Origin: Trachythela sp. YZ-2020
Taxonomy: Eukaryota; Cnidaria; Anthozoa; Malacalcyonacea; Clavulariidae
Length of the DNA stretch: 64,000 bases
Reading direction: 5' to 3'
Assembly (NCBI GenBank): GCA_016169945.1
Contig: JADLSH010000305.1
Location: 620,001-684,000 of the forward strand
Below the pieces are notes generated by a model, which was not told where the DNA came from, did not search any database, and saw only the letters and a list, made by a program, of their open reading frames with translations. Positions within the stretch are counted from its first letter, which is position 1. Each line of letters starts with the position of its first letter. Positions 1 through 64,000 of this stretch are shown here, piece by piece. The position numbers were made by a program, and so were the translations under genes.

Positions 1-565
1 TGCTCAATAACTCGATGCTAAGCCATCAAAAAATTCTTAAACATTTAAGATAACTATATGTTCGAGTCACAGATGGATAACTGAACAAAAACATAGATAA
101 TATGTTATATTGTACATTTGAACTTCCATCGAGTCTCCAAACCATGTATTCAATAAACGATGCCGGATAGTTTTAGCATTAGCTAAAGTGGCAAACCGAG
201 TAAAATGTATTATCCATTGTCGACCTCATGAAAACACCGAAAAATTACAGTTTAATCATGTTGAGATACTGAGTTTAAAATACCCAATATCCCATTGCAA
301 ATTACAATCCGGATCCTGTGAATGTCAGGATACTGCAAATATAGCTAAGCCCTGCATGGACAATAAGTAAATGGCTTTTGAATACAAAGTGACAAGTGAT
401 GTAAGGAGAAAAGTTTTCTTATCAACAATTATTTTCAGAATACCTAAATTATAAATATAGAGTAAGCCCGTTCATAGATAAGCCTATCAACGAGGCTTGC
501 GAACGAATACATGCAGTTGAACCCGATCAAGGAGAGGTTCTATAAGTATTTCGATTTTATTTCAG
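1..565 (+). other. 3' part of intron 1 of gene copy A
   Basis: This stretch aligns by eye to intron 1 of copy C (about 42800-43430), sharing several blocks such as the AATTACAATCCGG stretch and the CATGGACAATA block. It ends in a TTTCAG acceptor at 560-565. The HEPN exon of copy A must therefore lie to the left of the window. A short open frame at 188-370 falls in this intron and is not conserved in copy C, so I do not call it a gene. Confidence 0.7.
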
Positions 566-678
566 GATTGCAGTTGTGTTTTGGCCAACCTGTTGACATT
601 GAAATCTTAACTTTACTCAGAGGTAAAGTGGATGAACTTTGTGAAGCTGTCCAGACATGGAGTTTAGAGAAGAGACAG
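566..678 (+). CDS. Copy A, exon 2 (linker exon of HEPN-NB-ARC-TPR-beta-helix-MYND gene)
   Basis: A 113-bp exon bounded by TTTCAG and GTTTGA. It enters with one base borrowed from exon 1 (phase 1) and leaves in phase 0. It encodes a linker with the conserved CFGQPVDIEILTLLRG stretch followed by a VDELCEAVQTWSLE helix. The same exon is found in copies B (27770-27882), C (43434-43543) and D (59219-59331). It probably continues the helical end of the HEPN domain towards the coiled coil of exon 3. The exon 1 partner lies outside the window, so copy A cannot be judged complete at its 5' end. Confidence 0.8.
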
Positions 679-1228
679 GTTTGAAAATTATTTTGTTTGG
701 TAGAAATGTATGTAGTACTAAATTATACATTTCAGGGTAATATATCCTCATCATTTGTACAGTACATTACGTGTCATAGGCGGTGGGTGATTGGTTTGGT
801 TGCGGGGCCTACACAGGCAGCGAAGAACCTTCATATTAAATTAAGTTAATCTCCCAGTCTGAACATTTTTTGGGGGGGTGGGTGCTTAGTCCCTCACGTC
901 TACTTTTGGACTATATGTAAGCAGTATTCAAGTGCAGTGCCCCCACTAGACTAGAACTGGAGTGAATAGTCATTCTCCATCAGCTAGCGCAGCTATTATT
1001 ACGAAATATCAATGCGTGGCTTCGCTAGTTCGCTTCTAACATCAATATAAGATAGTGGCAATAGGTCACAAATTAAAAATAGCTAATATTTCTCTCCATT
1101 ATATTACAAAACAAGACCCTGCCTCTAGCAGGATTAACTCGTGCCCGTGGAAGTGGTATACGGGAAACAAGGCTTGTTGTAAGTCCAGAGTGCAATTTGT
1201 GAGAAGCTAGTTACATTGCACTTTTTAA
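679..1228 (+). other. Copy A intron 2, 5' part
   Basis: Begins at the GT donor after exon 2 and is homologous to intron 2 of B and D in patches (the region around the CTCCATCAG and GTCACAAATT blocks). No coding or RNA gene is seen. It ends at the TAA that flanks the large TIR element; the intron resumes at 5901. Confidence 0.6.
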
Positions 1229-1519
1229 GGGACCGGTCATTATTTATGGCCGGGGGGGAACCGAAGAGAAAATGGGTGGGTAAACAAAATTTTATTAGAG
1301 GAAAAGTTTGGGTCAAAGAAAAATAGACCAAGCCAAGGATTGGGTAGAGTAAAAATCATATCAAAGTAAAAATCAAAGAAAAATACTAAAATACCACTTT
1401 CTTTTGTAAGAAAAGTATTGTATCTTAGTCTAGGACCTGTATATGAGTTTGTATGCATTTCATTTAGGACAGATAATCTTATCCAAGTCGCAGGTGACAT
1501 TTTGAGCACGCTGGACGAG

Positions 1520-2086
1520 TCAGGAGTCGTCTGCCTTTGCTGTAAACGATTCTTCCAAAGCTCTCACATCGTCGACTTTTGTTAAAATTTTATTTTCCTG
1601 GCATTGTATTTCTTGTCGCTTAGAGTGTACAAGTTTATCAACCGGCGAAACGTACAACTGCGCCCGATCGCCGCGAATTTCATTGTCGTCTTCGAATTCA
1701 TTGTCGTCTTCGAATTCATTGTCGTCTTCGAATTCATCGTCATCAAAATCCGACATAAATATGTCATCTGGCATGTTGTGACCTAATTTCTCTTCGTTAT
1801 CACTGTCGACATCACGTCGTCGTCGATCATTAGAAAGTTGGAGAGATCTTCTACTAGCGGGCGCGTTTGTAACATTTCTACTTACGGCGTTGTCGTTTTT
1901 TTCTTTTGTTATTCCACCAGCTGTGCCTGGAGACTCAAAAACGATGGCCTGGATGGTTAACTCTTTGCGTTTTACTAGCAGATCTTTAATTTGCATTTCG
2001 AAATACGCCAGGGAAAGATCAACTTCAAGATTTCCATCGAGAATTGAAAATTGTAGTGGTGCATTTGCTCTGGCAAGATGGGGCAC
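1520..2086 (-). CDS. Acidic low-complexity open reading frame inside the intronic transposon, unrecognised
   Basis: The longest open frame in the 4.7 kb element, about 188 codons on the minus strand, with no clear ATG at its upstream end. An upstream overlapping frame (1975-2274, with an internal MSSTVQILV start) could supply the N terminus through an intron or a frameshift near 2050-2090. The C-terminal half carries an Asp/Glu/Asn-rich tract caused by an 18-bp tandem repeat (three EFEDDN units, about 1680-1735) next to a basic RRRRD segment. I recognise no domain and no DDE triad. It may be an accessory protein of the element, a captured host fragment, or a chance frame sustained by the repeat. 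Confidence 0.3.
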   Translation of the reverse strand: MPHLARANAPLQFSILDGNLEVDLSLAYFEMQIKDLLVKRKELTIQAIVFESPGTAGGITKEKNDNAVSRNVTNAPASRRSLQLSNDRRRRDVDSDNEEKLGHNMPDDIFMSDFDDDEFEDDNEFEDDNEFEDDNEIRGDRAQLYVSPVDKLVHSKRQEIQCQENKILTKVDDVRALEESFTAKADDS

Positions 2087-2405
2087 TTGGAAAGAATTTC
2101 TTCTTCCGTGATAAAAAATGGTGTTGTCCGCTTTCTTGTATAATAAGAGTATATAATTTTCACAAGTATTTGCACGGTCGAAGACATGTTGTTGACTACA
2201 AGGAGATTAGCTAAATACGCGCCAAAAGCTAAAAATAGCGAAATGTCATGACTCGTGCATTGAAAAACAACCAAGTCACGTGACCAAAATGATCAATTCT
2301 TTTGGCCACGTGACTTCAACGAATTTTGAAAACGATTGATTAAACGGCTTTGTGCGTTTTGAATTCCAAGTCGCGCTGTTAACACTTTACTGATTTCCGT
2401 AATAA

Positions 2406-4171
2406 CTGTTTTAGGGTAAAATTACTATGACAGACAACATGGTGTATGTGCCAAAACCCAAATCAGGGACATGAAAATGACCACACCCAGAAACAGCACT
2501 GTCGACATAGCTCTATCTCCTAAACCATTGAACATTCTGGGGTGCTTATAGCATTTAGAATGGTTACTTTTAGGGGTGGTCATATATCGTAAAGATTCTT
2601 GCTATTTTGTAGAGAAATAATACGTTAAGTACACTTTATACCCCCTACGGCCCTACCAATGGACGATTTTCGCCATGTTTACGTTTTGTCCCTCTTCCTT
2701 GCTGTTTGTCATCGAGGCAGTTAGAAATTCTCGCAAGTTATTCTTTAACAAAATGATAGTTGTCACAAGAATACTCCAAGAACGTTTTATCAGGTTTTGA
2801 TGTAGTTCTGTTCATTTTTAATACCTTCGATGTTGTAGAAGCTTTCAGCTTTGTTTCGTTTTAATAATAATGGCGCCGATGCAAGTGTCTTGTCGCTTTT
2901 TTGCTCCAAATCACGCCAACTCGTCACCAAATATAGTCTCTATTGTATCATCCAAAAATATTAGATTGTGTCAAGTATCCCGATAAAAAACTCACAAAAA
3001 TGATAGCATACAAAATTTTAGATGAGTGGAAACTATATAATGTTCAAAGTATTTTGAAAGTTTCGCGGAAGTCCGCACAAACATCGCGTGGGCTAAGCTG
3101 ACAGGGGGGTGCACTTTGAGTGAAATTTGTACTAAACAAAGGCTATAAATAGGATATTAGGCAATAGTTTTCTTTTGTATCGTGCACTCTCCTGTATAAG
3201 AATAGAACTTTATAAAAATAGAAAGCTTTTTTCTTCAATAATTCAAATAATTTTAATGATAAATTTAGCTTGAGTGCTGCGTGAACAAATTCTCTCCCCC
3301 CCTGACAGCTATGCCCACGCAATGTTTTCGCGGACTTGCGCGAAACTTTCAAAATGCTTTGAACAATATAGTTCCACTGTATGTTATCTTTTGTGAGCAG
3401 TTTTTTATCGGGATACTTGCCACAATCTAATATTTTTGGATGCTACAATAGAGACTATATTTGGTGACGATTTGGCGTGATTTGCAGCAGAAAAGGGACA
3501 AGACACTTGCATCGGCGCCATTACTGAACGAAAGTTAGAACGAAACAAAGCTTCTACAATATTGAATGTTACAGTAAATGAAAATAACTAAATCGAAACC
3601 TGATAAAACCTGCTCGGAGTATTTTTAGGCAACTATAATTTTGCTCAAGTATAACTTGCGAGAATCTCTATCATGCAACCTCAATGACAAACAGCAAGGA
3701 AAAGGAACAAAACATGGCGAAAATCGTCCATTGGTAGGGGGTAAGTGTACTTACACGTATTATTTCTCTACAAAATAGTAACAATCTTTACGAAATATGT
3801 TGGTATTATATTTGAATAGTATCATTTTTGTCCCTAGAAAAAAGATTTAGGAAATGAGGAAAAATAGCCATTCTGTGGTGTTGGAAGTTGTATAATGTAT
3901 AAATAATCAGTTGACCTGTTTTGGTGGTGTATAGCCATTTTCTCATAAAATATCATACCTAGACATTTTCCACTCTCCTATGACCACCCCTAAAAGTAAC
4001 TATTCTAAACACTATAAGCACCCCAGAATGTCAATAGCTTCAATGGTTTAGGAGATAGAGCTATGTGGGCAGTGCCGTTTCAGGGTGTGGTCATTTTCAG
4101 ATGTTTCCCCCGGATTCGGGTTATGGCACATAAGCCATGTTGTCTGTCATGGTCATTTTACCCTAAAACAG
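2406..4171. repeat. Foldback (long inverted repeat) element nested in the intronic transposon
   Basis: CTGTTTTAGGGTAAAAT at 2406 is matched in reverse complement by ATTTTACCCTAAAACAG ending at 4171. The arms stay complementary with interruptions for about 700-850 bp each (2406 to about 3115, and about 3295 to 4171), around a centre of about 180 bp. Examples are the TCTCCTAAACCATTGAA block against TTCAATGGTTTAGGAGA, and the TTTCGCG...AAACTTTC block at the centre. No coding sequence is recognised. It could be a separate MITE-like insertion or the inner structure of the 4.7 kb element. Confidence 0.75.
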
Positions 4172-6001
4172 ATGAGATTATCTGTCCTACATGAAATGCA
4201 CACAAACTCATATACAGGTCCTAGACTATCTATACATTCACAAATATCGAAATAGCAATGTTATCTACTCTCATGTTATCTAATGTATATGAATATTAAA
4301 AAAAATTCAAAAAGTAAATGAAGCTTAGTTTTTAGTGCAAAGTTCTTAACTTTGCAGTATTGTGATGAGGGGCGAAAATTCACACGAGCTATCATAGATA
4401 GATACATACATCATAGTGTAAACTTTCCGGGGGGTGTTTGCGAAGATTCTCTATTACCGTATCTGTTAAACTTTGGGGTTGAAACTTTTTTAAGCACTTT
4501 CAAGTTATCTTATAGCTCAATTCGGTTGTATTCATGCAGTGTTTAATTAGATTTACGAACAACATTTGGGTTGTGGTATTAAACGTCTACATCATAACAA
4601 TCGTTTTATTTATAATATTGGGTTGCTAACTCCCCCGGTAGCTATGAACACGTGCGTTCAAGTATCACGGAACGAAAATACGAAATATTCACCGCACAAT
4701 GGTGGCAGCTGGGAGTGGGAATGTGATGGAAATACGATCAAATTTATAAATAAACGTTTTCAAATACAAGATTCAAGACCCGATGAGATCCCTTTGGCCT
4801 TACCGTAAATATCGAATATGTTAGTTATAGTATACAGCATTGGATTTTACCAGCGATCTAAGGTAAGTCGACTTGCGTACAATTTATACACATTAATACG
4901 GCTACTGTATTGTTTCTGGCGAATTTTATAGATAGTAGAAGTTGCTATACTCTGTCCGTAGACTCGTAGAGTGTAATTTGTAGAGTCACTAGAGTAGTAG
5001 AGTGTAGTATGAACTGCATAATTTTGAAATTTGACATTTGTTATGCAATATTAATAGAACACATCTCTGTTGTTTACAAATGCGAATGGCATTTTGGTGA
5101 GGATGCGTCTGTATATATAACTATGATGTATGATGCATTCTATATACTTTCTAGTTTTGCTTAGCCTTTATTTTAGTAGTCTGTGTACAACCGTACTCTC
5201 GAAATTTTATATACACGATGAAATAATAAATAAAATTTGAAATAATCGAAGTTGAGTTGACATATTTGTAATTAGTTGAATAAAAGTAATCAAATATTGC
5301 AACCGTAAACAAAAGACAATTTTATCTGCTTACTATAATATATTGGCAAAAACATAAATCACTCATCGCGAATTTAGAATTACGAATGATGAAATATTAC
5401 AAGCTTTTCATTGACAAGTGTACTTCGGTTGAAAAACTGGCATGCTAGCTTTTCAAAAGCTTGTCACATTTCATCAATTTTCAAGGGCAAATAAAATAGT
5501 AAAGGTAAAAATAATTGCCAAATAAAAATTGCTCGTGTAAATACGTAATATGCAAATATCAACACAACACAACATGGATGCACAACAATTACGTACGCAC
5601 TATCAACCATGTAACATAGCATTTGTCTTTTAAAACGTTGCACTATCCTTGGATCACTAATTGGCACTTGTTACTACCGCACTTGTTCTGAAAGTCAAAC
5701 AAGTCAATCTAGATTTTGAATAAGTGAAAGTAGTGAATAGAACAAAGTTAAAGTTTGGGGTGGGTCTAAGTTTTTTAAATGGCAGCTGAGGTTGGGTGGA
5801 GAAAAATCTTTTCTTGCTCAAGGTTGGGTCGATAGGAAATTCAGCCAAGAAAACGTTTCTCTTCAGTACCCCCCCCCTGCCATAAATAATGACTGGTCCC
5901 TAACTATGATATAGGGTTTGCATAGGTGTCTTTATCTAAACCATATTTAATTTAATGTAATAGTAACAATTGATCCACGTAAAATATATTTCGTTTTACA
6001 G

Positions 6002-9000
6002 ATGACTACACTACTTTCGACTATCAGCGAGATACAGTCAAATATGAATAAGGAAATACACGATCTGCGTATGAAAGTAGAAAAATTTGCGATTCAGGCA
6101 AATAACAATTCTAAAGAAATAGAGCGTCTTGAGAAGAAATTTACCACAGAACTTTCAAGATATGATATTAAGGAAGAGGAGAAAATTCCCTATGTCTTCA
6201 GTGCACCTCCACGAAATCGTTATTTCGCTGGTCGAACTGAAGAAATCCAGGAGCTTAAACGTATTTTGAAAGTTGAGGAAACGTTGAACGAAAAGAAAGT
6301 TCGTGTTGCAGCAGTATGTGGTTTGGGTGGAATTGGTAAAACAAGCTTAGTTTCCGAGTATGCTCATCAGATGAAGGATTTCTACAAGGGAGGTGTTTAT
6401 TGGTTATCTGCTGAAGATGACACTTTTCTTGACAAGACAGTGAACGACATCGCATTAAAGATTGGTGCATTCCTTGGTTCATTTGATTTAACTTTGTCAA
6501 ATATCCTGAGAAAAATTAGCACTACAAATGATCCATGTCTTATCGTCCTCGACTGCTTGGATCAACTGGATCTTTCGTCCAATATGATGAAATTTCTTTC
6601 CTTTCCTTCACAAGAAAATATCTTTGGACACTTTGTTGTGCTAACTAGGCGAAACCCAAACCGACTTGTTAATGAAGTTTCAGTTTTTGAGGAGGACTCT
6701 TGTCTTCAACTGAAATGTTTCCAGTCTCAAGAAGCAAAGCAATTTCTTTTCTCAAGAACTTGTGTGAATCGTGATGAAAATGTTGATAATGCTGAGAGTG
6801 TCGCCGAAAGTCTTTGTGAAGAGCTGGGGACGTTACCACTGGCTTTGGAACAAGCTGGGGCTTGCATTAAGATTCTCCGTTGCAGTTTGTCTTCATACCT
6901 TGAGCAATATAGGGTTGAACGCTTGCGACTGCTGAATCAACAAGCAGCGCGCCCTGTTTCACCAGGAAATGAGTCATCTGAACGTCTGGCCGTGCACACG
7001 ACATGGCTTATCAATATGGAGTATATGAAGAAGAGCCCCAATGGTCGGGCTGCTGTTCGATTTATGAATGCGTGTTCATTTTTTAATGGAAACGAGATCG
7101 AAGAAGACTTGATCAACGTTGGAACACCCGAAGTAGAAGACGTCGCGTTTCGTAAATGTGTGTCATCACCATTGGGTTGTCGTCAGATTCTAAAATCGTT
7201 GACTGACTTTTCACTTTTCACGTATGTCGAAGCGCGCTCTGTCAGCACCCATCGTTTGGTTCAGGAACTAGTCAAAGAAGGTCTTGATCCAGAATCAAAA
7301 GCAGAGAGTTTACTTGATGCTGTGCGGGTGCTTTCTTATGCATTTTCTAAATGTTCTTCACCCAGTAATCTTGTAAGTTCAGATGAAAGGAATGATGAAG
7401 AACCAAACATATCTATCTCTGATTTACCTAAAAGTCCATCACACTTCTACATGTGGTCTAAACTTTGTATGCATGGTCATCATCTTTGCAAAAATATAGA
7501 GGATCTGCTGTTAACTCCCGACGCTGTTTGTTTAGACTCAGTGTGGTGTCCTGCAACTGCCAAAATTATTTACGAATGTGCTGTTTATTTGAGTGCAAAT
7601 CATAAACAGGAAGAAGCAAAACGCACTTTGAACTTTGGCTATCGCGTATTAGACTGGCTTCCTTTGGCAGAGTATGAAACGGTGAAAAGGAATGTTTCAA
7701 AAATTCATTGTTTCCACTTTCTATTCCTTTACCGAAGTCATTTCAGATCGAGATCAAACGATGTTGTATGCCTCATTTTGTTTCACTTCAACCTCTGACT
7801 GAAAAACCTTGTGCTGAGGCTAGTCGCTGTGATGTGGAAGAAAAAATTGAGAAATTAAAATTGGATGGAAACAAGAGTTTCAAAGACGGTCGCTACAAAG
7901 AAGCATGTGACGCGTATTCTTCTGCAATGAATTTGGCTCAGGATTGCAATAATGCTTTCAATCCCTTGTTGCTTACTAACCGTGCAACGGTTTACATAAA
8001 ATTAAAGCAATACGAAGAAGCTTTAAAGGATGCCAATGATTACATTACGCGTCGTCCATATTGCTGGCGGGGTTATGCTAGAAAAGCTCTGGCACTCGAT
8101 GGCTTGAATGAGAAAGTCACTGCTGAAATTGCTGCTGCTTTAGCTTTTTATCACAATAGGGATATTTTCTCAGATTTTTTACCATTCGAAGAGTCTTTCT
8201 TAGATTTGCAGAAACGCATTTTTATATGCGATAGTGTGGATGAACTGCGAGAAGCGATTTATTCGCAGGAAGTACAAGAGGGTGTGTTAAAGATTTTGGT
8301 TCTGGGATCAGAAGAATATATCTTAAATGTTGGAACATTTGTCAAACCGTGGAACAACTGTATTCTAGTTGGTACGGGAAAAAATTGTTCTGTTTCTTTG
8401 AAGTTGGACGATACCATTCACTTGTCGAAGTGCATGCTTACAAATCTGTCATTCTATTTCAGTAAAGGTCAGGTGTATTGTATACCTGGTTCGTTCGTCA
8501 AGATGCTTAGCTGTAACTTTACGTGTTGTGATGACGCCTTGCCTGCTGTAGGAACTCAGGGGGATTTTAACGCAGAACAATGCAATTTTACAAGCAAGAA
8601 CAGTGTTGGACTGGTATGTGTTGGAGCAGGTAATGCGATTGTTGTTGACTGTTCCTTTTGTGGCAATGGGAATGATGGGTTACAAGTGCGCGAAGGCGGG
8701 ACGTTGATTGTGAAAAGCAGTCGCATATATAACAATGGTCAAGATGGGTTGTCAATAGGAGTCGAAGCATCGAGGTGTGTCGCAATTAATTGTGATATTC
8801 ACCACAATTTTGTCCAAGGGATTGTTATCTTAAAGTCAAAGAATGTCACGCTGATTCGAAATAACGTTTTTGACAATGTATGTAATGGAATATACATGTT
8901 AAATTCTGAGGCGGATATCAGAGAGAACAACGTTTTTGATAACACTTTGTGGGGAATTTGGTCCCAGAACAATTCATGGTGCAATATATCGATGAATAGA

Positions 9001-9792
9001 GTTTTTCGCAACAAGGCTGGGGGTGTTCGTGTGGGATATCGAGCTGCAGGAAAAGAGTTTCTTCCATCTGTCGTCGAACTGAATACTATTCATGATAATA
9101 TTGGTCCTGGGTTTCTGGATACGTTAAGCGATTTTGAAGTAAGAGAATTGGAGTTCACAAATGACGATTTGATAAAGTCGTATTTAAAGTCTCCCAATTC
9201 CCTCCAATCTGCCAAATGCCAGGATAACGAATTGAACAATAACATAGAAAGTGAAAACGATGCTAAATTAGATTTTTCCGTTCCATATTGCTCAAATTGT
9301 CGTAAGAACTGTAAACTGAACAGGTGTGGAAAGTGCTTTACTGCCGCGTATTGCAACAAATCTTGCCAAGAAAACCACTGGTCAAAGCATAAGAAAATAT
9401 GCAAAGTTTTACGTGAGAAGTCAACCTATTTGATCGCTTGCATAAAAAGAGGTGAATACGATCTTTATGCGGAACTCGTTGAAGGCTCAAAAGAACTTGG
9501 TCCAAAGTTCAGCCCTCCTCCACCACGAGATGGCACGAGGTTTGTTGTAAAAGTACATTCTGTAATAGAAGAAAACGAGAAGTCGTACACTTTCAGTTTC
9601 ATGATGTACGACCGTAGTCTTGAACTTCACCAAACATTTCATTCCAATGTTATTGAGGAACTTGTAAAAGAGTTTGGTGTAATATGTGAACGAAAATGTG
9701 ACGAGAAAAAACTTTTCTTCCACTGCCTGTTTGAAGACAACGGACAGCTTCGACTATTCACGAATGATTTTGCTGATTTTCAAAATTGGTGA
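6002..9792 (+). pseudogene. Copy A, exon 3: NB-ARC / TPR / beta-helix / MYND, frameshifted
   Basis: Starts after a TTTTACAG acceptor and would encode the same large exon as B-D. It has the coiled coil, the P-loop GLGGIGKTSL, Walker B LIVLD, the LPLALEQAG motif, STHRLVQ, the TPR with carboxylate-clamp residues (LKLDGN, TNR, WRGYARK), PbH1-type beta-helix repeats, the MYND finger and the C-terminal domain ending FQNW. The frame breaks once: relative to B, C and D one base is missing in an A-run at about 7699-7703, between the AEYETVKRNV region and the TPR. The N-terminal frame then runs on to a stop at 7799, and the rest is open in another frame to 9792. The exon is 3791 bp, one short of a multiple of three. 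No other disabling change is seen, so this is either a very recent pseudogene or a homopolymer sequencing error; if the latter, the gene is intact. Confidence 0.8.
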
Positions 9793-10721
9793 ATCCATAT
9801 ATTTAGTGTATATACCCCCAGATGAAACTTAGATTGCCTACTCGAACGTTTTAAGAGCAAAAGAAATTTGTTTCGTGCGCCCGGCTTCAGAAAACATTCT
9901 TAATGCATTGAAATACCTTCTGAAAATGAGTTACACTTAATTCCCAATTTTGCTGATATTTCAGACAAACTAGACAACTTTACTAAGGGGATATATGTTA
10001 TATTTAAAACACAGCTACATAGCCATAGGCCTTATCTCATAAATCCATGGCATGCAGTTTATTTTTTAATTGTTATAATAAATGCTTTTTATTATGCACT
10101 TTAAAATATATAGGTTGTTCAAAGTTACAGTGTACATAATAGGGCAATATTAAAAATATTTTTTTGTTCATTGCCGTCTACTGTCAGAAATTTGACCACC
10201 CGAATATTTTTGGGTCTGAAAAAGAAAAGAAGTGCACCATGTAACAAGCAATCAAATTCTGAAATTGGCTTTAACAATCGTCCTGTGCAGGGCATGAATT
10301 ACCTGAAAAGTTTACACATGCTACCGGATAAAGCAAATATAGTAGATTGGCTCATCTCAAACTTCATTGTCGTCGTTTTCACTCCAGGCGGGATCACCAG
10401 GTGATTGGAAAGATCCCATATATACTGGGCAAAAGCATTGGTAGGGCCGACTTCGAGGTAAGTCAACCTATACTATATTTGCTTGATCATGATATCGAAC
10501 ACTGTCTAATATTTCGTGAATTAAAACAGGTTGAAAAATTCTTCTAATATAGATATACCCAAGTGGTTCAAGCGTAGCAATCTCAGTGCCATCGGAAGCA
10601 AATTGTTATTGGGAGGGCCCAACCTAAGGGGGTCTGGGGTCATGCTCCCCCAGGAAAATGTTGCATTTTCAAAGTTTCAGAAATGCATTTTCCGTGTTTC
10701 CTGAGAGGAATTTTTATAATA
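9793..10721 (+). other. 3' flank / 3' UTR of copy A
   Basis: Nearly identical to the flank after A' (16322-17250) and similar to those after B (32646-33600) and D (63747 on). It holds a probable poly(A) signal at 10077. A stretch ending GACTTCGAG|GTAAGTC (about 10450) looks like an exon end with a splice donor and recurs near 16983, 33341, 14260, 21980 and 49093, but it lies after the stop codon and I cannot tie it to a gene. Confidence 0.5.
10077..10082 (+). promoter_or_regulatory. Probable poly(A) signal AATAAA, copy A
   Basis: AATAAA in a TTATAATAAATGCTTTTTATT context, about 285 bp after the stop codon. The same context is conserved 3' of A' (16606) and B (32910). This is the first conserved canonical signal after these stops. 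Confidence 0.5.
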
Positions 10722-11070
10722 GTTATAATAATAATAATTCATGTTTAATAAACCGTATTGCAGCAAAAACTGAATTACACGGATAAAATAATATAAAAAG
10801 GTTCTAGTAATATTTAACAGTTATGAAATTCCTAAATCGATCAGTATTTACATAAGGTCTGACCGATGGTTCATATCTTAAATTATAATGGTAGTCATCC
10901 GAATTGTTTCTTAATTGAAGTATGGAAGACACAGGATTGTTATCTAATTGATCTCCACTTCTCATTTTGTCCACGAACGTAATGCATGCTTTATGTCGCC
11001 GTCTTTCTAAAGTATCCAAGCCAGAAAGGGTTAGTGCGTCATCATACGAAACAAAGGGATAAAGTTGTAA
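10722..11070 (-). mobile_element. 5'-truncated LINE 3' end (C-terminal RT-protein remnant)
   Basis: Present in unit 1 but absent at the equivalent site of unit 2 (about 17250, where TTTATAATAG joins directly to TTGTAAGTTG). On the minus strand it encodes a typical C terminus of a CR1/L2-type LINE protein (LTLSGLDTLERRRHKACI, then a DYHYNLR motif and TDRFRNFITVKY) with a stop at 10804, followed by a short tail ending in ATTATTATTAT. The tail type and the absence from the sister unit indicate insertion after the duplication, or precise loss from unit 2. Confidence 0.7.
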
Positions 11071-12690
11071 GTTGTTACACCTCAGAATTGAAGTTTTGTA
11101 ACACACTTTTTAACTTTTCACAACCTCGCCCTAAGTTTTGAAATAACATTCGCGCCGTGTACAATTGCACACATCAATGAATTGGTTTTGTTTTTATTGA
11201 TATATACACAATTCCAAAGTAAAGACAAACTATTAATGTAATGCGATAATGTAATGCGAAAGTATCAATTAATTTTTTCAAGAGTTTGGTTGAATGATGC
11301 AACTAGAAGGTTCTTCGCTCGAAACGTCGAAGTATTTTGTGTATAGACCTCTAAATTTTGTTTACGTTTTCTGGCAGGCAAAAATACCCAGGAGAGTATA
11401 TTCTGTGGAAGTCTGTATTAGTTTGCATTGTCGAAAACTACTCATGCTTAACTTATTTGCCGCCAGTAAAGTACGTAAACAAAGTTTAGGGGTCTATTTG
11501 CAGGTAGTCAGGGGCGTAGCGAAGTGGTGCCAGACCCACCCAATGTAACCTCTGTCGGCACAAGTTGGACTCTGTCGACAAATTGAACGGCTAGATCTAG
11601 TTAGTACAATATTATTTAGGCAAAATTGAAAATAGCGAAAAAAGTCGGAATCTGAAAATTTTGTTGGAAAAGTAATAAAACCGCGGCACAGTGTCGGGAA
11701 AATCAGAAAATGCGGTCAAACATAATTTTGACAGACACCCATTCATATGACACCCATTCAAGTGTGGTTCGATAGCATATGAACTCGCAATCGTAAACTA
11801 TGCCCAAACCACACCCGAAGTATGTCTTTCTGTCAGTCAATTTGAAGCATGCCCCCCCCCAAACACATTACCCTGACTACGCCCGTCCCTGCAGGTAGTT
11901 GTGTCTTTCAACCAAGTTTTTGTCGAATATTGTTCATCGCTGCTTACACTCAGGAACCCAATAATGAACACTCAAAATATGTTTAGACTTTAGACTATAT
12001 TAAATGACGTTAATATCGACAAATATCTTGAAATATGTTGATTGTATTTTTCTTATAAGTATAAATTCATGGATGCCAGATAATATACACAAAGGCTAAA
12101 AATTTGAAAATGTCTTATGCGCTCCACTGTGGAAATTAATATAGTTTGCAGTAATGTCTCACCACCAGAATTAACTTAACAATAGCTTCCACAATCCTTT
12201 CAAATTGGTTAAAAAAATTCACCCAATGATCTTATTGGTCATTAGCATTATAGTGGTTGATAGCCGAGTCACTATTTCTTACTTTTGTCCTTCCTGTGCC
12301 CCACACCCAAAAATTCAATGGGAAAATGTCCTAAAAATGCAGAAATAAAAATAGAAGGCCTATGTTTAGGTTGACAAAAGCCCAATTGTGAACATGCGCC
12401 TCTTCCCGCAGAGCTAGCTGGGGACTGCTGCAATAATATACCCTAAATATGCCATACAATTCTATTCATAGCGTAGACTGAGGTATAAGATATTAATTTT
12501 GCCAATTCTTGTTAAATTGCTTTAAAGCAGATACACAACAAACGCAATTTGCTGCCAATTTGCTGTGCAATTTTTTCAATTTTCTTGATTTAATCTGTGT
12601 TGAACTATGGCTAGACCCTGAGACTTGTTCTAGACAGGTCTATAGGCCGACTCAGACTATTTCTTTCTGTCTTTGATACTTTACCCAAAT
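11071..12690 (+). other. Intergenic, no gene seen
   Basis: Repeated at 17250-18847 with high similarity; parts recur in more diverged form at 36110-36320 and 38030-38260 downstream of B, so this is ancestral 3'-flanking sequence of the gene family. Short open frames (for example 11294-11548) are not preserved in length between the two copies. No RNA gene or motif is recognised. Confidence 0.5.
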
Positions 12691-13004
12691 TTAGCTGGCA
12701 ATACGCCCAGATGCGCCATACTTTAGTATTTTAGTCTGTCTAATGCCAGACGATTTAACTTGTTAGTGGTACCTGCGTACTGCCAGTTAGTGGGTTAACA
12801 AGACTATCTGTCTTTTGTTAACCCGGCCATTAGCTGGCAATGCGCCCAGATGCGCCCTACTTTAGTATTTTACTCTGTCTAATGCCAGACGATTTTACAC
12901 ATCAGTAGGGTACTGTCAGTTAGTGGGTTAACAAAACTATCTGTCTTTTGTTAACCCATTAGCTCGCGATGCACCCAGATGCGCCCTACTTTAGTATTTT
13001 ACTT

Positions 13005-13037
<33 letters not shown>

Positions 13038-13067
13038 TAGGGTACTGCCAGTTAATTAATGGGTTAT
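12691..13067. repeat. Minisatellite, three units of about 130-140 bp
   Basis: Three tandem units beginning TTAGCTGGCAAT (12691 and about 12831) and TTAGCTCGCGATG (about 12959). Each contains CGCCCAGATGCGCC or a variant, TTTAGTATTTTA, the GCCAGACGATTT block and a GGGTTAACA palindromic tract. The last unit stops abruptly in a gene-end relic. The block is duplicated at 18848-19226. Confidence 0.8.
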
Positions 13068-13089
13068 TGCTGAATTTCAAAATTGGTGA
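13068..13089 (+). pseudogene. Relic of the last seven codons of a family member
   Basis: GCT GAA TTT CAA AAT TGG TGA, the exact end of the family reading frame (AEFQNW and stop), sits directly after the minisatellite. It is followed by the type of 3' flank found after copy C (AATCCATATATTTAGTACTGC, compare 48236 on). This is a recombination or deletion scar joining the middle of an intergenic repeat to the last 20 bp of a gene. Confidence 0.8.
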
Positions 13090-13935
13090 ATCCATATATT
13101 TAGTACTGCGAGGTAAAACTTAGACTGAATACTCCATAATCTCCCAAATTCCGATTCCGGTCGGAGCTGATTAAAAAGTATGGCGGGAACTGGAACTATG
13201 CTAAAGTTAGTGTCACGAAGAAATAGTGTATCGCTGATCTAGTTTAGAAAGTTAGAAGGTGACTTCATTTAGTTCTATAGTGTTAGTTCTGCTTCTAGCC
13301 CGGAACACCCTGCCTGGACTTTCTTTCAATTCTAGTGCTGGTGCACTGCTATAACCAAGGTCCTACCTGGAGTGTAGCACGTGGTACTTTGACATAGGAA
13401 TATTGTCAGCGAAGTTGCTACTAAAATTAAGGCTATTTTAAATTTTTTAATTAGCATTAATTATTTCAAGCCTCGTGTATACTAAGTGACTGGGTCGAGT
13501 GGGATCCAAATTAGCGGACAGGTTATGGTGGTTATATTGTCTTTGGCATTGCATTATTGTTTATATTACAGTACTTTATTATGACATGTTATGTCGATTA
13601 CTGATCTTTTTGTGTGTTATCAATGTTAAATTTAAATTACTTGACTTGGGTTTCAATGTAATCGGGTATTTTGTAATCAATCTCGTACCCTGGTAGTAGG
13701 CTCACCTAACCTGTTATGTGAGTAGGTTAGTGTTTGCTGTTCATTTTATTGTTTGTAGATGTTTACACAAATGACATGCAATATAAACAAAAGACACTAT
13801 TTAGTGACGAGGAAGTCCAAAATAGAAACTATATAAGGCTTATTTTGAATTTACACTCCCTTTTGATATATGCATATTAACATTTAAAGCATCTTAATTA
13901 AACACATTATATTATTTAAAGCATACATTATAAAT
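13090..13935 (+). other. Copy C-type 3' flank, no gene seen
   Basis: Matches 48239-49010 downstream of copy C and 19250-19980 in unit 2. A short open frame at 13499-13696 is AT-rich and hydrophobic, and is not preserved in the other copies. No regulatory feature is identified. Confidence 0.5.
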
Positions 13936-14217
13936 CATTAAAAACCTCATTAAAACAACAAAGGAAATCACTACCGTGTCAGTGGTTTTATATGTGATAA
14001 AAAATCATGTTAATTTACATAAACTTTAGCTTTGATCTTCTCGGCTTAGACAATGTTTATTTTTAAAATTACTTCGCCAATGAACTCATAAGATGGGTCG
14101 TTTTTTAAGCCATTTAAAACACTCGCAGTTCGTGCTTTATCAGATATAAAACACTCGTGCTGCGCACTCGTGTTTTATATCTGATAAACGGCCTCTTGTG
14201 CGGTTTGTATATATTAC
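13936..14217. mobile_element. Hairpin-bearing insertion, unclassified
   Basis: Absent at the equivalent sites near 21930 and 49045, where CATTATAAATCAATAAAGTGAAG is continuous. It contains a strong hairpin: TTTATCAGATATAAAACACTCGTG faces its complement CACGAGTGTTTTATATCTGATAAA across a very short loop (about 14136-14188). Its left part shares an AAGGAAATCAC-ACCGT block with 34575-34600, so a related element exists downstream of B. Family unknown. Confidence 0.55.
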
Positions 14218-14574
14218 ATAAAGTGAAGTGTGAAACCATTGGAAGGGAAGATTTTGAGGTAAACCAACCTTTGCTAACCTATACTATATATGCTATCGAG
14301 CACTCTCTAACATTTCGTGATCCATAACACGAGAGAGAGAGGAAGAGAGGCCATTAATTTACACATAGCAGATGCACCATCCAGCCTAATTATGAGATCA
14401 GTGAGTAGACCAATGAAATGGCCGTCGTCATGAATTTGAGAATTTCAGGCCGCAGAGCACGAGCCTCGCACGCATCCTTAATAAGGGAAGGTTCTTTTTT
14501 ATTATTTTAGGGTTGGGGTGAGGGTTAGTAAATATTCATTTCGTATAGTCCTGCATAAACAACATACTTCATTA

Positions 14575-14731
14575 AGGCCTGTTCACACGATGTGACGTAT
14601 GTGATTTACTGGATTTGCTTACCAGTAAGAGGGCTATTGGCTCATACCTGGCGAAAAGTGTAGTAGTTGTTTATTGTGTAAAATCACATACGTCAGGTGA
14701 AGAAACGGTCCGACCGAATCGTGTGAACATC
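14575..14731. mobile_element. Short MITE with imperfect TIRs (GGCCTGTTCACACGAT type)
   Basis: GGCCTGTTCACACGATGTGAC near the left end pairs with ATCGTGTGAAC at the right, and TGACGTATGTGATTT pairs with AAATCACATACGTCA inside, giving a stem-loop of about 157 bp. The GGCCTGTT start resembles PIF/Harbinger MITEs. Further copies at 22275-22431 and 49635-49790 came with the segmental duplications. Confidence 0.6.
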
Positions 14732-14791
14732 ATTGGGTATTTTCGATATGAATTTTTAATTAATGACAATGGAATTTTACAAGTACGTGCG

Positions 14792-15022
14792 TAGACTTGC
14801 TCCAAGTCTGTCTCATATATAGGGGTTTTTATGAGAGAGTTATAAAGGATTGGGGAGTATATATAGGGCGCGCGAGCGTCCTGCCCGCCCGCCGTCCGCC
14901 TTAATTTCCTCCCGCCCGCATTTTCGCGTACCTTTATAACTCCCCGCCAATCCTTTAACTCCCCAATCCTTTATAACTCCCCAATAAAAAACCCTATAAG
15001 AGACAGACTTGGAGCAAGTCTA
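14792..15022. mobile_element. Mutator-like MITE with 9-bp target duplication
   Basis: TIRs TAGACTTGCTCCAAGTCTGT and its complement bound a 231-bp element flanked by the direct repeat GTACGTGCG (14783-14791 and 15023-15031). The interior is unusually GC-rich (CCTGCCCGCCCGCCGTCC), in contrast to the AT-rich surroundings, and is bordered by inverted TTATAAAGGATTGGGGAG tracts. A 9-bp duplication is the hallmark of Mutator-like elements. Confidence 0.75.
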
Positions 15023-15031
15023 GTACGTGCG

Positions 15032-15547
15032 GTGTGAGGGAAGGTATTCACATTTACAACCATTTTAGAACGTTCTTGTTGCACCTTCAATATTCACGTC
15101 TGTGACAGAATATGATTATTTCAATTGGTGTCTATTGATATCATTGACTTATTGGGATTCCTAGAGTGAAACATAATGATTACGAAAGAAACTTTTAAGA
15201 AAAACAACTGATTTGAATAAGAATTGAATGCCCTCATATCCCACTGAGTTTTTATACAGGCTGGTCACGCTTCAAGGCTTGTACATGAGTGCTGAGCGAA
15301 TGATACAAGCGTGAGTCAACATTTTTCGAAAATGGTCTTAGCTGTTACGATTTCAGTAATTTTACTGAGGTATTTGTTTGATCAAAGTATTATGATTAAT
15401 GTGGACTGTTGTTTATTTTGATCTGCAAAGTGAATCAGAAAATCAAACCGCTACGACAACGAAGTTCAGTTATCTCAGTTGGATAATTGTTTGTCTACCT
15501 TAATCTAATCACGGTAAGTTGCATCAGTCGCTTTCCTATCTAAAGTA
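15032..15547 (+). repeat. Truncated copy of the leader-peptide-like repeat unit
   Basis: One of about six copies of a unit of about 0.6-0.7 kb (others begin near 22670, 24220, 50380, 52370 and 55070). It contains an ATG at 15332 opening a short hydrophobic frame ending at a GAG|GTATTTG donor-like site, and a second exon-like block before a CACG|GTAAGT site. Here the unit is cut off by the duplication junction. Confidence 0.5.
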
Positions 15548-15559
15548 TTCCTATATAAG

Positions 15560-16321
15560 ATGAATAGAGTTTTTCGCAACAAGGCTGGGGGAGTTCGTGT
15601 GGGATATCGAGCTGCAGGAAAAGAGTTTCCCCCATCAGTCGTGGAACTGAATAATATTCATGATAATATTGGTCCTGGGTTTGTGGATACGGTAAACGAT
15701 TTTGAAGTGAGAGAATCGGATCCCAATTCCCTTCAATCTGCCAAATGCCAGGATAACGAAATGTACAATAACATAGAAAGTGAAAACGATGCTAAAGTAG
15801 ATTTTTCCGTTCCATATTGCTCAAATTGTCGTAAGAACTGTAAACTGAACAGGTGTGGAAAGTGCTTTACTGCCGCGTATTGCAACAAATCTTGCCAAGA
15901 AAACCACTGGTCAAAGCATAAGAAAATATGCAAAGTTTTACGTGAGAAGTCAAGCTATTTGATCGCTTCCATGAAAAGAGCTGAATACGATCTTTATACG
16001 GAACTCGTTGAAGGCTCAAAAGAAATTGGTCCAAAGTTCAGCCCTCCTCCACCACGAGATGGCACGAGGTTTGTTGTAAAAGTACATTCTGTGATAGACA
16101 GAGGGGAGAAGTCGTACATTTTCAGTTTCATGATGTACGACCGTAGTCTTGAACTTTACCAAACATTTGATTCCAATGTTATTGAGGAACTTGTAAAAGA
16201 GTTTGGTGTAATATGTGAACGAAAATGTGAGGAGAAAAAACTTTTCTTCCACTGCCTGTTTGAAGACAACGGACAGCTTCGACTATTCACGAATGATTTT
16301 GCTGAATTTCAAAATTGGTGA
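15560..16321 (+). pseudogene. A': 3' fragment of a family gene (end of beta-helix, MYND, C-terminal domain)
   Basis: Open for 253 codons from an internal Met of the beta-helix to the normal stop. It keeps the complete MYND finger (C-x2-C, C-x2-C, C-x3-C, H-x3-C) and the C-terminal domain ending FQNW. HEPN, NB-ARC and TPR are absent, because the duplication breakpoint falls immediately upstream. Compared with D it has a 42-bp in-frame deletion between the beta-helix and MYND (RESDPNSLQ instead of RES plus 14 residues). No promoter or splice acceptor of the family precedes it, so expression is doubtful, though a short MYND protein starting at the first Met is possible. Confidence 0.85.
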
Positions 16322-16605
16322 ATCCATATATTTAGTGTATATACCCCCAGATGAAACTTAGATTGCCTACTCGAACGTTTTAAGAGCAAAAGAAATTTGT
16401 TTCGTGCGCCCGACTTCAGAAAACATTCTTAATGCATTGAAATACCTTCTGAAAATGAGTTACACTTAATTCCCAATGTTGCTGATATTTCAGACAAACT
16501 AGACAACTTTACTAAGGGAATGTATGTTATATTTAAAACACAGCTACATAGCCATAGGCCTTATCTTATAAATCCATGGCATGCAGTTTATTCCTTAATT
16601 GTTAT

Positions 16606-16611
16606 AATAAA
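16606..16611 (+). promoter_or_regulatory. Probable poly(A) signal AATAAA after A'
   Basis: Same sequence context and distance from the stop (about 285 bp) as after copy A; it was copied with the duplication. Confidence 0.4.
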
Positions 16612-18847
16612 TGCTTTTTATTATGCACTTTAAAATATATAGGTTGTTCAAAGTTACAGTGTACATAATAGGCCAATATTAAAAATATTTTTTTGTTCAT
16701 TGCCGTCTACTGTCAGAAATTTGACCACCCGAATATTTTTGTGTCTGGAAAAGAAGTGCACCATGTAACAAGCAATCAAATTCTGAAATTGACTTTAACA
16801 ATCGTCCTGTGCAGGGCATGAAGTACCTGAAAAGAAAGTTTACACATGCTACCGGATAAAGCAAATATAGTAGATTGGCTCATCTCAAACTTCATTGTCG
16901 TCGTTTTCACTCCAGGCGGGATCACCACGTGATTGGAAAGATCCCATATATACTGGGCAAAAGCATTGGTAGGGCCGACTTCGAGGTAAGTCAACCTATA
17001 CTATATTTTCTTGATCATGATATCGAACACTGTCTAATATTTCGTGAATTAAAACAGGATGAAAAATTCTTCTAATATAGATATACCCAGGTGGTTCAAA
17101 CGTGGCAATCTCAGAGCAATCGGAAGCAAATTGTTATTGGGAGGACCCAACCTAAGGGGGTCTGGGGTCATGCTCCCTCAGGAAAATGTTGCATTTTCAA
17201 AGTTTCAGGAATACATTTTGCGTTTTTCCTGAGAGGAATTTTTATAATAGTTGTAAGTTGTTACAGCTCAGAATTGAAGTTTTGTAACACACTTTAACTT
17301 TTCACAACCTCGGCCCTAAGTTTTGAAATAACATTCGCTCCGTGTACAATTGCACACATCAATGATATATACACAATTCCAAAGTAAAGACAAACTATTA
17401 ATGTAATGCGATAATGTTATGCGAAAGTATCAATTAATTTTTTCAAGAGTTTGGTTGAATGATGCAACTAGAAGGTTCTTCGCTCGAAACGTCGAAGTAT
17501 TTTGTGTATAGACCCCTAAATTTTGTTTACGTTTTCTGGCAGGCAAAAATACCCAGGAGAGTATATTCTATGGAAGTCTGTATTAGTTTGCATTGTCGAA
17601 AACTACTCATGCTTATTTGCCTGCCAGTAAAGTACGTAAACAAAGTTTAGGGGTCTATTTTCAGGTAGTCAGGGGCGTAGCGAAGTGGTGCCAGACCCAC
17701 CCAATGTAACCTCTGTCGGCACAAGTTGGACTCTGTCGACAAATTGAACGGCTAGATCTAGTTAGTACAATATTATTTAGGCAAAATTGAAAATAGCGAA
17801 AAAAGTCGGAATCTGAAAATTTTGTTGGAAAAGTAATAAAACCGCGGTACAGTGTCGGGAAAATCAGAAAATGCGGTCAAACATAATTTTGACAGACACC
17901 CATTCATATGACACCCATTCAAGTGTGGTTCGATAGCATATGAACTCGCAATCGTAAACTATGCCCAAACCACACCCGAAGTATGTCTTTTTGTCAGTCA
18001 ATTTGAAGCATGCACCCCCCCCCAAACACATTACCCTGACTACGCCCGTCCCTGCAGGTAGTTGTGTCTTTCAACCAACTTTTTGTCGAATATTGTTCAT
18101 CGCTGCTTACACTCAGGAACCCAATAATGAACACTCAAAATATGTTTAGACTTTAGACTATATTAAATGACGTTAATATCGACAAATATCTTGAAATATG
18201 TTGATTGTATTTTTCTTATAAGTATAAATTCATGGATGCCAGATAATATACACAAAGGCTAAAAATTTGAAAATGTCTTATGCGCTCCACTGTGGAAATT
18301 AATATAGTTTGCAGTAATGTCTCACCACCAGAATTAACTTAACAATAGCTTCCACAATCCTTTCAAATTGGTTAAAAAAATTCACCCAATGATCCTATTG
18401 GTCATTAGCATTATAGTGGATTGATAGCCGAGTCACTATTTCTTACTTTTGTCCTTCCTGTGCCCCACACCCAAAAATTCAATGGGAAAATGTGCAGAAA
18501 ATGCTGAAATAAAATAGAAGGCCTATGTCTAGGCTGACAAAAGCCCAATTGGGAACACGTGCCTCTTCCTGCAGAGCTAGCCGGGGACTGCTGCAATAAT
18601 ATACTCTAAATATGCCGCATACAATTCTATTCATAGTGTAGAGGTATAAGATTTTAATTTCCCCAATGCTTCTGCTTTAAGGCAGATACACAACAAATGC
18701 AATTCGCTTGCCATGCTGTGCAATTTTTCAAATTTATTGACGTGATCTGTGTTGAACTATGACTAGACCCAGACCCTGAGACCTGCTCTAGACAGGTTTA
18801 TAGGTTGACTCAGACTCTTTTTTCTGTCTTTGATACTTTACCCAAAT

Positions 18848-19164
18848 TTAGCTGGCAATACGCCCAGATGCGCCATACTTTAGTATTTTAGTCTGTCTAA
18901 TGCCAGACGATTTAACTTGTTAGTGGTACCTGCGTACTGCCAGTTAGTGGGTTAACAAGACTATCTGTCTTTTGTTAACCCGGCCATTAGCTGGCAATGC
19001 GCCCAGATGCGCCCTACTTTAGTATTTTACTCTGTCTAATGCCAGACGATTTTACACATCAGTGGTAGGGTACTGTCAGTTAGTGGGTTAACAAAACTAT
19101 CTGTCTTTTATTAACCCATTAGCTCGCAATGCACCCAGATGCGCCCTACTTTAGTATTTTACTT

Positions 19165-19197
<33 letters not shown>

Positions 19198-19226
19198 TAG
19201 GGTACTGCCAGTTAATTAATGGGTTA
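18848..19226. repeat. Minisatellite, second copy (duplicate of 12691-13067)
   Basis: The same three units with a few substitutions and one small length change (CATCAGTGGTAGGG against CATCAGTAGGG). It again ends directly in the gene-end relic. Confidence 0.8.
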
Positions 19227-19227
19227 T

Positions 19228-19249
19228 TGCTGAATTTCAAAATTGGTGA
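19228..19249 (+). pseudogene. Second copy of the seven-codon gene-end relic
   Basis: Same GCTGAATTTCAAAATTGGTGA as at 13069, duplicated with unit 2. It is followed by copy C-type 3' flank. Confidence 0.8.
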
Positions 19250-19982
19250 ATCCATATATTTAGTACTGCGAGGTAAAACTTAGACTGAATACTCCATAAT
19301 TTCCCAAATTCCGATTCCGGTCGGAGCTGATTAAAAAGTATGGCGGGAACTGGAACTATGCTAAAGTTAGTGTCACGAAGAAATAGTGTATCGCTGATCT
19401 AGTTTAGAAAGTTAGAAGGTGACTTCATTTAGTTCTATAGTGTTAGTTCTGCTTCTAGCCGGAACACCCTGCCTGGACTTTCTTTCAATTCTGGTGCTGG
19501 TGCACTGCTATAACCAAGGTCCTACCTGGAGTGTACCACATGGTACTTTGACATAGGAATATTGTCAGCGAAGTTGCTACTAAAATTAAGGCTATTTTAA
19601 TTAGCATTAATTATTTCAAGCCTCGTGTATACTAAGTGACTGGGTCGAGTGGGATCCAAATTAGCGGACACGTTATGGTGGTTATATTGTCTTTGGCATT
19701 GCATTATTGTTTATATTACAGTACTTTATTATGACATGTTATGTTGATCACTGATATTTTTGTGTGTTATCAATGTTAAATTTAAATTACTTGACTTGGG
19801 TTTCAATGTAATCGGGTATTTTGTAGTCAATCTCGTACCCTGGTAGTGGGCTCACCTAACCTGTTATGTGAGTAGGTTAGTGTTTGCTGTTCATTTTATT
19901 GTTTGTAGATGTTTACACAAATGACATGCAATATAAACAAAAGACACTATTTAGTGACGAGTAGTCAAAAATAGAAACTATA

Positions 19983-21829
19983 CTAGGAGTTACTATCGCA
20001 AGGAAAATGCTGCCTTGACGCCCAAACTGCATGCAAAATTCCTCGACCCGATTAGTAATATTGAACGTATTTATATTGCTAATGGCACACTGTATGTATA
20101 AATTTATTTTGTTGCCCAAACAATGAGATTACAACAGTGCGATTACAACACTGTGATTATTGTAAATAATAATATATAAGAAGTACACATGTGGTTTTCA
20201 AAGCGACTTATCAGAGTGTTCAGACTATTGTCAATGGAATTCTTGGTACCAACATTGTTCCTGTTATTAGAAATCATTCTTTACTTCAAAGCTGTAAATT
20301 GCGTCTTGCAATTGCAAATAAATTTGGAAGTGTAGAGACAATGTCTTTTAATATCTTTGTGGTACAATAATAGTTTGCATGTTGTCTGTGTTCATAAGAT
20401 ATTGATACTGCACTTGCCATGTGCTAAACAAACATGTCACAACAGTCTTTGTTCCCAATCTGTATATATTTCATTTCATACTTATTTAGCATTTAGCTTC
20501 CACCAGTGTTCATCTGTACTGTCCAGTGAATTGTCAAAATACATGATTATACAGCAAACCAACATAGTATCTCTCTCCTAAACAACTGTGAGCAGGGATC
20601 CACATGACATATGTTGGAAATATATAATTATTTATAAAGATGGCAGATTCCATCCCATTACAAATGATGTAATATATCCATATTATTTTGTAAGTTTGTA
20701 ACAACCATTTTGTTCAAGTAAATATACCATAATTTATCAACCAAATTTGGTTTTCATTTTTTGCCTCGGCAGATCAGTGTTATTTGTGCCACAATTGGCT
20801 CTGCCACAATGGGCAGATCAATATTTTGTGCCTCAACGGGCTCCACCATAATGGGCAGGTACAGGCTCTATGACTACAGCTAGATCACTATTTGTCATCG
20901 TCATAGCATAGAGTAAATATTATATAGAGTGTTCACTCTCTTGGGAACCTTTGAATTTTTGGGGGTCGCGCATATCGCATTACGCATGTTGGCCGCCATT
21001 TCTCTGGCCAGTCAATTGCTTTTTCTGGCCAATAAGCACGCTGAACTGGCTGATCCGCCATTTTCCTGGCCAGTAAACTGCATATTTTTGCATAAAAAAC
21101 CGAGGACACGTTGCACCGCTGAGTGGCCCTTCTGTATATATCGTTCTTCTGTGGTTATAGGTGGGGTTGTTTTTGCCTGCACAGGCGATATATATCGATA
21201 TATTAACTGTGTCGATCACAGACCGACATATGACATATCTCGTAAGAAAGCATGTTTGAACATGAAACACTAACAACTTTTGGTAAGTTATCTATAGATA
21301 AAAATTCGACACCTGGGTCTAGGATTATTAAGCCACTATTCAAAGCTTTTAAGTACATTTTGTCTCCTTGTATTCAATAAGACATTAATATATATTGTTG
21401 ATTTCGACCACTCGATCAATGGCGTATTTCGTGCTGTTAAAATTGCCGATAAAGTCGTAAAAGCACATTGCTTGCCTCTAGAATGAACACTAAAATGTTC
21501 ATCGCTTTGATGTATATCACCAGAAAAAGATAAAGCCATATTTACCTGAATTTATCATTCGCGTCCAGTATAAAAAGCTTGTAAAATCCTGAGTAAATGA
21601 GCACATGGAGCAAAACATGCGCGCGCAATACAAAATCTTTTTCGAACTCCCCCCTCATTTTTCAAATGTTCTTCGAGATTTTTTATTCCCCCGGAATTAC
21701 GATAAACAAACCGACGCCAAATCCAAATCTCGACAATATATAGGTCGGGTAAAAGACTGGGGCAAGTGAACTCTGGAGAAACCTTAGCACGTCAAGAATA
21801 GTGTGCTGCCTCGCTGAGGCGAGGCAGCA
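19983..21829. mobile_element. Insertion of about 1.85 kb in duplication unit 2, unclassified
   Basis: Unit 1 reads AACTATATAAGGC without interruption near 13831; unit 2 has this extra segment, starting near CTAGGAGTTACTATCGC and ending in a hairpin TGCTGCCTCGCTGAGGCGAGGCAGCA. I see no terminal inverted repeat and no clear target duplication. Inside are scattered short frames: one near 20190-20350 reads as plausible coding sequence in one frame (TYQSVQTIVNGILGTN), and 20929-21273 is open but starts without ATG. Neither is recognised. Two imperfect repeats reading TTTGTGCC-CAA-GGCTC lie at 20785-20860. Confidence 0.55.
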
Positions 21830-22274
21830 ATAAGGCTTATTTTGAATTCACACTCCCTTTTGATATATGCATCATTAACATTTAAGGCATCTTAAACACA
21901 TTATATTATTTTAAAGCATACATTATAAATCAATAAAGTGAAGTGTGAAACCATCACCATTGGAAGGGAAGATTTTGAGGTAAGCCAACCTATACTAACC
22001 TATACTAGATATGCTATCGAGCACTCTCTAACATTTCGTGAAGAGAGGCCATTAATTTACACACAGCAGATGCACCATCCAGCCTAATTTATGAGATCAT
22101 CAGTGAGTAGACCAATGAAATGGCCGTCATGAATTTGAGAATTTCAGGCCGCAGAGCACGAGCCTCGCACGCATCCTTAATAAGGGAAGGTTTTTTTATA
22201 TTATTTTAGGGTTGGGGTGAGGGTTAGTAAATATTCATTTCGTGTAGGCCTGCATAAACAACATACTTCCTTAA

Positions 22275-22431
22275 GGCCTGTTCACACGATGTGACGTATG
22301 TGATTTACTGGATTTGCTTACCAGTAAGAGGGCTATTGGCTCATACCTGGCGAAAAGTGTAGTTGTTGTTTATTGTGTAAAATCACATACGTCAGGTGAA
22401 GAAACGGATCCGACCAATCGGATCGTGTGAA
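22275..22431. mobile_element. Short MITE, copy of 14575-14731
   Basis: Same stem-loop with GGCCTGTTCACACGAT at the left and ATCGTGTGA at the right. It was carried by the duplication. Confidence 0.6.
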
Positions 22432-22495
22432 CATCATTGGGTATTTTCGATATGAATTTTTAATTAATGACAATGGAATTTTACAAGTACGTGCG

Positions 22496-22655
22496 TAGAC
22501 TTGCGCGAGCGTCCTGCCCGCCCGCCGTCCGCCTTAATTTCCTCCCGCCCGCATTTTCGCGTACCTTTATAACTCCCTGCCAATCCTTTAACTCCCCAAT
22601 CCTTTATAACTCCCCAATAAAAAACCCTATAAGAGACAGACTTGGAGCAAGTCTA
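22496..22655. mobile_element. Mutator-like MITE, left arm deleted
   Basis: Copy of 14792-15022 with the same flanking GTACGTGCG (22487-22495 and 22656-22664). Only TAGACTTGC of the left TIR remains before the GC-rich core, while the right arm is intact. Confidence 0.65.
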
Positions 22656-22965
22656 GTACGTGCGGTGTGAGGGAAGGTATTCACATTTACAACCATTTTA
22701 GAACGTTCTTGTTGCACCCTTCAATATTCACGTCTGTGACAGAACATGATTATTTTCAATTGGTGTCTATTAATGTCATTGACTTATTGGGATCCCTAGA
22801 GTGAAACATGATTACGAAAGAAATTTTTTTAAGAAAAACAACTGATTTGAATAAGAATTGAATGCCCTCATATCCCACTGAGTCTTTATACAGCCTGGTC
22901 ACGCTTCAAGGCTTGTACATGAGTGCTGAGCGAATGATACAAGCGTGAGTCAACACTTTTCGAAA

Positions 22966-23137
22966 ATGGTCTTAGCTGTTACGATTTCAGTAATTTTACT
23001 GAGGTATTTGTTTGATCAAAGTATTATGATTAATGTGGACTGTTGTTTATTTTGATCTGCAAAGTGAATCAGAAAATCAAACCGCTACGACAACGAAGTT
23101 CAGTTATCTCAGTTGGATAATTGTTTGTCTACCTTAA
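22966..23137 (+). other. Possible two-exon small peptide with hydrophobic leader (copy 1)
   Basis: ATG at 22966 opens MVLAVTISVILL followed by a GAG|GTATTTG donor-like site (exon end 23003, phase 2). A downstream block starting after AAAG at 23064 or after ATCAG at 23070 stays open to a nearby stop in either of two frames (SENQTAT...SWIIVCLP, or KSNRYDNEVQLSQLDNCL). Indels relative to the copy at 24506 are multiples of three. The unit lies upstream of B, and its paralogues lie upstream of D. It could be a small secreted peptide, a 5' leader exon of the large genes, or a decayed repeat. Confidence 0.3.
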
Positions 23138-23690
23138 TCTAATCACGGTAAGTTGCATCAGTCACTTTCCTATCCGCTAAAGTATTTAAAAAGTAGACGA
23201 CTAAAATTGATAGTTGTTAAATATATTGTCGCTCTTGTGAATGTAATCGGCATTGATGGATTGCAATTAACAAGCGTTACGAAGCAGCAGAGTGAGACAG
23301 TGGTCAATTTGACTTCTTCACGACAGCCGCACCCAGATGACAACACTCACAACAGGCTAAAGAGTATTTGAAGATATTGACCATAGGTGTTGTTTCAACT
23401 TTTCAGAAACTGGCTCAACAAAACCACAATTGGTGAAAGACCAAATCTATACAGTTAATCAGATATAACTTCCTCAGGTATGTTAAATCACTTATTTCCT
23501 TAACCATAGCATGATAAATAATCAATTAATCAAACGAGGATGAAAATTTATAGTTAAGCATACACTTGCTCACTCTGCACTTGTTGTAGTTTTTAGTCGC
23601 GCTTCCTAACAATATGAAATAATTCAATTTTCAGTAGACAGTTAGTGGCAACTCCCAGAAATGCGTTTATCACATATCTAACAACATAAG

Positions 23691-23899
23691 TGGCGACTTA
23701 CACAAGACGCGTCTTGTATCAGACGCGAACACACTCGTATAAATGGTCAAATTCGAGTAAGTTGCGACTTAAATAAGAGCGGGGGTTCAGGCTGTTCCAC
23801 AATAAGACGAGACTTATTAGAATTTGACCGTTTATACGAGTGTGTTCGCGTCTTGTGTAAGTCGCGACATATTTTCTCAAGTGTAAATCATGTGGCCCT
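23691..23899. mobile_element. Palindromic MITE (GACGCG type), left TIR lost
   Basis: Two arms containing GTGTGTTCGCGTCT and its complement, and TATAAATGGTCAAATTC and its complement, around a short centre. The left GGGCC TIR is missing and the right GGCCCTA remains. Better copies lie at 51817-52061 and 54065 on. Confidence 0.6.
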
Positions 23900-25366
23900 A
23901 TTATTATATCCTGAAAAAATAAAGAAACTTCTGGCGAGAGGCGGCAGTAAATTTTGATATTTAGTGGTACCTGTCAATGTTTTGAACGTTTTGCATAGCA
24001 TTTTAAAAAGCAGTACACGCAGTTCAGTAGTGCGGGCGGTCAAGCTACTTAGAGCCATTAACTTTTAAATGATTATATTTTGATCCTAATTACTTCGCCT
24101 GATGATCACTCTGTAATAACATCGAAACATAACCATCAAAAGTTACGTCTTGTACGTGGTCCTTATCTTGGGTTTTCAAGATGTATTCATATACAAGCAC
24201 ACAGTGAGGGAATGTCTTCACAACGATTTTAAGAACGTTCTACTGTAGTTCCATCCTTCAATGTTTACGTCTGTGATAGAACATGATTATTTTCAGTTGG
24301 TGTCTACTAATGTAAATTTACTGATTTATTGGGGGCAGTAAAACATGATTACGAAAGCAAATTCTTTAAGAAAAAGCACTGATTTGAATAAGAAATGAAT
24401 AGTCTCTTATCCCAGTGAGCTGTTATAGCAACTGGTCGCGCTTCAAGGCTTGTACATAATTGAGGGAATGATACAAGCGCGTGAGTCAACAAAATTTCCG
24501 CAAAAATGGTCTCACAGCTGTTAGCAGTCGCAGCAATTTCAGTGATTTTACCGAGGTATACGTTTGCCCAAAGTAATCATGATCAATTACAATGTTGGTT
24601 GACTTTGGTTTACTTTGATATTATACTTTGATCTGTGTATAGTCACTCAGAAAATCAAACCGCTACGAATGTCGAAGTTCAGTTATCTTGGATAATTGTA
24701 TGTCTGCCTTAAGTTATAGCGCGTCTGGTAAGTTGCACTACTCAATTCCAATCTAAAGTTTAATAAAGTAGACATAATTACACAAACGACGGTTAAAATT
24801 GATGGTAGTTAACGGTATTGTCGCTCTTGTGAATGTAATCGCTATTGGTGGGCTGCAATAGAGGCCCAGACAGACTGAACGCGATTCTACAACGCGGCGC
24901 GATATTTCTATTTTCACTAACATATAACATTGATCCTGTTTTATATTTTTCAAATATTCAGGAGCGCTATAACAGTTTGAGTTATTTGGTCTGCATATCT
25001 TTTAAACTTTCCTTCCATAGACAGTTTGATTTACTTTTAAAAACTGAAAACTCGCTTCGCGTTGCCGAATTGCGTGGGCAGCAGATGATTGTCAACTTCA
25101 GGAATTTTATGATGATATGATACTCTATAGAAGTAAGAAAATTATATTACATTTCGCATTCCTATCTTTGGCTACTAAATTGAAGACTACAAGAAACTAT
25201 AGTGCATAGTAGTAAGACCAATCGCTTACAAATCGGTTATTCGGTTACATAATGCATTTGATCACACTCGCCACCAAGTTTTCGATTCTAAATGAGGCAT
25301 TAAGCTAGGTCCGCAGTTGCTTGATATTGCGACAAATACCGGCGAAAAGAACGCAAAACTGCGCAG
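23900..25366 (+). other. 5' flank of copy B
   Basis: Homologous to 54950-56220 upstream of D. It contains a second, diverged copy of the leader-like unit: ATG at 24506, MVSQLLAVAAISVIL, donor-like CCGAG|GTATAC at 24555; second block from 24643 with an in-frame stop at 24710 in one reading, and a CTG|GTAAGT site after 24729. No TATA box is assigned. The B and D start codons lie 7 nt after a TTACTTTTGTAG acceptor-like site (25698), so a spliced 5' UTR exon in this region is plausible. Confidence 0.4.
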
Positions 25367-25375
25367 CTTGCTACC

Positions 25376-25469
25376 TAGCCTGCGAATACAGAATCCATTT
25401 ATATAACTTATTCCACTTATTCCACTGTGAGAAATAAGCGATATAAATGGATTCTGTATTCGCAGGCTA
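25376..25469. mobile_element. 94-bp near-perfect palindromic MITE with 9-bp target duplication
   Basis: TAGCCTGCGAATACAGAATC at the left end is exactly complementary to the right end, and the stem continues through CATTTATAT. The direct repeat CTTGCTACC flanks it (25367-25375 and 25470-25478). The equivalent D site (about 56238) has a single GCTTGCTACC and no element. The 9-bp duplication suggests a Mutator-like family. Confidence 0.85.
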
Positions 25470-25706
25470 CTTGCTACCATGACCACTTTGATATTTGAAA
25501 CACAGGTTTTACAACCTGTACTGCTGTCAACACATAAGTTATTTTAACCAAACTTAAAACGTAAATATCTGGAAGAGTTTTCTTTTACCAAAATTTAGTT
25601 TTTACCATTCACGTTTCCGTCTTGAAGAATACATTCATGCAAAAATACAAAAATATTGATTTTCGACTCGATTTTGTAACGTTAGGCTTACTTTTGTAGT
25701 TAAGTA

Positions 25707-26283
25707 ATGGCTATAACAAACGAAGAAAGAAGATGGGTTGTCATTGGTGTATGTTTGACCAAAGTGCTTACTCCTGCATTGAGAAATGTTCTTGCAACCG
25801 AAATACCAAAGTGGCACAAAGTTTTATGTCAACCACCGACCGAAATTGGCAAACAAGTATTTGGTGGACACCAGAAAAAGTTACACCCATCAACTTTACA
25901 ACTCAACTATAAAAATATCAACAATAATGATGCGCACAAAAAAACCCATGCATTTGATTATACAGTTAAAGACCCATTGTCTTTGGCAAAATTGTTTGTT
26001 CAACCATTCATGTCCAAGTTCACTGGCTTTGACCAGACAATGGATATATCTGCAGTCTTATCAGTGATTTGTGAAGCTGCACCATTTATAGGAGCTGCTG
26101 CTCATGCAAAGACAGTTCGGAAAGACATCAGAAACGAGTGGGCACATTGCAACTTTGCAAAATGGACTGAAGCAAAATTTATTGCCGCTTTTCAAAGTAT
26201 GGAATCTTTACTTAAGAATGTGAATCTTTTACCTAAAGAGGAAGAGAAATTGTGTGATGAGCTGAATAGCTGGAAAGATAAAG
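25707..26283 (+). CDS. Copy B, exon 1: HEPN domain (DZIP3-like)
   Basis: ATG at 25707 is preceded by an in-frame stop. The exon runs 577 bp to a GATAAAG|GTATAG donor, ending in phase 1. It encodes an all-helical domain with IRNEWAHCNF at residues 141-150; R142-N-E-W-A-H147 fits the HEPN R-[N/D/H]-x3-H signature of metal-independent RNases. The ISAVLSVICEAAPF helix and the flanking spacing resemble the DZIP3-type HEPN domains found in invertebrate NLR-like proteins. Expected role: N-terminal effector that cleaves RNA after oligomerisation (inference). If intron 1 is retained, translation stops five codons later and gives a HEPN-only protein of 197 residues. The exon joins 27770-27882. Confidence 0.85.
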
Positions 26284-27769
26284 GTATAGAAATTGTATAA
26301 ATTTACCTGCCGCAAACCTCCAAATATAAGCCAGCCCTTGAATATATTCCCAGCATATCATTTAGATTTGGGCAAAAAAGATTGATGATTGAATTTGCTA
26401 TAATAGATACTAGCAACCTAAATTCACACCCCCAATATTTGAAATGTGTCCGCCACTGATCGCGAGCTAATTGAGGTTTGCACCGTCTACAGACGCATCT
26501 TTAATTTGTTCAGTCTGAAAAGAGGGGGTACATTTGCCAATAAATAGTACTCATTAAAAAATTGAGATATGGTGTGGCACACATCAAAGAGTATAATATA
26601 GTTTAATTGTTCTATCTTTTTTTATTTGATATATTTTTATGGCGATTACTTTAGGCCTGTTTCAAAGTTCAAACGTCGCCTTTTGCTTGTGTCGAATTCA
26701 ATTGTTTGCATTATGAGATGCAAAATTCGATATCTGAAACAATTAAATTCGACATTTTTAGTTGCGGTCGACCGTAACTTTAAATTCGACCGGTTCGGTC
26801 GCATAATGCGAGCTACATGTAAATGCGACGTGGTTTTAGACGTCGCATTTGGATTTGTGTCGAATTCAATTCGGCCTGGGCATGGCACAGGAGACGTCAT
26901 GTAATGTTATTGAAAAGTAACATGTTGCCAGTTTCTCAAGCGCTTTTGTGGCAAATACGGCGGCCGTACCTTGTATATATCTTGTAACAAAGAATTAAAT
27001 GACCGATCTTACTGCATAACTTGCGGAGTATATACGAATTAATACGTTTTACGAAATACGAAATATGCAAAAAGAGGATATATATTTTAAGTAACTGCAG
27101 TCCCCGATTTTGTAAGGGTGGTTTAATTTTCCTTCTCCTTTACCTTGCTCTAGATATTATACAATTTAATAATGCTATAATTTGTTTCAATTGTTTGACT
27201 TGTTTGAATTTGGCGCCAGATTGCGTCCTATTCTGTGTTTATTTTTAGGAACACGTTCGGTATGTTATTTAATTCGACACATGCAAAATTCGACGTTTGA
27301 AACGGACGTCGAACCTAATGTAATTCGCTCGAATCTAATGCGAATTGTATTCGACACATGCAAAATGCGACGTTTAATTTGAAACAGGTCCTTATATTAT
27401 TGTTTACAGAACCAATTAACAACCAACTCCCGATCAGGGCGTGATTTCATACATGTTCTACAGTTCTAGTGTACTCAATCATTTATGTGTTTATTCCCCA
27501 ATTATTTGTTGTGTTCGCCTCTTTGAAAACATCAAAGAAGAGATAAATTATCAATATTAAGGGATATACCGCAAAAGAGCAAATTGATAGAAAAAATTCG
27601 TGTATAGAATTTAATGAACATAATAATGTATAAAATAATTCAAAGACCCGTATGGCAATTCTAATAAAATAATTTAAACATGAAGATGAAAGTATACACG
27701 AAGTTAAGATGCCTTTTACATGTAATGATTTTCTTAACAATTAATTATAAGTATTCCCCTTGATTTCAG
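26284..27769 (+). other. Copy B intron 1
   Basis: GT at 26284 to AG at 27769 (TGATTTCAG). It contains the PIF-like MITE 26654-27391; the rest matches intron 1 of D, including the run up to AATTATAAGTATTCCCC before exon 2. No other feature is seen. Confidence 0.75.
26654..27391. mobile_element. MITE in intron 1 of B, TTA target duplication (PIF/Harbinger-like)
   Basis: Left end GGCCTGTTTCAAA and right end (complement of TTTGAAACAGGTCC) form TIRs. TTA flanks both sides (26651-26653 and 27392-27394). Inside are clustered CGAATT/AATTCGAC and GACGT motifs in both orientations, including a stem at 26700-26880. A decayed relative lies at about 57735-58410 in the same intron of D, so the insertion predates the B/D split. 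Confidence 0.75.
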
Positions 27770-27882
27770 GATTTCAATTGTGTTTTGGTCAACCTGTCGA
27801 CATTGAAATCTTGACTTTACTCAGAGGTGAAGTGGATGAAATTTGTGAAGCTGTGAAGACATGGAGTTTAGAGAAAGAAGAG
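27770..27882 (+). CDS. Copy B, exon 2 (linker)
   Basis: 113 bp between TGATTTCAG and GTTTGA. Joined to exon 1 it reads G-FQLCFGQPVDIEILTLL and continues through VDEICEAVKTWSLEKEE to phase 0, directly into the first codon of exon 3 at 28863. Its reading frame is open only in the phase set by exon 1, which supports the splice model. Confidence 0.85.
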
Positions 27883-28065
27883 GTTTGAAAATTGTTTTAT
27901 TTGGTTGTAGGTGTATGCTGAGAAATCTATTTAGTACCAAAATATATGTTTCAAGGTAATATAAAATTATCATTCGTACAGTACTGTATAATCCGACGAG
28001 TTAAATGCAACTGTTCATAGTTTTTGCCGTAAATAGTTGGACTATATAAAGCGGAACCAGACTAA

Positions 28066-28454
28066 GGGCCTGTTTATATGAGAGGCGGGACGGGACGTTT
28101 GCCGGGACGGGACGATGATCGGGATCCCGGCATGTATATATTTCTATAATATTTTTCGCCTTCTGTTTATATGGAAGCGGGACGTTTTTCGTCCCGTCCC
28201 GCTTAGGCGGGATCCCGGTTGAAACAACCTGGATCCCGCCTCAACCTTGACGTTTTTCGCCGTATAAATAACATTGCGTTATTTGATCACTGCCATGTGA
28301 CATCTGAACAGTCAAATCATTCAAAATGGCGTCCTGCAACAATAAAAGAATATTCCCGGGCATTCCCGAGAGAAAATTACAAAATATCATATAAAGGCGG
28401 GATGAAAAATTGTCTCGTCCCGGTAAACGTCCCGTCTCTCATATCAACAGGCCC
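28066..28454. mobile_element. 389-bp MITE in intron 2 of B, TAA target duplication
   Basis: TIRs GGGCCTGTTTATATGAGAG and the complement of CTCTCATATCAACAGGCCC, one mismatch apart. TAA repeats at 28063-28065 and 28455-28457. The interior holds GGGACGGGACG and CGGGATCCCGG palindromic blocks. The D intron reads AACCAGACTTAGCATTG without it, so it inserted after the B/D duplication. The TIR and TAA fit PIF/Harbinger-like MITEs. Confidence 0.85.
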
Positions 28455-28862
28455 TAAGTATTGAAGTGTGGTGTCTCGTCTAGTCTAGCACAAGTGTGAG
28501 TAATCATTCTCCATCAGTGTATTTATAAACACTAAATATAACAGCATCGATTTGCTAGTTTGCTTTCTAACCTCTATAAAAATAGTAACAATATGTCACA
28601 AATTTAAAATAGGTTATATCCATCTCCATTATGTCTCTCTCGAGTAAGAAATTACTTCCGGTAAACCTACGTGACAAGATAATAGTCACGCATGAAGTAC
28701 TTGCTGCATAACATTTCGAACGTAATCACACCCAGAACATAAAGCACTGCCAATTTTGCAGCGGCACGGCAATTATGAACAGCTGTACGAAGGTGTTTTC
28801 ATCTAAACCTGTTTAGTTTAATAGTCACAATTGATCAACTTGAAATATGTTTCGTTTTACAG

Positions 28863-31800
28863 ATGACTACACTACTTTCGAATATCAGCGAGATGCAATC
28901 AAACTTGAATAAGGAAATAGATGAACTGCGTATGAGAGTAGAAAAATGCGAGATTCAGGGAACTAACAATTCCTTGAGAATAGAAAAATGCGAGATTCAG
29001 GGAACTAACAGTTCATTAAGTATAGAAAGAAATTCCAAAGAAATACAGCGTATTGACAAGAAATATACCACTGAACTGTCAAGATATTATATTAAGGAAG
29101 AGGAGAAAATTCCCTATGTCTTCAATCCACCTTCACGAAATCGTTATTTCGCTGGTCGCACTGAAGAAATCCAAGAGCTTAAACGTAATTTGAAAGTCGA
29201 GGAAACGTTGAACGAAAAGAAAGTTCGTGTTGCAGCAGTTTGTGGTTTGGGTGGAATTGGTAAAACAAGCTTAGTTTCCGAGTATGCTCATCAGATGAAG
29301 GATTTCTACAAGGGAGGTGTTTATTGGTTCTCTGCTCAAGATGACACGTTTATTGACAAGACAGTGAACGACATCGCATTAGAGATTGGTGCATTGCTTG
29401 GTTCATTTGATTTAACTTTGTCAAATATTCTTAAAAAAATTAGCGCTACAAATGACCCATGTCTTATTGTCCTCGACTGCTTGGATCAACTGGATCTTTC
29501 ACCTAATATGATGAAATTTCTGTCCCTTCCTTCGCAAAAGAGTATCTTTGGACATTTTGTTGTGTTAACTAGGCGAAATCCAAACCGACTTGTTAATGAA
29601 GTTTCAGTTTTTGAGGAGTATTCTTGTCTTCAATTGAAATGTTTCCTGTCTCAAGAAGCAAAGCAATTTCTTCTTTTAAGAACTGGTGTAACTCGTGATG
29701 AAAATGTTGAGAGTATCGCAGAAAGTCTTTGTGAAGAGCTGGGGCGACTGCCACTTGCTTTGGAACAAGCCGGAGCTTATATTCAAATGCGCGGATGCAG
29801 TTTCTCTATGTATCTGGAGCAATATAAAGCTGAACGCTTGCGATTGCTTAGTCGGCAACGAGCACGTGCTGCAGGTAACGACTCCCCTGAACGTCTTGCC
29901 GTTCACACGACATGGCTTATCAATATAGAGTATATGAAGAAGTGCCCGGATGGTCAGGTTGCTGTTCGATTTATGAATGCTTGTTCATTCTTCGATGGAA
30001 ATGAGATCGAAGAAGAATTAATCAACGTTGGAACACCCGAAGTAGAAGACGTCGCGTTTCGTAAATGCGTGTCATCGCCATTGGGTTCTTGTGAGGTTCT
30101 AAAACTGTTGACTGACTTTTCACTTTTCACGTATGTCGAAGCGCACTCTGTCAGCACCCATCGTTTGGTTCAGGAACTAGTAAGAGAAAGTCTTAATCCA
30201 GAATCCAAAGCAGAGAGTTTCATTGATGCTGTGCGGATGCTTTCTTATGCATTCTCTAAATGTCCTTCACCCAGTAATCTTTTAAGTTCAGATTTACCTA
30301 AAAGTCCATCTCACTTCTACATGTGGTCTAAACTTTGTATGCATGGCCATCATCTTTGCAAAAATATGGAGGATCTGCTGTTAGCTCCCGACGCTGTTTA
30401 TTTGGACTCAGTGTGGTTTCCTGCAACAGCCAAAATTCTTTACCAATGTGCTGTTCATTTGAGCGCAAATCATAAACAGGAAGAAGCAAAACGCACATTG
30501 AACTTTGGCTATCGCATATTAGACTGGCTTCCTTTGGCAGAGTATGAAATGCTGGAAAAGAATGTTTCAAATAATTCCTTGTTTCCACTTTCTATTCCTT
30601 TACCAAAATCAATTCTGAACGTGATTAAACGATGTTGTATGCCTTATTTTGTTTCACTTCAACCTCTGACTGAAAAACCTGGACCTGAAGCTAGCCACCG
30701 TGATTTGATGGAGAAAATCGAGAAATTAAGATTTGATGGAAACAAAAGTTACAAAGAAGGTCGCTACAACGAAGCATTAGACGCGTATTCTTCTGCAATA
30801 AATTTGGCTCAGGATTGCAATAATGCTTTCAATCCCTTGTTGCTTACTAACCGTTCAACGGTTTACATAAAATTAAAGCGATACGAAGATGCTTTAAAAG
30901 ATGCGAATGATTACATAACGCGTCGTCCAGACTGCTGGAGGGGTTATGCCAGAAAAGCTCTGGCACTTGATGGCTTGAATGAGAAAGTCAGTGTTGAAAT
31001 AGCTGCTGCTTTAGCTTTTTATCACAATAGGGCTATTTTCTCTGATTTTTTACCATTCAAAGAGTCTTTCTTGGATTTGCAGAAACGCATTTTTATATGC
31101 GATAGTGTGGATGAACTGCGAGAAGCGATTTATTCGCATGGAGTACTAGAGGGTGTGTTAAAGATTTTGGTTCTGGGATCAGAAGAATATATCTTAAATG
31201 TTGGAACATTTGTCAAACCGTGGAACAACTGTATTCTAGTTGGTACGAGAAAAAATTGTTCTGTTTCTTTGAAGTTAGACGATAACATTCACTTGTTGAA
31301 GTGCATGCTTACAAATCTGTCATTCTATTTCAGTAAAGGTCATGTGGATTGTATACCTGGTTCGTTCGTCAAGATGCTTAGCTGTAACTTTACGTGTTGT
31401 GATGACGTCTTGCCTGCTGTAGGAACTCAGGGGGATTTTAACGCAGAACAATGCAATTTTACAAGCAAGAACAGTGTTGGACTGGTATGTTTTGGAGCAG
31501 GTAATGCGATTGTTGTTGACTGTTCCTTTTGTGGCAATGGGAAATTTGGGTTAATAGTGAGCGAAGGCGGGACGTTGATTGTGAAAAGCAGTCGCATATA
31601 TAACAATGGTCAAGGTGGGTTGTCAATAGGAGTCGAAGCATCGAGGTGTGTCGCAATTAATTGTGATATTCACCACAATGTTGGCCAAGGGATTGGTATC
31701 TTAAAGTCAAAGAATGTCACGCTGATTCGAAATAACGTTTTTGACAATGACCATAATGGAATATACATGGTAAATTCTGAGGCGGATATCAGAGAGAACA

Positions 31801-32645
31801 ACTTTTTTGATAACACTTTGTGGGGAATTTGGTCCCAGGACAATTCATGGTGCAATATATCGATGAATAGAGTTTTTCGCAACAAAACTGGGGGAGTTCG
31901 TGTGGGATATCGAGCTGCAGGAAAAGAGTTTCCCCCATCTGTCGTGGAACTGAATAATATTCATGATAATATTGGTCCTGGGTTTGTGGATGAATCGGAG
32001 CTCGCAAATGACGATTTGATGAAGTCGTATTCAAAGTCTCCCGATTCCCTTCAATCTGCCAAATGCCAGGATAATGAAATGTACAATAACATAGAAAGTG
32101 AAAACGATGCTAAAATAGATTTTTCCATTCCATATTGCTCAAATTGTCGTAAGAACTGTAAACTGAACAGGTGTGGAAAGTGCTTTACTGCCGCGTATTG
32201 CAACAAATCTTGCCAAGAAAACCACTGGTCAAAGCATAAGAAAATATGCAAAGTTTTACGTGAGAAGTCAAGCTATTTGATCGCTTCCATGAAAAGAGCT
32301 GAATACGATCGTTCTACGGAACTCGTTGAAGGCTCAAAAGAAATTGGTCCAAAGTTTAGCTCTCTGCCACCACGAGATGGCACGAGGTTTGTTGTAAAAG
32401 TACAGTCTGTAATAGAAGGAAGGAAGGAGTCGTACGCTTTCAGTTGGACTGTAACGATGTACGACCGTAGTCTTGAACTTCACCAAACATTTCATTCCAA
32501 TGTTATTGAGGAACTTGTAAAAGAGTTTGGTGTAATATGTGAACGAAAATTTTTCGAGAAAAAACTTTTCTTCCACTGCTTGTTTGAAGACAACGGACAG
32601 CTTCGACTATTCACGAATGATTTTGCTGAATTTCAAAATTGGTGA
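28863..32645 (+). CDS. Copy B, exon 3: NB-ARC / TPR / beta-helix / MYND NLR-like protein
   Basis: Follows a TTTCGTTTTACAG acceptor. With exons 1 and 2 it gives about 1490 residues. Exon 3 order: coiled coil with two tandem EKCEIQGTN-S units (residues 27-55); FAGR then P-loop GLGGIGKTSL; Walker B LIVLD; VVLTRR; LPLALEQAG; VSTHRLVQ (winged-helix end, MHD-like position); TPR region with LRFDGN, TNR and WRGYARK, matching the carboxylate clamp of HSP70/90-binding TPRs (first clamp Lys is Arg here); beta-helix of about 280 residues with repeated D-C-x-F/I and NNG-x-GL turns; MYND finger; C-terminal domain ending FQNW. Likely a cytosolic, nucleotide-switched innate-immune-type sensor (inference). 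It lacks a 13-residue acidic insert present in A, C and D, and 8 residues before the MYND linker. Its ATG is not the gene start. Confidence 0.9.
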   Translation: MTTLLSNISEMQSNLNKEIDELRMRVEKCEIQGTNNSLRIEKCEIQGTNSSLSIERNSKEIQRIDKKYTTELSRYYIKEEEKIPYVFNPPSRNRYFAGRTEEIQELKRNLKVEETLNEKKVRVAAVCGLGGIGKTSLVSEYAHQMKDFYKGGVYWFSAQDDTFIDKTVNDIALEIGALLGSFDLTLSNILKKISATNDPCLIVLDCLDQLDLSPNMMKFLSLPSQKSIFGHFVVLTRRNPNRLVNEVSVFEEYSCLQLKCFLSQEAKQFLLLRTGVTRDENVESIAESLCEELGRLPLALEQAGAYIQMRGCSFSMYLEQYKAERLRLLSRQRARAAGNDSPERLAVHTTWLINIEYMKKCPDGQVAVRFMNACSFFDGNEIEEELINVGTPEVEDVAFRKCVSSPLGSCEVLKLLTDFSLFTYVEAHSVSTHRLVQELVRESLNPESKAESFIDAVRMLSYAFSKCPSPSNLLSSDLPKSPSHFYMWSKLCMHGHHLCKNMEDLLLAPDAVYLDSVWFPATAKILYQCAVHLSANHKQEEAKRTLNFGYRILDWLPLAEYEMLEKNVSNNSLFPLSIPLPKSILNVIKRCCMPYFVSLQPLTEKPGPEASHRDLMEKIEKLRFDGNKSYKEGRYNEALDAYSSAINLAQDCNNAFNPLLLTNRSTVYIKLKRYEDALKDANDYITRRPDCWRGYARKALALDGLNEKVSVEIAAALAFYHNRAIFSDFLPFKESFLDLQKRIFICDSVDELREAIYSHGVLEGVLKILVLGSEEYILNVGTFVKPWNNCILVGTRKNCSVSLKLDDNIHLLKCMLTNLSFYFSKGHVDCIPGSFVKMLSCNFTCCDDVLPAVGTQGDFNAEQCNFTSKNSVGLVCFGAGNAIVVDCSFCGNGKFGLIVSEGGTLIVKSSRIYNNGQGGLSIGVEASRCVAINCDIHHNVGQGIGILKSKNVTLIRNNVFDNDHNGIYMVNSEADIRENNFFDNTLWGIWSQDNSWCNISMNRVFRNKTGGVRVGYRAAGKEFPPSVVELNNIHDNIGPGFVDESELANDDLMKSYSKSPDSLQSAKCQDNEMYNNIESENDAKIDFSIPYCSNCRKNCKLNRCGKCFTAAYCNKSCQENHWSKHKKICKVLREKSSYLIASMKRAEYDRSTELVEGSKEIGPKFSSLPPRDGTRFVVKVQSVIEGRKESYAFSWTVTMYDRSLELHQTFHSNVIEELVKEFGVICERKFFEKKLFFHCLFEDNGQLRLFTNDFAEFQNW

Positions 32646-32909
32646 ATCCATATATATGAAACTTAGATTGCCTACTCGAACGTTTTAAGAGCAACCGGGA
32701 TTTGTTTCGTGCGCCCGGCTTCAGAAAACATTCTTAATGCATTGAAATACCTTCTGAAAATGAGTTACACTTAATTCCCAATTTTGCTGATATTTCAGAC
32801 AAAAGACACCTTTACTAAGGGGATATATGTTATATTTAAAATACAGCTACATATAGCCATAGGCTTATCTCATCAATCCATGGCGTGCAGTTTATTCCTT
32901 AATTGTTAT

Positions 32910-32915
32910 AATAAA
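32910..32915 (+). promoter_or_regulatory. Probable poly(A) signal AATAAA, copy B
   Basis: Lies about 265 bp after the stop in the TTATAATAAATGCTTTTTATT context shared with copy A. Confidence 0.5.
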
Positions 32916-33390
32916 TGCTTTTTATTATGCACTTTAAAATATATAATTTAAAATTTATAAATATATATATTGCCGTCAACTATAAAAAATTTGACCACCC
33001 GAATATTTTTGGGTCTGAAAAAGACAAGAAGTGCACCATGTAACAAGCAATCAAATTCTGAAATTCAATTTAACAAAATGTTTAATTTAGTAATTTCTGC
33101 TACAATCATGCATAAATAACATGCACTAATAAGTGCATCTTGATACGTGCTCGTCTAGTGTAGGATGGCCGCCGAAGTACCTGCAAAGCGCTTTACACGT
33201 GCTACCGGATAAAGAAATATAGTATAGAATGGCTAATCTCAAAATCTTCACTGTCGTCGTTTTCACTCCAGGCGGGATCTTCAGGTGATTGGAATGATCC
33301 CACACATATTGGATGAAACCATTGGCAGGGAAGCCTTTGACGTAAGGCAACCTATACTATATTTGCTTTATGATATCGAACACTGTCCAA

Positions 33391-33511
33391 AGCCTCGTAC
33401 AGACGAGCAAGATTTCCAAAGTATTCACTTGTGTCGTTATTCGTTAATACACGGACTCGTAAAACTTGTCAAGGAACTTATCAAGGAAAACTTGCTCGTC
33501 TGTACGGGGCT
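33391..33511. mobile_element. 121-bp MITE in the 3' flank of B
   Basis: AGCCTCGTACAGACGAGCAAG faces CTTGCTCGTCTGTACGGGGCT, with CAA on the left and TAA on the right as a probable decayed TAA duplication. The sites after A and A' read ACTGTCTAATATTTCG with no insert. Confidence 0.75.
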
Positions 33512-33539
33512 TAATATTTCGTGAATCAAAACAGGTTGA

Positions 33540-35500
33540 AAAATTCTTCTAATATAGATATACCGAAATGGTTCAAGCGTAGCAATCTTGACAACGTTGC
33601 AAGCAATTCCTCGCAAGTGATATGATCTAGGACAACAAATAGAACACAAACTCTTTTGATTCACTATGCTCATAGTTCTGGCTATGTTCCGTAATAATTA
33701 TTTATCTGACAATTACATTCACGACCCAACGTTTTGATCGATCGACACTGTATAACCATTGTCCTGTCAAATTGCATTTATGACGCAACTTTTCCACACT
33801 CCCATCTTATGATTTATCTGTTTCAATAATCAATTAGAAAGTTGACAATTATTGAATAGACTATATCACCTTGTCGGCGGTCACGTGGTCATAACAGATA
33901 CAGAATCGTTTGTAAATTAAGTCCACATTCATCAACAAAAGTCACATTCTAGTGTGTTTATGTCTCCCTGGATATTCGTACGAGATACGCGAAGATTTAT
34001 TAAACCAGCCAACTTTTACCGTCAAAATGATTTCTTAGAGATATCCTTCATGTTGCAAAACAAAAAGTGTGGGTTAATGCGAGATTTAAGTCGAAAATAA
34101 AGCCATTTACTTCGGTCTATTCTACTATATAAAAAATAAGGCTCGCACAATGTTTGTCCGAGTTACACCTAGCGAGCACGTGTTACCTCTTACTGGTAAA
34201 ACAAAGTGGTGGATTACTCCTCGACGATAACTTGAGTCAACTAACCGGACATAACCAGCACTCCCATTCAGCACTAAACGGCCTCATGACACGTAGTACG
34301 TTGTAATTGTGTTTTTCAAAAGCGGGGTCATGTCATATTTTCTGTTATTTATGAACGGGAAAAATAAACAATTATGTAATACTGATAATATTGTCGGCAT
34401 ATGCTGAACAATACAGTTGAATCTGCATAAAAACCCCACTATTTTTGGTGACAGGCTGAAGTGGTTCTTATTTTTCCAGGTATTTAGTATAATATAGGAG
34501 TAATAGGACAGAGTCGGTTCTTAACTGGTTGTTATTTCTACTTCTCAAACTCATTAATAATTCATGAGCAAAACACAAAGGAAATCACCACCGTATCGTT
34601 GTCTTGATACCACGGTAATAAACACCCATAAATTAACTCAATTTTCGCGTTGAATTTCTCTTTAAATACTGGTTTGTTTGAGAAGCTATATCATACACTC
34701 GAAGTCGTTTATTGTAGTGATTTAAAAACACCTCAAAGTATGTTAAAAAACTCGGCTAGCGCCTTGTTTTTCAACACACTTTTCGGTGTTTCAATATAAT
34801 AAACTTCTCGTGTATGATATATTACTTCAAAGACAATTGTTACTGACTCAGTATTTCATAGCTCATTTTAGTGTGCAGTAATAACCAATATGTGCAATGA
34901 TAAAGTGAGAGTGTGCAGGCATGATAATTGTTAAAATGTGCAGTGATGGCATTTGAAAATTTTACTAGTGTATTTCAATATAGATTGTTGAAACTTTAAG
35001 TATTTTAGTTTGATACTTTCCATATCATGTTGTGGAGTATTTCCAATTTTTATAAAAATTCTTGTGGTGGATTGTTGTTAGTACTGGGCAGGCATGGTTG
35101 TGTTTTCAGTCCTTTTCAGTCAATCTAAAGGGACTACTGGAAGACTCCCTAGTATTGCTTATGAATTACGGAATGTGCAGTGATAAAAATTTCATTAAAT
35201 TAGGTATGCAATGTTTATACTGATAATTGCTATTTCAACGCTTCTAAATTTGATGAAAAATATTCTTTTTGAGAACTTTTTTTGGATATGCACCAGTTTT
35301 AAATTAGCTATGTAGCAGAAAGTATTTGACATTGTAAAGTGCTTTCATTTCAACTAAAATACAAATTGAAAGTGAGATTTTTTAATAACCGAGCTGTTTG
35401 TCAGCTATAAGTAGTTCTTGTATTTTAGGTTCCTAATTGCCGAAGTTCTTAATTCACTGTTTCTTTTATGCGGGATTTTACTGTATGCCAAAATAGCTGA
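33540..35500 (+). other. Intergenic, no gene seen; one hairpin
   Basis: No coding sequence is recognised. At 34686-34822 ATATCATACACTCGAAG-GTTTATT faces AATAAAC-TTCTCGTGTATGATAT, a MITE-like inverted repeat whose left flank (34570-34600) resembles the hairpin insertion at 13936. The rest is AT-rich and not shared with the other copies. Confidence 0.5.
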
Positions 35501-35502
35501 GG

Positions 35503-35854
35503 TACACACGTAAAAAATCTCACATCTTGTCAACAAGATGTGTTCGCAACAGGCTTGTAGCAAGTTTGTCAACAAGTTGTAAACGTATTGTCATTTTATC
35601 AAGTTGCTACAAGGTTGTCACTACCAACTTGTTAACAAGTTGTTGAGTTGCAGGACGATAACAAGTTATTGGGACAACTTGTAACAAGACTGTTGAGTCA
35701 ACAACCTTGTAGCAAGTTCTCAACAAGATATTGACAACTTGTCAACAAGCTGGGAACAAGCAGTGCGAACACATCCTGATGACAAGTTGTCGAAACAGTA
35801 TTGGTACAAATCTGCTGCAAGTTTGTTACAACTTGTGTGTTTTTACGTCTGTAC
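35503..35854. mobile_element. MITE-like element built of ACAAGTTG / CAACTTGT units
   Basis: GTACACACGTAAAAA at the left and TTTTTACGTCTGTAC at the right are inverted copies. Between them lie more than a dozen AACAAGTTGT or CAACTTGTTA half-palindromes in both orientations with irregular spacing. It has no coding potential and is unlike anything else in the window. Confidence 0.65.
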
Positions 35855-36079
35855 GCCAAAATTTTTACAGTATACCAAAATGTACGCACTGCGGACCTAT
35901 TTTTAGGCCATGGTAACCCCTCCCATATCTGTGTGTAAACCTCGTGACCAAACGCGGAAGTTGAGCGCAGTTCGCAGAAAACGATTTGAAAATGCGAAAT
36001 GTAGAGCATTATGTAGACAATTATTCATTTATTCCTGATTGTTGAACATCTTTGAAGAATATGGAAAGAATTGTTATTG

Positions 36080-36320
36080 TCATTTTCACAGGTTTGTATC
36101 AAATTTTCTCGATAATGTAATGCGAAAGTATCAATTAATTTATTCAAGAGTTTGGTTGAATGATGCAACTACAAGGTCGAAGTATTTTCTGGGGTTTTTC
36201 TGGTATTTGTGTCCTTCAACGAACTTCTTTAATATTACACTGAGACCCAACACTCGCAATATGTTTACACTAAATTAAATGACGTTAATATCGAGCAAAT
36301 AGCTAAAATATGTTGATTGT
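36080..36320 (+). repeat. Diverged copy of the 11260-12040 flank
   Basis: Shares TAATGCGAAAGTATCAATTAAT, AGAGTTTGGTTGAATGATGC and the AAATGACGTTAATATCGA block with units 1 and 2, with large deletions between. It shows that B's downstream flank is an older relative of A's. Confidence 0.7.
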
Positions 36321-36612
36321 TTTGTATTTTTCTTAGGGAAGGGTCAAATATACGTTTCTGCCAAAATGACATCAATATGACGTCCATTGCAAACCCCCTA
36401 CCAAAAGCGCCAGGCTCTAATAGCGGATAATTTGCATAACTCAATATTCTGTGTTGTTTTTAAAGTGTACATTAGTTAAAGTGCACAGGCATAAACGTTT
36501 CTCAACAACTGGGAGTAAACTACAGTATAGGACAGTTTTGCTAATATATATTAACTTGAGTATCAGGCCTATATTTCCCTTCCTTTAATGCGGGTGAGCG
36601 GAAGGGAGGAAC

Positions 36613-37113
36613 TCTCTCCTCCGCAGAGGTTATTTATTATATCGTATTTATTATCTTGAAATCTTATATTAAGTTTCTTGTGAGGGGTGCTGTACAAAAA
36701 TAACGAAGGCGCGGAAAACGGAAGCGAAGGGAGAATATAACCTCTGCCATATTTCTCATCCAAAATGGTGGCATCAGGGGGGTTAGAATTTTCTGTCAAT
36801 TCTTATATGGAAAAACTATATAGCTTATTTTGTATTTTCATATGTAATTTACATTGTACTTTGTACAGTAACCAAGGTAACCTAGTGTAAGCGCGGGAAA
36901 ATATCAAATATTATATTGTACTTACATAAAGTAGTTCAACCACTATGTACAAGAAAACGACACTTTGTACAAGAAACCGACAGAAATATGGCAGAGGTTA
37001 TATTCTCCCTTCGCTTCCGTTTTCCGCGCCTTCGTTATTTTTGTACAGCACCCCTCACAAGATTTCAAGATAATAAATACGATATAATAAATAACCTCTG
37101 CGGAGGAGAGAGG
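36613..37113. repeat. Long inverted repeat, arms of about 140 bp
   Basis: The left arm (36613-36758: CTCCGCAGAGGTTATTTATT through GGAAAACGGAAGCGAAGGG) is the complement of the right arm (36981-37113). The loop is about 220 bp. The left arm has a 14-bp insertion near 36667. It is probably the remains of a TIR element; outer ends and target duplication are not resolved. Confidence 0.75.
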
Positions 37114-38029
37114 GGAAGGAAGGCTTGATACAATTATACAAATCCTTGCTTAGCCGCATGTAAAAAAGCCAAAACCCGGTTTTAATGATCTGATTGGTCT
37201 AGCTATCAGACAAAGAAAATCTAATCTGTCATTTTGATTGGATACATCCGTTTTCAAAATTACCCGACCTGTCAGTTTTATGTCACAGGGACTAAAAATA
37301 GCAAACATAAATAAAAGACATTTTAAACCATATTTAATACCTTAAAAGAAGAATATTGAACTGAAATAAGACTAGATACAGTTCTATTAGCTAAAAGAAA
37401 GAACAAAGCATAACAGTCTTGTGAATGACTTTGGCCGAGTATGAAAAAGGATTATTTATGATATATTATTATATATAATATGTGAAATTGACATTTCCCC
37501 TGAGACATTTTGATTGGATACTAAGTATAAACTTTACTTGGAGGTGGATCAAGCGGCCTGGTGATTAGGTTTGTGTCAGGCTTTAATTTGTAAAATTAAG
37601 CCTGATACTCAGGTTAAATATATATTTCCACATTTTCCAAAAGCCCTTATTATTTGAACCAATTTTCTAAAGTATGTTGTGGTTAAGTTTATCAAGGTGC
37701 TTATAAGAGGATTGAGTCAATTAGATTGTAATTATGTTTGTGATGCGCATTTGATCATATACTAGAGCATGTTAATTTGCGCAATATAAATATTAAATAT
37801 TATTATTATTATTACCAGACATATTTTTATATTTATCATTTGTCAATCGCACATTAATTAATTAAATTGCAGGTTTCAAGCATATATTTTTGGGGGAAAG
37901 GTGTCATGCCTATAACCCCCCCCCCCCAGATGTCATATTGATGTCTTTTTGGCAGAAATATATCTTTGGGAGGCTTTGATCCCCCCTCCTGCTGGAAAAA
38001 GTGAATTTTCACCACTGAATTATCTTTAC

Positions 38030-38260
38030 AGTAGCCTCAGTGTAATTCCTGAGTCTTCACAATCCTTCCAAATTGCTCCAAAAAAATTTCACACAATGAT
38101 CCATGGAAATGCTCTTACAAAACAATAGGTCACCGCATTTCACAGAGCTAGGATGAGTGCTGCCATGATATATTCTATCTAGCACCATTACACCATACAA
38201 TGTTATTCATGTGGATATGTGAGACTAAATTTCCCCAATGCTTCTTTTGTTGAATAACAT
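38030..38260 (+). repeat. Diverged copy of the 12170-12520 flank
   Basis: Shares CACAATCCTT-CAAATTG and the CACACAATGATCC and CCATACAAT-TATTCAT blocks with the A flanks, in eroded form. Confidence 0.5.
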
Positions 38261-38752
38261 AATTTTTCAGCGAAGCAGCGAGATGTAAGGAGTATGTTGA
38301 TTTACCTGCATGCATGCCTGGGTTATTATTGTCAGACGTGTCTGGGGGCCCTAAATTGCACGCTACTTTGTAATTTTATTCCATCAAATATCAAACAATT
38401 TTATTAATATAGTTGACCACATTATTGCGGTGCCCCTGCAAAGTTGGGCACTGCTTTATTTTCTCGATGTATGTTTGTTCGTTCGTTCGTTCGGAATCTT
38501 AAGCTAACACAGGAAGCCCAGGCCCTATGCCTGCTGGCAGATTTCCTGCGGCCGCCCAAACATACATTAATATTCTGCCTCTTCAAATTATTTTCTCAAT
38601 AAATATCCGGCGTGTTTGGTGGTACGATTTTGGATTTTTATGAAATATGCCCATCTCAACTCCAAATCTAATCACAAATGTTTAGAAAATTGGAAAAAAA
38701 ACAAGTTGGAAAAAAAACAAGTTGGAAAATTTTTTGAAGGTTTTAAGAAAAA

Positions 38753-38838
38753 GTGGTTGTACGGGGATTTGAACCATCGACATCCGAATCAAAGGAAGTT
38801 GTTGGTGCACGCCCTTAACCACTGAGCTACGAAGAAAC
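38753..38838 (-). pseudogene. tRNA-like sequence (tRNA pseudogene or SINE head)
   Basis: On the minus strand an A-box-like TAGCTCAGTGG and a B-box GGTTCAAATCC occur at tRNA-like spacing. The acceptor strands do not pair and the anticodon region is too long and poorly paired, so it is not a functional tRNA by eye. It could be a degenerate tRNA gene or the head of a tRNA-derived SINE. The flanking sequence holds short A-rich AAAAAACAAGTTGG direct repeats (38695-38725). Confidence 0.5.
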
Positions 38839-39821
38839 ACATTACAAAATATGTGCAAAGACACTTCTTATACTGGAGAATGATTATTTATTATTGTGAC
38901 GTCAGTGCTAGACTGGACGGGGCACCGCACTTCAGCACTGTGTCTGGTTGACCCATGTTTCTTAATATATGCTTCTCATCTGAACATTTTGAACACAGAT
39001 GCCTATTTTTGAAATACATTCTGCTATTACAATGATTATTATTGAACACACTGAATTGTGCCTGACAGTCACGTTATTATTCACAATGTCTAATGCAAAA
39101 TGATAGCTGCATTAAATGGGTTAATCTTGCTGCCTGCAGTGTACAATTGTACTAGCTCTGGCAAGGTTAGATGTGCAATTACAAATTGTCCCGATACAAT
39201 ACTTCAGAATGACATGAACTACATATGCTGGGTATTCACATTTTGAAAATTTAGACCAAATCAATTTGTACAGGGGTGACAGGACCACAGAGGCTGCTGT
39301 CTCCGCTGCCAGACATTTGGGTAGCAAGCTGATGCCTTTAAATATTTATAAAGATGCATTGCTTATTCCAAACAATACAGTATTTACCAAGAAAAGCATT
39401 TTGGGAAATTAAAAAAATGCATTCCCAGTGCAAGCTACTTTGTCTTTGTACAGTACGTATCGTCCAGAACTTTTCATTTTTACGCGAAAGTAGATGAAAA
39501 GTGCCTTTCCTGAAGACGCTGTCTCTGCTGGCTGTGAATTTGTCAGGCAAATTACTTGCAACAGAAATGCCAACATGAGATGTTTGGCACAACATCATTC
39601 CATAACTTTTCCTAAAGTGCCCTTCTTTGCTGTTTCTGAATTTGAGTATAGCTATGCTTTCAGTACTATTAATTCCCTTGTAAAATTCCTTCCAACCTAA
39701 TGAAGTAAAATTCATTCCAACAAAAGTTAATATACAGATAACAGTAATACAACATTACAAATAGCCTTCCTGAGACCTCAACCCTGATCGGTGCAACATT
39801 CAACAATTTGCCAATATCATT
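38839..39821 (+). other. Intergenic, no gene recognised
   Basis: Open frames on the minus strand (39338-39715, 39121-39327) show no domain I recognise and have no paralogue in the window. No RNA gene or repeat is seen. Confidence 0.4.
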
Positions 39822-42072
39822 CAAGGCTCAAAATAACGGCCAGTCACCGGTCTATGACAGGCGAATTTTTTAATATGACCGGTCAAATTTGTATGACGCC
39901 GGTCATAGTGACCAGTCAGATTTTGGCTCTGGGAACCAGATTGATTTTTGAGATGTTGTAGACCTGTTAAATATTATTATTATTATTATTATTATTTATT
40001 AAAATCTTGATTTGCAATATACACAGGTTGTAAATTGAAAAACTCAAGTTTACATCAATTGTTATAGTTAAAAATTTAAAAATTTTCTATCTCAATATGA
40101 GACAATACAGTATATAATTATATAAGTCGATTATACTAATTAGAGTAAAATGTTAAAATGTTAAAATTTGTAGTTAAATATTTATGTTCAGTGAGAAGCT
40201 GCGCTAAACTAATGCGTCCCACTTTCTTACGCAGTATGGTAAGAAACTGTCTTGGAACCGTTTAGTGCGACATTTAAATATCGGAAATTTACGAGTTTTT
40301 CTAAGATTGTATTGAGACTGGACTGGATCAGGCATCAAGGTGTTTAAGTTGTTTGGAGCACGTAAAACCTTTGAATAAAATGATTTACAAAGTGATTCTC
40401 GTCTATCAAAGAGGGTCGGCAACTTGAGTTCCACAAGTCCAGCAGCATACGACAAACGTGGACAGATGATCCTAATTGCACGACGTTGGATTTTCTCGAC
40501 TTCATCATCAAGCTTCGAAGTTAAAGATGAGTGCCATACAGGACACGCATACTCCAAGACCGGGCGAATGAAGGAGCAGTAGACAGAACGTAAATCCTTT
40601 GAAGGGACGCCACTGCGTCGCAAAATTCGCAAAGCATAGAGACGTTTGCTCGCTTTAGTACACACATGTTCAATATGAATGTCCCACTTTAGATTGTTAG
40701 ACAGGTGGACTCCCAAGAGTTTAATAGTGTGGACCAGTTCGAGCGGTTGGTCGTTAATTGCAAGGGGTTGTAACGAAGGTTGACTCTTCGCGAAAGTCAC
40801 AATAAACTCCTTAGTTTTCTTGGCGTTGAGCTTCATGTTATTGTTAGAAGTCCAGCGAGCAATATCATCAATTTCCCGTTGTAAATTCGAGGTACTTCCA
40901 GGTGTCAGAGATACAACTTCAGAGACCGTGCAGTCGTCAACAAATTTGTACAATGGAAATGCTGTCGTCAAATCGTTTACCATCACCAAAAAGAAAAGGG
41001 GCCCCAATTTTGTCCCTTGCGGTACGCCGGCGTTAGTAGTTTTCCAGGTAGACTTAAATTTGCCCAATTTCACGCGTTGCTGTCGATTGTGAAGGAAGCT
41101 TGCGCACCAGTTCAAAAGGACTGGCGGAACGTTGAAACGCTGAAGCTTACGAATGAGGACATTGTGATCAATCCGGTCAAACGCCTTGGAAAAATCGATC
41201 ATACACGACCGAACCACAGTTTTAGGGGTCTCAGTTGCCAGTAACCATTGATGAACAAGATGGACAAGTGCATGTGTTGTTGAGGACTTTTTGACGCCAC
41301 CAAACTGAAGAGGGTCAATATGCGGCATAATGATGGCAGACAACCACTGGAAAACAAAACCCTCAAGAACCTTACTTAGTACAGCAGTCAAAGAGATTGG
41401 TCTAAGGTCACTGTCAATTGATAGTGGTTTAGGAATCTTTGGTAAAGGCAACACATCTGCTTGTTTCCACAGAGAGGGAACATATCCTTCACTAATCGAC
41501 AGGTTGAAAATCGAGCATACTGGACGACATATAACTGGAGATAAGTTCTTGAGGAGCCAATTAGGAATTTCATCAGGACCATTGGATTTATGTTCTTTGA
41601 TCCTTGAAAGAGCGCATTGTACGGCTTCTGGGCTGATGATAAACTCGTCAGGAATGTGTGTTACTGGAATGGGAGTGTAGTCTAGCTGCGGGATATCGTC
41701 TGTAACTTTTCCAAAAGCGTCATTGATAGCTTCAGCGAGATCCATATCTTTCAAGAAGGTACCATCGATGTATATACTTGAAAGCGGAGCAGGTTTTGAT
41801 TGACCAGACAAAAGCTTGATGTTGCTCCACCATTTCTTTGGGTTTGAATTTTTCAGGTGACTGATGCAATTATGGTAAAAGCGACGACGCGCTGACTTGC
41901 AAAGACTCATTACTTTATTGCGATGTAGTCGAAGATTGAGTGACAACGCATCGGTACCGTTTTCCTTGTTTTTGGAAGGGCTCGAGGGAGTTGACTGGTC
42001 AGAAGCCGCGTTTGACCGGTCACAGATTTAACCCCATGACCGGCGTATGATGAAACGTTATTTTGAGCCCTG
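39822..42072. mobile_element. hAT-like non-autonomous element carrying a LINE, immediately upstream of copy C
   Basis: CAAGGCTCAAAATAACG at 39822 and CGTTATTTTGAGCCCTG ending at 42072 are inverted copies. The CA-GG start is hAT-like. Subterminal GACCGG/CCGGTC motifs recur at both ends (39840-39910 and 42000-42045). The 8-bp flanks (ATATCATT and TCATATGA) are not a clean duplication, so classification is tentative. The right end is 63 bp before the start codon of copy C, and homology between the C and B/D upstream sequences stops there. Confidence 0.65.
40204..41946 (-). CDS. LINE (non-LTR retrotransposon) reverse transcriptase, 5'-truncated
   Basis: Open for 580 codons on the minus strand; the frame stays open a further 18 or more codons upstream, to about 42000. 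RT motifs in order: NGPDEIPNW, DLRPISLT, FSKAFDRIDH (first catalytic Asp), GVPQGTKLGPLFF, KFVDD (catalytic Asp pair), then a thumb-like region with a LLGVHLSNNL motif and a C-terminal RRAIRIICP segment. The type fits CR1/jockey-like LINEs. No apurinic endonuclease domain is present, and the 3' side runs into an (AAT)n tail at 39970-40000, so it is a 5'-truncated copy nested in the hAT-like element. The frame is intact, hence a young insertion, but it cannot be autonomous. Confidence 0.9.
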   Translation of the reverse strand: MSLNLRLHRNKVMSLCKSARRRFYHNCISHLKNSNPKKWWSNIKLLSGQSKPAPLSSIYIDGTFLKDMDLAEAINDAFGKVTDDIPQLDYTPIPVTHIPDEFIISPEAVQCALSRIKEHKSNGPDEIPNWLLKNLSPVICRPVCSIFNLSISEGYVPSLWKQADVLPLPKIPKPLSIDSDLRPISLTAVLSKVLEGFVFQWLSAIIMPHIDPLQFGGVKKSSTTHALVHLVHQWLLATETPKTVVRSCMIDFSKAFDRIDHNVLIRKLQRFNVPPVLLNWCASFLHNRQQRVKLGKFKSTWKTTNAGVPQGTKLGPLFFLVMVNDLTTAFPLYKFVDDCTVSEVVSLTPGSTSNLQREIDDIARWTSNNNMKLNAKKTKEFIVTFAKSQPSLQPLAINDQPLELVHTIKLLGVHLSNNLKWDIHIEHVCTKASKRLYALRILRRSGVPSKDLRSVYCSFIRPVLEYACPVWHSSLTSKLDDEVEKIQRRAIRIICPRLSYAAGLVELKLPTLFDRRESLCKSFYSKVLRAPNNLNTLMPDPVQSQYNLRKTRKFPIFKCRTKRFQDSFLPYCVRKWDALV

Positions 42073-42134
42073 TCATATGAGATATTATTCACAACACCAT
42101 TTTGTAACCCTAAGTTTAATTATGTAGATCAGTA

Positions 42135-42732
42135 ATGGCTAGTGCTTGCGCCACAACCCCTATAACAAACGAAGAAAGAAGATGGGTTGTCATTGGTGTA
42201 TGTTTGACCAAAGTGCTTACTCCTGCATTGAGAAATGTTCTTGCAACCGAAATACCAAAGTGGCATCATGTTTTATGTCAACCACCGACTGAAATTGACA
42301 AACAAGTTTTTGGTGGACACCAGAAAAAGTTACACCCATCAACTTTAGACCTCAACTATAGAAATATCAACAATAATAATGTCCATAAATCACCACGTGC
42401 ATTTGATTATACAGTTAAAGATCCATTGTCTTTGGCAAAGTTGTTTGTTCAACCATTCATGTCCAAGTTCACTGGCTTTGACCAAACAATGGATATATCT
42501 GCAGTCTTATCAGTGATTTGTGAAGCTGCACCATTTATAGGAGCTGCTGCTCATGCAAAGACAGTTCGGTCAGACATCAGAAACGAGTGGGCACATTGCA
42601 ACTTTGCAAATTGGACTGAAGCAAAATTTATTGCCGCTTTTCAAAGTATGGAAACTTTACTTAAGAATGTGAATCTTTTACCTGAAGAGGAACAGAAATT
42701 GTGTGATGAGCTGAATAGCTGGAAAGATAAAG
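42135..42732 (+). CDS. Copy C, exon 1: HEPN domain
   Basis: 598 bp from ATG to a GATAAAG|GTACTG donor, phase 1. It starts with seven residues more than B and D (MASACATTP in place of MA). RNEWAH is intact at about residues 149-154. The coding part is nearly identical to B and D although the upstream sequence is unrelated beyond about 45 bp. With intron retention the frame would run on to FNG and stop at 42803. The exon joins 43434-43543. Confidence 0.85.
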
Positions 42733-43433
42733 GTACTGTAATTATGTTCAGAAATTTTATGGCCATGTACTGTGCACGGCACTCAGAGATCTTCAATGGA
42801 TAGTTGTAGACTTTTAGCATTACCGAAAGTAGCAAAACCAAGTGAAACCTATTTTCCATCGTGGATCTGTCTGACAAAACAAAAAGGAAAACCAATTTAA
42901 TCCTGTTGAGTTACTGAATCTAAGATAATTATCCAGTATCCCAAATTACAATCCGGTATTCTGTGGATATCAGGATAGACCTTTGCATGGACAATAGAGT
43001 AATTAATGCTTTTTGAACACAAAGTGACAAATGTTGTATAAAAGACACTTTCGACACTTGTCTTCTTTTCATTATTCAGTTGACTAATTGATACAGTATA
43101 TCATGCTGTTCTTCCACAATTTGAATGCATGATGTTGTTTTTCTTTTAAAAATACATAAATTATACATTTATGCAGGATACGAAAACCATAAATATAAAA
43201 ACCCATTCATGGATAAGCATAAGCCTATCAAATTTTTTTGCAAATGAGTACAGTCGAACCTCTAATAGAGACACTGAAGCAAAGGAGATATATTAGAGAG
43301 ATGGACATCCGTTCTATAGAGGTATATATGAGAATTGTGTATGTGCTGACATTGGAAACTATCCGTAATAGGGAGGTGTCCATATTGGAAAGCATATTGG
43401 TTCTATAGTATAAGTATTTCCACATCATTTCAG
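42733..43433 (+). other. Copy C intron 1
   Basis: About 0.7 kb, GT to CATTTCAG. It is related to the first 565 bases of the window (copy A), not to the longer intron 1 of B and D, so A and C share an intron lineage. No other feature is seen. Confidence 0.75.
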
Positions 43434-43543
43434 GATTGCAGTGTTTTGGTCAACCTGTCCATATTGAAATCTTGACTGTACTCAGAGGTAAAGTTGATGA
43501 ACTTTGTGATGCTGTTCAGACATGGAGTTTAGAGAAAGAAGAG
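43434..43543 (+). CDS. Copy C, exon 2 (linker)
   Basis: 110 bp, one codon shorter than in A, B and D (GLQCFGQPVHIEIL), same phases. The single-codon loss keeps the frame, which supports coding function. Confidence 0.85.
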
Positions 43544-44470
43544 GTTTGAAAATTATTTTGATTGGTTGTAGGTGTATGCTGAGAAATCTATCTACTGTAG
43601 TACAAAGTTATTTGCTTTATTGAGGGAATAAAATCTGGAGCCTTCGACTAAATGAACCGGACAGATTGAACCCGTAAACACAACAAAACAGCACATGCAA
43701 CCATCATAAAATTAGTTACTTTTTCGCTGTTCTATGTTAATATATTTTCCAAAAAATAATCGAAACCAAATGCATATTAAGCAACCAATTCGAAGTCGAA
43801 GGAATTTACCTTGGAATGTTTTGCAAGATTCTCTCGATAAGCCAATGGCTTTTGGACCAATTCATTCCATTTATTACATATTGTTTAAAAATATGTTTTT
43901 CCATAGTTTCACCTTGAGAAAAGAAAAAGAAAACTTTGAGGGCGGGGCATGTGCATTCATGATATTTAAAATGGTGATATACCGGACTTAAGGTCAACAC
44001 TTTGGTGAATGAACACACTAGCAATTATTTGCCTTGTGAGTTGCGGTCAATGGTTGTGGCAGTATGGAAAGCAATATAAGCTTATCATTTCAAGAGTATG
44101 TGTACTCTATAGTCGGACGAGTTAATATAACTGTTCATAGTTTCGCCGTAAACAGTTGAGACTTTCATCCAAATAGCTTAAATTTAGCAGCAATAGACCT
44201 TGCGCATTATGGGTAAATATGATTTTTTAGGTCTAAAAATGTGTATAAATTTTTGTTCGAGTATTCCATCTATAAAACAGCTTCACTTGTGCATTATAAC
44301 TTGTGCTTTTCTTTGCTGTGCGTAACTACCACTACCAGAGTGCTTCGCGAGGGTCTTAATAGAAAATATATAGCAAATACTCGAAAAGCATTCTGGTATT
44401 TGTGGTCACGCACCGTAAGGAAACGCCATTAAGGTCTGTTGATTGACGTAAAATATATTTCCTTTTACAG
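43544..44470 (+). other. Copy C intron 2
   Basis: GT at 43544 to TTTTACAG at 44470. Open frames here (43734-43991, 44241-44432) have no counterpart in the other introns and no recognised domain. No mobile element is resolved. Confidence 0.7.
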
Positions 44471-47400
44471 TTAACTACTCTAGTTTCGAATATCAGCGAT
44501 ATACAGTCAAACTTGAATAAAGAAATACACGATCTGCGTATGAGAATAGAAAAATGCGAGATTCAGGGAAGTGACAATTCCAAAGAAATACAGCTTCTTG
44601 AGAAGAAATTTACCACTGAACTGTCAAGATGTTATATTGAGGAAGGAGAGAAAATTCCCTATGTCTTCAGTGCACCTCCACGAAATCGTTATTTTGCTGG
44701 TCGAACTGAAGAAATCCAGGAGCTTAAACGTATTTTGAAAGTTGAGGAAACGTTGAACGAAAAGAAAGTTCGTGTTGCAGCAGTTTGTGGTTTGGGTGGA
44801 ATTGGTAAAACAAGCTTAGTTTCCGAGTATGCTCATCAGATGAAGGATTTCTACAAGGGAGGTGTTTATTGGTTCTCTGCTGAAGATGATACGTTTCTTG
44901 ACAAGACAGTGAACGACATTGCATTAAAGATTGGTGCATTGCTTGGTTCATTTGATTTAACTTTGTCAAATATCCTGAGAAAAATAAGCAGTTCACATGA
45001 TCCAAGTCTTATTGTCCTCGACTGCTTGGATCAACTGGATCTTTCGTCCAATACGATGGAATTTCTTTCCTTTCCTTCAGTGGAGAATATCTTTGGACAT
45101 TTTGTCGTGGTAACTAGGCGAAACCCAAACCGACTTGTCAATGAAGTTTCAGTTTTTGAGGAGCATTCTTGTCTTCAACTGAAATGTTTCCAGTCTCAAG
45201 AAGCAAAGCAATTTCTTTTTTCAAGAACTGGTGTGAATCGTGAAGAAAATGATGAGAGTGTCGCAGAAAGTCTTTGTGAAGAGCTGGGGAGACTGCCACT
45301 TGCTTTGGAACAAGCTGGAGCTTGTATTAACATTCTCCGTTGCAGTTTGTCTTCATACCTGGAGCAATATAAGGCTGAACGCTTGAAACTGCTGAGTCAA
45401 CAGCAAGCACGGCCTGTATCACCAGGTAAAGAGTCACCTGAACGTCTTGCCGTTCACACGACATGGCTTATCAATATGGAGTATATAAAGAAGAGCCCCA
45501 ATGGTCAGGCTGCTGTTCGATTTATGAATGCTTGTTCATTTTTCAATGGAAACGAGATCGAAGAAGAATTGATCAATGTTGGAACACCCGAAGTGGAAGA
45601 CGTCGCGTATCGTAAATGTGTGTCATCACCATTGGGTTGCCGTTTGGTTCTAAAATTGTTGACTGATTTTTCACTTTTCGCGTATGTCGAAGCGCACTCT
45701 GTCAGCACCCATCGTTTGGTTCAGGAAGTAGTCAGAGAAAGTCTTAATCCAGAATCGAAAGCAGAGAGTTTCATTGATGCTGTGCGGATGCTTTCTTATG
45801 CATTCTCTAAATGTCCTTCACCCAGTAATCTTGTAAGTTCAGATGAAAGCAATGATGAGGAACAAAACATATCTATCTCTGATTTACCTAAAAGTCCTTC
45901 TCACTTCTATATGTGGTCTAAATTTTGTATGCATGGTCATCATCTTTGTAGAAATTTGGAGGATCTGTTGGGAACTCTTGACTCTGCTTGTTTAGACTCA
46001 GTGTGGTTTCCTGCGACTGCCAAAATTATTTACGAATGTGCTGTTCATTTGAGTGCAAATCATAAACAGGAAGAAGCAAAACGCACATTGAACTTTGGCT
46101 ATCGCGTATTAGACTGGCTTCCTTTGACAGAGTATGAAATGGTGGAAAAGAATGTTTCAAATAATTCCTTGTTTCCACTTTCCATTCCTTTACCGAAGTT
46201 ATTTCAGATCGAGATTAAACGATGTTGTATGCCTCCTTTTGTTTCACTGCAACCTCTCACGGACAAACCTGGTGCTGAGGCGAGTTACTCTGATTTGGAA
46301 CAGAAAATTGAGAAATTGAAATTGGAGGGAAACAAGAGTTTCAGAGACGGTCGCTACAAAGAAGCATGTGACGCGTACTCTTCTGCCATAAATTTGGCTC
46401 AAGATTGCAATAATGCTTTCAATCCCTTGTTGCTTACTAACCGTTCAACGGTTTACATAAAATTAAAGCAATATGAAGATGCTTTAAAAGATGCGAATGA
46501 TTACATAACGCGTCGTCCAGATTGCTGGAGGGGTTATGCTAGAAAAGCTTTGGCACTTGATGGCTTGAACGAGAAAGTCGGTTCTGAAATAGCTGCTGCT
46601 TTAGCTTTTTATCACAATAGGGATATTTTCTCAGATTTTTTACCATTCAAAGAATCTTTCGTGGTCTTGCAGAAACGCATTGTCATATGCGATTCTGTGG
46701 ACGAACTGCGAGAAGCGATTCATTTGCAGAATGTACAAAAGGGTGCGTTAAAGATTTTGGTTCTGGGATCAGAAGAGTATATCTTAAATTTTGGGACTTA
46801 TATCGAACCTTGGGACAACTGTATTTTAGTTGGTACGAGAAAAAATTGTTCTGTTTCTTTGAAGTTAGACTATGCTATTTTGTTGAAGTGTATGCTTACA
46901 AATCTGTCATTTTATTTGGATAAAGGTCAAGTCCACTGTATACCTGGTTCGTTCGTCAAGATGCTCAACTGCAACTTTACGTCTTATGATGGCAATTTGC
47001 CTGCTGTAGGAACTCAGGGGAATTTGAATGCAGAACAATGCAATTTTACAAGCAAGAACAGTGTTGGACTTGTATGTGCTGGACCAAGCAATGCTGTTAT
47101 TGTTGACTGTTCCTTTTGTGGCAATGGGAAAGCTGGGTTACAAGTGCGGGAAGGCGGGACGTTGATTGTGAAAAGCAGCCGCATATATAACAATGGCCAG
47201 GATGGGTTGTCAATAGGAGTCGAAGCATCGAGGTGTGTCGCAATTAATTGTGATATTCACCACAATGGTGGGATAGGAATTGGTATCGTGGACTCAAAGA
47301 ATGTCACGCTGAAACGTAATAATGTTTTTGCAAATGACGATAGTGGATTATTCATCATAAATTCTGAGGCGAATATCGAAGAGAACAATATTTTTGATAA

Positions 47401-48238
47401 CGCTTCGTGGGGAATTTGGTCCCAGAGCAATTCATGGTGCAATATACGGATGAACAGAGTTTTTCGCAACAAACATGGGGGAGTTCGTGTAGGATATCGA
47501 GCTGGAGGAAACGAATTTTCCCCATCTGTCGTCGAACTGAATAATATTCAAGATAATATTGGTCCTGGGTTTGTGGAAAATGTAAATGGGGTTGAAATAG
47601 GAGGATCGAAATTAACAAATGACGATTTGAGAAAGTCGTATTTAAAGTCTCCCGATTCCCTTCAATCTGCCAAATGTCAAGATAACGTGGTGTGCAATAA
47701 CAGAGAAAGTGAAAACATTAGCAATGTAAAGTTTTCCTCTCCGTATTGTTCAAATTGTCGTAAGAACTGCAAACTGAACAGGTGTGGAAAGTGCTTTACT
47801 GCCGCGTATTGCAACAAATCTTGCCAAGAAAACCACTGGTCAAAGCATAAGAAAATATGCAAAGTTTTACGTGAGAAGTCAAGCTATTTGATTACTTCCA
47901 TGAAAACAGTTGGATACGATGTTACGGAACAAGTTGAAGGTCGAAACGAAATTAGTCCAGAGTTCAGTCCTTCCCCACCACGAAATGCTAGAAGGTTTGT
48001 TGTCAAAGTATATGCCGGAACAGAAGGCGATAAGTCGAACACACTCGTACTGTACGACCGTAGTCTTGAACTTCACAATACATTTAATTCCAAAATTGTT
48101 GAGGAACTTGTAAAAGAGTTTGGAGTACTATGTGAACGAAAATGTGTAGAGAAAAAGCTTTTTTTTCACTGCCTGTTCGAAGACAATGGACAGCTTCGAC
48201 TATTCACGAATGAATTTGCTGAATTTGAAAATTGGTGA
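44471..48238 (+). CDS. Copy C, exon 3: NB-ARC / TPR / beta-helix / MYND NLR-like protein (divergent member)
   Basis: The first codon is TTA where A, B and D have ATG, which shows that the exon is spliced rather than an independent gene start. With exons 1-2 the protein is about 1491 residues. All motifs are present: GLGGIGKTSL, LIVLD, LPLALEQAG, VSTHRLVQ, TPR clamp (LKLEGN, TNR, WRGYARK), beta-helix, MYND and C-terminal domain (ends FENW). It has one copy of the EKCEIQG coiled-coil unit. The beta-helix (for example VDSKNVTLKRNNVFANDDSG) and the segment after MYND are the most diverged of the family, while the P-loop and MYND segments are almost identical to the other copies. This pattern suggests selection on, or conversion of, the catalytic and finger regions and change in the candidate sensor surface. 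Confidence 0.9.
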   Translation, partial: LTTLVSNISDIQSNLNKEIHDLRMRIEKCEIQGSDNSKEIQLLEKKFTTELSRCYIEEGEKIPYVFSAPPRNRYFAGRTEEIQELKRILKVEETLNEKKVRVAAVCGLGGIGKTSLVSEYAHQMKDFYKGGVYWFSAEDDTFLDKTVNDIALKIGALLGSFDLTLSNILRKISSSHDPSLIVLDCLDQLDLSSNTMEFLSFPSVENIFGHFVVVTRRNPNRLVNEVSVFEEHSCLQLKCFQSQEAKQFLFSRTGVNREENDESVAESLCEELGRLPLALEQAGACINILRCSLSSYLEQYKAERLKLLSQQQARPVSPGKESPERLAVHTTWLINMEYIKKSPNGQAAVRFMNACSFFNGNEIEEELINVGTPEVEDVAYRKCVSSPLGCRLVLKLLTDFSLFAYVEAHSVSTHRLVQEVVRESLNPESKAESFIDAVRMLSYAFSKCPSPSNLVSSDESNDEEQNISISDLPKSPSHFYMWSKFCMHGHHLCRNLEDLLGTLDSACLDSVWFPATAKIIYECAVHLSANHKQEEAKRTLNFGYRVLDWLPLTEYEMVEKNVSNNSLFPLSIPLPKLFQIEIKRCCMPPFVSLQPLTDKPGAEASYSDLEQKIEKLKLEGNKSFRDGRYKEACDAYSSAINLAQDCNNAFNPLLLTNRSTVYIKLKQYEDALKDANDYITRRPDCWRGYARKALALDGLNEKVGSEIAAALAFYHNRDIFSDFLPFKESFVVLQKRIVICDSVDELREAIHLQNVQKGALKILVLGSEEYILNFGTYIEPWDNCILVGTRKNCSVSLKLDYAILLKCMLTNLSFYLDKGQVHCIPGSFVKMLNCNFTSYDGNLPAVGTQGNLNAEQCNFTSKNSVGLVCAGPSNAVIVDCSFCGNGKAGLQVREGGTLIVKSSRIYNNGQDGLSIGVEASRCVAINCDIHHNGGIGIGIVDSKNVTLKRNNVFANDDSGLFIINSEANIEENNIFDNASWGIWSQSNSWCNIRMNRVFRNKHGGVRVGYRAGGNEFSPSVVELNNIQDNIGPGFVENVNGVEIGGSKLTNDDLRKSYLKSPDSLQSAKCQDNVVCNNRESENISNVKFSSPYCSNCRKNCKLNRCGKCFTAAYCNKSCQENHWSKHKKICKVLREKSSYLITSMKTVGYDVTEQVEGRNEISPEFSPSPPRNARRFVVKVYAGTEGDKSNTLVLYDRSLELHNTFNSKIVEELVKEFGVLCERKCVEKKLFFHCLFEDNGQLRLFTNEFAEFENW

Positions 48239-49634
48239 ATCCATATATTTAGTACTGCCAGGTAAAACTTAGACTGAATACTCGATAATTTCCCAAATTG
48301 CGGTTCCGGTCGGAGATGATTAAAAAGTATGGCCGGAAATGGAACTATGCTAATGTTAGTGTCACGAAGAAATAGTGTATCGCTGATCTAGTTTAGAAAG
48401 TTAGAAGGTGACTTTATTTAGTTCTATAGTGTTAGTTCTGCTTCTAGCCGGAACACCCTGCCTGGACTTTCTTTCAATTCTGGTGCTGGTGCACTGCTAT
48501 AACCAAGGTCCTACCTGGAGTGTACCACATGGTACTTTGACATAGGAATATTGTCAGCGAAGTTGCTACTAAAATCAAGGCTATTTCAATTAGCATTAAT
48601 TATTTCAAGCCACGTATGTACTAAGTGACTGGGTCGAGTGGGATTATATTGTCTTTGGCATTGCATTATTGTTTATATTACAGTACTTTATTATGACATG
48701 CTATGTCGATTACTGATATGTTTGTGTGTTATCAATGTTAAATTTAAATTACTTGACTTGGGTTTCAATGCAATCGGGTATTTTGTAGTCAATCTCGTAC
48801 CCTGGTAGTGGGCTCACCTAACCTGTTATGTGAGTAGGTTAGTGTTTTCTGTTCATTTAATTGTTTGTAGATGTTTACACAAATGACATGCAATATAAAC
48901 AAAAGACACTATTTAGTCACGAGGAAGTCCAAAATAGAAACTATATAAGGCTTATTTTTAATTTACACTCCCTTTTGATATATGCATATTAACATTTAAG
49001 GCATCTTAAACACATTATATTATTTTAAAGCATACATTATAAATCAATAAAGTGAAGTGTGAAACCATCACCATTGGAAGGGAAGATTTTGAGGTAAGCC
49101 AACCTATACTAACCTATACTATATATGCTATCGAGCACTCTCTAACATTTCGTGATCCATAACACGAGAGAGGAAGAGGAAGAGAGGCCATTAATTTACA
49201 CTTAGCAGATGCACCATCCAGCCTAATTTATGAGATCAGTGAGTAGACCAATGAAATGGCCGTCATGAATTTGAGAATTTCAGGCCGCAGAGCACGAGCC
49301 TCGCACGCAACGGGATTTAAAAAGTGGTTCTCGTGCACTCCTATAACCAAGGTCCTATCTGGAGTGTAGCACATGGTACTTTGACATAGGAATATTGTCA
49401 GCGAAGTTGCTACTAAAATTAAGGCTATTTTAATTAGCATTAATTATTTCAAGCCTCGTGTATACTAAGTGACTGGGTCGAGTGGGATCCAAATTTGAGA
49501 ATTTCAGGCCGCAGAGCACGAACCTCACACGCATCCTTAATAAGGGAAGGTTGTTTTATATTATCTTAGGGTTGGGGTGAGGGTTAGTAAATATTAATTT
49601 CGTGTAGGCCTGCATAAACAACATACCTCCTTAA
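48239..49634 (+). other. 3' flank of copy C
   Basis: Matches 13090-14570 and 19250-22270. A possible AATAAA lies at 49046, about 0.8 kb after the stop. The stretch 49330-49500 is a second, partial copy of 48480-48650 (shared CAAGGTCCTA-CTGGAGTGTA and TACTAAGTGACTGGGTCGAG), and the FGAGAATTTCAGGCCGCAGAGCACG-coding DNA block occurs twice (49270 and 49495), so a small local duplication is present. No gene is seen. Confidence 0.5.
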
Positions 49635-49790
49635 GGCCTGTTCACACGATGTGACGTATGTGATTTACTGGATTTGCTTACCAGTGAGAGGGCTATTGGA
49701 TCATACCTGGCGAAAAGTGTAGTTGTTGTTTATTGTGTAAAATCACATACGTCAGGTGAAGAAACGGTCCGACCAATCGGATCGTGTGAA
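49635..49790. mobile_element. Short MITE, copy of 14575-14731
   Basis: Same GGCCTGTTCACACGAT / ATCGTGTGAA stem-loop in the same flanking context. Confidence 0.6.
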
Positions 49791-49854
49791 CATCATTGGG
49801 TAATTTCGATATGAATTTTTAATTAATGACAATGGAATTTTACAAGTACGTGCG

Positions 49855-50370
49855 TAGACTTGCTCCAAGTCTGTCTCTCATATATAGGGTTTTTATGAGA
49901 GAGTTATAAAGGATTGGGGAGTATATATAGGGCGCGCGAGCGTCCTGCCCGCCCGCCGTCCGCCTTAATTTCCTCCCGCCCGCATTTTCGCGTACCTTTA
50001 TAACTCCCCGCCAATCCTTTATAACTCCCCAATCCAGGGGCGCCGTGGGTCTCTTGTTTTAGGGGGGGCCAAGCTCACCATTTTCCGACAATATTTCGAA
50101 GTATAATTACTGTTTTTGTTGTCGACGGGGAGATCCCCAAATGTTAAATTTTAGCAATATTACCTATTCTATAACTAATATTCTAAAAACGTAAACTCAT
50201 TTTCATTTCCGATATTTCGTTTTTGCAGGTATGCTTCACCATTACAATTCCGACAACATAACAAATTTTCGATTTTCCGACGGGTCCCCCCCGGCCACGG
50301 CGCCACTGCCCCAATCCTTTATAACTCCCCAATAAAAAACCCTATAAGAGACAGACTTGGAGCAAGTCTA
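49855..50370. mobile_element. Mutator-like MITE interrupted by a hAT-like MITE
   Basis: Outer TIRs TAGACTTGCTCCAAGTCTGT and complement, left flank GTACGTGCG, right flank changed to GCTAGTACGTACG. The GC-rich core is as at 14792. The 274-bp element 50035-50308 sits inside the right half. Confidence 0.75.
50035..50308. mobile_element. 274-bp hAT-like MITE with perfect 8-bp target duplication
   Basis: Ends CAGGGGCGCCGTGG and CCACGGCGCCACTG are inverted copies. CCCCAATC repeats exactly on both sides (50027-50034 and 50309-50316). The same site without the element is seen at about 14960 and 22596. CAG-type ends with an 8-bp duplication define hAT elements. Confidence 0.9.
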
Positions 50371-50379
50371 GCTAGTACG

Positions 50380-52370
50380 TACGGTGTGAGGGAAGGTATT
50401 CACATTTACAACCATTTTAGAACGTTCTTGTTGCACTCTTCAATATTCACGTCTGTGACAGAATATGATTATTTCCAATTGGTGTCTATTAATGTCATTG
50501 ACTTATTGGGGTCCCTAGAGTGAAACATGATTGCGAAAGAAATTTTTTTAAGAAAAACAACTGATTTGAATAAGAATTGAATGCCCTCATATCCCACTGA
50601 GTCTTTATACAGCCTGGTCACGCTTCAAGGCTTGTACATGAGTGCTGAGCGAATGATACAAGCGTGAGTCAACACTTTTCGAAAATGGTCTTAGCTGTTA
50701 CGATTTCAGTAATTTTACTGAGGTATTTGTTTGATCAAAGTATTATGATTAATGTGGACTGTTGTTTATTTTGATCTGCAAAGTGAATCAGAAAATCAAA
50801 CCGCTACGACAACGAAGTTCAGTTATCTCAGTTGGATAATTGTTTGTCTACCTTAATCTAATCACGGTAAGTTGCATCAGTCACTTTCCTATCTAAAGTA
50901 TTTAAAAAGTAGACGACTAAAATTGATAGTTGTTAAAGATATTGTCGCTCTTGTGAATGTAATCGGCATTGGTGGATTGCAATTAACAAGCGTTACGAAG
51001 CAGCAGACAGTGGTCAACTTCAGGAATGTTGTTATGATGGCACTTTATAGAAGCAAGAAAATTAAACTACATTTTGCATTCCTATCTATTGGCTACTAAA
51101 TACTACATATATTGAAAATAATTTACATAATATTCTTGCTCTGGTAACTGTCAGTTGACCACAATCAGCATTACGATAGTTCCACCTATTTTAATACCTC
51201 AACTGTCATACGCTCTTCACTCTGAATTACTCATATTTTGAATAGCCAAATAAGGATTTTAAATCTTTTAGCTCTGGTCGCTAAGGGTTCAGAAATTCAT
51301 ATTCATATCAAATGGTTTCCATTTGGTCGTGGTGATCACGACCACGTCAAAGTGATCGATGTAATAGAGTGTATCTCTGCAATCAGCAAATACTAATTCA
51401 GTTGCGTGCAGCACACAAAAGACAAAATAGATCCAGACTATTTCACATCAGCGAATTTGACTTCTTCACGACAGCCGCACCCAGATGACAACAGGCTGAA
51501 GAGTATTTGAAGATATTGACAATAGGTATTTCAACTTTTCAGAAACTGGCTCAACAAAACGACAATTGGTGAAAGACCAAATCTGTACAGTTAATCAGAT
51601 ATAACTTCCTCTGGTATGTTAAATCACTTATTTCCTTAACCATAGCATGATAAATAATCAATTAATCAAACGAGGATGAAAATTTATAGTTAAGCACTTA
51701 AGCATACACTTGCTGTAGTTTTTAGTCGCGCTTCCTAACAATATGAAATAATTCAATTTTCAGTAGACAGTTGGCAACTCCCAGAAATGCGTTTATCACA
51801 TATCTAACAACATAATAGGGCCATTTATACGGGAGAAAATAAGTGGCGACTTACACAAGACGCGTCTTATATAAGACGCGAACACACTCGTATAAATGGT
51901 CAAATTCTAGTAAGTTGCGACTTAAATAAGAACAGGTTCAGGCTGTTCCACAATAAGACGCGACTTATTAGAATTTGACCATTTATACGAGTGTGTTCGC
52001 GTCTGCTATAAGACGCGTCTTATGTAAGTCGCGACATATTTTCTCAAGTATAAATGGCCCTATTATTATATCCTGAAAAAATAAAGAAATTTCTGGCGAG
52101 GGGCGGCAGTAAATTTTGATATTTTATAGTTGTACCTGTCAATGTTTTGAACGTTTTGCATAGCATTTTAAAAAGCAGTACACGTAGTTTAGTAGTGCGA
52201 GCGGTCAGCTACTTAAAGCCATTAAATGATTATATTTTGATTCTAATTACTTCGCCTGATGATCACTCTGTAATAACATCGAAACATAACCATCAAAAGT
52301 TACGTCTTGTACTGGTCCTTATCTTGGGTTTTCAAGATGTATTCATATACAAGCACACAGTGTGATGGAA
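50380..52370 (+). repeat. Repeat block R1 with leader-like unit
   Basis: About 2 kb, repeated from about 52370 and, in a diverged form, from about 55070; related to 22670-24220. It includes ATG 50685 opening MVLAVTISVILL with a donor-like site at 50722, a second block before CACG|GTAAGT (50868), and the MITE 51817-52061. The relative at 23280 lacks about 430 bp present here (about 51018-51447). Confidence 0.6.
51817..52061. mobile_element. Palindromic MITE (AGGGCCATTTATAC ends)
   Basis: AGGGCCATTTATACGGGAG at the left faces TATAAATGGCCCT at the right. Almost the whole element folds back on itself through repeated AAGACGCGTCTTAT palindromes. The target duplication is not clean. Confidence 0.75.
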
Positions 52371-54064
52371 GGTCTTCACATTCACAACCATTTTAGAACG
52401 TTCTTGTTGCACCCTTCAATATTCACGTCTGTGACAGAATATGATTATTTTCAATTGGTGTCTATTAATGTCATTGACTCATTGGGGTCCCTAGAGTGAA
52501 ACATAATGATTACGAAAGAAAATTTTTTAAGAAAAACAACTGATTTGAATAAGAATTGAATGCCCTCATATCCCACTGAGTTTTTATACAGCCTGGTCGT
52601 GCTTCAAGGCTTGTACATGAGTGCTGAGCGAATGATACAAGCGTGAGTCAACATTTTTCGAAAATGGTCTTAGCTGTTACGATTTCAGTCATTTTACTGA
52701 GGTATTTGTTTGATCAAAGTATTATGATTAATGTGGACTGTTGTTTATTTTGATCTGGAAAGTGAATCAGAAAATAAAACCGCTACGACAACGAAGTTCA
52801 GTTATCTCAGTTGGATAATTGTTTGTCTACCTTAATCTAATCACGGTAAGTTGCATCAGTCACTTTCCTATCCGCTAAAGTATTTAAAAAGTAGACGACT
52901 AAAATTGATAGTTGTTAAAGATATTGTCGCTCTTGTGAATGTAATCGGCATTGATGGATTGCAATTAACAAGCGTTACGAAGCAGCAGACAGTGGTCAAC
53001 TTCAGGAATGTTGTTATGATGGCACTTCATAGAAGCAAGAAAATTAAACTACATTTTGCATTCCTATCTATTGGCTACTAAATACTACATATATTGAAAA
53101 TAATTTACCATAATATTCTTGCCCTGGTAACTGTCAGTTGACCAGCATTACGATAGTTCCACCTATTTTAATACCTCAACTGTCATACGCTCTTCACTCT
53201 GAATTACTCATATTTTGAATAGCCAAATAAGGATTTTAAATCTTTTAGCTCTGGTCGGTAAGGGGTCAGAAATTCATATTCATATCAAATGGTTTTGATT
53301 TGATTTGATTTTGATTTGACAGCTTTATTAGGAACTGATTACTTAACAATATATCCATATACAGATAATAACAAACAGTTCCCAAACGGGCAAGTAACGA
53401 ACGGGTCGTAAGTACCCATGCGAGGCTACCTCCCTTTAACGAAATTTATAAATGACTAAAATCATAAACTGGGTACGTTATACACAGCGAGTGGCAGGAC
53501 CTAAATACTAGCCAAAATATATATAAAATTAATAAGTAATTTCAACTCAGAATTTCATTCTTTTAACATCAAGAATATAATATAATTTAAGCCCGACCAA
53601 TCACAGTTTTCATTTGGTCGTGGCGATCGCGACCATTTCAAAGTGATCGATGTAATAGAGTGTATCTCTGCAATCAGCAAATACTAATTTGCGTGCAGCA
53701 CACAAAAGACAAAATAGATCCAGACTATTTCACATCAGCTGCACCCAGATGACAACAGGCTGAATGTTATTTGAAGATATTGACAATAGATGTTGTTTCA
53801 ACTTTTCAGAAACTGGCTCAACAAAACGACAATTGGTGAAAGACCAAATCTGTACAGTTATTCAGATATAACTTCCTCTGGTATGTTAAATCACTTATTT
53901 CCTTAACCATAGCATGATAAATAATCAACTAATCAAACGAGGATGAAAATTTATAGTTAAGTACTTAAGCATACACTTGCTGTAGTTTTTAGTCGCGCTT
54001 CCTAACAATATGAAATAATTCAACTCCCAGAAATGCGTTTATCACATATCTAACAACATATAAA
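52370..54064 (+). repeat. Repeat block R2
   Basis: Near-copy of R1 (ATG of the leader frame at 52664). It differs by the LINE tail 53295-53609, small deletions, and the interruption of its MITE at 54248. Confidence 0.6.
53295..53609 (-). mobile_element. LINE 3' tail fragment
   Basis: Present in R2 but not R1 (about 51303, AAATGGTTTCCATTTGG). On the minus strand it ends in CCTAATAAAGCTGTC followed by a CAAAT-type simple-repeat tail, as expected of a non-LTR element 3' end. No coding remains. Confidence 0.6.
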
Positions 54065-54248
54065 TAGGGCCATTTATACGGGAGAAAATAAGTGGCGACT
54101 TACACAAGACGCGTCTTATATAAGACGCGAACACACTCGTATAAATGGTCAAATTCTAGTAAGTTGCGACTTAAATAAGAACAGGGGTTCAGGCTGTTCC
54201 ACAATAAGAAGCGACTTATTAGAATTTGACCATTTATACGAGTGAGTA
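54065..54248. mobile_element. Palindromic MITE, second copy, interrupted
   Basis: Copy of 51817-52061 broken at CATTTATACGAGTGAGTA by the TIR element that follows; the right part is missing. Confidence 0.65.
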
Positions 54249-54937
54249 GGTTACCCCCTCCCCCCATCCACCACCGGAAGTAATTCAAACGAATGTATGT
54301 ATGACGTCACATTTATTTCCAGCCATATGGCATCAACAGGGGTGTGCGTGCAAGAGTTCGTACTTAGCGTGCGTGCAAGAGTTCCTACTTTGCGTGCGCT
54401 TTATTGTGTTAACCCATGTGTTAATTTATGCATGCATCCAAGCAAAGCGTTGTCCATAACACCAATATTTCGCTCTAAAAATGTATACATTTTCGCATTC
54501 GACATACCCCCTTTTTCCTCCCTTTGACTACTTCGTTGTCGTTTGTTTATCTACAGTTTTTAATTCAAGTTTACATAGAAACACGGTTCTATATATATCA
54601 TTGCTTTGAGGAAGGATTTGGAGGGATTTTGTAGCAGTTGTCTGGAAATTCTGTAAAGCTTCTGTGGAGCTTCTGTGCAGCTTCTGTAAAGCTTCTGTGA
54701 AGCTTCTGTAAAGCTTCTGTGGAGCTTCTGTGGAGCTTCTGTAAAGCTTCTGTAAAACTTCTGTGGAGCTCTCTAAAATATGAGTAATTAGTGACGCTTG
54801 GATACATGCATATTAGTAAAGTAGGAACTCTTGCACGCACACCCCTGTTGATGCCATATGGCTGGAAATAAATGTGACGTCATACATACATTCGTTTGAA
54901 TTACTTCCGGTGGTGGATGGGGGGGGGGGGGGTAACC
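54249..54937. mobile_element. 689-bp element with TIRs of about 110 bp
   Basis: GGTTACC plus a C-run at the left and a G-run plus GGTAACC at the right; the next 100 or more bases (CCACCACCGGAAGTAATTC through AACAGGGGTGTGCGTGCAAG) are inverted copies. No target duplication is certain. The centre holds a 12-bp tandem repeat. No transposase is seen, so it is non-autonomous and unclassified. Confidence 0.8.
54652..54770. repeat. 12-bp tandem repeat (AGCTTCTGTRRA), about ten units
   Basis: Units alternate between AGCTTCTGTAAA, AGCTTCTGTGGA and close variants. On the minus strand this gives an open frame of HRSFTEALQKL type, which is a product of the repeat and not evidence of a gene. Confidence 0.85.
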
Positions 54938-56499
54938 GACTTATTTTGATTCTAATTACTTCGCCTGATGATCACTCTGTAATAACATCGAAATATAACC
55001 ATCAAAAGTTACGTCTTGTACGTGGTCCTTATCTTGGGTTTTCAAGATGTATTCATATACAAGCACACAGTGTGATGGAAGGTCTTCACATTCACAACCA
55101 TTTTAAGAACGTTCTAGTTGCATCCTTCAATGTTTACGTCTGTGATATAGAACATGATTATTTTCAGTTGGTGTCTACTAATGTAAATTTACTGATTTAT
55201 TGGGGGCAATAAAACATGATTGCGAAAGCAAATTCTTTAAGAAAAAGCACTGATTTGAATAAGAAATGATAGCCTCTTATCCCACTGAGCTGTTATAGCA
55301 ACTGGTCGCGCTTCAAGGCTTGTACATAATTGCTGAGGGAATGATACAAGTGTGAGTCGACATTTTTCGACAATGGTCTTACAGCTGTTACGACTTCAGT
55401 AATTTTACTGAAGTATATGTTTAATCAAAGTATTAGTGATTAATGTGGACTGTTGTTTATTTTGATATACGTTTGCCCAAAGTAATCATGATCAATTACA
55501 ATGTTGGTTGACTTTGGTTTACTTTGATATTATACTTTGATCTGTGTATAGTGACTCAGAAAATCAAACCGCTACGTCTACGAATGTCGAAGCCTTCAGT
55601 TATCTTGGATAATTGTATGTCTGCCTTAAGTTATAGCGCGTCTGGTAAGTTGCACTACTCAATTCCAATCTAAAGTTTAATAAAGTAGACATAATTACAC
55701 AAACGACGGTTAAAATTGATGGTAGTTAACGGTATTGTCGCTCTTGTGAATGTAATCGCTATTGGTGGGCTGCAATAGAGGCCCAGACAGACTGAACGCG
55801 ATTCTACAACGCGGCGCGATTTTTCTATTTTCACTGACATATAACATTGATCCTGTTTTATGTTTTTCAAATATTCAGAAGCGCTATAACAGTTTGAGTT
55901 ATTTGGTCTGCATATCTTTTAAAATTTCCTTCCATAGACAGTTTTATTTACTTTTAAAAACTGAAAACTCGCTTCGCGTTGCCGAATTGCGTGGGCAGCA
56001 GATGATTGTCAATAGAAGTAAGAAAATTATATTACATTTCGCATTCCTATCTTTGGCTACTAAATTGAAGACTACAAGAAACTATAGTGCATAGTAGTAA
56101 GACCAATCGCTTACAAATTCGGTTACATAATGCATTTGATCACACTCGCCACGAAGTTTTCGATTCTAAATGAGGCATTAAAGTCCGCAGATTGCTTGAT
56201 ATTGCGACAAATACCGGCGAAAAGAACGCAAAACGCAGCTTGCTACCATGACCACCTTGATATTTGAAAATTGAAACCCAGGGTTTACAACCTGTACTGC
56301 TGTCAACACGTGTCCGTATTTCGCGCACAAGTTATTTTAACCAAACTTAAAACGTAAATATCTCGAAGAGTTTTCTTTTACCAAAATTTAGTTTTTACCA
56401 TTCACGTTTCCGTCTTGAAGAATGCATTCATGCAAAAATACAAAAATATTGATTTTCGACTCGATTTTGTAACGTTAGGCTTACTTTTGTAGTTCAGTA
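54938..56499 (+). other. 5' flank of copy D
   Basis: Homologous to 24080-25706 upstream of B. The leader-like unit here appears as a mosaic of the two versions, and its ATG frame (about 55373) stops after nine codons. An acceptor-like TTACTTTTGTAG lies 7 nt before the start codon. It lacks the 94-bp palindrome found upstream of B. Confidence 0.5.
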
Positions 56500-57076
56500 A
56501 TGGCTATAACAAACGAAGAAAGAAGATGGGTTGTCATTGGTGTATGTTTGACCAAAGTGCTTACTCCTGCATTGAGAAATGTTCTTGCAACCGAAATACC
56601 AAAGTGGCACAAAGTTTTATGTCAACCACCGACCGAAATTGACAAACAAGTTTTTGGTGGACACCAGAAAGAGTTACACCCATCAACTTTACACCTCAAC
56701 TATAAAAATATCAACAATAATGATGCGCACAAAAAACCCCGTGCATTTGATTATACAGTTAAAGACCCATTGTCTTTGGCAAAGTTGTTTGTTCAACCAT
56801 TCATGTCCAAGTTCACTGGCTTTGATCAAACAATGGATATATCTGCAGTCTTATCAGTGATTTGTGAAGCTGCACCATTTATAGGAGCTGCTGCTCATGC
56901 AAAGACAGTTCGATCAAACATCAGAAACGAGTGGGCACATTGCAACTTTGCAAATTGGACTGAAGCAAAATTTATTGCCGCTTTTCAAAGTATGGAAACT
57001 TTACTCCAGAATGTGAATCTCCCACCTGAAGAGGAAGAGAAATTGTGTGATGAGCTGAATAGCTGGAAAGATAAAG
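56500..57076 (+). CDS. Copy D, exon 1: HEPN domain
   Basis: 577 bp, same start context and GATAAAG|GTAAAG donor as B, phase 1. RNEWAH is intact at residues 142-147. It differs from B by a handful of residues (for example SNIRNEW against KDIRNEW). The exon joins 59219-59331. Confidence 0.85.
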
Positions 57077-57734
57077 GTAAAGAAATTGTATAAATTTTTC
57101 TGCCGTAAACCTCCAAATATAAGCCAGCCCTTGAATATATGCCCAGCATATCATTAAGAAATTGTAATGTGCAATTGACTTATCCTCATTTTTGCACTTG
57201 ATTAATTAGTGGTCATGTTACATTGTTATTCTTCAACAATTTTTAATGCTTAATATTGTTTCACTTATGCAAAACACAATGCATCCATATATAAGCCTCT
57301 ATCCAAGTCTGACACTAGGGGTTGGTTTGGGGGGGTGGTCGTTTGTGGAATGTGGACCATCTCTCACCTCTCTATGATTGATTGTAATAGGTTTTATCAA
57401 CAATGAAAGCCTAATTTCCTTTTAACTAAACAAACTAAAATCAGATTTGGGCAAAAAAAGATTGATGATTGAATTTGCTACCACCAAAGAATATGCTGGC
57501 AACCTAAATTCACACCCTCGATATTTGACAAAGTGTCCGCCACTGATCGCGAGCTAATTGAGGTTTGCACCGACTACAGCCGCACCTTTGTTCAGTCTGA
57601 AAAGAGGGGGTACATTTGCCAATAAATAGTGCACATTAAAAAATTGAGATATGGTGTGGCACACATCAAAGAGTATAGTATAGTTTAATTGTTCTAGCTT
57701 TTTTTATTTGATATATTTTTATGGCGATTACTTC

Positions 57735-58410
57735 AGGCATGTTTCAAACGTCGCATTTTCCATGTGTCGAATTCAATTGTTTGCATTATGTAGATGCAAA
57801 ATTCGACGTCTGAAACATTAAATTCGACGTTTTTAATTGCGGTCGACCGTAACTTTAAATTCGATCGCTTCGGTCGCATAATGCAAGCTAAATGCGACGT
57901 GGTTTTAGACGTCGCATTTGGATTTGTTTCGAATTCAATTAGGTCTGGGATGCATGGTACAGGAGACGTCATGCAATGTTATTGAAAGGTAACATGTTGC
58001 CAGTTTGTCACGCGCTTTTGTTGCAAATACGGCGGCCGTATAGCTTCAGAATTCGAAAAATATATATCTTGTAACAAAGAATCAAATGACCGATCTTACT
58101 GCATAACTTGCGGAGTTATACGAATTAATACGTTTTACGAAATACGAAATATGCAAAAAGAGGATATTTAAAGTAACTACAGTCCCCGAATTTTAAAAAT
58201 TTGCAAGGTGGTTTAATTGTCCTTCTCATTTACCTTATAAAGCTAAGATGTTTCAATTGTTTAACTTGTTTGAATTTGCGCCATATTCTGTGTTTATTTT
58301 TAGGAACACGTTCGGAATACAATTCGACGTTTGAAACGGACGTTGAACCTAATGTAATTCGCTCGAATCTAATGCGAATTGTATTCGACACATGCGACAT
58401 GTTTTAGTGT
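57735..58410. mobile_element. Decayed relative of the MITE 26654-27391
   Basis: Shares GCATGTTTCAAACGTCGC, the GACGTGGTTTTAGACGTCGC block and the TAATGCGAATTGTATTCGACACATGC end with the B element, but has several internal deletions and a lost right TIR. Confidence 0.6.
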
Positions 58411-58565
58411 ACTCAATCATTTATGTGTTTATTCCCCAATTATTTGTTGTGTTCGCCTCTTTGAAAACATCAAAGAAGAGATAAATTATCAATATTAAGG
58501 GATATACCGCAAAAGAGCAAATTGATAGAAAAAATTCGTGTATAGAATTTAATGAACATAATAAT

Positions 58566-59073
58566 CATCATTCAGAAATATATTTTTCAATAGAATTGTA
58601 CCGCTATGGAACAGTCTGCCGGATGAAATTAAATCTTCTCCTACAGTTCAGTCTCTAAAATCTAAACTTAACAAACACTATAAAACTAAACTTTATTCAT
58701 ATTTTGATGTTGATAGACCACGAACTTGGAAAACATTTTGTCATAAGTGTCGTTCTTGTGTTATAAATTGTTGTTCATGAAAGTATTATGTTTTGTAGTG
58801 AATTTTATATTTATGTGTATGTATATGTACGTGTATGTATGTGTGTATATGTTTATGTATATATGTATGTATGTGTATATATGTGTCTGCACATATATAA
58901 TTATATATATATATTAATGATTCCGTTATGTAACTATAAATGATGTACATTTGTTGAAGTCATAGTGATGTAAATGTAGTATAGTGTATTCATGTCAGGC
59001 AGGACTTAATTTAGGACTCTATTTGTCCTGTTGTCTGAGCCTTCAATCTTGTTATTGTAAAATTAATAAAAAA
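58566..59073 (+). mobile_element. LINE 3' end in intron 1 of D
   Basis: Inserted after GAACATAATAAT; B reads through this point uninterrupted. It encodes the last 68 codons of a LINE protein (58574-58780: FNRIVPLWNSLPDEIKSS then a CHKCRSC motif and stop), a 3' UTR with TGTATGTATATG microsatellite, and a short A-rich end. Strongly 5'-truncated. Confidence 0.85.
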
Positions 59074-59218
59074 AATGTATAAAATAATTCAAAGTCCCGT
59101 ATGGCAATTCTAATAAAATAATTTAAACATGAAGATGAAAGTATACACGAACTTAAGTTGCCTTTTACATGTAATGATTTTCTTAACAATTAATTATAAG
59201 TATTCCCCTTGATTTCAG

Positions 59219-59331
59219 GATTTCAATTGTGTTTTGGTCAACCTGTCGACATTGAAATCTTGACTTTACTCAGAGGTGAAGTGGACGGAATTTGTGAAGC
59301 TGTGAAGACATGGAGTTTAGAGAAAGAAGAG
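59219..59331 (+). CDS. Copy D, exon 2 (linker)
   Basis: 113 bp, TTTCAG to GTTTGA, same phases as in B; encodes GFQLCFGQPVDIEIL and VDGICEAVKTW. One substitution (Glu to Gly) distinguishes it from B. Confidence 0.85.
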
Positions 59332-59918
59332 GTTTGAAAATTGTTTTATTTGGTTGTAGGTGTATGCTGAGAAATCTATTTAGTACCAAAATATACGTTT
59401 CAAGGTAATATAGAATTATCATTTGTACAATACTGTATAACCCGACAAGTTAAATGCAACTGCTCATAGTTTTGCCGTAAATAGTTGGACTATATAAAGC
59501 GGAACCAGACTTAGCATTGAATTGCGGTGTCTCGTCTAGTCTAGCACAAGAGTGAATAATCATTCTCCATCAGTGTATTTATGAACACTAAATATAACAG
59601 CGTCGATTTGCTAGTTTGCTTTCAAACCTCTATGAAAATAGTAACAATATGTCACAAATTTAAAATAGGTTATATCCATCTCCATTATGTCTCTCTCGAG
59701 TAAGAAATTACTTCCGGTAAAACTACGTGACAAGATAATAGTCATGCATGAAGTACTTGCTGCATAACATTTCGAACGTAATCACACCCAAAAAATAAAG
59801 CACTGCCAATTTTGCAGCGGCACCGCAATTATGAACAGCTGTACGAAGGTGTTTTCATCTAAACCTGTTTAGTTTAATAGTCACAATTGATCAACTTGAA
59901 ATATGTTTCGTTTTACAG
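59332..59918 (+). other. Copy D intron 2
   Basis: 587 bp, collinear with intron 2 of B minus the 389-bp MITE. This is the uninterrupted form of the intron. No other feature is seen. Confidence 0.8.
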
Positions 59919-62900
59919 ATGACTACACTACTTTCGAATATCAGCGAGATGCAATCAAACTTGAATAAGGAAATAAATGAACTGCGTATGAGAGTAGAAA
60001 AATGCGAGATTCAGGGAACTAACAATTCCTTGAGAATAGAAAAATGCGAGATTCAGGGAAATAACAATTTTAAAGAAATACAGCTTCTTGAAAAGAAATA
60101 TACCACTGAACTGTCAAGATATTATATTAAGGAAGAGGAGGAAATTCCCTATGTCTTCACTGCACCTCCACGAAATCGTTATTTCGCTGGTCGAACTGAA
60201 GAAATCCAGGAGCTTAAACGTATTTTGAAAATTGAAGAAACGTTGAACGAAAAGAAAGTTCGTGTTGCAGCAGTTTGTGGTTTGGGTGGAATTGGTAAAA
60301 CAAGCTTAGTTTCCGAGTATGCTCATCAGATGAAGGATTTCTACAAGGGAGGTGTTTATTGGTTCTCTGCTGAAGATGATACGTTTCTTGACAAGACAGT
60401 GAACGACATCGCATTAGAGATTGGTGCATTGCTTGGTTCATTTGATTTAACTTTGTCAAATATCCTTAGAAAAATTAGCGCTACAAATGACCCATGTCTT
60501 ATTGTCCTCGACTGCTTGGATCAACTGGATCTTTCACCTAATATGACGAAATTTCTTTCCCTTCCTTCACAAAAGAGTATCTTTGGACATTTTATTGTGC
60601 TAACTAGGCGAAATCCAAACCGACTTGTTAATGAAGTTTCAGTTTTTGAGGAGGATTCTTGTCTTCAATTGAAATGTTTCCTGTCTCAAGAAGCAAAGCA
60701 ATTTCTTTATTCAAGGACTGGTGTGAATCGTGATGAAAATATTGAAAGTGTTGCAGAAAGTCTTTGTGAAGAGCTGGGGAGACTACCACTTGCTTTGGAG
60801 CAAGCTGGAGCTTGTATCAAAATGCTGCGTTGCAGTTTGTCTTCATACTTGGAGCAATATAAAGATGAACGCTTACGACTCCTGAGTCAACAACCGGCAC
60901 GCCCTGCATCACCAGGTAAGGAGTCATTTGAACGTCTTGCCGTTCACACGACATGGCTTATCAATATGGAGTATATGAAGAAGAGCCCGAATGGTCAGGC
61001 TGCTGTTCGATTTATGAATGCTTGTTCATTTTTCAATGGAAGCGAGATCGAAGAAGAATTGATCAACGTTGGAACACCCCAAGTAGAAGACGTCGCGTTT
61101 CGTAAATGTGTGTCATCACCATTGGGTTGCCGTCAGATTCTAAAATTGTTGACTGACTTTTCACTTTTCACGAATGTCGAAGCGCGCTCTGTCAGCACCC
61201 ATCGTTTGGTTCAGGAATTAATCAGAGAAAGTTTTCATCCGGAATCGAAAGCAGAGGCCTTCATTGATGCTGTGCGGATGCTTTGTTATGCACTTTCTAA
61301 ATGTTCTTCACCCAGTGATCTTGTAAGTTCAGATGAAAGGAATGATGAAGAACCAAACATATCTATCTCTGATTTACCTAAAAGTCCATCTCACTTCTAC
61401 ATGTGGTCTAAACTTTGTATGCATGGTCATCATCTTTGCAAAAATATGGAGGATCTGCTGTTAACTCCCGACGCTGTTTGTTTAGACTCAGTGTGGTTTC
61501 CTGCAACAGCCAAAATTCTTTACGAATGTGCTGTTCATTTGAGCGCAAATCATAAACAGGAAGAAGCAAAACGCACATTGAACTTTGGCTATCGCATATT
61601 AGACTGGCTTCCTTTGGCAGAGTATGAAACGTTGAAAAGGAATGTTAAAAATAATTCATTGTTTCCACTTTCTATTCCTTTACCGAAGTCATTTCAGATC
61701 GAGATCAAACGATGTTGTATGCCTCATTTTGTTTCACTTCAACCTCTGACTGAAAAACCTTGTGCTGAGGCTAGTCGCTGTGATGTGGAAGAAAAAATTG
61801 AGAAATTAAAATTGGATGGAAACAAGAGTTTCAAAGACGGTCGCTACAAAGAAGCATGTGACGCATATTCTTCTGCAATAAATTTGGCTCAGGATTGCAA
61901 TAATGCTTTCAATCCCTTGTTGCTTACTAACCGTGCAACGGTTTACATAAAATTAAAGCGATACGAAGATGCTTTAAAAGATGCGAATGATTACATAACG
62001 CGTCGTCCAGACTGCTGGCGGGGTTATGCCAGAAAAGCTCTGGCACTTGATGGCTTGAATGAGAAAGTCAGTGTTGAAATAGCTGCTGCTTTAGCTTTTT
62101 ATCACAATAGGGCTATTTTCTCTGATTTTTTACCATTCAAAGAGTCTTTCTTGGATTTGCAGAAACGCATTTTTATATGCGATAGTGTGGATGAACTGCG
62201 AGAAGCGATTTATTCGCAGGAAGTACAAGAGGGTGTGTTAAAGATTTTGGTTCTGGGATCAGAAGAATATATCTTAAATGTTGGAACATTTGTCAAACCG
62301 TGGAACAACTGTATTCTAGTTGGTACGAGAAAAGATTGTTCTGTTTCTTTGAAGTTGGACGATAACATTCACTTGTTGAAGTGCATGCTTACAAATCTGT
62401 CATTCTATTTCAGTAAAGGTCATGTGGATTGTATGCCTGGTTCGTTCGTCAAGATGCTTAGCTGTAACTTTACGTGTTGTGATGACGCCTTGCCTGCTGT
62501 AGGAACTCAGGGGGATTTTAACGCAGAACAATGCAATTTTACAAGCAAGAACAGTGTTGGACTGGTATGTGTTGGAGCAGGTAATGCGATTGTTGTTGAC
62601 TGTTCCTTTTGTGGCAATGGGAAATTTGGGTTAGCAGTGCACAAAGGCGGGACGTTGATTGTGAAAAGCAGTCGCATATATAACAATGGTGAAGATGGGT
62701 TGTCAATAGGAGTCGAAACATCGAGGTGTGTCGCAATTAATTGTGATATTCACCACAATGTTGGCCAAGGGATTGCTATGTTAAAGTCAAAGAATGTCAC
62801 GCTGATTCGAAATAACGTTTTTGACAATGACTATCATGGAATATACATGATAAATTCTGAGGCGGATATCAGAGAGAACAACGTTTTTGATAACGGTTTG

Positions 62901-63746
62901 TGGGGAATTTGGTCCGAGAGCAATTCATGGTGCAATATATCGATGAATAGAGTTTTTCGCAACAAAACTGGGGGAGTTCGTGTGGGATATCGAGCTGCAG
63001 GAAAAGAGTTTCCCCCATCTGTCGTGGAACTGAATAATATTCATGATAATATTGGTCCTGGGTTTGTGGATACGGTAAACGATTTTGAAGTAAGAGAATC
63101 GGAGTTCGCAAATGACGATTTGATAAAGTCGTATTTAAAGTCTCCCAATTCCCTTCAATCTGCCAAATGCCAGGATAACGAAATGTACAATAACATAGAA
63201 AGTGAAAACGATGCTAAATTAGATTTTTCCGTTCCATATTGCTCAAATTGTCGTAAGAACTGTAAACTGAACAGGTGTGGAAAGTGCTTTACTGCCGCGT
63301 ATTGCAACAAATCTTGCCAAGAAAACCACTGGTCAAAGCATAAGAAAATATGCAAAGTTTTACGTGAGAAGTCAAGCTATTTGATCGCTTCCATGAAAAG
63401 AGCTGAATACGATCTTTATACGGAACTCATTGAAGGCTCAAAAGAAATTGGTCCAAAGTTCAGCCCTCCTCCACCACGAGATGGCACGAGGTTTGTTGTA
63501 AAAGTACATTCTGTAATAGAAGTAAGCGAGAACTCGTTAACTTTATCAAGTGTCATGATGTACGACCGTAGTCTTGAACTTCACCAAACATTTCATTCCA
63601 ATGTTATTGAGGAACTTGTAAAAGAGTTTGGTGTAATATGTGAACGAAAATGTGTCGAGAAAAAACTTTTCTTCCACTGCCTGTTTGAAGACAACGGACA
63701 GCTTCGACTATTCACGAATGATTTTGCTGAATTTCAAAATTGGTGA
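59919..63746 (+). CDS. Copy D, exon 3: NB-ARC / TPR / beta-helix / MYND NLR-like protein (longest intact member)
   Basis: With exons 1-2 the protein is about 1505 residues. Exon 3 residues: coiled coil 5-65 with a repeated EKCEIQG unit; GLGGIGKTSL 121-130; Walker B Asp 198; LTRR 228-231; GRLPLALEQAG 287-297; STHRLVQ 426-432; acidic insert 471-483; TPR 626-715 with clamp residues K631, N635, N671, R701 and R705; beta-helix about 770-1050; MYND ligands C1108, C1111, C1120, C1123, C1129, C1133, H1141 and C1145; C-terminal domain 1189-1275. STAND ATPases switch from ADP-bound closed to ATP-bound oligomer; here oligomerisation would cluster the N-terminal HEPN RNases (inference). The beta-helix (as in FBXO11 and SHCBP1) sits where NLRs carry LRR or WD40 sensors. 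No signal peptide or membrane segment, so probably intracellular. Confidence 0.92.
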   Translation: MTTLLSNISEMQSNLNKEINELRMRVEKCEIQGTNNSLRIEKCEIQGNNNFKEIQLLEKKYTTELSRYYIKEEEEIPYVFTAPPRNRYFAGRTEEIQELKRILKIEETLNEKKVRVAAVCGLGGIGKTSLVSEYAHQMKDFYKGGVYWFSAEDDTFLDKTVNDIALEIGALLGSFDLTLSNILRKISATNDPCLIVLDCLDQLDLSPNMTKFLSLPSQKSIFGHFIVLTRRNPNRLVNEVSVFEEDSCLQLKCFLSQEAKQFLYSRTGVNRDENIESVAESLCEELGRLPLALEQAGACIKMLRCSLSSYLEQYKDERLRLLSQQPARPASPGKESFERLAVHTTWLINMEYMKKSPNGQAAVRFMNACSFFNGSEIEEELINVGTPQVEDVAFRKCVSSPLGCRQILKLLTDFSLFTNVEARSVSTHRLVQELIRESFHPESKAEAFIDAVRMLCYALSKCSSPSDLVSSDERNDEEPNISISDLPKSPSHFYMWSKLCMHGHHLCKNMEDLLLTPDAVCLDSVWFPATAKILYECAVHLSANHKQEEAKRTLNFGYRILDWLPLAEYETLKRNVKNNSLFPLSIPLPKSFQIEIKRCCMPHFVSLQPLTEKPCAEASRCDVEEKIEKLKLDGNKSFKDGRYKEACDAYSSAINLAQDCNNAFNPLLLTNRATVYIKLKRYEDALKDANDYITRRPDCWRGYARKALALDGLNEKVSVEIAAALAFYHNRAIFSDFLPFKESFLDLQKRIFICDSVDELREAIYSQEVQEGVLKILVLGSEEYILNVGTFVKPWNNCILVGTRKDCSVSLKLDDNIHLLKCMLTNLSFYFSKGHVDCMPGSFVKMLSCNFTCCDDALPAVGTQGDFNAEQCNFTSKNSVGLVCVGAGNAIVVDCSFCGNGKFGLAVHKGGTLIVKSSRIYNNGEDGLSIGVETSRCVAINCDIHHNVGQGIAMLKSKNVTLIRNNVFDNDYHGIYMINSEADIRENNVFDNGLWGIWSESNSWCNISMNRVFRNKTGGVRVGYRAAGKEFPPSVVELNNIHDNIGPGFVDTVNDFEVRESEFANDDLIKSYLKSPNSLQSAKCQDNEMYNNIESENDAKLDFSVPYCSNCRKNCKLNRCGKCFTAAYCNKSCQENHWSKHKKICKVLREKSSYLIASMKRAEYDLYTELIEGSKEIGPKFSPPPPRDGTRFVVKVHSVIEVSENSLTLSSVMMYDRSLELHQTFHSNVIEELVKEFGVICERKCVEKKLFFHCLFEDNGQLRLFTNDFAEFQNW

Positions 63747-64000
63747 ATCCATATATATGAAACTTAGATTGCCTACTCGAACGTTTTAAGAGCAACCTGG
63801 ATTTGTTTCGTGTGCTCGGCTTCAGAAAACATTCTTAATGCATTATGAAATACCTTCTGCAAATGAGTTATAGTTAATTCCCAATTTTGCTGATATTTCA
63901 GACAAAAGACAACTTTACTAAGGGGATATATGTTATATTTAAAATACAGCTACATATAGCCATAGGCCTTATCTCATAAATCCATGGCATGCAGTTTATT
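63747..64000 (+). other. 3' flank of copy D, truncated by the window end
   Basis: Closely matches 32646-32900 after B, including the loss of the TTTAGTGTATATACCCCC stretch seen after A. The window stops just before the position of the conserved AATAAA. Confidence 0.7.

Follow-up and report, generated by a model that had tools for sequence, protein, structure and literature searches.

A tandem octocoral gene cluster joining a predicted HEPN domain, an NB-ARC switch and a diversifying beta-helix: a possible receptor of a little-known kind

What kind of protein would carry a HEPN domain, an NB-ARC switch, a beta-helix and a MYND finger in one chain, and which of these parts could do the sensing? 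We asked this of a tandem cluster in a 64,000-nucleotide stretch of DNA (the window) from an octocoral-like genome. The original prediction of three intact three-exon genes (B, C and D), a frameshifted copy (A) and a fragment (A') was borne out by the assembled gene models. Those of B, C and D have GT-AG introns with phases 1 then 0 in all three and zero internal stops, and give proteins of 1490, 1491 and 1505 aa, respectively. Each encodes, in order, HEPN, a coil, NB-ARC, TPR, a right-handed beta-helix, a MYND finger and a conserved C-terminal domain. Exon 1 of copy A (L024) lies outside the window, upstream, at C329:617784-618353. The pieces within the window are as follows.

565..678, + strand: copy A exon 2
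6002..7696, + strand: copy A exon 3, open piece 1 (coil, NB-ARC, DUF7779)
7702..9789, + strand: copy A exon 3, open piece 2, in a different frame (TPR, beta-helix, MYND, C-terminal domain)
15560..16318, + strand: C-terminal fragment A' (beta-helix end, MYND, C-terminal domain)
25707..26283, + strand: gene B exon 1, HEPN; RNEWAH motif at about 26130-26147
27770..27882, + strand: gene B exon 2, short linker/coil; GT-AG, phase 1 then 0
28863..32645, + strand: gene B exon 3 (coil, NB-ARC, DUF7779, TPR, beta-helix, MYND, C-terminal domain)
42135..42732, + strand: gene C exon 1, HEPN
43434..43543, + strand: gene C exon 2
44471..48238, + strand: gene C exon 3 (NB-ARC through C-terminal domain)
56500..57076, + strand: gene D exon 1, HEPN; motif at about 56923-56940
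59219..59331, + strand: gene D exon 2
59919..63746, + strand: gene D exon 3 (coil and NB-ARC through stop)

The claimed multi-domain architecture is real, as chance is excluded by seven matches, among the 120 of 227 listed, that span the whole query at 52-66% identity. Uncharacterised full-length relatives occur in Dendronephthya and Xenia, and some public models bear STIP1- or SGTA-like names. In gene D the domains encoded by exon 3 lie at these positions.

60225..60821, + strand: NB-ARC (GLGGIGKT, LIVLDC, LPLAL)
60996..61244, + strand: DUF7779 region after NB-ARC, with a THRLVQ motif
61776..62168, + strand: TPR of co-chaperone (HOP/RPAP3/SGTA) type
62169..63203, + strand: right-handed beta-helix
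62559..62972, + strand: six aligned 22-24-residue coils with the variable ridge, registers -3, -2, -1, +2, +4 and +5
63240..63353, + strand: MYND zinc finger, eight ligands conserved
63381..63743, + strand: conserved C-terminal alpha/beta domain, no Pfam match listed

The HMM searches proposed with the original prediction gave a mixed result. Beta_helix (E 1.8e-36 to 3.2e-22) and zf-MYND (E 1.2e-6) exceeded their Pfam cut-offs in B, C and D, and NB-ARC did so in C and D, with B slightly under (22.3 vs 23.5 bits), while the HEPN and TPR models stayed below theirs in all three genes. DUF7779 is at or above its cut-off in B, C and D, and the NB-ARC of each contains GLGGIGKT, LIVLDC and LPLAL, which we take to be the motif patterns of this domain. 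By their predicted domains the proteins are STAND/NLR-like receptors, with a central STAND NTPase, an N-terminal effector and a C-terminal repeat solenoid in the sensor position. The Pfam search (E up to 1) listed no LRR match in exon 3 of B, C and D, where the beta-helix and TPR are found instead, and without LRRs the family would fall outside the NLRs in the strict sense (NACHT-LRR or NB-ARC-LRR).

The beta-helix had been proposed to replace the usual sensor repeat, and it does occupy that position; its diversification between paralogs is a new point beyond the earlier reading. In six repeated coils the residues of the same register vary between paralogs, and in the predicted fold they would stack into one ridge. 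Diversification is concentrated on this ridge in the nearest paralogs, with a dN/dS of about 1.8-2.0 on the ridge and about 0.3 in the other coil residues, computed with a fixed partition of codons. The ridge registers were picked after inspection of the entropy table and of how B and D differ, which makes the P values optimistic. By entropy alone, registers +8 and -11 outrank -3 and -1. Ridge omega does not exceed 1 in the pairs L010-L011 (0.25, with only 3 of 9 coil differences on the ridge), L018-L019 (0.43) and C-L013 (0.87), and widening the ridge to eight registers brings L009-L010 (0.92) and L014-L018 (0.90) below 1 as well. When the entire beta-helix is considered, 25 of 28 pairs have an omega below 1, and an excess over neutrality is reached only by B-D (P 0.013; A-D 0.059, A-B 0.31). 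The B-D dS is very low (0.005), which points to gene conversion and complicates the tests.

The reading that we consider probable is an NLR-like (STAND) receptor that senses through a beta-solenoid and acts through an RNase-type HEPN effector, for which we infer a cytosolic location and an immune role. The beta-helix would read a ligand along one variable edge of stacked residues from successive coils; the bound ligand would release the NB-ARC switch, which would then oligomerise and bring the N-terminal CXorf38-type HEPN domains together. The assembled HEPNs could then cut RNA of the invader or host, such that the infection is stopped or the cell killed. Binding of Hsp70/Hsp90 by the co-chaperone-type TPR may keep the receptor competent, and the MYND finger may dock a partner. 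A broader version, which we advance tentatively and hold at somewhat less than even, is that octocorals possess a diversified repertoire of intracellular receptors built on a fixed chassis (CXorf38-type HEPN RNase, NB-ARC, Hsp70/Hsp90 docking TPR and MYND). Here a beta-helix with one hypervariable ridge of stacked outward residues would take the place of leucine-rich repeats, as an independent functional counterpart of the LRR surface in plant NLRs and lamprey receptors.

The family is tandemly duplicated and octocoral-expanded. A diversifying ridge on tandem copies would be as compatible with allorecognition as with pathogen sensing, with the same HEPN/NB-ARC machine using the ridge to tell self from non-self in a colonial, neighbour-fusing animal; cnidarians are named, in an excerpt of PMC8195603, among the colonial animals with cell-death-linked allo-incompatibility. 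However, the genome holds at least about 34 loci, whole or broken, on 12 contigs, which in our judgement is closer to a pathogen-sensor repertoire than to a single allorecognition locus, and we regard this alternative as unlikely.

The original prediction placed TPRs after the STAND ATPase and named TPR among the usual sensor ends of NLRs. A TPR is predicted here, but it looks like an Hsp70/Hsp90 docking module and is probably not the sensor, since the solved TPRs retrieved by sequence are mostly Hsp70/Hsp90 co-chaperones and the clamp residues are largely kept. At the five positions that we take to form the clamp, read against HOP, these are found in 31/45 (K/R8), 37/45 (N12), 36/45 (N43) and 36/45 (K/R73) rows, with the last clamp arginine (R77) in only 27/45. 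The same resemblance could be turned into a proteostasis or RNA-stress sensor. Its TPR would sense how far Hsp70/Hsp90 is occupied, endogenous clients would be bound by the beta-helix, and the HEPN would cleave RNA in the manner of unfolded-protein responses. The co-chaperone names of some public models would agree with this, as would a bacterial NLR-related protein that senses phage through DnaJ (PMC12169576). Such a sensor is nevertheless improbable in our view, as the TPR omega is low (0.37) and housekeeping proteostasis genes would not be expected to show such ridge diversification or so large a tandem expansion.

For the effector, the R-N-x3-H motif is intact as originally read, being RNEWAH in exon 1 of B, C and D; the R-x4-6-H motif of the HEPN superfamily is present in the form RN.WAH. 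The DZIP3-like assignment found no support: the profile evidence leads to CXorf38/Swt1 with none toward DZIP3, and PF18738 (DZIP3-HEPN) was neither among the families listed in the Pfam scan of B, C and D nor among all seven families of a HEPN Pfam scan (E up to 1). The window HEPN is under the Pfam cut-off for both HEPN_Swt1 and DUF4559, the latter of which we take to be CXorf38. Across the family, in Pfam scans with E up to 0.1 and among the 25 of 79 families listed, HEPN_Swt1 matches 59/70 members (best E 1.8e-4) and DUF4559 matches 24/70 (best E 2.1e-5). With regard to the four-helix fold of the HEPN superfamily, the AlphaFold model is all-helical and of moderate quality (pLDDT 71.9, pTM 0.61; 52.8-61.5 for the other four models), and Foldseek found no significant match to it (best E 2.4). 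Thus the refuting condition set with the original prediction came true in part, since both Pfam and the structure search fell short for the HEPN, while a profile-profile comparison (hhalign) of the family HEPN with an in-genome DUF4559 domain (94.5%, E 7.9e-8) supports homology to the CXorf38-type HEPN. The same genome also carries a clear CXorf38-type HEPN-NB-ARC-TPR gene. The zinc ribbon of the strict CXorf38 HEPN, which PMC3710099 names, was looked for as conserved cysteines, with none in A1 and cysteine pairs in A4. Taken together, the domain is predicted to be a divergent CXorf38/Swt1-type HEPN.

We infer that this effector cleaves RNA. The HEPN could also be a non-cleaving RNA-binding or dimerisation domain, with a signalling platform built through the MYND finger as output. 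The eight Cys/His zinc ligands of that finger are each kept in 43-44/45 rows, and some HEPN clades, Swt1 included, are listed as inactive in an excerpt of PMC3710099. CXorf38 is listed there as active, however, and R and H are kept in 17/17, 117/120 and 14/14 sequences of three sets. Such conservation would be difficult to account for if the domain neither catalysed a reaction nor bound nucleotides, and we hold this alternative to be very unlikely.

The start of exon 3 is ATG in B and D, so that HEPN-less products are possible, versus TTA in gene C, where the next Met is exon residue 24. That exons 1 and 3 belong to separate genes, as this ATG and public models that begin at it (P0072) might suggest, is hardly credible given that three genes share their exon order and phases, that gene C lacks the ATG, that six uninterrupted frames, each of roughly 1.5 kaa, occur on contigs of roughly 5 kb, and that a HEPN exon lies upstream in 13/18 fetched family loci (none was found in the fetched stretch of the other 5/18). 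At the other end of the protein, 4/17 HEPN proteins are without the MYND pattern, two of them being short beta-helix proteins (P0108 and P0138).

Receptor repertoires that diversify have mostly been described on LRR, Ig and lectin scaffolds, and this cluster hints at a little-known kind of receptor. If the preferred reading of a beta-helix sensor is true, an intracellular right-handed beta-helix would be an additional scaffold for them. The CXorf38-type HEPN, poorly understood and also found in a human protein, would be placed as an effector on NB-ARC receptors, and the TPR suggests that an NLR-like receptor may carry its own chaperone dock. The ridge is defined residue by residue, and B and D are near-identical paralogs.

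Compared with alginate epimerases (AlgE4/AlgE6), polysaccharide lyases and phage tailspikes, the beta-helix has 9-17% identity (50 rows listed); the DPHE motif was not found in gene D. The TPR shares its fold and most dicarboxylate-clamp positions with HOP/STIP1, RPAP3 and SGTA, but here it sits inside a receptor and often lacks the last arginine. Coral NB-ARC-TPR proteins (excerpt of PMC10236652) likewise join NB-ARC to tetratricopeptide repeats, whereas in this family a short, co-chaperone-like TPR precedes a beta-helix bearing the variable surface. Anthozoans and pearl oyster have DZIP3-HEPN NACHT proteins that also combine a HEPN effector with a STAND switch in large expanded families, but their HEPN is of a different clade and their sensor ends are others (LRR, WD40, TPR), with no beta-helix or MYND reported in the excerpts of PMC8260672, PMC10236652 and PMC9646362. 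Cnidarians and cephalochordates carry NACHT fusions of a CXorf38-family HEPN, with a proposed role in defence (Anantharaman et al. 2013, excerpt of PMC3710099), such that the pairing of effector and switch is not new. Both have a CXorf38/Swt1-type HEPN with R-N-x3-H on a STAND switch. Unlike in that excerpt, the switch here is NB-ARC/DUF7779, zinc-ribbon cysteines were not seen, and the switch is followed by TPR, beta-helix, MYND and one more C-terminal domain.

Translation of the window under the standard code recovered the long open frames where the original prediction had placed them. Joining the exons at GT-AG boundaries gave a complete protein for each of three genes, all with three exons and with identical intron phases; the products have 1490 aa (B), 1491 aa (C) and 1505 aa (D). 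At the position of the ATG that opens exon 3 in B and D, gene C has TTA, and the next methionine of its exon 3 comes 24 residues further on. A' is a C-terminal fragment only. The frameshifted copy A has its exon 1 just upstream of the window, its exon 3 spread over two frames and its second exon as follows:

565-678: exon 2 of copy A

The copy adjoining D on the plus strand (L012, 7748-8667) changes frame within the beta-helix, so that at least two copies in the array are broken. Six public proteins (P0077, P0080, P0081, P0132, P0133 and P0135) support a link between exon 1 and the remainder of the gene: each is an unbroken frame of some 1.5 kaa, and with contigs only 4.8-5.3 kb long they look like cDNA. 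A reverse transcriptase frame on the minus strand (window 40204-42027; Pfam RVT_1, E 1.6e-26), probably a retroelement within the array, lies about 100 bases upstream of exon 1 of gene C and on the opposite strand to it. The minus strand also carries an acidic 228-aa frame (window 1520-2206) for which Pfam gave nothing at E up to 0.01.

In profile searches for a HEPN domain, exon 1 of the window's genes falls below the Pfam cut-off; weak matches are common to the family. These are to HEPN_Swt1 in 12/12 members of one set (A1) and 59/70 of another (A2), and to DUF4559, which we take to be the Pfam model of human CXorf38, in 5/12 and 24/70 respectively. The AlphaFold model was moderate only (71.9, with the other four models at 52.8-61.5) and Foldseek gave no significant match, which counts against an independent confirmation of the fold. 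The link to CXorf38 comes from another contig of the same genome, where a locus (L004, 421-3702, contig C237) encodes a clear DUF4559 domain (94.4 bits) fused to NB-ARC and TPR in a single open frame; the HEPN part of this locus can be aligned with two others, L005 and L007. The alignment of a profile of these three to exon 1 spans 175 columns (probability 94.5, E 7.9e-8) and brings the catalytic motifs into register. By these sequence comparisons the exon 1 HEPN is a divergent member of the CXorf38-type HEPNs, lacking their zinc-ribbon cysteines. The RN.WAH motif is kept in 17/17 HEPN proteins of one protein search and in 14/14 genomic copies of exon 1. Of 456 short HEPN proteins found, 120 were listed, and 117 of these keep it too, the three without it being P0237, P0243 and P0244. 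Anantharaman et al. (2013, PMC3710099) place the CXorf38 HEPNs in the Swt1 group and list them as active.

The same HEPN is found on other STAND proteins. In the public protein P0136 (1205 aa) it precedes an extended repeat resembling a coil, then NB-ARC and WD40 repeats, and in P0139, whose source name ends at 'Myt' and is read here as Mytilus, a HEPN with 33% identity is joined to nSTAND3 and ankyrin. By these two architectures the HEPN behaves as an exchangeable effector, and that of P0136 means that HEPN and sensor ends have been swapped between STAND families. The family member P0081 (1697 aa) has an additional N-terminal region ahead of the HEPN (residues 1-205), without a Pfam match above the cut-off, which may resemble a TRADD-N-like domain.

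Among the 120 of 227 matches listed, the named relatives are octocoral proteins of Dendronephthya gigantea and Paramuricea clavata; the best from Dendronephthya gigantea is 66% identical along its full extent. None of the listed matches is identical to the window. A further protein search added a relative from Xenia. The window spans positions 620001-684000 of contig C329 in an assembly of 578 Mb. Searching this assembly with exon 3 gave 44 matches, merged by hand to at least about 34 intact or disrupted loci spread over 12 contigs, a lower bound because 36 of 210 candidates were scored. Eight of these are on C329, five of them on the same strand as the window's genes (plus) and three on the minus strand. 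We also took 25 of 50 NB-ARC places, each with roughly 10 kb of sequence (15 picked mostly for long frames, then 10), and 18 of the 25 belong to the family. Beta-helix and MYND are present in all 18 and the HEPN exon lies inside the sequence taken in 13; the remaining seven of the 25 had no match to D's domains at E 1e-4. In five family loci on two contigs (C371 and C389) the match to exon 3 starts mainly at residue 301 or 302, and thus an intron may split the NB-ARC in this subfamily; in one of the five, residues 98-302 match separately.

When B, C and D were compared pairwise at the codon level, the HEPN, NB-ARC, TPR and MYND proved to be constrained. Between B and D the beta-helix has 26 nonsynonymous changes and 1 synonymous, compared to 58 and 45 in the NB-ARC (Fisher 3e-5), and its very low dS suggests that gene conversion took place recently and that amino-acid changes came after it. 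In the nine pairs of B, C and D with L009, L010 and L011, dS is 0.19-0.28 in the NB-ARC and 0.51-0.59 in the beta-helix, whereas the B-D pattern is the opposite (0.19 and 0.005); these opposite patterns suggest mosaic gene conversion.

The beta-helix has six clear solenoid coils of 22-24 residues each (model 262-399). Across 45 relatives the entropy follows the coil register to a degree that 0 of 5000 shuffles matched, but such ordering alone is expected in any solenoid. In A, B and D, 19/36 positions vary on a ridge of registers -3, -2, -1, +2, +4 and +5, compared to 0/25 on the five registers that come next in variability (P 3e-6), the ridge having been fixed post hoc, with the entropy table and the differences between B and D already seen. 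The ridge holds 13/16 of the coil differences in B-D, 17/19 in A-D and 14/15 in A-B, and just 3/9 in L010-L011. A fixed-partition codon model of nine paralogs, with gene conversion outside the model, gave a ridge omega of 1.84 (MG) and about 2.0 (GY grid), favored over omega 1 by 2dlnL of 7.0 and 10.3. The corresponding values were 0.34 and 0.3 for the rest of the coils, 0.37 and 0.3 for the TPR and 0.59 and 0.7 for the C-terminal domain. Ridge omega exceeds 1 in 7/10 pairs, the others being L010-L011 (0.25), L018-L019 (0.43) and C-L013 (0.87); when the ridge is widened to eight registers, L009-L010 (0.92) and L014-L018 (0.90) also fall below 1. The odds ratio of ridge to rest, pooled over four disjoint pairs, is 3.0 (P 1.7e-4), and with eight registers 3.0 (1.4e-4).

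Drawing on knowledge of these families and the location of the variation, we consider the most likely scheme to be one in which a ligand would bind the ridge of the beta-helix, the NB-ARC switch would then open and the clustered HEPNs would cut RNA, with the TPR serving as a chaperone dock and the MYND as a partner dock.

The pairing of a HEPN effector with a STAND switch is already known from fusions of CXorf38 HEPNs to NACHT, and to death domains, in cephalochordates and cnidarians, as reported by Anantharaman et al. (2013, PMC3710099). Our literature searches, with limited result lists, found no paper on a beta-helix/MYND receptor. Cnidarian HEPN-NACHT families with a DZIP3-type HEPN have been described, with 83 proteins in D. 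gigantea (PMC8260672), as have coral NB-ARC proteins with TPR (PMC10236652). In its construction the family resembles STAND receptors of the NLR type, but it is not an NLR in the strict LRR sense.
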